A DNA stretch of 27,883 nucleotides, taken from a virus. Under the pieces are notes generated by a model. That model was not told the DNA's origin. It did no database searches and saw nothing but the letters and a program-made list of their open reading frames with translations. The stretch lies in the IMG/VR virus record IMGVR_UViG_3300046087_000036, positions 1 through 27,883 of that record. The stretch is one strand, 5' to 3'. Below are positions 1 to 27,883 of the stretch, one piece after another. Made by a program: the position numbers and the translations under genes. Numbering within the stretch: position 1 is the first letter of the stretch; each line of letters starts with the position of its first letter.

Positions 1-1
1 G

Positions 2-448
2 TTTGCAATAGTAGATGACACCGATTTTGACTTATTAAATTTATTTAAATGGCAGTTAAGTTCTGAAGGATACGCTACTAGACGCAAATTAGTAGGTGGG
101 AAACCACAAATAATCTCTATGCATAGATTTTTATTGGGATTATCTAAAGGGGATGGATTATGTGTTGACCATATCAATCTCAACAAAATTGATAACAGAA
201 GAATTAATTTACGAGTTTGTAGTAAGCAGCAGAACGCCATGAATAGAGATATACATATTAGTAATAAGTCAGGGTATAAGGGGGTATGTTACCACAAGCG
301 TAACAAAAAATACATGGCGTCAATAACTAAAAACAAAAAGAAAATTTGTATTGGATACTTTTCTTCTGCGCAAGAAGCTTCTGAAGCCTACAAAAAGGCT
401 TCAATTGATATTCATGGTGAATATTCAATTTTTAATAATAGTAAATAG
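2..448 (+). CDS. HNH homing-type endonuclease with AP2 domain (5' truncated by window)
   Basis: The reading frame is open from base 2, so the true start lies upstream; the first in-window ATG (119) falls inside the conserved domain and is not the start. The translated part reads as an HNH endonuclease: a lead-in with the Asp-rich DDTDFDLL segment and a KW..SSEGYATR stretch, then MHRFLL, the catalytic DHIN and DNRRINLR block (His and Asn of the HNH fold), followed by a C-terminal AP2-type DNA-binding segment (SGYKGV, then IGYFSSAQEASEAY and HGE). Such HNH-AP2 proteins are free-standing homing endonucleases common in phages and usually not needed for growth. It ends 11 bases before the next gene, whose Shine-Dalgarno overlaps its stop codon. 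Family assignment is confident; the cleavage site and whether it is active are unknown. Confidence 0.85.
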   Translation, partial: FAIVDDTDFDLLNLFKWQLSSEGYATRRKLVGGKPQIISMHRFLLGLSKGDGLCVDHINLNKIDNRRINLRVCSKQQNAMNRDIHISNKSGYKGVCYHKRNKKYMASITKNKKKICIGYFSSAQEASEAYKKASIDIHGEYSIFNNSK

Positions 449-459
449 AGGAGATTACA

Positions 460-804
460 ATGGATTTTAGTTTAGTTGGGGTGGCAATTGTGAATGCCCT
501 TCCCTATGTTCTTGGTGGTGCTGGTGCACTAGTATTTCTTAACTGGTATTTTAAGAATCCAGATAGTAAGTATACAAAGTATGTTCCCTTTGTAATACAG
601 GCTGTTAAGTTTGCAGAATCTAAGATTCCAGATGGTACACCTAATAAGAGCGCAGCTAAGGTAGATGCATTCTTGAAAGAATTTACTTCTCTCTATGAGA
701 AGAGTGCTAAGAGCACGATGCCAGAAGCTGTTAAAGAATGGGCGTTGCGTGTCAAAGAAATTGCTCTTCTAGAAGTTGAGAAATCAAAGAATCAGGTGAA
801 GTAA
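460..804 (+). CDS. Small membrane protein, holin-like candidate
   Basis: A 114-residue protein with a strong Shine-Dalgarno (GAGGAG, 448-453) seven bases before the ATG. Residues about 4-30 form one hydrophobic segment (VGVAIVNALPYVLGGAGALV) followed by a soluble, Lys-rich, probably helical tail. The central motif of Ala-Val-Lys-Phe-Ala-Glu followed by Lys-rich spacing (about residues 46-72) resembles the LL-H type phage holin family, which has one N-terminal membrane helix and an A-x-E-Q-like repeat region. That is a resemblance by eye only. If correct, it would oligomerise in the inner membrane and time lysis. The two small genes that follow fit a lysis cassette, but no endolysin is seen here. 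It could instead be a structural membrane-associated protein. Confidence 0.5.
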   Translation: MDFSLVGVAIVNALPYVLGGAGALVFLNWYFKNPDSKYTKYVPFVIQAVKFAESKIPDGTPNKSAAKVDAFLKEFTSLYEKSAKSTMPEAVKEWALRVKEIALLEVEKSKNQVK

Positions 805-848
805 AGGAGCATAACTCCCTAGCCTAAACTAGGGAGTTATACAATTTA
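803..848 (+). promoter_or_regulatory. Hairpin-spanned ribosome binding site
   Basis: A perfect 12-bp inverted repeat (arms 811-822 and 829-840, loop of six bases CCTAAA at 823-828) fills the gap between two genes. No T-run follows, so it is not a standard intrinsic terminator. A strong Shine-Dalgarno AAAGGAG (803-809) lies 39 bases before the next ATG (849), too far to work on the linear message. With the hairpin folded the unpaired distance is 1 + 8 = 9 bases, the normal spacing. A second possible Shine-Dalgarno (AGGGAG, 831-836) lies inside the right arm and would be masked when folded. The geometry is seen directly; the regulatory role is inferred from split ribosome binding sites of this kind known in T4 (gene 25 and gene 38). 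Confidence 0.65.
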
Positions 849-1094
849 ATGACTACTTCAATAGTAAGTTTCATATTTACACTTCTTAAAGAACTTCTTC
901 CTCATGTAATGCCTCAATTGGTCGAGTGGATTTCTAAACCACCTGATCCAGTTAAAATTGCAAATAGAGACTATGAAGAGGCTATCGCTACTGGTGACTT
1001 AGAAAAGCTATCTGGTATTAATCAGATCGTAGTAGATAAATCTGGTTTTGACGACTTAACTCAAAATCAACTTAAGACGATGTTGGAGTTTTAA
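849..1094 (+). CDS. Small protein of unknown function
   Basis: An 81-residue protein that I do not recognise. The N-terminal 27 residues are hydrophobic to amphipathic (SIVSFIFTLLKELLPHVM, then LVEWI) and could lie on or in a membrane. The rest is acidic and soluble (EEAIATGDLEKLSGINQIV). The start is fixed by the hairpin-spanned Shine-Dalgarno described at 803-848; there is no other Met near the N-terminus. It ends one base before the next gene, whose GGAG (1085-1088) lies inside this coding region, so the two are probably translated together. The neighbourhood of a holin-like protein before and a secreted protein after suggests a membrane or lysis role, but nothing in the sequence proves it. 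Confidence 0.55.
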   Translation: MTTSIVSFIFTLLKELLPHVMPQLVEWISKPPDPVKIANRDYEEAIATGDLEKLSGINQIVVDKSGFDDLTQNQLKTMLEF

Positions 1095-1095
1095 A

Positions 1096-1365
1096 ATGAA
1101 GCGTGTAGCAATTCTACTGATGCTCTCAGTTATTTTTCTCTTTACTCCCGGTTTTACTTGTTCTAAGGTAAAGACGGTAATTGTTGAAGAAGACAACACA
1201 GTTAGAAAAATCACTGATGAACGCCCAATTAAGAACGATGCCCTTATAATCGACACAGGTAAGGTAGAACACAGAGAAGACACCTTAATTGGTAAATATA
1301 TTATCGGTCCTGCTCTCTACAAAAAGTTAATCAAAGCTGGCTTAGATAAACCTGATACAAAGTAA
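1096..1365 (+). CDS. Small secreted or lipoprotein candidate (possible spanin-like)
   Basis: An 89-residue protein with a clear export signal: Lys-Arg at residues 2-3, a hydrophobic core (VAILLMLSVIFLF) and then TPGFTC, with Cys at residue 22. The residues before this Cys (G-F-T) are not a consensus lipobox (L-A/S-G/A-C), so lipid attachment is possible but unproven. The mature part is short, charged and has no repeats. The start has a Shine-Dalgarno GGAG seven bases upstream. Its stop shares a base with the next ATG (TAATG). A small outer-membrane lipoprotein next to a holin-like gene would fit an o-spanin, but no partner i-spanin is recognisable, so this stays a hypothesis. Confidence 0.55.
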   Translation: MKRVAILLMLSVIFLFTPGFTCSKVKTVIVEEDNTVRKITDERPIKNDALIIDTGKVEHREDTLIGKYIIGPALYKKLIKAGLDKPDTK

Positions 1366-2171
1366 TGTGCACTCAAAGAATTTCCTTAGATAAAAGATTA
1401 AAATTATTTAAAGATAGAGAAAAATCCTTATGGATTTTTTGGACTACTTATGTTAAACAATCAGAGGATGATCCTGCAACAGATGCTGATGAAGCTGCTG
1501 GTGGGACTTCAACCACACTATCTTCTATTAGATACTTTGGGTCAAATACTAGCTATGATGCTGCATTATTAAACGACACTGGCTCATATTTAATGATGAC
1601 TAAATCCAATTCGAAGACTTTTAATCTTCCAATTGGGTTAGATGGTAAATTTAACTCAAATGTTTTCTATGCTGGATATGTGGACTCAGGTGAGCTAAAA
1701 CCTATTAAGAATTGTTATTATCCAGAGTTTCATTATGATGAACAGCTTAACGAATTAACATTAGTATTTTGGTCTAATGTCGATATTAATATATTAGGTG
1801 ATCTTGTTACTACAGATAGTACACAAGCAGTAAATTCTGCCCCTCTTCAATTCGGTAGTTCTGAAGATGCCGGAAGTAGTTCGAATACTACTGTTAACAG
1901 TTCAGATTACGAAAATATATACCCTGATTTTACAATAAATCCTATAATAGAAACTGGATATGTCTCAGAAGCGCAGAGATGTGCATTTATGTGCTCTGCG
2001 CAGTTACGAAAATGCACACTATCCACTGCAAATGGTAGTGTTACAACTCAGTGGTTTGTGTTTTCTAAGCCTATTCTACTACTTTGTACTGGTAACAGCA
2101 CTGATGGGGTTGGTGATCCTGTTACTGATCAGATTGCGGCATTCGGATTTTCGGAGTTTAAGCTAAACTAA
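1365..2171 (+). CDS. Probable virion protein, unknown function
   Basis: A 268-residue protein with no family I can recognise. It starts with a basic stretch (residues 5-20) and continues with a Ser/Thr/Asn-rich, beta-strand-like composition typical of phage tail or baseplate parts. The middle has an aromatic segment (NCYYPEFHYDEQLNELTLVFW, residues about 122-142). The C-terminal third holds four Cys residues. It starts by stop-start overlap with the upstream gene (TAATG) without a convincing Shine-Dalgarno of its own, and the downstream hub-like gene begins on the base after its stop, so it is probably translated as part of the tail block. The virion assignment rests on context and composition. 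Confidence 0.6.
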   Translation: MCTQRISLDKRLKLFKDREKSLWIFWTTYVKQSEDDPATDADEAAGGTSTTLSSIRYFGSNTSYDAALLNDTGSYLMMTKSNSKTFNLPIGLDGKFNSNVFYAGYVDSGELKPIKNCYYPEFHYDEQLNELTLVFWSNVDINILGDLVTTDSTQAVNSAPLQFGSSEDAGSSSNTTVNSSDYENIYPDFTINPIIETGYVSEAQRCAFMCSAQLRKCTLSTANGSVTTQWFVFSKPILLLCTGNSTDGVGDPVTDQIAAFGFSEFKLN

Positions 2172-4802
2172 ATGGCAGAAATTCCTCCCGGCGTAGTTGA
2201 AATATCCTTTCCTAGTCCCGGTAACGCTAAAAAATATGGTAATGTCACAATTAAGCATATCTACTCCAGTATTTTGCGCTCTAAAGAGCAAACTACTTCA
2301 AGTCTAGAGCTTTACGAACAAGCTTTAGGGTATGGAGTAGGTAAAAATGCTAGCACGGATAATTCTAAGCCTTCTAAACTTCCTAAGTTTTTCGTAAGTA
2401 ACATAGCACTAATTGGTAATGCTATGATTGCAAAGCCAGAAGCTCCTAATTTTATTAAGTATAGAGCTAACTTGGCTAGAAATGCCAATGCAATTTCTGT
2501 AGCAACATCTCTTACTGAACCAACTGGTGGGGCATACGGCAAGGTAGGTTCTGTATCTTTAATTGCTCCTACTACTGGAAATACTCTAACTACTGGTCCT
2601 CTCGGATCAAATGTATGGATTCCATTAGACGCACTTGAAACTATTAAGCCCTTTTATGAATGTGACGCTGGAATAGCTTTCACTAACTCTAGAGAAAGTA
2701 TAGAATGCTATATTTATTCAGATTTCGTTTTAAAGAAGAACCAACCATTTTCATTTATTTTTAGCATGGCTAGTTTGTTCCGCTCGGAACAAATAGATCA
2801 ATTACAGAATACCCCAAATGATCCAGATAATGAAGTCATTGCTGAAGAGGGTAATGATATCGAAACTAGGATTTCTCCTAGTATATCTATAAGTTGGGGA
2901 ATTGATTACAAATTAATACTGTATATAGATGGAACATGTACCCTTTTCTATAAGGGTTCACAGGTAGGTAAGAAATCCTCTATATCTGGCTATGATCCTA
3001 CTTCTGATTCTCCTGAAGTGTTAACCATATATCCTTTAATGAATTCTGTTTATGTATACAGAGGTGTGCCTTCAATTGAATCTACTGTTAAAAAACAGTT
3101 TGCTTCATTCAGCTTTAATGATCCTATAAATATAGAACCGGGTATTATAACGTTAGAGTTTAAAGGTTGTTACGGTAGCTTTAATTTTTCTCCTGTTATT
3201 CATCCAAGAAATGGATTACTTTATAGTCCGATTATGAAAGTTCCTCCCGGTACTGGTACTCCTCAGTATAATTCTTCCTTCGTGGGTAAAGTTGGTTCTG
3301 GAAGTAGAGGAAATAATCCAAAGATTCCAGATAAAAATGACAGAGCGGGCATATACAAATATCTTAAGGAATTTATTGGTGAAACTCCTTTTAAACTAGA
3401 AGCAAAGGGAGTAGGCTCAAATGGGTTTGCTTATCAGCTTACACTAGGTGTTAAGAATCCAATTCCTGACACTGCTGATGTTAACGCTGCTATTGACGGT
3501 ATACAAACTAATATTTACAGTCCAGCTATTTATAATTCTTCATTCACGTTTATTCAACAAGCTACCGGTTCAGGCGGTAGTGCAGGAGATATTTCGTCCG
3601 ACGATATTTTATCAGTTTGTGTTCAACAGTCTGTTGAAAGTGCCAGAGCTACTATTACGTTAGACAATCGTAACTATGACGGTAGTAGAGGTGGTAAGTA
3701 CCCCTCTTCAGAAGGGTTCACTGGTGTAAAGTATATTCAAATTAAGATGGGATACTCAGATAGCACCGTCGTGGTATTTACTGGATATACTTCTATCTGG
3801 AAACGTAGACGTTCTGGATCAACTTCTTCCACATTAGTTATTGAATGTGAAGATGTGACAAAGAAGGCACGGGAGCAGTTCGCAGTTAATCTACCATACT
3901 TTGACGGTTGGTGTCATATTGGTGCTATGGCCTATTTGCTTAAAGAAGCTGGGTTTTCTGCATCGAATACAAATACTCCAACTGTTTCTGGTTCTGTAGA
4001 TCAGATGAATGGTGGGTGTTTTGACGGGCATTCGGATTCACAGTCCTCTTCAGATACTATTCACGCAGTACTTCCTTTAGCTATGTTAGGTGTTGGTGAA
4101 CCTGCCTACAATTTTTCCATGGGAACCCCCCTATGGAGTTGTATGCAGAGAATTAGAGAATTTACTAATTGGTATTTATACCCAGATCATGAAGGTAATA
4201 TTGTCTATCAACCACCTAGTAGTATTTTAAGTTCTGGAAGTGCTAGAACTTTCAGAGAAGTCGATCAGGTTGGTAATTTTGACGAAATTTTAAATGACAT
4301 TGAAGAGGTTATTGATACTGCTGAGATGCGTAATGCTGTGATTGTACAGGGTAATACTTGTGTCTATAATCAAGACAATCCTGAATTTTCACAGTGGGCT
4401 ACTCATGTTCATATTAAATCCGCCTTCCCAGATAAGCAGAATTCTGACGATCCATTCTTTGCTCCATATCCAAGAATGGCCTTTATAAGAAATCCAAAAT
4501 TTGAAGATGTAAATAGAACTAGAGCTAATGCTGCCGAAATATTTAGAAGACTTACTAGAGATAGAAGTACTCTTTCCTTCTCTGCGTGGGGACAGTTAGA
4601 CTTACACCCCTATGATTTAATTAAGATTAATGAAAATATTATGAATGAAACAGGGGCAAACGGTAAAGATTACGTAGTAGCATCACATACACTAACAGCT
4701 AATGGTGAGGACCACACCATTATGAGTACAATTAATTGTGAAAGATTAGATTCTTCGGCTCTCACCTACGATCCTAATCTTCCACCGGGGAGACGTGAAT
4801 AA
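2172..4802 (+). CDS. Large tail/baseplate hub-like structural protein
   Basis: An 876-residue protein directly abutting the preceding stop codon. Residues about 480-560 have the look of a tail hub (gp27/gpD-like) beta-barrel: an Asp-rich turn (TLDNRNYDGSRGG), then IKMGYSDSTVVVFTGY, then TLVIECEDVTKKARE. A second typical segment (about 651-682) reads LWSCMQRIREFTNWYLYPD followed by a Gly-Asn turn and IVYQPP, a pattern common in phage hub proteins where a helix precedes a short beta-hairpin. The N-terminal 400 residues contain lectin- or concanavalin-like beta segments (PFSFIFSMAS, KLILYIDGTCTLFYKG) that could bind glycans or other tail proteins. It is followed by fibre-like genes, as expected at the tail tip. 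The hub identity is inferred from pattern, not from a database match. Confidence 0.55.
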   Translation: MAEIPPGVVEISFPSPGNAKKYGNVTIKHIYSSILRSKEQTTSSLELYEQALGYGVGKNASTDNSKPSKLPKFFVSNIALIGNAMIAKPEAPNFIKYRANLARNANAISVATSLTEPTGGAYGKVGSVSLIAPTTGNTLTTGPLGSNVWIPLDALETIKPFYECDAGIAFTNSRESIECYIYSDFVLKKNQPFSFIFSMASLFRSEQIDQLQNTPNDPDNEVIAEEGNDIETRISPSISISWGIDYKLILYIDGTCTLFYKGSQVGKKSSISGYDPTSDSPEVLTIYPLMNSVYVYRGVPSIESTVKKQFASFSFNDPINIEPGIITLEFKGCYGSFNFSPVIHPRNGLLYSPIMKVPPGTGTPQYNSSFVGKVGSGSRGNNPKIPDKNDRAGIYKYLKEFIGETPFKLEAKGVGSNGFAYQLTLGVKNPIPDTADVNAAIDGIQTNIYSPAIYNSSFTFIQQATGSGGSAGDISSDDILSVCVQQSVESARATITLDNRNYDGSRGGKYPSSEGFTGVKYIQIKMGYSDSTVVVFTGYTSIWKRRRSGSTSSTLVIECEDVTKKAREQFAVNLPYFDGWCHIGAMAYLLKEAGFSASNTNTPTVSGSVDQMNGGCFDGHSDSQSSSDTIHAVLPLAMLGVGEPAYNFSMGTPLWSCMQRIREFTNWYLYPDHEGNIVYQPPSSILSSGSARTFREVDQVGNFDEILNDIEEVIDTAEMRNAVIVQGNTCVYNQDNPEFSQWATHVHIKSAFPDKQNSDDPFFAPYPRMAFIRNPKFEDVNRTRANAAEIFRRLTRDRSTLSFSAWGQLDLHPYDLIKINENIMNETGANGKDYVVASHTLTANGEDHTIMSTINCERLDSSALTYDPNLPPGRRE

Positions 4803-4804
4803 TA

Positions 4805-6610
4805 ATGAGTTATGCAAATAAAACAGATAAGTATCAGCTAGAATCACCAACTATTGGTGAACAGATGGATACACAATCTGAACAAAGAACGGCTCAGATA
4901 TTAGATAATCAATTGTACGGTGCCGCAAGAATGCATTCAGGTGGTCACGGCATTATCCGTCTTGGTGTATTCTCTCTTGATACTTCTGGTGGTACGGGAA
5001 GCTACATTGCTTCCTTGGGTGAATCTAAGGCACAATCTAAGCCTGTAGTAGAAGCGTACATTGTACAGGAATATGTATACACTGTTAATGGTATTTCTTG
5101 GACCGGACTTTCAAATAGTACTACTTATTATTTAGGTGTTAGACTTGTAGAAAATGCAGATGATTCTTCACTTCAGTATAAAGAAGTAACCTCATTTATT
5201 AACACCACTGGTGATATTCCTAGTGACGGAATACTGTTAGCTACTCTAGCCATTGACGGTTCTGGTGTTGGTACATTTGACACTGAGGCTACAGATGTAA
5301 TTAATATTCCAGTACTTGGTAACCATATTGGGGATAATAATGACCCACATGGCAGTACATTATTTCAGAATAATGTAGTCGTTAGCGGATTAAATGTTTT
5401 AGGTACTCTACAGTATGGTAATCTACAAGTAGACAACTTTATTATTTCTGGAAATAACAGTATTTTATCAGGTAATGTTACAATTAGAAGTGATCTAATA
5501 GTATCTGGTAATATAATAGTTTCTGGGGTTTTACGGTATTCTACATTTAATGTTCAAAATCTTACCATACCTAATACGCTTTCTGCTGGATTTCTTACTG
5601 TTAGCTCAGGAGTAGAAATTTATTCAGCTTCTAGATTCAGACAAAATATTACTTTTAATTCGGGTGTTTCAATTGACGGATTTGATCCAAGCGAAGCCTT
5701 AGACCTATTAAACGGTAATAATGCTGACCATCTTCATACTCATAATTTGGGCGCTATAGTTCCAGTAAAGACCATGCACCTGTCCCCTGAATATATGAAT
5801 ACAGTTCTTTCAGGGGAGTTTACTCAACACACAACTTCTGGAACGTTTGCAGCAAAACGTGCGTATGGTGGTAACTATTACGAATGGCAAGCTTTAACTT
5901 CTGGTGCCGCAATAGTAATTACCAGAGTTAACCTACCACCAGATTTTGAAACATTGGACCGAATTGAAGTCCGTAATGTTTGTAAAAAAGAGGGACTTCT
6001 TTCTGGTAACAGTCTAAAAGTGGAAGTTTATGATAAAGATTCAGTTTTAATCGGTAACCAGCAGTACACTAATGTTTCTGTAACTAATAACTCTGTTACT
6101 ACTTCAGGGGGACAGTTAGTACCAAATAATTCAATGACAGTTATCAATAGACTTTGGAGTATTTCTGGGGTTACCACTAATTTAGGAGATATGAGTGTTT
6201 ACTATCGTCCTAGAGGTGGCGAACAGGTTACATATACTTGGACAGATGTAGCCAGCGGAAATAATATACTTACAGCCTCAAGTGTTTTTAATGGACTTCG
6301 TTATAACCCAGCGGATATGAAGATACAAAGGTTGATAGCTTCTCAGTCCATTGCTCTTTCTGGTGCTACCGTTGTAAGTATAAAGATAAATGCAATTGCT
6401 AATCCTACTCCACAGACTATCAGTCCTCTATTTGTTTCTAGGACGAACCTAATTCCATTCGGTACGGCTGGAGCAAGCTTACAGTCAGATGCTCTTACTT
6501 TGCCAAATGCCTTTACTCTCTCTGGTAACACTTTTATCAGCTGTTGTGTAGATCAAATAGCTTCAGGCTCCAAAGACCTTACTTTTCAGTTAATAGGGTA
6601 TAGAATTTAA
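4805..6610 (+). CDS. Tail fibre-like protein (paralogue of 7434-9602)
   Basis: A 601-residue protein with fibre features. The N-terminal KTDKYQL segment and the EQRTAQILDNQLYG block recur in the protein at 7434-9602. Residues about 171-184 carry an Asp-Pro-His-Gly motif (DNNDPHGS) like the NPH motif common in phage tail fibres and collars. Residues about 190-290 are a shaft rich in short V-S-G / I-S-G repeats, likely a trimeric beta structure. Around residue 307 a His cluster (DHLHTH) resembles the HxH metal sites known in T4 gp37, which here would be an inference. The C-terminal 250 residues form a different, probably globular, receptor-facing part. It is embedded in the tail block and coupled to the next gene by TAATG. 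Confidence 0.65.
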   Translation: MSYANKTDKYQLESPTIGEQMDTQSEQRTAQILDNQLYGAARMHSGGHGIIRLGVFSLDTSGGTGSYIASLGESKAQSKPVVEAYIVQEYVYTVNGISWTGLSNSTTYYLGVRLVENADDSSLQYKEVTSFINTTGDIPSDGILLATLAIDGSGVGTFDTEATDVINIPVLGNHIGDNNDPHGSTLFQNNVVVSGLNVLGTLQYGNLQVDNFIISGNNSILSGNVTIRSDLIVSGNIIVSGVLRYSTFNVQNLTIPNTLSAGFLTVSSGVEIYSASRFRQNITFNSGVSIDGFDPSEALDLLNGNNADHLHTHNLGAIVPVKTMHLSPEYMNTVLSGEFTQHTTSGTFAAKRAYGGNYYEWQALTSGAAIVITRVNLPPDFETLDRIEVRNVCKKEGLLSGNSLKVEVYDKDSVLIGNQQYTNVSVTNNSVTTSGGQLVPNNSMTVINRLWSISGVTTNLGDMSVYYRPRGGEQVTYTWTDVASGNNILTASSVFNGLRYNPADMKIQRLIASQSIALSGATVVSIKINAIANPTPQTISPLFVSRTNLIPFGTAGASLQSDALTLPNAFTLSGNTFISCCVDQIASGSKDLTFQLIGYRI

Positions 6611-7434
6611 TGGGTACAACTACTTATGTAGCCACAGGTTTACCAGTAACAGTAAGCCCACTTACTACGGTTAGTAAACTTATTACAGTTGGTGATAATG
6701 GCTCTGTACGTGGGCTTAGCATTATCATTGATGTAGATGCTCCAAATGAGGGTGGGGGACCAGATACTTCATTAATTAAAGCTTACATAATTCACACATA
6801 TACGAATGGTACGTCCACCGATGCCGTTCTACATGACGGTGAATATAAGAGTCTGGATTATGCTGCCTACCCAGTTTCAATTACTCCTACTGAAACATTA
6901 AATATATTTAATGACAGAGCCTCCTTTGGATCATGGTATTTATACCTATTTAATATATCAGCGTCTTCTGACGCAGTTTTAAACTATTATAGTTTAGCTA
7001 TTACTTATGATGATGATACCCCAGCAGGAAATGCCTCTGTAAGTATACAGCCAGCAGCTAAATACGGAAATGCAATTAATTTTCATAAGACACACCAATA
7101 TGTATTTGAAATGGAGTCTAGTTCTACTTATGCACAAGCGAATAATTATAGACATATATCATTCAATGGAGTGTTAAATACTGCTGTTTTAATAACTCAT
7201 TCTGGTGGGGCAGCTTCCGGTAGTCCTTATTTAGACGTATATAGAATAAGAAGTGGGGTAAAGACTCTGATATCCTCTACACTGATATCTACCGCTACTA
7301 ACTCCTCAAGAAAATATTTGGATATTCCAGATGAGTATAAAATTGTAAAAACTGATGATTTTATCTCCGTAGAGATTAGCGGTCTTAATATAGTCTCTCC
7401 CGCAGTATTTGTACAAATGGAGTTTTACGAATAA
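6610..7434 (+). CDS. Tail-associated protein with P-domain-like fold
   Basis: A 274-residue protein between two fibre-like paralogues, coupled to both by TAATG overlaps. Residues about 25-140 match the layout of a proprotein convertase P domain: an opening strand (RGLSIIIDVDAP), a strand with His (LIKAYIIHTYTNG), a short Asp-rich loop, then GSWYLYLFN followed by DAVLNYYSLAITYDD, where the family usually has G-x-W-x-L and a terminal strand. P domains are jelly-roll beta-sandwiches used as accessory domains of secreted proteases. The second half is a different beta-rich domain. No protease domain or catalytic triad is seen. In a phage tail such a domain may help assembly or surface binding. The assignment is by motif spacing and should be treated as tentative. 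Confidence 0.5.
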   Translation: MGTTTYVATGLPVTVSPLTTVSKLITVGDNGSVRGLSIIIDVDAPNEGGGPDTSLIKAYIIHTYTNGTSTDAVLHDGEYKSLDYAAYPVSITPTETLNIFNDRASFGSWYLYLFNISASSDAVLNYYSLAITYDDDTPAGNASVSIQPAAKYGNAINFHKTHQYVFEMESSSTYAQANNYRHISFNGVLNTAVLITHSGGAASGSPYLDVYRIRSGVKTLISSTLISTATNSSRKYLDIPDEYKIVKTDDFISVEISGLNIVSPAVFVQMEFYE

Positions 7435-9602
7435 TGTCTTTTATTTCTACAATTGAATCTGGTTTAAATCACGAAAGAGTTGATAAGCCCTTAACTTACT
7501 ATACTCAGAAAACTGATGTATACCAACTTCCTATTTGGGATGTTAATGCTACTAAAAGCTCTGCCTCTGAAAAGCGAAGAGTTGTAGAAACAGTTGAAAA
7601 CCAACTTATAGGTATTTATCGAACACATGTAAATGGTAGTTATGAACAATCTGGAATGGTAATTCGTAACGGTGCATTTACCGACGTTTCTAATCACCCA
7701 GAAAATTTCTTAATAGGCATTCTATCCGGTTCAGAATTACTTATCAATAACGTATACACTGGTGACAAATATAATGTTGGTAAGGAATTAATATTTTCTG
7801 GGTTGTCAACAGGTGGAACTAACTATCTTTGGGGAACATTGATAGAGCAGAATCCTCTAAATTTTGACTACTTGTCCTCAAGACAGTATTGTGATATTGG
7901 TGCAAGAATTACCAGCACTTTCGATGCCCCACAGAATTCTGTATTCTTAGGAACATATACTTCTGGTTCTGGATTTAATAATTCTCTTGCTTCAACATTT
8001 GTGACTGTTAAAGAACACGCAGATGACAACCAAAATCCTCATGGTGACATTTTAAATCAGACTAATCTGGTTACATCTGGAGTGTATGTTTATAACAGTC
8101 CTGACCCTATTACTAAAGTTCCTTATAGGAACCTACCAGTTTTATCAGGAACAATTATAAACTATGAATATTTACAAAATGCTATAGCTTCTCCACAATT
8201 AACAGTGGAAGGTAATGCTTACGGTGTTTTAATTTCTGGTACTGGTACATTTCAGAATGTACTTTCAGTTGCAGAGGTATCTAGATCAAATGGTATGGTC
8301 TTTGGCTCTGTAGTATCTACATCTGGCTCAAGCTCTTTCTTACCTGCGTACACGATAAACGCTACCGCTACCTCAAAAATATCTTCATCTGCATTTGGGT
8401 CTTCTATTCTCTACTATAGAACTCCAATGACTGAAGTGGACATTACAGCTAGTTATGATTCTAGTGATTTAGCTATCGATGTTATGAGACTTAATTCAGC
8501 AAATAATACTTCTGATGTTGTAGTAGAATTTGGATCAACTGTTAGTTCTACTGATCTTCCACTAACAAATTCTAGTTGGACTAATAATATATCGTCAAAC
8601 GCCAATAGAATATTATTTGTAATGATGATATCACAGCTACCTCCAACTGGCATTACTTCGGATGGTAATGTCATGACCTTAATATCCAGTTCGCTATTAG
8701 CAATGTCTAACTTATATAAAACTATCTATTATATTTTGAATCCAGAAACCTCACAGAGTTTGACTGTCACCTTTCCAAGTGCTGTTATTCATCATGGTAT
8801 TGGTTTATCATTTTCAAATGTGGATCAATTAACTCCATTTAGTTTTTATGATCATGATGAGGCTAATGTTGTAACAAGTATCACTATAGCAGAACCTATA
8901 GGTGGTGGTACTTATACCAACTATTCTTCAACTCTAGCTCCAAGAAATGTTGATAATTTAAATGTTGGGAATCTAACTAATAGTGAAGATGGATTGTTAG
9001 ACGTGTATTCAACTAGTCGGTTTAGAACTAACATAACTACTTTAAATTCTAGCGTTACTATTGATGGATTAAATATATCAGGAGTCACACCTTACATTTC
9101 TAATTTCTGTATTTCTGGTTATACTCATACACATTCTCCATTTAGCATTATTTCTGGAGAAATTATAAAGTTGTCTCCTAAATTTTACGGGGCAGTGACT
9201 ACTTCAACTAAATTTAAAAATAACATCGATCTTGACCCAACAACCTTTAAACCTACTTTAAAGCACGAAAATATCTCTTATCCAGAAGATTACTGGATTA
9301 GAACTTTCGTACCAGCAGGATGCAATCAATTAGAATCAATTATAATTGAACACAAAATTACAAATGGTTCTAACGTAGATGTTTTAATTTATGATTGTTT
9401 GGGAGCGGAACTAGAACCTTCCGATGGTAGCCGACTTGTTGCCTCTACCTCACTTCGAACTACCATTATATCTGGTATAGATCAAGATGGTTTCACACAG
9501 CGTCAGCCTTTTGATATTAAACTCACCTTTAATACATCTGGCACTGGTATCCACTACATAGGTGATATTACTATGAATTTTATAGGAAATAGCGGAAATT
9601 AA
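7434..9602 (+). CDS. Tail fibre-like protein (paralogue of 4805-6610)
   Basis: A 722-residue protein sharing the architecture of the 4805-6610 product: an N-terminal KTDVYQLPIW segment, a VVETVENQLIG block, an Asn-Pro-His-Gly motif near residue 200 (DNQNPHGD), a YSTSRFRTNIT segment matching YSASRFRQNIT, a His-rich YTHTH near residue 561, and a following LSPKFYGAV segment matching LSPEYMNTV. It differs by an insertion of roughly 200 residues between the NPHG motif and the SRFR segment, probably an extra host-facing or shaft domain. It is the last gene of the tail block; promoter A starts two bases after its stop. The paralogy is visible directly; the fibre role is inferred. Confidence 0.65.
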   Translation: MSFISTIESGLNHERVDKPLTYYTQKTDVYQLPIWDVNATKSSASEKRRVVETVENQLIGIYRTHVNGSYEQSGMVIRNGAFTDVSNHPENFLIGILSGSELLINNVYTGDKYNVGKELIFSGLSTGGTNYLWGTLIEQNPLNFDYLSSRQYCDIGARITSTFDAPQNSVFLGTYTSGSGFNNSLASTFVTVKEHADDNQNPHGDILNQTNLVTSGVYVYNSPDPITKVPYRNLPVLSGTIINYEYLQNAIASPQLTVEGNAYGVLISGTGTFQNVLSVAEVSRSNGMVFGSVVSTSGSSSFLPAYTINATATSKISSSAFGSSILYYRTPMTEVDITASYDSSDLAIDVMRLNSANNTSDVVVEFGSTVSSTDLPLTNSSWTNNISSNANRILFVMMISQLPPTGITSDGNVMTLISSSLLAMSNLYKTIYYILNPETSQSLTVTFPSAVIHHGIGLSFSNVDQLTPFSFYDHDEANVVTSITIAEPIGGGTYTNYSSTLAPRNVDNLNVGNLTNSEDGLLDVYSTSRFRTNITTLNSSVTIDGLNISGVTPYISNFCISGYTHTHSPFSIISGEIIKLSPKFYGAVTTSTKFKNNIDLDPTTFKPTLKHENISYPEDYWIRTFVPAGCNQLESIIIEHKITNGSNVDVLIYDCLGAELEPSDGSRLVASTSLRTTIISGIDQDGFTQRQPFDIKLTFNTSGTGIHYIGDITMNFIGNSGN

Positions 9603-9603
9603 C

Positions 9604-9631
9604 TTTAAATTTTAGTGAATCCCGTTATAAT
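9604..9631 (+). promoter_or_regulatory. Promoter A (sigma-70-like) for the replication operon
   Basis: The -35 hexamer is TTTAAA (9604-9609), the spacer is 16 bases and the -10 is a perfect TATAAT (9626-9631). The spacer shares six fixed positions with promoters B and C (G6, T7, A10, C13, G15, T16). The extended -10 is CGT rather than the TGT of the other two. It sits in the only gap between the tail block and the replication genes. A start seven bases after the -10 falls at about 9638, at the GTG codon of the helicase gene. Confidence 0.75.
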
Positions 9632-9638
9632 ACTCACA

Positions 9639-11441
9639 GTGTTAATAGAAGCTAAAACTAAAAAAATATCTTTAAATCCAAATCCCGAAGAGTATATAAT
9701 AACCTACAAACTAGAGCCACATGAGATACCCGACTGTCCTCGGATCATTGGTCTCTTGTATGAATCCTTATTAACTATAAGTATTGAAGATTCAGTGACT
9801 TATAAGACTTCCATAGCTGATTTCTTCATCCTTCGTAACATCTTGAAAACCCGTCCACTATTTAATCTAAATATATCACCTTCTTGCTTGGAAGTTTGTA
9901 AGAAGTTTATGGAACATCGCTTTAATATCATGAATATTAAAGATGGTGATATTAACAACCAAATCTCTACAACTTTAAAGAGCATTCCTTACAACGATCA
10001 GAAGTCAGCAATCGCCTTCTCAGTCGCTCGCAAAAGAGGCTTAAATTGCTCTTCCGTGGGCGTTGGTAAGACTCTTTCTGCCTTAGGTGCCTTCAACTAC
10101 CTTTATGATAGAAATATCGTTAAAAAGGGTGTAGTGTTCTGTCTAAATGAGAACAAGTTGACATGGTATAATGAAATTTTAAAGCATACAAATTACAGTT
10201 ACAGCGTGGTAAGAAACGGGTCAGTTAACGTTTGTAAGGATATTGATAGCTTTAAGGGTCAACTTTTAGTCTTACATTACGACTGTATTATCAATGAAGA
10301 CGTAAAGGCTTCAATTATCTCTGCTGGGTTTGATTTCTGGATTTGTGACGAAGCTCACGTTCTAAGGAATGCAGATAAAAAGCAAAAGGTATCTGTTAAG
10401 GGTACAAATATAAAACGATATGTAGCAAGCTCTCAACGTGCAAATACGGTCTTTGAATTATGCTCAGCTATCAATCCCACTTATATACTACTTCTTACAG
10501 GCACACCAATTCCTGAAGACCCTCTACATGCCTACGCTATTATTAAACTTTTACAGCCAGAATGGGTAACTACACGTCAGAGATTTGAAGACCACTTCTG
10601 CAATTTTATCCATATTAAGAAACGGTTCTCTGAAAAAAAGATTAAAATTATAAATAAGAAAAATCCATACAAAAATTTAGACCAGCTTAAGTATTTGTTT
10701 GATCTTCTTTCATTTAGACGTACTCAGGATCAATGTAAAGACTTCCCACCAACTGTATTATCTACGAGAGAATTTGAACTTCATCCAGTACAGCAAGCAT
10801 TTTACGATGCTATTAAAAACAAAGAAATGAACCGGCTTCAAAACAAGAAATTTGATAGTGTAGAGTCTGCTTTAGTGGAAACTCTTCGATTACGCCAGTG
10901 TCTTTCTGATCCAGCTATCTTAGAAGATAGCGCACCTTCTACAAAGATGGTTGTTTTGGAACAAGTCGTAGAAGAAATTCTAAGTGATTCGAAAAATAAG
11001 ATAGTAGTGTTCTCTTGTTTCAGACCTACCATTGAAGCAATAGTTAAAAAGTTTAAACATCATAACGCAGTTATGTTTGCGGGTATCAATAAAGATTTAA
11101 AACAAGAAGACCGTGATGGAAATATTACTAAATTTTTAACCGATCCTAGCTGTAGGTTACTGATTGCTAATTCCTCTTTAGGTGCTGGTGGTAATTGGGG
11201 ACAAGTGGCCCGCTACGGAATTTTTTACGATCTTCCTGAATCTAGATTAGATTGGAAGCAATCTTTCGGTCGTATTACAAGGCGAGACGCTGTAGGAACT
11301 TCTAATATTATAGTATTTCTATCACATGGCACTTGCGAAATGAAACTGTGGGATGCTTTAGATACGAAGAACGATACCATAGATTCTATTCTAGGTAAGG
11401 ATCAAGAGTTGACCCTAGATGTTCGGAGTATACTAGATTAA
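9639..11441 (+). CDS. SNF2/superfamily 2 DNA helicase
   Basis: An ATPase of about 600 residues, probably acting in replication initiation or recombination repair. Motifs in order: VGVGKTLS (Walker A, near residue 142), CDEAH (motif II, near 237), LLLTGTPIP (motif III, near 285), and a C-terminal RecA-like domain ending in SFGRITRR (motif VI, near 543). The LTGTP form and spacing point to the SNF2-like branch. Start choice: an in-frame GTG at 9615 lies upstream of the promoter A -10 and so cannot be in its transcript. The GTG at 9639 coincides with the predicted transcription start and gives an N-terminus MLIEAKTKKI, so the mRNA would be leaderless. If other promoters read through, 9615 remains possible. 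The DnaB-like gene follows two bases after the stop codon. Confidence 0.85.
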   Translation: MLIEAKTKKISLNPNPEEYIITYKLEPHEIPDCPRIIGLLYESLLTISIEDSVTYKTSIADFFILRNILKTRPLFNLNISPSCLEVCKKFMEHRFNIMNIKDGDINNQISTTLKSIPYNDQKSAIAFSVARKRGLNCSSVGVGKTLSALGAFNYLYDRNIVKKGVVFCLNENKLTWYNEILKHTNYSYSVVRNGSVNVCKDIDSFKGQLLVLHYDCIINEDVKASIISAGFDFWICDEAHVLRNADKKQKVSVKGTNIKRYVASSQRANTVFELCSAINPTYILLLTGTPIPEDPLHAYAIIKLLQPEWVTTRQRFEDHFCNFIHIKKRFSEKKIKIINKKNPYKNLDQLKYLFDLLSFRRTQDQCKDFPPTVLSTREFELHPVQQAFYDAIKNKEMNRLQNKKFDSVESALVETLRLRQCLSDPAILEDSAPSTKMVVLEQVVEEILSDSKNKIVVFSCFRPTIEAIVKKFKHHNAVMFAGINKDLKQEDRDGNITKFLTDPSCRLLIANSSLGAGGNWGQVARYGIFYDLPESRLDWKQSFGRITRRDAVGTSNIIVFLSHGTCEMKLWDALDTKNDTIDSILGKDQELTLDVRSILD

Positions 11442-11442
11442 C

Positions 11443-12792
11443 ATGGAAGAAGAAGTCTTCTCATTTGACGTAAATTTTCAAAAGAAACTGTTAAAGTTGA
11501 TGCTGGATGATGTTAACTTTTTAGTTAAATCACATAAGTACATAAAGGCAAACTATTTCGAAACGGAAATCTTAAGATGGATTTATAGTAACTTTATAAA
11601 GTATTACGAGAGCTATAATAAGGTTTGCACTAATGATGTTTTTATCCAAGAAATAATGGAACTATCAGAAGATAAGAACAAGATGGAGTATCTTTCTGTT
11701 GTTAAAGATATTACTGGTTTAGTAGTGAATGAAAAAGAATACATTATTCAGAAGGTAGAAGAGTGGATTAAGCGCAGTCGTATAAAACCACGTTTAGAAA
11801 ACGCTGTAACTCTTTACAATTCTAGTAGAATTGATGCATGTGTCGATGAAACTCTCAAGGCTGTTGAAGACTACAACGAAGTTAGTTTTGCTTCTCCCCA
11901 CAGAGTTAATTTCTTCGAAGAAGTAGACTATAGAGTTACTAAACGAAATTCCCGTGAATCCGGTATGAATTATAGGTTTACGAGTGGAAATTTAGATTTA
12001 GACGTATTCATAGGTGGGGGACTCTCAAGAGGGGAACTAGGCGTAGTAGTAGGAGATGCTAAAGCAGGAAAATCAATCTTTCTTCTTAACGCTGGTGCAG
12101 CAAATATTCGTGGATTTCCTTCCGCTAAGGTTCTACATATTAACCTAGAAGGTAAGGATTCACAAGTTGAAGATCGTTATGATGCCCGCTTATTAGATGT
12201 TCCTTATAGAGACGTTATTCGTAATAACTTGCCACAGAATTTTAAACAACAGTATAAATCCTTCTCCGGTCAGTTAATTGTTAGTAATCTTATTAAGCGG
12301 TGGGATTACACCGTCCTAGATATCGAACAGGAAATAATAGATTTAAGAGCGGGTGGGTTTGAGCCAGATATTGTTATTGTAGATTATGGTGACCTACTTA
12401 AGCCTAGAAAAGCTGATAGTTCTGACAAGTATCAGGGACAAGAAGAAGTTTTCCGAGATTTGAAAACTCTTGCCAATAAGTACAACTGCGTGGTGTGGAC
12501 TGCTTCTCAGGTTCACCGTATCGACGCTAAACTTGGTAAGCCAGAATTGGATAATAAGTTTATTTACACACGTAGAAATCTAGCAGATTGCTACGCTAAG
12601 GTTCGAGTAGCTGATTTACTCTTCACCTTAAATATTACAGACGATGAACGTAGAAATAAGAAAATGCGAGGATATCTAGACGCTTACCGAGATGCAGAGT
12701 GTGGTCAGATTATTACCTATTCTATTGATTATGAGCGTATGAAGAGTTATGTGCCTTCTAACACTGTAATTCATAAAATGGCTAATATGTAA
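11443..12792 (+). CDS. DnaB-like replicative DNA helicase
   Basis: A 449-residue hexameric-type helicase that would unwind the fork and recruit the primase encoded next to it. The N-terminal 150 residues are helical and resemble a primase-interacting domain. The RecA-like core has LDVFIGGGLSRGELGVVVG followed by the Walker A GDAKAGKS (near residues 204-211), a catalytic-Glu strand (LHINLEGKDSQ), the Walker B DIVIVDYGDLL (near 308-318), and a Gln/His sensor segment WTASQVHR (near 351). The length is typical for phage DnaB or gp41 proteins. The ATG has no strong Shine-Dalgarno, so translation probably depends on the upstream helicase gene. Its stop overlaps the primase start (TAATG). Confidence 0.85.
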   Translation: MEEEVFSFDVNFQKKLLKLMLDDVNFLVKSHKYIKANYFETEILRWIYSNFIKYYESYNKVCTNDVFIQEIMELSEDKNKMEYLSVVKDITGLVVNEKEYIIQKVEEWIKRSRIKPRLENAVTLYNSSRIDACVDETLKAVEDYNEVSFASPHRVNFFEEVDYRVTKRNSRESGMNYRFTSGNLDLDVFIGGGLSRGELGVVVGDAKAGKSIFLLNAGAANIRGFPSAKVLHINLEGKDSQVEDRYDARLLDVPYRDVIRNNLPQNFKQQYKSFSGQLIVSNLIKRWDYTVLDIEQEIIDLRAGGFEPDIVIVDYGDLLKPRKADSSDKYQGQEEVFRDLKTLANKYNCVVWTASQVHRIDAKLGKPELDNKFIYTRRNLADCYAKVRVADLLFTLNITDDERRNKKMRGYLDAYRDAECGQIITYSIDYERMKSYVPSNTVIHKMANM

Positions 12793-13796
12793 TGAAGATT
12801 AACGAATGTATTCCTATTCTTATAGACCGGTTTGATATGAAGTCGTTTTTAACGAATTCTGGGTACAGATATAGAAACATCGGTGGTAAGACTGGCAATT
12901 TACTTTCTACATGTCCATTTTGTAATAAAGAGTGGCATTGTGGGATATCTTTTGATAAAAAGAGATTTGGGTGTTTTCGATGTAATAAGACAGGGGACTT
13001 CTTTAAGCTTCTACAGAAGGTACTAAATACCGGATACCTAAATACTATAGAATTTTTAAAACTTGGAATTAGTTCTCAAGTTCTAGATGTAAAGTATATC
13101 GACAAGATTATTGAAACATACAAAGAAAATGAGGACTTAGAAGGTAAGCTTAAGCCAGTAGCTTTACCAGAACATTATCAATCTCTTAGAAATAAAAGAA
13201 TTCCTTATTTAGACGTAGGTAGAAAGTATCCAATTCCTCAGGAATTAGTTCATTATCACCAAATGGGTTTTTGTACACAAGGGTTCTATGCTAATCGGCT
13301 TATAGTATGCGATGTAAATGAAGAGGGGCAGGTTATATACTGGGTAGCAAGAGATATCACAGGAAAAGTTCCCAAGAGTTGGAAACTTCTTAATCCTAAC
13401 GCAGATTCTTTAGGTGTCGGGAGTGCTGATCTTTTATTTAATTATGCAAGAGCTAAAGAGTATGAAAGTATCGCTATTACAGAAGGTGTGTTTGACGTAA
13501 TGTATGCAGGAGAAGACGTAGTAGCTACATACGGTACAGGACTTAAGAAGAATCATATTTATTGGTTGCTGAAGGCTAGATTTAAAGAAGTAACTCTTAT
13601 GTATGATCCTGATGTATCCATGGAAAAGTTGGAAGATAGTGCGAGAGAAATATCCCAGCACATACCTTGTCGAATATGTAAACTATCTAAAGGTGATCCA
13701 GATGAACACTCTAAAGAAGAACTTAAACAGTTACGGGATTCTGCAAAGATTTTTACAGGATCATTAGTAGATAGGATTACGGTATGTCTGAATTAA
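12792..13796 (+). CDS. DNA primase (zinc finger plus TOPRIM)
   Basis: A 334-residue primase that would lay RNA primers at the fork together with the adjacent DnaB-like helicase. Near residues 40-62 is a CHC2-type zinc-binding site: a CPFC pair, an intervening beta-hairpin (CGISFDKKRFG) and a CFRC pair. The TOPRIM domain shows the catalytic Glu in ITEGVFDV (near 229) and the metal-binding DPD in LMYDPDVS (near 271). It is shorter than bacterial DnaG (about 580) and lacks the C-terminal helicase-binding domain, as usual in phages. There is no visible Shine-Dalgarno before the ATG, which shares a base with the preceding stop, so it is probably translationally coupled. Confidence 0.85.
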   Translation: MKINECIPILIDRFDMKSFLTNSGYRYRNIGGKTGNLLSTCPFCNKEWHCGISFDKKRFGCFRCNKTGDFFKLLQKVLNTGYLNTIEFLKLGISSQVLDVKYIDKIIETYKENEDLEGKLKPVALPEHYQSLRNKRIPYLDVGRKYPIPQELVHYHQMGFCTQGFYANRLIVCDVNEEGQVIYWVARDITGKVPKSWKLLNPNADSLGVGSADLLFNYARAKEYESIAITEGVFDVMYAGEDVVATYGTGLKKNHIYWLLKARFKEVTLMYDPDVSMEKLEDSAREISQHIPCRICKLSKGDPDEHSKEELKQLRDSAKIFTGSLVDRITVCLN

Positions 13797-14410
13797 GTCA
13801 AGCACAGAAAATAGACGTTATAAAGTCTTGTGGTATTAACTATATAGAAAGTAAATATTCAGTCGGTGAAATATATGAAGTTTGTAGGGAAAAGGAGTTA
13901 GTGGCTCCAAGACTTAACGGAGCACTAGATTGTTTTGGCTTTATAGATGAAAAGAGTCCAGCTTGTACGAAGTGTTATTTAAATAAAAAAGGTGTCTGTA
14001 AGAAGATGCAGGATTATCTCCAGTATTTTAACAATTTTAAGTATAATCCAGCAGTTGTAATTTTAACATCTAAAAATGGGGTAGTGGCAATGGAAGATTC
14101 AGAGGTAATTTTAAAAAAGTTGAATATACGAGAGCAATCTATGCAGTATAAGATTGCACGGGTAATTCTAGATTCTAACGATACTGCATTTAATGCTCTA
14201 ATTGAAAAGATTAGAGAGATAATTGGACCTGAAAAGGGTTCATACGCTTACGCCAAAGTTCGATTCTATCAGACTAAGACTCTTTTAGAGCGAAAAGGTG
14301 GGCTTCAAATCGAGCTTTTAATTCAAAAGTTTATTCATTTTAAAAAGAAGGTAGAACCAACTAATGGACCAGATACAGATAGTACCACTAACAACGAAGC
14401 CTCACTCTAA
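13784..14410 (+). CDS. Unknown protein with four-Cys cluster in replication operon
   Basis: A 208-residue protein that I do not recognise. It overlaps the primase by 13 bases and the polymerase by 47 bases, so it is locked into the operon. An AGGA lies seven bases before the ATG. Residues about 50-75 carry a Cys cluster (CFGFIDEKSPACTKCYL then KGVC), spacing C-x11-C-x2-C-x6-C, that could hold zinc or an iron-sulfur centre. Residues 85-170 are mixed alpha/beta (PAVVILTSKNGVVAM). The C-terminal tail is polar (NGPDTDSTTNNEA) and probably disordered. Position suggests a replication accessory protein such as a loader or primase partner. That is context only. Confidence 0.6.
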   Translation: MSELSQAQKIDVIKSCGINYIESKYSVGEIYEVCREKELVAPRLNGALDCFGFIDEKSPACTKCYLNKKGVCKKMQDYLQYFNNFKYNPAVVILTSKNGVVAMEDSEVILKKLNIREQSMQYKIARVILDSNDTAFNALIEKIREIIGPEKGSYAYAKVRFYQTKTLLERKGGLQIELLIQKFIHFKKKVEPTNGPDTDSTTNNEASL

Positions 14411-17072
14411 AAAGGCTCCAGCAGTAGATTTTGATACTTTTACTCTTTCAACGTGCGAACGGTGTAAATTATGTAAAAGTAGAACCAATGTAGTCCCACC
14501 AAAGATTGTTAAAGATTGTCTTATAATGTTTGTGGCTGAAGCTCCCGGTCAAACGGAAGATCAATTTGCTACAGAACCTCTTATTGGGGAAAGTGGTCAG
14601 CTTCTAGATCGTATTCTACAAGAAGTAGGTATTGATAGAAGTCAGTGTAGTATTATCAATACTGTCCAGTGTCGTCCTCCAAAGAATCGTCCTCCAGAAA
14701 GAGACGAATTGGATGCATGTGCACCTATTTTAAATCATTACATTCAGCAAGCTAATCCAAAGATTATTGTTCCACTTGGATCAACAGCTTTAAAGAAGGT
14801 GTGTGGTAATTTTAAGATTACTACTACCAATGGTAAGCAATTAGAGTCTCCTAGATATCCCGGTATTAAGTTCGTACCTGTAATTCATCCTTCTTTCGCT
14901 CTACGTGATCCACGAAATGTAGAACAGCTTCGGTATGGATTAAAGAAGGTAAAAGAATTAGCAGATTCTATTGTTACTGGACAGCCGCTAAACCGTAAAG
15001 GTAAAGTAATTTATATAGACACCCTTGACAAATTTAAAGTAATGATTAAGGATTTAATATCCAAGCCCTATTTTGCTCTTGATATTGAAACCACTTCATT
15101 TAGGTTTCTTCACGGTGAGATTATAAGTATTGGGTTCTCCAATACAAAAGGGTTATCTTACGTACTTCCATGGGTTATTGGGGATGAAGAGTTTTATAGA
15201 GTCTGTAAGAGCGATATAATTACTAGTAAGAAACGTTCTCCTATAACAGACATTAAAGAATTCTGTAATTTGTACAAACTCAACGTTCCTAAATTCTTTT
15301 GGGAAGGTACTGAGGTAAAGGATACATTACGAGCTTTATTATCCTATCCAAAGATTGCCAAGATTTTACATAATCATATGTTCGATTGTAAATTCTTGGA
15401 TGCTGCTGGTTTGACGTTAGAAGGTCAGATATACGACACTATGATTATGCACCATATGTTGGACGAACAGAAAGGCTACCACGGTCTAGATGATTGTTGT
15501 CTTAGATTTACAGATTATGGTGAATACTGGAAGGGATTAGATAAATATCTAGTCTCAACTGATGAAGCTAAAGATACTTACGCTATTATTCCAATTGAAG
15601 AATTAGCAGAGTACAATGGTACAGATGCGGATGTAACTCTTCAGATATTTGAAATTTTCCATCCTATGCTGGAAGCAGAAGACCCCAAGTTCTTACCACT
15701 GCTAAATACCTTCCTTATGCCTGTAGCCAAGATGTTAATGGATACAGAACGGAACGGGTGTTTAATTGATGAAGCGTGCCGTAAGACCACTGAAGATATC
15801 CTAACTAAGGAAATTGAACGGTTAGATATCAAACTTAAAGAGTTTACATCTAATTTCGTTCCAACTCCTTCTGCTAGTCAGTTAAAGACTAAGAAGATAC
15901 CAACGGAACTTAATTTTAACTCTTCAGATCAGTTGGCAGAATTCTTATTTAAGCATCTTAATCTGCCTGTAATAAATAAAACAGAGAAGGGTAAAAGTTC
16001 AACAGATGGTGACACACTTGAAGTGTTGGCTAAGCTTCATGAGTTTCCACGACTACTCCTAGATAGACGAAAGAAACAGAAACTTCTTTCTACCTACGTT
16101 ATCGGTATTAAGAGTCAAATATGGTTAGATGGTAAGGTACATCCTAACTTTAATATTTGTGGTACTGAGACGGGTAGATTATCTAGTTCTAATCCTAACG
16201 CTCAGAACTATCCTAAGAATAATGATGCACTGATTGCTATCGGTGTAAACATTAAGAATATGTACATTATAAGTGATCCAGATTACGTTATGGTGGAAAC
16301 GGATTACTCACAGGCTGAACTTAGACTGATAGCAGAGTACTCTAGAGATAAAAACCTCTACAAAGCTTTCAAAGAGCAACGTGATCCACACGCAGAACTA
16401 GCAGTCCGTCTTTACCATAAAGATAGAATTGCTGAGATGGAAGCTGGAACTATCGTAGCTAAAGATATTGTTACAGATGAAGAGCGTCAAAGAGGAAAGA
16501 CTGCCAACTTCTCACTCTGCTACGGCAAAATGCCAAAGAACTTCGCAGAAGAAGAAGGAATTCCTTACGAAGAAGCAGTTTACATTTATAACGTATTCTG
16601 GCAGACTTATGAGGATATTGCACGTTGGAGAGAAGAGAAATTACAAGAGGCTAGAATGAATGGCAGCTTGCAGTCTTTCTTCGGTCGTAAGAGACGGTCT
16701 AAGAAGATTAATCATACGGACCAGTTCCTACGTGGTGAAGCCGAACGTGAATTGCTTAATTTCGTGATTCAGTCCCAAGCTTCAGACTACACCTTATACT
16801 CTACCTTAAAAGTACTTAAGATATGTAAGGAAAAGGGTATTAGGGCTAAGACGATGTTATTCGTGCACGATTCCGCAGTCTACATGGTGCATAGAGACGA
16901 TCTACAAGCGTTTTTAACTATACTACAGGATACTATGGCTCATCCACCCGGTATAACAATTACCATGGAGAGCGACGTTAAGGTGGGAACCCGTTGGGGT
17001 TCTCTAAAGAAGTGGTTTTGTAATAATGGTTTATGGCAAGAAAAAGCTGAAAAAGCCAAAGTTGCAGCTTGA
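14364..17072 (+). CDS. Uracil-DNA glycosylase / DNA polymerase I fusion
   Basis: A 902-residue replicative polymerase with three parts. Residues about 30-200 are a family 4/5-like uracil-DNA glycosylase: CERCKLC and a second Cys pair spaced C-x15-C (starting CRPPKNRPPER) for an iron-sulfur cluster, motif AEAPGQTED, and the HPSFALR motif. Residues about 215-470 are a 3'-5' exonuclease with DIE (D240/E242), NHMFDCKF (near 337) and YNGTD (near 417). Residues about 540-900 are a family A polymerase: motif A VETDYSQAELR (Asp near 646), motif B RQRGKTANFSLCYG (near 708) and motif C FVHDSAV (near 835). All catalytic residues are present. Motif B has Ser after the conserved Phe, where Gly is usual. 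No 5'-nuclease domain is fused. The only good start is 14364, inside the previous gene. Confidence 0.9.
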   Translation: MDQIQIVPLTTKPHSKKAPAVDFDTFTLSTCERCKLCKSRTNVVPPKIVKDCLIMFVAEAPGQTEDQFATEPLIGESGQLLDRILQEVGIDRSQCSIINTVQCRPPKNRPPERDELDACAPILNHYIQQANPKIIVPLGSTALKKVCGNFKITTTNGKQLESPRYPGIKFVPVIHPSFALRDPRNVEQLRYGLKKVKELADSIVTGQPLNRKGKVIYIDTLDKFKVMIKDLISKPYFALDIETTSFRFLHGEIISIGFSNTKGLSYVLPWVIGDEEFYRVCKSDIITSKKRSPITDIKEFCNLYKLNVPKFFWEGTEVKDTLRALLSYPKIAKILHNHMFDCKFLDAAGLTLEGQIYDTMIMHHMLDEQKGYHGLDDCCLRFTDYGEYWKGLDKYLVSTDEAKDTYAIIPIEELAEYNGTDADVTLQIFEIFHPMLEAEDPKFLPLLNTFLMPVAKMLMDTERNGCLIDEACRKTTEDILTKEIERLDIKLKEFTSNFVPTPSASQLKTKKIPTELNFNSSDQLAEFLFKHLNLPVINKTEKGKSSTDGDTLEVLAKLHEFPRLLLDRRKKQKLLSTYVIGIKSQIWLDGKVHPNFNICGTETGRLSSSNPNAQNYPKNNDALIAIGVNIKNMYIISDPDYVMVETDYSQAELRLIAEYSRDKNLYKAFKEQRDPHAELAVRLYHKDRIAEMEAGTIVAKDIVTDEERQRGKTANFSLCYGKMPKNFAEEEGIPYEEAVYIYNVFWQTYEDIARWREEKLQEARMNGSLQSFFGRKRRSKKINHTDQFLRGEAERELLNFVIQSQASDYTLYSTLKVLKICKEKGIRAKTMLFVHDSAVYMVHRDDLQAFLTILQDTMAHPPGITITMESDVKVGTRWGSLKKWFCNNGLWQEKAEKAKVAA

Positions 17073-17096
17073 ATTTTTGGTCAAAACTGTTATAAT
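17069..17096 (+). promoter_or_regulatory. Promoter B (sigma-70-like, extended -10) for the recombination operon
   Basis: The -35 is TTGAAT (17069-17074, overlapping the polymerase stop codon), the spacer is 16 bases and the -10 is TATAAT (17091-17096), preceded by TGT to make an extended -10. The spacer has the same six fixed positions as promoters A and C. The predicted start (about 17103) leaves a very short leader containing AGGAG (17105-17109), seven bases before the ATG at 17117, so this message would have a normal ribosome binding site. Confidence 0.8.
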
Positions 17097-17116
17097 CCTT
17101 AAACAGGAGATTTGTA

Positions 17117-17491
17117 ATGAAAAAGAGTAGAAAGACGTTTCACAAAGAATCTGACAAGTTGGATGGTGTGGTCAAGGTTCTATCTAATTTAAAAGAAGTA
17201 GACCTTTACTATAGTCCTCAAAGTTTAAAATTTACCAATACAATGGTAATTAATGAGGCACTTAGTCCGTTAGTCTCTCGTCTTCTTTCAGAATATTCTG
17301 AAAAACTAAAGCACAGTCCCAATATCAATTCTACTAAAGACACTCTAGAGGAATTGATTCAAAAGGCTTCAGCGATTAGAAATTCTTTCACTCTTTTGGA
17401 CGCTTCTCTCGGTGAAGAAGCATCTACACCAAAAACAACTTTAACATTCACCTCTTCAAAGGGTGCTAAATTGGAAACGGAGTTTAAGTAA
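17117..17491 (+). CDS. Unknown protein, first gene of the recombination operon
   Basis: A 124-residue protein of no family I can recognise. It begins with a basic patch (KKSRKTFHKES), then a probably helical body (residues 15-100, with VVKVLSNLKEVDLYY and LVSRLLSEYSEKLKH) and a Thr/Ser-rich end. There are no Cys, membrane segments or nucleotide-binding motifs. It has the best ribosome binding site of the operon (AGGAG, seven-base spacing) and is the first gene after promoter B, so it should be made strongly and early. The ssDNA-binding protein gene begins on the next base after its stop. A role in DNA metabolism is likely only from context. Confidence 0.65.
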   Translation: MKKSRKTFHKESDKLDGVVKVLSNLKEVDLYYSPQSLKFTNTMVINEALSPLVSRLLSEYSEKLKHSPNINSTKDTLEELIQKASAIRNSFTLLDASLGEEASTPKTTLTFTSSKGAKLETEFK

Positions 17492-18508
17492 ATGGGTTAC
17501 GGTAAGACTGATCAGAATGCTTTCGCAGTAAATAAGAAGTTCTTTAAAGTACCTGAAGCTGGTACAACAGTTTTCTTCTGTCCACCATGGAATGAGAAGG
17601 AAACTAAGCCATTTAGAGAGTGGACTGTCCACTACAACGTAGCAGAATATCCTATTGCTTGTTTAAAGCCCTTTGGACAACCCTGTCCAATGTGTGCGGC
17701 GAACGATGAATTGTATAAGCAGAAGGAAAATAAAGCTGCTCAAGACCTTTCTAAGCTGATCTACGCTAAGAAGAGCTACCTTTACAATCTAATTCCTGAC
17801 GTAAAGTTCGCGCCTAAGGCTCCCGGTTCTCTACCAACAGACTTAGAAGTCCTTGTAGCTGAAACTAAAGTAGTAGATAGTGTAATGGTAGAACCTGAAG
17901 TAAAGATGTTTGCAGTTAGTGCGACTCTTCACAAGCTAATTGGAACGTTCTTCGCTTTCAATGGGGATATCTTCGACCCTACTTGTGGTAACGCAGTGAT
18001 GTTGCAGAAGGTTAAGACCACTGGTAATAAGGATGAAATTGCCAGAATTCAGCCTACTGCATGGCCTAAGAAGGCTAAGCTTGACCCTAAGGCGTTAGCT
18101 CTCTTAGATAAGATGCATGATCTAAATGCTGCTTATGAACTTCCCGACTTAAAGGTTGTTCAAGACCTTCTAAATGTCAAGATGGCCTCTATTCGGTCAA
18201 CTCAGACTTATACAATTAACAATGCTCCACAGCAGAATCCACAGTATCAATATCCAACTCAGCAGCAACAGGTTCAACAGCCAGTACAGCAACCAATGCA
18301 GCAACAGCCTGTTCAGACGATTCAACAGCCTACTCATGTTGCACAGACTTCTACAACTGTTCCTGTACAGCAAGCTCCACAGAGTGCACCAGTAGTTGAA
18401 ACAGTTACGGTAGCAACTCCTGTTGTTCCAACTAATACTTCAGCGGGTGACTTAGAAGCGTTTGAACGATTCCTACAACTTCAAAAAGAAGGTAAGTTAC
18501 CTAAGTAA
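17492..18508 (+). CDS. Single-stranded DNA-binding protein, gp32-like candidate
   Basis: A 338-residue protein that probably coats ssDNA at forks and recombination intermediates. The first 230 residues show the pattern seen in gp32-like SSBs: a start with aromatic residues (FFKVPEAGTTVFFCPPW), then CLKPFGQPCPMCAANDELYK (near residues 56-75), where a spaced Cys set could bind zinc, followed by KKSYLYNLIPDV. Residues about 246-300 are a Gln/Pro/Val-rich linker with repeats of Q-Q-x-V-Q-Q-P, and a short amphipathic C-terminus (DLEAFERFLQLQKEG) may be the partner-binding tip. Unlike most SSBs the tip is not strongly acidic. Its place before a RecA-like gene supports the call. It shares a base with the next gene (TAATG). 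Confidence 0.6.
   Translation: MGYGKTDQNAFAVNKKFFKVPEAGTTVFFCPPWNEKETKPFREWTVHYNVAEYPIACLKPFGQPCPMCAANDELYKQKENKAAQDLSKLIYAKKSYLYNLIPDVKFAPKAPGSLPTDLEVLVAETKVVDSVMVEPEVKMFAVSATLHKLIGTFFAFNGDIFDPTCGNAVMLQKVKTTGNKDEIARIQPTAWPKKAKLDPKALALLDKMHDLNAAYELPDLKVVQDLLNVKMASIRSTQTYTINNAPQQNPQYQYPTQQQQVQQPVQQPMQQQPVQTIQQPTHVAQTSTTVPVQQAPQSAPVVETVTVATPVVPTNTSAGDLEAFERFLQLQKEGKLPK
18229..18330 (+). repeat. CAG/CAA-rich coding repeat (Gln-rich linker)
   Basis: A low-complexity stretch inside the ssDNA-binding protein gene, made of imperfect CAG/CAA units (CAGCAACAGGTTCAACAG and variants) encoding Gln-Gln-x-x-Gln-Gln-Pro repeats. It forms a probably disordered linker between the DNA-binding core and the C-terminal tip. 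Such tracts may change length by slippage. Confidence 0.6.
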
Positions 18509-18906
18509 TGGATCAAGAACTTAAAACCTTCATCTCTACGCACCTTGACTACTTAGACCGTCTAAAAAATGGTCTAAGTAGTCAGGATGCTGACGTAATA
18601 GCTGCTCAATTCCTTAGAGCGGTCGCTAGGCTCTCTGCTTATCGGCTAGAAGTGTTATCTAAGGAATACAGTGCTTGTTCTTCAGTTTACAGCGTTACTA
18701 GACATAAAGCTTGGGATGAAGCTCAATCTAGTACTGCTAAGGCTAAAGAAATAGAAGCTGAAGCTAATTCAGAACTTCTTAGAGCAAGAGAAGCAGAAGA
18801 AACCGCAGAACACAACTTACGGTACATTAATTCACTTATTGATGTATTTAATAACGCCCATGTTCAATTTAGACAGATAAGTTCTAAGATTAATAACGGA
18901 TACTAA
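18508..18906 (+). CDS. Coiled-coil protein between SSB and RecA genes (recombination mediator candidate)
   Basis: A 132-residue, highly helical protein. Residues about 58-115 form a strong coiled coil rich in Ala and Glu (STAKAKEIEAEANSELLRA). The N-terminal 50 residues contain two shorter helices. There are no enzymatic motifs. Size and position, directly between the ssDNA-binding protein and the RecA-like recombinase, are like those expected for a UvsY-type mediator (T4 UvsY is 137 residues) that helps load recombinase on coated ssDNA. I see no sequence similarity strong enough to claim homology. Codons 13-27 lie inside a 16-bp RNA stem. The ATG shares a base with the preceding stop and lacks a strong Shine-Dalgarno at normal distance. 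Confidence 0.65.
   Translation: MDQELKTFISTHLDYLDRLKNGLSSQDADVIAAQFLRAVARLSAYRLEVLSKEYSACSSVYSVTRHKAWDEAQSSTAKAKEIEAEANSELLRAREAEETAEHNLRYINSLIDVFNNAHVQFRQISSKINNGY
18544..18586 (+). other. 16-bp intragenic stem-loop
   Basis: The arms 18547-18559 and 18571-18583 are a perfect 13-bp inverted repeat with an 11-base loop. The stem continues outward by T-A (18546/18584), T-G wobble (18545/18585) and C-G (18544/18586), giving 16 pairs. It starts 36 bases after the ATG at 18508. No T-run follows, so it is not a standard terminator. Possible roles are slowing translation, setting the SSB-to-RecA ratio, protecting or processing mRNA, or a DNA operator; the sequence alone does not decide. Confidence 0.65.
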
Positions 18907-18907
18907 A

Positions 18908-19801
18908 ATGCCTCCAAAAGAAACACCAGCAACTCCAGTAAAACTCAACTTCGCAGACATAATTAATAAAGTAAAAGAAAATCAAGAGGGTGCTAAGAAG
19001 CCTTTCGATTTTGGTACAGTTTCCGATCTAGAGGAATTGGGACCAGATGATTATCTGAAGCTTGGAGATTGGTGGAGTAAGCCTACTAATCTTCCCGGTT
19101 TGCCTTTTGGTCGCATGGTGTTAATTGCAGGAGATTCTGATTCTGGTAAATCTTCCTTTGCTATTCAGTCTATTAAAGCTGCTCAGCAACAGGGAGTTGG
19201 TACGATTTACATTGAAACAGAAAATAAAACTACTGCTGCTGATTTCGTTAACTGGGGTGTTGACCCACAGCAGATTATCATGAAGCAATCGTTCGTTCTA
19301 GAACAGATGTTTGAAACAGCTATTCAGGCTTGGGACGAAATTGTTAAGGTAGCTCCCAATGCTCCTTTATTAATTGTCATTGATTCAATGGGTAATACTG
19401 TTACACAGTTTGATGAAGACTTAGACCTAACGGATAATACGAAACCCGGTGGTAAAGGTTCAGCATTACGTCGGTGTCTAAACAAGTTAGCTGGTAAACT
19501 TATTAATGCTAAGAATAAAGTAAGCGTACTCCTTATTTCTTACACTTATGACAATATTGGTTCTCCCGGTCGTACTAATGCTGGTGGTAAGGCATTAGGA
19601 TTCTTTCCTTCTCTAATTTATCAGACTAAGCGGATTGGTTGGATGGAAAAGACTGAATCTGGAAATAAGGTTAGGGTTGGGGCTAAAGTTAAGTGGGATT
19701 TATTTAAGAATCATCTTAAGAAGACTTCCCCCGGCTTAAAGAACATTGTTTTTGGAATTACTGATGACGGTATGAGCTTTGTGGAAAAAGACTCTGAATA
19801 G
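18908..19801 (+). CDS. RecA/UvsX-like recombinase, short form
   Basis: A 297-residue strand-exchange protein. Walker A is GDSDSGKSS (near residues 74-82), the catalytic Glu is in TIYIETENK (near 100), Walker B is LLIVIDSMG (near 154-162), and a Gly-rich L2-like loop lies in SPGRTNAGGKALGF (near 219). It would form filaments on ssDNA and promote homologous pairing for repair and recombination-dependent replication. It is about 55 residues shorter than E. coli RecA and close to 100 shorter than UvsX, apparently lacking the C-terminal domain, and the N-terminal 70 residues do not clearly match the RecA polymerisation helix. It starts one base after the previous stop and its TAG overlaps the next start. 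Confidence 0.8.
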   Translation: MPPKETPATPVKLNFADIINKVKENQEGAKKPFDFGTVSDLEELGPDDYLKLGDWWSKPTNLPGLPFGRMVLIAGDSDSGKSSFAIQSIKAAQQQGVGTIYIETENKTTAADFVNWGVDPQQIIMKQSFVLEQMFETAIQAWDEIVKVAPNAPLLIVIDSMGNTVTQFDEDLDLTDNTKPGGKGSALRRCLNKLAGKLINAKNKVSVLLISYTYDNIGSPGRTNAGGKALGFFPSLIYQTKRIGWMEKTESGNKVRVGAKVKWDLFKNHLKKTSPGLKNIVFGITDDGMSFVEKDSE

Positions 19802-20421
19802 TGTTTAAAAATAAAGAAGAAGAGTATCAAGAACTCTTCGACAACGAAAAAGATATTGAAAATCGTAAAGACCTTTGCTCTTATATTGGAGACTTCTTTG
19901 AAGAGGCATCTGCTCAGATTTTAAAGGCAGATAGACTTCGTAACGCTCGCTATAAGGATATTAATCCTGATTTAGCGAACAAAGAACGTTCCATATTCTA
20001 CGAGTCCAAAGCTAGTAATAAAACTTCTGGTGGGGCAGCAGTTAAAGTAGACCAATTAAACTGCTATCTAGACTTCACCAGATATTACATTCCAGATGTA
20101 GACCAAAAAGACCCCATATTTAACGTTAAAGTATTCTATATTTTTTGGTTCTATGAACTTCCTTCTATGAAGTATAAGAGTCAGAAAATACTTAGACGTG
20201 ATCTAGCTGAATGTGACAAAGAATTATACTTACTTTCCGTTGATGCAGTCAACACTATAGTTACTTTAAAGCCTAATCAAATTTGTACTAGAGTAAAGAG
20301 CAAGCAGATAGATGATTTTGCTCTTAAAATAGGCGATGAATACGTTACTGAGTATATGACTGCTCCGTTTAAAGTCTACGATCAAGTTCTTCCTGATATG
20401 CTAGTGACTAAGGTGCTATGA
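19801..20421 (+). CDS. PD-(D/E)XK nuclease-like protein
   Basis: A 206-residue protein with a GTG start that shares a base with the recombinase stop (TAGTG). Residues about 53-75 carry a nuclease-like signature: INPDL, ten residues, then FYESKAS (Glu-Ser-Lys), followed by a conserved-looking Gln (VDQLNCYLDF). This PD...ExK...Q arrangement is that of PD-(D/E)XK nucleases, where Asp and Glu bind metal and Lys positions water. An upstream helix with Glu residues (YIGDFFEEASAQIL) could supply the family's helix-1 Glu. The C-terminal half is beta-rich and unknown. Context among RecA and SbcCD-like genes suggests a recombination or end-processing nuclease. The motif is short, so the call is tentative. 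Confidence 0.5.
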   Translation: MFKNKEEEYQELFDNEKDIENRKDLCSYIGDFFEEASAQILKADRLRNARYKDINPDLANKERSIFYESKASNKTSGGAAVKVDQLNCYLDFTRYYIPDVDQKDPIFNVKVFYIFWFYELPSMKYKSQKILRRDLAECDKELYLLSVDAVNTIVTLKPNQICTRVKSKQIDDFALKIGDEYVTEYMTAPFKVYDQVLPDMLVTKVL

Positions 20422-21410
20422 AGTATTTAATACTCCCAGACCTTCATCTTGAGCTTACATGGGATGGATTAAATAGAAGTAATGATGTATGGGACTTCCT
20501 CACCTCTATAATTCCAGAAGCAAAACTAGCAGATAGGATCATCTGGCTAGGTGATATATTTGACAATCCAGTTGTATCCCACTCCATTATCGCAAATTTT
20601 ATGGCTGTACTCTCCAAATTCCCCAATAAAAACATAATCCTACGTGGTAATCACGATGGTATCTTTGAAACTAAAAGAGGCTCCCCTCTAGAAGAGATAG
20701 ATGTATCCCATTTAGCTAAGGTGGTAGACAAGCCTACAATTATAGATGGTATGTTATTTCTACCTTACATGGAATATGCTAAGGTAGAACCTATTCAAGG
20801 TAATTTCAAATGGGGATTTTCTCATTTAGATATCGCTGAAGCTATTCCCGGTATGGAAGCTGAGATTTCTAGAAGTTCCAAGTGCCAGTTACCTGATTGG
20901 GCATACAAATCTTGTGAAAAGATCATTTCAGGACATATTCATAAGCCACAGACTGTAAGAAACGGTCAAGTGATCATTTTAGGATCAGTTATTAAAGTAT
21001 CTACGACTGAAGCCAACGATCAAAAGGTATATGGTATTCTTGACACTGATACCAACATCCTAGAATTAAAGCCAATTGCGACTAGAAATATACGTGACTA
21101 TAAAGTAACCTACGATGAACTATTTAATCCAGCTAGTTTGGTAGTTGACCCTACAGACATTGTATCAGTTAAATTAACTGTACCTCATCATTTAGCTCAT
21201 AAGTTTGATTTTAGAGCATTAGAGAAGCGGCTAAGAGATTCTTGCTACCATCTACGATATGAAGTGGATGTAGTTAAAGAGAAGTTCATACGACACAAGA
21301 ATGTAAACGTAAATGCAACAGATTTAGATATATTTAGTGCCTACGTAATGTCACAGGGTGTACAAAACCCAGAAGCAATAATTGAAGAGTTTAAAAAGGT
21401 GATAGAATGA
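20418..21410 (+). CDS. SbcD/Mre11/gp47-like nuclease subunit
   Basis: A 330-residue metallophosphoesterase. The phosphodiesterase motifs are complete: PDLHLE (D8, H10), GDIFDNP (near 45), RGNHDG (near 76), FSHLD (His near 136) and SGHIHKPQ (near 172). The C-terminal 100 residues form a capping domain. With the SbcC-like protein encoded two genes on it would make an Mre11-Rad50 type complex that opens and resects DNA ends, as T4 gp46/gp47 do. Its ATG overlaps the preceding stop by four bases (ATGA) and its own stop overlaps the next ATG the same way. The E. coli SbcD is about 400 residues; this is the compact phage form. Confidence 0.85.
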   Translation: MKYLILPDLHLELTWDGLNRSNDVWDFLTSIIPEAKLADRIIWLGDIFDNPVVSHSIIANFMAVLSKFPNKNIILRGNHDGIFETKRGSPLEEIDVSHLAKVVDKPTIIDGMLFLPYMEYAKVEPIQGNFKWGFSHLDIAEAIPGMEAEISRSSKCQLPDWAYKSCEKIISGHIHKPQTVRNGQVIILGSVIKVSTTEANDQKVYGILDTDTNILELKPIATRNIRDYKVTYDELFNPASLVVDPTDIVSVKLTVPHHLAHKFDFRALEKRLRDSCYHLRYEVDVVKEKFIRHKNVNVNATDLDIFSAYVMSQGVQNPEAIIEEFKKVIE

Positions 21411-21937
21411 GTAATATACGACGCATTAATTTCTATGGTGCTCCCGGTTCAGGAAAAAGTACTTTAGCTAAGCAGATATGTGCTCTTTTAAACAGAGAAG
21501 GTCATGACGCTGAATTAATTCAAGAATGGATTAAGAAGTGGGCGTATGAAGGTAGAAAGCCAGATACTTGGGACCAGAATTATATATTTGCCTCTCAGAT
21601 GTTTTTAGAGACTGATTTACTTAAACGAGTTAATTACACAGTTGCAGACGGTTCACCTCAATTGTGTTCTGCTTATGCTCGTTTTTACAATTGTCCTTAT
21701 TGGGAGCAATTAGAAGAAATTGCTAGACAGCAAGAAGAAGCCTTCCCAGCTATTAACTTTTGGGTTACGAGAGACCATCCTTACCAGAATAAGGGACGAT
21801 ATGAAACTGAAGAACAATCTAACGAAAAGCATGTAGTGTTACGTCAGAATCTTAACGAATATGAATTTATAGATATTAAGAGCACTTACAATCCTGCATT
21901 ACTAATGGAAAACTACATTCTACCCAATCTAAAATGA
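21407..21937 (+). CDS. P-loop nucleoside/nucleotide kinase-like protein
   Basis: A 176-residue P-loop protein. Walker A is GAPGSGKST (residues 11-19), followed by a helix (LAKQICALLNREG), an EWIKKWA segment where kinases of this type have a substrate-binding lid, and a YTVADGSPQLCSAYA strand (near 78-92) resembling the D-S-P or D-R-S motif of deoxynucleoside kinases. The C-terminal part has an Arg-rich lid (TRDHPYQNKGRYETEE). It resembles the AAA_28/NadR-like kinase group. The likely substrate is a nucleoside, nucleotide or similar small molecule, but it cannot be named. It lies between the two Mre11/Rad50-like subunits with four-base overlaps on both sides, so it is made in step with them. 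Confidence 0.65.
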   Translation: MSNIRRINFYGAPGSGKSTLAKQICALLNREGHDAELIQEWIKKWAYEGRKPDTWDQNYIFASQMFLETDLLKRVNYTVADGSPQLCSAYARFYNCPYWEQLEEIARQQEEAFPAINFWVTRDHPYQNKGRYETEEQSNEKHVVLRQNLNEYEFIDIKSTYNPALLMENYILPNLK

Positions 21938-24072
21938 AAATTAAACGATTAGAAATCTACAATTACGGTCCCTTCAAAGGTGAAAACGTAATTGAGTTTC
22001 CAGATAACGACTTTTCTATCTATTTTATTCAAGGCACCTACGATGGTGATCCTGCGAAGAGTAATAGAGCGGGTAAGTCAAGCTTTGTAGAATGTATCCG
22101 CTACTTGCTATTTGGAGACGTTAGAGCTAAGAAAGAAATTAATCTTATCCATACTGGACAGGATAAGATGTACATTAAAGGTATTGTTAATCTTAAAGGT
22201 ATAGATGTTACAATTACACGTGGACGTACTTCAGAGAATAAGCCTATCTTTGATATTGAAGGCACCAAAGAGATTTTAAAATCAGCCAAAGAAAAAGAGT
22301 TACAAGACCTACTAGGATACACTTGTGAAGACTTTGTTGCTACTAACTGTATTAAACAGGGAGATATCAGTGGATTCATGCTCCTTGGACCAGCTGAGAG
22401 AAAGAAAGTCATTCTTGGATGGTTTAATCTGGAAAAGTGGAAAACCTATGAAGAAAAGGCTAAAGCTAGATACAATTCTTTAGGCAAAGAGATAGAGACT
22501 TTAAATACCTCTAGAAGTACACTAGAGGTTCAATTGCATCAAATTAGTATTGCCGATCTTTCTTTATTGAAGGGAGCAATTGAATCCACTCAAAAATCAT
22601 TAGATGAAGTTAATAATCAGATAGCAGATAAAAAAGCTGAACTTAAGAACTATTCTAATCTAGAAGATACTAAGCAGAAATTACAAGGTCTACAGAGTCA
22701 GTTTAATTTTACTGAAGTTCAGCTACAAACAACTTATGGTAAGGTGTCACTGTTAACTAGTGATATTAAGACTGCCCAGAATAATATTAATACTTCCAAC
22801 GATCTAGAAAAGACTTTAGGGGATTCTAATGAGATTTCAAAGAAGCTAGAAGAGCTTCAAGGGATTAAACAGCCTTTACAGTCAGAAGTTGCAGTTGTAG
22901 ATAGTCAGATAGGTGATAAACAGAGATTGCACAAAACTCTATGTTCTTTCTCTGGAGTATGTCCTATTGATTCTAAGACATGTGACAAGGGTAAAAGAAT
23001 CCCAGACTACGCTACTCAGATAGAAAACGAAATTAAGGCTCTACAGGCACAGAAGATTGAGAATACGGAGAAGCTAGTACGTTTAAACAACGTCCATGGT
23101 CAATTTCAGCAATTACTTAATAATATTGCCTTAGATAAGAATAGAATTGCTCAGCTACGTAGAGTTGACCCTACCCTATTAGAAGATTCAATGGCTTCAG
23201 CTAAGGAATTACTTGATAATTTATTAAAGACTAAAGAAGATATTACAAAGCAGATAGAAGAGTTATCTGGTAAGGTTAAAGAAGATCAATATGGAGTTAT
23301 TCGTTCTCAGCTTAGTGCACTAGAGAACGAAAGAAACATAAGACTACATAAATACAACGAGAGTGTATCGGCTCTCGCACGGGCAGAGCAAGATATTACA
23401 AATTCAGATGCTTTAAAAGCACAGATAATACAGAAGCAAACTAAGCTTATAGAGCTACAAGAAGAATATTACAGAATGATGTATGTGTGCTCCCTTTTAA
23501 ATAAGGATGGAATACCTTCTCTGTTGATTGAGAATTCAATATCTGAAGTAGAAGACTTTGCTAACGTAATCTTAGACTCTATCTCTCCCGGTTTTAAATT
23601 AGAGTTTACTACCTTTAAAGAATTAACTTCAAAAGAGACACACTGTACAGTATGTGGTAATCCATTTGGCTCAGAAGCTATTTGTCAGAAGTGTCGGTAT
23701 GGTAGACGCAGTAATAAGATAAAAGAAGAGATTGATTTGAAGGTAATGACTAGTTCATTACAGGAACTAGAGTTTGAATTAGACTCTGGCGGTGGTCAAG
23801 TGCTTATTTCTCTCGCTCTTCGCCTAGCTCTATCTAAACTACTTTCAAAGAACTTTAATAGTAATGGTATATTAATTCTAGATGAAGTATTTGGCTCACT
23901 AGACGAACCAAACCGTAATCTAGTTTCTAGATTATTATTTAATCGTATGAAAGACATAATGAATGTAAGTCAAGTATTTGTTATTACTCACTGTAGCCTT
24001 AACGAATCCTCATATAATAGAATTATGATTAAAAGATTTGATGGATTTTCTAAAATTCACCTTGAAAAATAA
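21934..24072 (+). CDS. SbcC/Rad50/gp46-like ATPase subunit
   Basis: A 712-residue SMC-type ATPase, partner of the SbcD-like nuclease. Walker A reads SNRAGKSSF (near 46-54), with a typical FxxCIRYLLFGD helix after it. Residues about 180-540 are coiled coil. Near the middle (about 337-351) the usual CxxC zinc hook is replaced by C-x5-C-x6-C (CSFSGVCPIDSKTC). The ABC signature is LDSGGGQVLISLALR (near 620) and Walker B with D-loop is ILILDEVFGSLDEPNRN (near 647). An extra CTVCGNPFGSEAICQKC zinc ribbon sits near 572-588, just before the signature region. ATP-driven opening of DNA ends for the nuclease is the expected role. It starts by ATGA overlap and ends in front of promoter C. Confidence 0.85.
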   Translation: MKIKRLEIYNYGPFKGENVIEFPDNDFSIYFIQGTYDGDPAKSNRAGKSSFVECIRYLLFGDVRAKKEINLIHTGQDKMYIKGIVNLKGIDVTITRGRTSENKPIFDIEGTKEILKSAKEKELQDLLGYTCEDFVATNCIKQGDISGFMLLGPAERKKVILGWFNLEKWKTYEEKAKARYNSLGKEIETLNTSRSTLEVQLHQISIADLSLLKGAIESTQKSLDEVNNQIADKKAELKNYSNLEDTKQKLQGLQSQFNFTEVQLQTTYGKVSLLTSDIKTAQNNINTSNDLEKTLGDSNEISKKLEELQGIKQPLQSEVAVVDSQIGDKQRLHKTLCSFSGVCPIDSKTCDKGKRIPDYATQIENEIKALQAQKIENTEKLVRLNNVHGQFQQLLNNIALDKNRIAQLRRVDPTLLEDSMASAKELLDNLLKTKEDITKQIEELSGKVKEDQYGVIRSQLSALENERNIRLHKYNESVSALARAEQDITNSDALKAQIIQKQTKLIELQEEYYRMMYVCSLLNKDGIPSLLIENSISEVEDFANVILDSISPGFKLEFTTFKELTSKETHCTVCGNPFGSEAICQKCRYGRRSNKIKEEIDLKVMTSSLQELEFELDSGGGQVLISLALRLALSKLLSKNFNSNGILILDEVFGSLDEPNRNLVSRLLFNRMKDIMNVSQVFVITHCSLNESSYNRIMIKRFDGFSKIHLEK

Positions 24073-24089
24073 GTCGAAACTGTTATAAT
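24062..24089 (+). promoter_or_regulatory. Promoter C (sigma-70-like, extended -10)
   Basis: The -35 is TTGAAA (24062-24067, inside the end of the SbcC-like gene), the spacer is 16 bases and the -10 is TATAAT (24084-24089) preceded by TGT. The six fixed spacer positions match promoters A and B. Only six bases separate the -10 from the ATG at 24096, so transcription should begin on or beside the start codon and leave no room for a Shine-Dalgarno. Confidence 0.8.
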
Positions 24090-24095
24090 ACAAAC

Positions 24096-24524
24096 ATGTT
24101 AGACCAATACAAAATCGTAGACCTACCTAAAGTCGCTAAAGCCATACACTTAGGCGAACTAGCTCAAATAAATCCCAGTCTATTCGTGGTGGAAGTTGAC
24201 GCTAATAGTCCTGATGATTTAGCGGACATGGTTGACTTGTTCGGATCGTTACAGACTGACCACTATTTTGTAGTGGTTAACAAGGGTGTCAATATTAAAG
24301 AAGTAGTAGAAAAGGCCAGAGAGTATTGGGCTGAAGAAGAACGTCCAATCAAAATTATAGAAGATGGTGGTCCAAAGGATACCACTACAGGTAAATATAT
24401 TAAAGTTACTCAATTAAAGCCTTTAGATGCAGTGACAGAAGAAGAACTACCACAGTATGGTGAACGAAAAGAAGAGGTTTGGGATGCAGAGTATAGAACT
24501 TATAACGAATCCAGACCCAAGTAA
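24096..24524 (+). CDS. Unknown acidic protein, probably from a leaderless message
   Basis: A 142-residue acidic protein that I do not recognise. It has alternating strands and helices (LFVVEVDANSPDDLADMVDLFG, HYFVVVNKGVNIKEVVEKA), compatible with a small alpha/beta fold, and a charged C-terminus that may be disordered. There are no Cys, no membrane segment and no catalytic motif. The ATG lies six bases after the promoter C -10 element and no Shine-Dalgarno is present between them, so start recognition must be on a 5'-terminal AUG. It is the first gene of the third operon and overlaps the next gene by 41 bases. Confidence 0.7.
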   Translation: MLDQYKIVDLPKVAKAIHLGELAQINPSLFVVEVDANSPDDLADMVDLFGSLQTDHYFVVVNKGVNIKEVVEKAREYWAEEERPIKIIEDGGPKDTTTGKYIKVTQLKPLDAVTEEELPQYGERKEEVWDAEYRTYNESRPK

Positions 24525-24699
24525 GAACTATGTTGAGATTGATCCAGATTTTGAAGGTGTTATTTTAGTTAAGAAGTCTAAAATTTCCGTTATTCCATAT
24601 TCTGAATTTAGTGAAGAGTTTAAAGCTATGAATGAAATCATTAACCATGGCGTAGAAATTAAAAAGACAAATGGCGAAACGCTTCAACAGCAGAGCTAA
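24484..24699 (+). CDS. Small unknown protein nested between overlapping genes
   Basis: A 71-residue protein of unknown function. It overlaps the preceding gene by 41 bases and the following gene by 29. Start choice: the in-frame ATG at 24457 has only weak upstream pairing, while the ATG at 24484 has AAGAGG (24472-24477) six bases before it, so 24484 is preferred. The protein has strands (YVEIDPDFEGVILVKKSKISVIPY, residues about 15-38), a helix with acidic residues and a Gln-rich end. The continuous open frame and good ribosome binding site argue that it is real, but the length is small and both ends overlap other genes. Confidence 0.6.
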   Translation: MQSIELITNPDPSKNYVEIDPDFEGVILVKKSKISVIPYSEFSEEFKAMNEIINHGVEIKKTNGETLQQQS

Positions 24700-25330
24700 A
24701 GGTAACGGCTTTGAACTTAAGATTTCTAAAATATTAACAGAAGCATGGAAAACTAAATTCGTTAGGACACCCAACTCCGGTGCCTTTAAGAACTTAGCTC
24801 CCTCAGATATCATTCCAGAAAATAATGCTGACTGGCTTACGATGCCTTATTTCATCGAATGTAAAGCCCGTCAAGGGTGGCATTTAGAACAAATGATTTC
24901 TAGTAAGTCTTCTTGTCCTGTATTAGATTGGTATTTTGAAGAAGAAGAGAAGCAAGTTAAATCACGCGGTGATAAATTTTACGACAAGTGTATGCTTCTT
25001 ATTTTTACGAAGAATCATGATGATTACTATGTCATGTATCGTGGAGATGTAGAAGTAGTAAAGGCTGACGGTACTTATCTTAGTAAAAGCTTAACTTGGA
25101 CTCCAGAAGAAGACTCTATTGTGGGATTTACTTTTTCCTATAAAAAAGAAATAGGGGAAGATACAGAAATTCATCATTTTAGAATTTTAACTCTTAAAGA
25201 CTTTTTAGAACATACATATTTTGATGCAGACAAAGAACGTTATAAGGAATGGTTGGAAAAGAAATTAGAATTAAGTAAACTAGGTAATGGTAACTCTTGC
25301 GAAGAACATGGTGGATCAGATTATGCCTAA
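24671..25330 (+). CDS. Holliday-junction-resolvase-like PD-(D/E)XK nuclease
   Basis: A 219-residue nuclease candidate. The N-terminal part follows the Hjc/RecB-like plan: GNGFELKISKIL (Glu on helix 1, near residue 15), RTPNSGAFKN, a metal-binding Asp in PSDIIP (near 46), and the catalytic FIECKA (Glu-x-Lys, near 63) followed by WHLEQM. This E...D...ExK spacing is that of archaeal-type resolvases and related phage nucleases. Residues 85-219 form an extra domain with an acidic helix and beta strands. It would cut branched DNA before packaging or during recombination. The ATG lies inside the preceding gene and lacks a clear Shine-Dalgarno; its stop overlaps the glycosyltransferase start by eight bases. 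Confidence 0.7.
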   Translation: MAKRFNSRAKGNGFELKISKILTEAWKTKFVRTPNSGAFKNLAPSDIIPENNADWLTMPYFIECKARQGWHLEQMISSKSSCPVLDWYFEEEEKQVKSRGDKFYDKCMLLIFTKNHDDYYVMYRGDVEVVKADGTYLSKSLTWTPEEDSIVGFTFSYKKEIGEDTEIHHFRILTLKDFLEHTYFDADKERYKEWLEKKLELSKLGNGNSCEEHGGSDYA

Positions 25331-26531
25331 AGTATTATGGATTTCAGACAGTCCCAGAATTCGTCATGTAGGACAGAGTGTTGTAACCAGAGCAGTCCTT
25401 TCCAGACTTCAAGGAATGGGATATAATGTAGAAGCTCTAGGATTCCTAGACTCTAAGATTAGACCAGAAGACAAAGTAGAAGTTCCATATAATGTAATTG
25501 ATTGTCACCGTGGTGAGATGCATGATGTAAAAAGGATGGTAGAGTATATTACTGCTTCCGATCCTGAAGTAGTAATAATGTCACATGATCCATGGGTTTT
25601 ACCTGTAATTCCTCAGCTACGTCAGATGTTCCCCAAGAAGAGATTTATCGGATATCTTACCTTAGATGGTGCACCATGTTATTACGCTTGGCGTAATATT
25701 ATGAAGGGTTATCATAAGGTTGTTTCTCCAACACGATTTGGAAAGAGTACAGTTAATCAGCGTTGGGCAGATGTAGATATTGATGTTGCTCCTTATGGTG
25801 TCGATCATGCACAGTTTCATCTACCACAACAGGGTAAACCAAAACTAAAAGAAGATATTTCTGACAGAAATCATCATCTCGGTGAATTTGGCTCCCTTCG
25901 TAATAAGTTTGTTGGTCTTTATATTGGTGCTAATCAAGACCGTAAGAATTTAGGTGTCATTCATGAAGCATGGCGTGAGTTTGAAAAGGGTAAAGAAGAT
26001 CATGTAGTATTAATGATGTTCGTACATTCAGCTTCACTCACTGAAGAGGCTGGAGCTTATGATCTTGTAGTCTTTACCCAAGATACACAGACAATGCGGA
26101 TTATTAATGCTCCACAACCTGATGATATTATCGGGATGTATACAGCAGCAGCAGACATATTGGTACATCCTAGTGCAGGAGAGGGCTGGGGACTAACAGT
26201 TTCCAACGCTATGGCCTGTGGGACCGTCCCTGTCATTCTTCCTTATGCTGGCGTAACTGATTTCTGTACTCCTGAGAATTCATATGGTGCTCCCTTTATT
26301 GAGCATGTAGGTGGATTCCATGTGCACAGAGCAATCACTACAGCGGATGGTCTCTGCGATACGCTAAATCATGCCTACGCTAATCCTAATGATCGAGTAG
26401 CTAAGGCATATAGAGCAATTGAGACTGCTCAAGGATTAAACTGGGATATTACTGCCCAAATTCTAGACAAGAATATTAAAGAAGTATTGGCTATGCCAGA
26501 TAATGGTATCTTCTTCTCAAAGGTGTGTTAA
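25323..26531 (+). CDS. Glycosyltransferase, GT4-like
   Basis: A 402-residue GT-B type glycosyltransferase. The N-terminus MPKVLWISDSPRIRHVGQS is the usual opening strand and Gly-rich loop, so the ATG at 25323 is preferred over 25287 and 25308, which add residues with no family match; GGTGGA lies eight bases upstream. The C-terminal domain has LYIGANQDRKNL (near 200) and the donor-binding E-x7-E region HPSAGEGWGLTVSNAMACG (near 281-299), typical of retaining GT4 enzymes. It would transfer a nucleotide-activated sugar, in the cytoplasm, to a protein, DNA base or glycan. The acceptor cannot be read from the sequence. Its stop shares a base with the Gmd-like gene (TAATG), and a GDP-sugar donor is therefore plausible. 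Confidence 0.75.
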   Translation: MPKVLWISDSPRIRHVGQSVVTRAVLSRLQGMGYNVEALGFLDSKIRPEDKVEVPYNVIDCHRGEMHDVKRMVEYITASDPEVVIMSHDPWVLPVIPQLRQMFPKKRFIGYLTLDGAPCYYAWRNIMKGYHKVVSPTRFGKSTVNQRWADVDIDVAPYGVDHAQFHLPQQGKPKLKEDISDRNHHLGEFGSLRNKFVGLYIGANQDRKNLGVIHEAWREFEKGKEDHVVLMMFVHSASLTEEAGAYDLVVFTQDTQTMRIINAPQPDDIIGMYTAAADILVHPSAGEGWGLTVSNAMACGTVPVILPYAGVTDFCTPENSYGAPFIEHVGGFHVHRAITTADGLCDTLNHAYANPNDRVAKAYRAIETAQGLNWDITAQILDKNIKEVLAMPDNGIFFSKVC

Positions 26532-27799
26532 TGTCTACAAAGTACATAAACAGTAAGAAGGAAGCAACAGAATTGAATACTTTATGCGCTGATGTTGGAA
26601 ATAATGTTCGTAGTCCAAGAGCATTTGTAACAGGTGTCAGTGGACAAGTAGCTTCCTACCTAGTTGAATATCTTCTAGAAAAGGGCTATGAAGTAGTAGG
26701 TCTGAATAGAAGAAAGTCGGTAGACAATTTATCTAACCTAGCCTACATTAAAAGTGATAAATTCTCCTTAGTTGAAGGGGATTTGACCGATGCAGTATTC
26801 ATTAACAATTACTTCTGTAAAAATAAGTTTGATGAATTGTACAATCTAGCAGCGCAGAGTCACGTACATACTAGTTTTGAACAGCCACAATTGACATTTG
26901 AAGTGAACACTATAGGAACCCTCAACCTTCTGGAAGCTATTAGAAATCATATGCCAGAATGTAGAGCGTACTTCGCTTCAACTTCAGAAATGTATGGAAG
27001 TTCAAAACCACCACAGAATTTAGACACTACTTTTCATCCACGTTCTCCTTATGGGTGTGCTAAATTAGCTGCCCACTGGCTTGTAGACGTATATCGTGAT
27101 TCTTATAAGCTTGACGTTGCTTGTGGAGTCATGTTTAACACAGAGTCCCCTAGACGTGGCGATAATTTCGTTACTAAGAAGATTGTTAACTACATTAATA
27201 AATATAGAGAAGCATGTCTTTCTAATACTTGGGAGAAAGTTCCCTCTCTAGAATTAGGTAATTTAGATGCTAAGCGTGATTGGTCTCATGTTAAGGACTC
27301 AGTAGAAGCTATTTATAGAATTTGTAATCAAAGAGATTATTTTACGATTACGTGGGGACATGAAATTGATCTTAATATAAAGTTTGATAAGTTTAGTCAT
27401 GAAGGTATAGATAGAAAAGTTATCACGGCAGGAACACAGGAAAAGCCAGCAACAGCAAAAGAAATTGCTGATTTGCAAGAACAGTTATCTAGACCAATGA
27501 AGTATAAAGATTACACTTTTGGTTCGGGAAAGGCTTACTCAGTAAGAGAGTTTTTGAAAAGTGCACTAGAGTTTGCTTTTCATTCTAAGAATAGATTTGA
27601 ATTTGTAGATTCTGGGTTACAAGAAAGAGTAGTTGATCTTCACACTGGTCGAGAAATTGTAGTTATCAGTCCTAAATTCTTCAGACCAGCAGAAGTAGAT
27701 TATCTTTTAGCGGATAGTACAGTAATTAAGCAGGAATTAGGTTGGGAACCCAAAATTAGTTTTGACGATCTTGTTGCGGATATGTTTCTAGGTAAATAA
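26531..27799 (+). CDS. gmd: GDP-mannose 4,6-dehydratase-like enzyme
   Basis: A 422-residue short-chain dehydrogenase/reductase that would convert GDP-mannose to GDP-4-keto-6-deoxymannose, the precursor of fucose and rhamnose sugars. Signatures: VTGVSGQVASYL (NADP-binding, near 32-43), NLAAQSHVHTSFEQP, STSEMYGSS (near 149), the catalytic YGCAK (Tyr/Lys near 174-178), FNTESPRRGDNFVTKKI and, near the end, FRPAEVDYLLADST and LGWEPK. Bacterial Gmd has about 370 residues; this protein has a 30-residue N-terminal extension and an insertion of about 55 residues (bases about 27341-27505) before YTFGSGKAYSVREF. The start is ATG 26531 (AAGGTG six bases upstream, overlapping the previous stop), not GTG 26525. 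Confidence 0.85.
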   Translation: MSTKYINSKKEATELNTLCADVGNNVRSPRAFVTGVSGQVASYLVEYLLEKGYEVVGLNRRKSVDNLSNLAYIKSDKFSLVEGDLTDAVFINNYFCKNKFDELYNLAAQSHVHTSFEQPQLTFEVNTIGTLNLLEAIRNHMPECRAYFASTSEMYGSSKPPQNLDTTFHPRSPYGCAKLAAHWLVDVYRDSYKLDVACGVMFNTESPRRGDNFVTKKIVNYINKYREACLSNTWEKVPSLELGNLDAKRDWSHVKDSVEAIYRICNQRDYFTITWGHEIDLNIKFDKFSHEGIDRKVITAGTQEKPATAKEIADLQEQLSRPMKYKDYTFGSGKAYSVREFLKSALEFAFHSKNRFEFVDSGLQERVVDLHTGREIVVISPKFFRPAEVDYLLADSTVIKQELGWEPKISFDDLVADMFLGK

Positions 27800-27810
27800 A
27801 GGGATAAAAA

Positions 27811-27883
27811 ATGAATCTAACGTTATTCGGACCTTTTCGCGGTCTCACTGGGTATGATTCCTTAGTTCGTACTTATATTGAGG
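27811..27883 (+). CDS. 5' end of a further gene, possibly a glycosyltransferase
   Basis: The frame opens at ATG 27811 with AAGGGA just upstream and runs off the window. The 24 visible residues (MNLTLFGPFRGLTGYDSLVR, then TYIE) resemble the opening strand and Gly loop of GT-B glycosyltransferases. This suits its place after the GT4-like and Gmd-like genes, but too little is visible for a firm call. Confidence 0.5.
   Translation, partial: MNLTLFGPFRGLTGYDSLVRTYIE

Follow-up and report, generated by a model that had tools for sequence, protein, structure and literature searches.

Restriction-site avoidance as a mechanism has been documented for decades. Elimination of sites is an established phage strategy against orthodox Type II recognition sequences, described for non-temperate double-stranded DNA phages, and among almost 4,000 prokaryotic viruses surveyed, roughly one genome in ten had lost such sites entirely or almost entirely (Rusinov et al. 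2018, PMC6286503). EcoRII, a Type IIE enzyme for CCWGG, needs at least two sites for efficient cutting (PMC4081073), so that even a partial loss of sites would help against such an enzyme. RGATCY is the word modified by BAMTA208_6525, a Type II methyltransferase from Bacillus amyloliquefaciens TA208 (PMC3459991), and a Type II system of this specificity therefore exists in Bacillus. Here we describe a stretch of viral DNA of 27,883 nucleotides, hereafter the window, in which both of these words are absent.

The window is an entire IMG/VR record, listed there as a linear and possibly fragmentary sequence, with a G+C content of 36.6% and 27 genes that run from tail genes through a replication module to a PDDEXK protein, a glycosyltransferase and a GDP-mannose dehydratase. 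The replication module comprises a SNF2-type helicase, a DnaB-like helicase, a primase, a family A polymerase, a RecA/UvsX-like recombinase, a metallophosphatase and, by a weak match, a single-strand binding protein; a protein of 712 residues may be SbcC-like, judging from its position and a distant match in phage G. The block formed by the DnaB-like helicase, the primase, an uncharacterised gene and the polymerase (11443..17072, plus strand) supplied the queries for IMG/VR profile searches, which found the relatives G001, L007, L087 and L119. G001, a contig of 194,473 nucleotides, is the only long relative found; it shares 17 of the 27 genes with the window, in collinear arrangement, with 45% identity in polymerase and DnaB. 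The window encodes a tail protein and replication genes of phage type, and G001 a portal and a terminase, which together mark a tailed double-stranded DNA phage. G001 also keeps the adjacent glycosyltransferase and GDP-mannose 4,6-dehydratase genes of the window (25287-27799), at 42% and 46% identity, a pair that possibly serves sugar modification of the virion or of the host surface. Shine-Dalgarno-like words are scarce inside the genes of the window (CCTCC/GGAGG, 7 against 25 expected) and of G001 (CACCTC and CTCCTC each 0/42 observed/expected, strands summed), and such a word stands upstream of 9 of the 27 window genes against a background of 6%.

The initial annotation, made from the letters of the window, had reported that CCAGG and CCTGG are missing from it while the overlapping tetramers are frequent, and a direct count bears this out, with zero of each pentamer beside 89 CCAG, 61 CAGG, 43 CCTG and 98 CTGG. 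A maximal-order Markov model, which takes the counts of these tetramers into account, expects 23.7 CCWGG sites (z = -5.9) and ranks CCWGG as the most depleted pentamer of the window. Nearly the same expectation is reached when synonymous codons are permuted across the 27 genes with all proteins and codon usage preserved, as 3,000 such shuffles give a mean of 23.4 (sd 3.1) and never fewer than 12 sites. The earlier tally of proline codons is exact for the 17 Pro-Gly pairs (15 CCC, 2 CCG and neither CCA nor CCT), and its claim that CCA and CCT are the usual proline codons also holds, these two making up 327 of the 382 proline codons of the window (CCA 169, CCT 158, CCC 49, CCG 6). The largest share of the expected sites does fall on Pro-Gly pairs (CCW|GGN, 14.5 of 23.4), as would suit a codon-pair or compositional bias unconnected with restriction. 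The other two frames, in which 3.1 (NCC|WGG) and 5.8 (NNC|CWG|G) sites are expected, are nevertheless empty too, 8.9 expected sites in all: throughout the window CC never precedes a Trp codon, and AGG never serves as an Arg codon after NCC. The loss thus attaches to the DNA word itself rather than to Pro-Gly codon pairs. GGWCC, which has the same composition as CCWGG, is found 16 times against 16.2 expected, and CCSGG occurs 17 times, 2.5-fold above expectation, an excess that fits the replacement of CCWGG by a synonymous neighbour. Five of these CCSGG sites (2187, 2217, 3138, 3246 and 4785), all CCCGG or CCGGG, lie within 2187..4789 on the plus strand, and eleven CCCGG sites lie within 14544..23591 on the same strand, two intervals that hold no CCWGG.

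A systematic scan of palindromic words, degenerate ones included, reveals a second eliminated word that the initial annotation had overlooked. RGATCY, that is AGATCT, AGATCC, GGATCT and GGATCC, is absent from the window against 32 ± 5 sites expected by codon shuffling, and again all three frames are empty (11.6, 3.5 and 17.0 expected). GATC in other contexts is plentiful, with 77 GATC in total, and this, together with the enrichment of CCSGG, rejects a general avoidance of GATC or of CCNGG. Since GGWCC persists, as does GATC outside RGATCY, since every frame is empty for both words, and since zero is never reached in the synonymous shuffles, we reject the codon-pair or compositional bias considered above and assign it virtually no probability. 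Two further words are reduced but present in the window, SAGCTS, whose reduction is strong (2 against 16 expected), and GGCC, which is partly retained (7/20 observed/expected). CCWGG (0/23.4) and RGATCY (0/32) thus both lie below one tenth of expectation with at least 15 sites expected, and both are palindromic orthodox Type II sites, CCWGG being the site of EcoRII and RGATCY that of the Bacillus methyltransferase.

We considered two routes by which the words might be lost other than through cutting by a host. Dcm-type methylation of the cytosine in CCWGG, followed by deamination to CTWGG/CCWAG that outpaces restoration, would deplete CCWGG specifically, and in G001 CTWGG/CCWAG stands at 1.26-fold its expectation, a mild excess that makes a small contribution of deamination possible in that genome. 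In the window, however, these products are not in excess (70 against 68.3 expected), deamination is unable to give the CCC-GG codons of 15 of the 17 Pro-Gly pairs or to turn CCA into CCC, and the loss of RGATCY is left unexplained. We therefore reject this route for the window and hold it to be very improbable. A solitary Dcm-type methylase without a nuclease would not generate selection against CCWGG. The second route is a nuclease of the phage itself that recognises both words and so purges them from the genome that encodes it, and the window does encode a free-standing HNH endonuclease with an AP2 DNA-binding domain, of the homing-endonuclease type (119-448), and a PDDEXK_15 protein (24671-25330). 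Homing-type enzymes such as the HNH-AP2 proteins have long targets, the PDDEXK protein finds its PHROGs matches among RusA-like resolvases, and a specificity of 5-6 bp would be unusual for either kind of protein, so that we consider a role for the phage's own nucleases scarcely credible. PADLOC, run on ten window proteins, returns just generic helicase and homing-endonuclease matches. As to self-protection by a phage methyltransferase, searches for the three Pfam families PF00145, PF01555 and PF02086 find none in the window, itself a fragment, or in G001.

Both losses are shared with the distant relative. Over its whole contig G001 has 3 CCWGG against 205 and 8 RGATCY against 144 expected under an order-2 Markov model, and in its coding part 2 against 83 and 8 against 112 expected by codon shuffling; the eight RGATCY survivors in the coding part are all of the non-palindromic forms AGATCC/GGATCT, with AGATCT at 0/42 and GGATCC at 0/14 (observed/expected, here and below). 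L007 and L119, short fragments with about 80% nucleotide identity to G001, contain neither word (CCWGG 0/5.7 and RGATCY 0/3.1 in L007, 0/5.6 and 0/5.1 in L119). L087, whose polymerase is the most similar to that of the window among the fragments (56% over 241 aa), counts against a purge of sites in that it is not depleted (CCWGG 1/2.2, RGATCY 3/4.0); its retained sites suggest that host more than lineage may determine the trait, with its 4.6 kb being too short for certainty. These sites, and the fact that no CCWGG or RGATCY enzyme was linked to a host, would also suit a relic in which an ancestor was purged by restriction and the present host has since lost the enzymes. The absence nevertheless spans a deep divergence, about 45% protein identity between the window and G001, as well as the divergence of about 20% in nucleotides between G001 and L007 or L119, and without selection sites would reappear; this persistence makes a relic less likely, and we regard it as improbable.

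G001 is depleted in further palindromes, CTGCAG (0/43), TTCGAA (0/47) and SAGCTS (1/96), and its lineage may thus have met several restriction systems. The depletion of SAGCTS in the window and G001 includes the non-palindromic pair CAGCTC/GAGCTG, and we know of no catalogued Type II enzyme with that specificity. A separate uncultured phage contig of 24.5 kb (L061/G002), which shares its IMG/VR dataset number with L087, shows CCWGG at 0/32, CTAG at 0/20, CYCGRG at 0/22 and RGATCY at 3/29; two N6_N4 methyltransferases are encoded on it. Among 144 other viral contigs, which were gathered through the resemblance of their polymerase, primase or helicase and so do not form a random sample, CCWGG falls below 0.1 of expectation in 7, RGATCY in 33 and both in 5; two of these five are Bacillus phages by nucleotide match.

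Protein and megablast searches yielded only distant relatives among cultured phages, and scans of genome contigs, from which no close relative emerged, gave a single weak match in Desulfovirgula (30% over 69 aa). The best cultured matches of the polymerase, helicase and portal are largely Bacillus phages of the SPO1 group and phage G, at 27-30% identity. Among cultured phages the clearest example is the Bacillus subtilis phage BSP38 (Herelleviridae, Bastillevirinae; 150 kb), which is likewise all but free of both words (CCWGG 1/195, RGATCY 0/186) but is only distantly related to the window, with a DnaB that is 23% identical. BSP38 also differs in its other words, as GGCC is a third eliminated word there (0/170), and SAGCTS, scarce in the window, is normal (190/190). 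Rctr197k, whose portal is distantly related to that of G001, has normal counts of both words (CCWGG 386/421, RGATCY 167/179). The double loss in BSP38, the RGATCY methyltransferase of B. amyloliquefaciens and the matches to Bacillus phages together hint at a host among the Bacillota, a reasonable but weak guess.

We propose that the window very probably derives from a tailed double-stranded DNA phage, presumably of virulent type, that has been purged of sites for at least two orthodox Type II enzymes, one recognising CCWGG and the other RGATCY. The hosts of the lineage would carry, or would long have carried, an enzyme of EcoRII/PspGI/MvaI-like specificity for CCWGG and a second of BstYI/XhoII-like specificity for RGATCY. 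Each site in unmodified phage DNA entering such a host would put it at risk of a double-strand cut, so that variants that lose sites would survive better, and a genome without sites would give the enzyme nothing to cut. Removal would be mostly synonymous, through the exchange of CCA/CCT-GG for CCC-GG or a change of an outer base in RGATCY. The selection against CCWGG proposed at the outset is supported by its independence of reading frame, by its specificity, by the lack of any excess of deamination products in the window and by its sharing with a relative of about 45% identity. The EcoRII/Dcm-like label then given to the putative enzyme is drawn from its recognition sequence.

The loss of two independent words, shared across such a distance, argues for strong and probably lasting restriction selection on an uncultured lineage. 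The missing words may be read as a fingerprint of the host's enzymes and would thereby provide a lead to the host. A bolder proposal, which we put forward as an unlikely one, is that the window, G001, L007 and L119 form a clade of large uncultured phages with a fixed fingerprint of eliminated words (CCWGG, RGATCY and probably SAGCTS, with CTGCAG and TTCGAA in addition in G001) in which the restriction systems of a single host group are recorded. If this is true, the SAGCTS counts of 2/16 in the window and 1/96 in G001 would point to a Type II specificity beyond those that we recognise as catalogued.

Compared with the known systems, the recognition sequence of EcoRII is the very word missing from the window; no such enzyme was found, and whereas EcoRII can be escaped with few sites left, the window has none. 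The specificity of BAMTA208_6525 matches the other missing word, with nothing to link B. amyloliquefaciens to this phage. The window shares with the surveyed cases of avoidance (PMC6286503) a near-complete loss (observed/expected below 0.1) of orthodox Type II palindromes from a double-stranded DNA phage; it differs from them in that two words stand at exactly zero within a fragment and that host and enzymes are only inferred. The window is thus a strong case of double elimination, in an uncultured lineage, of the well-documented kind known as restriction-site avoidance.
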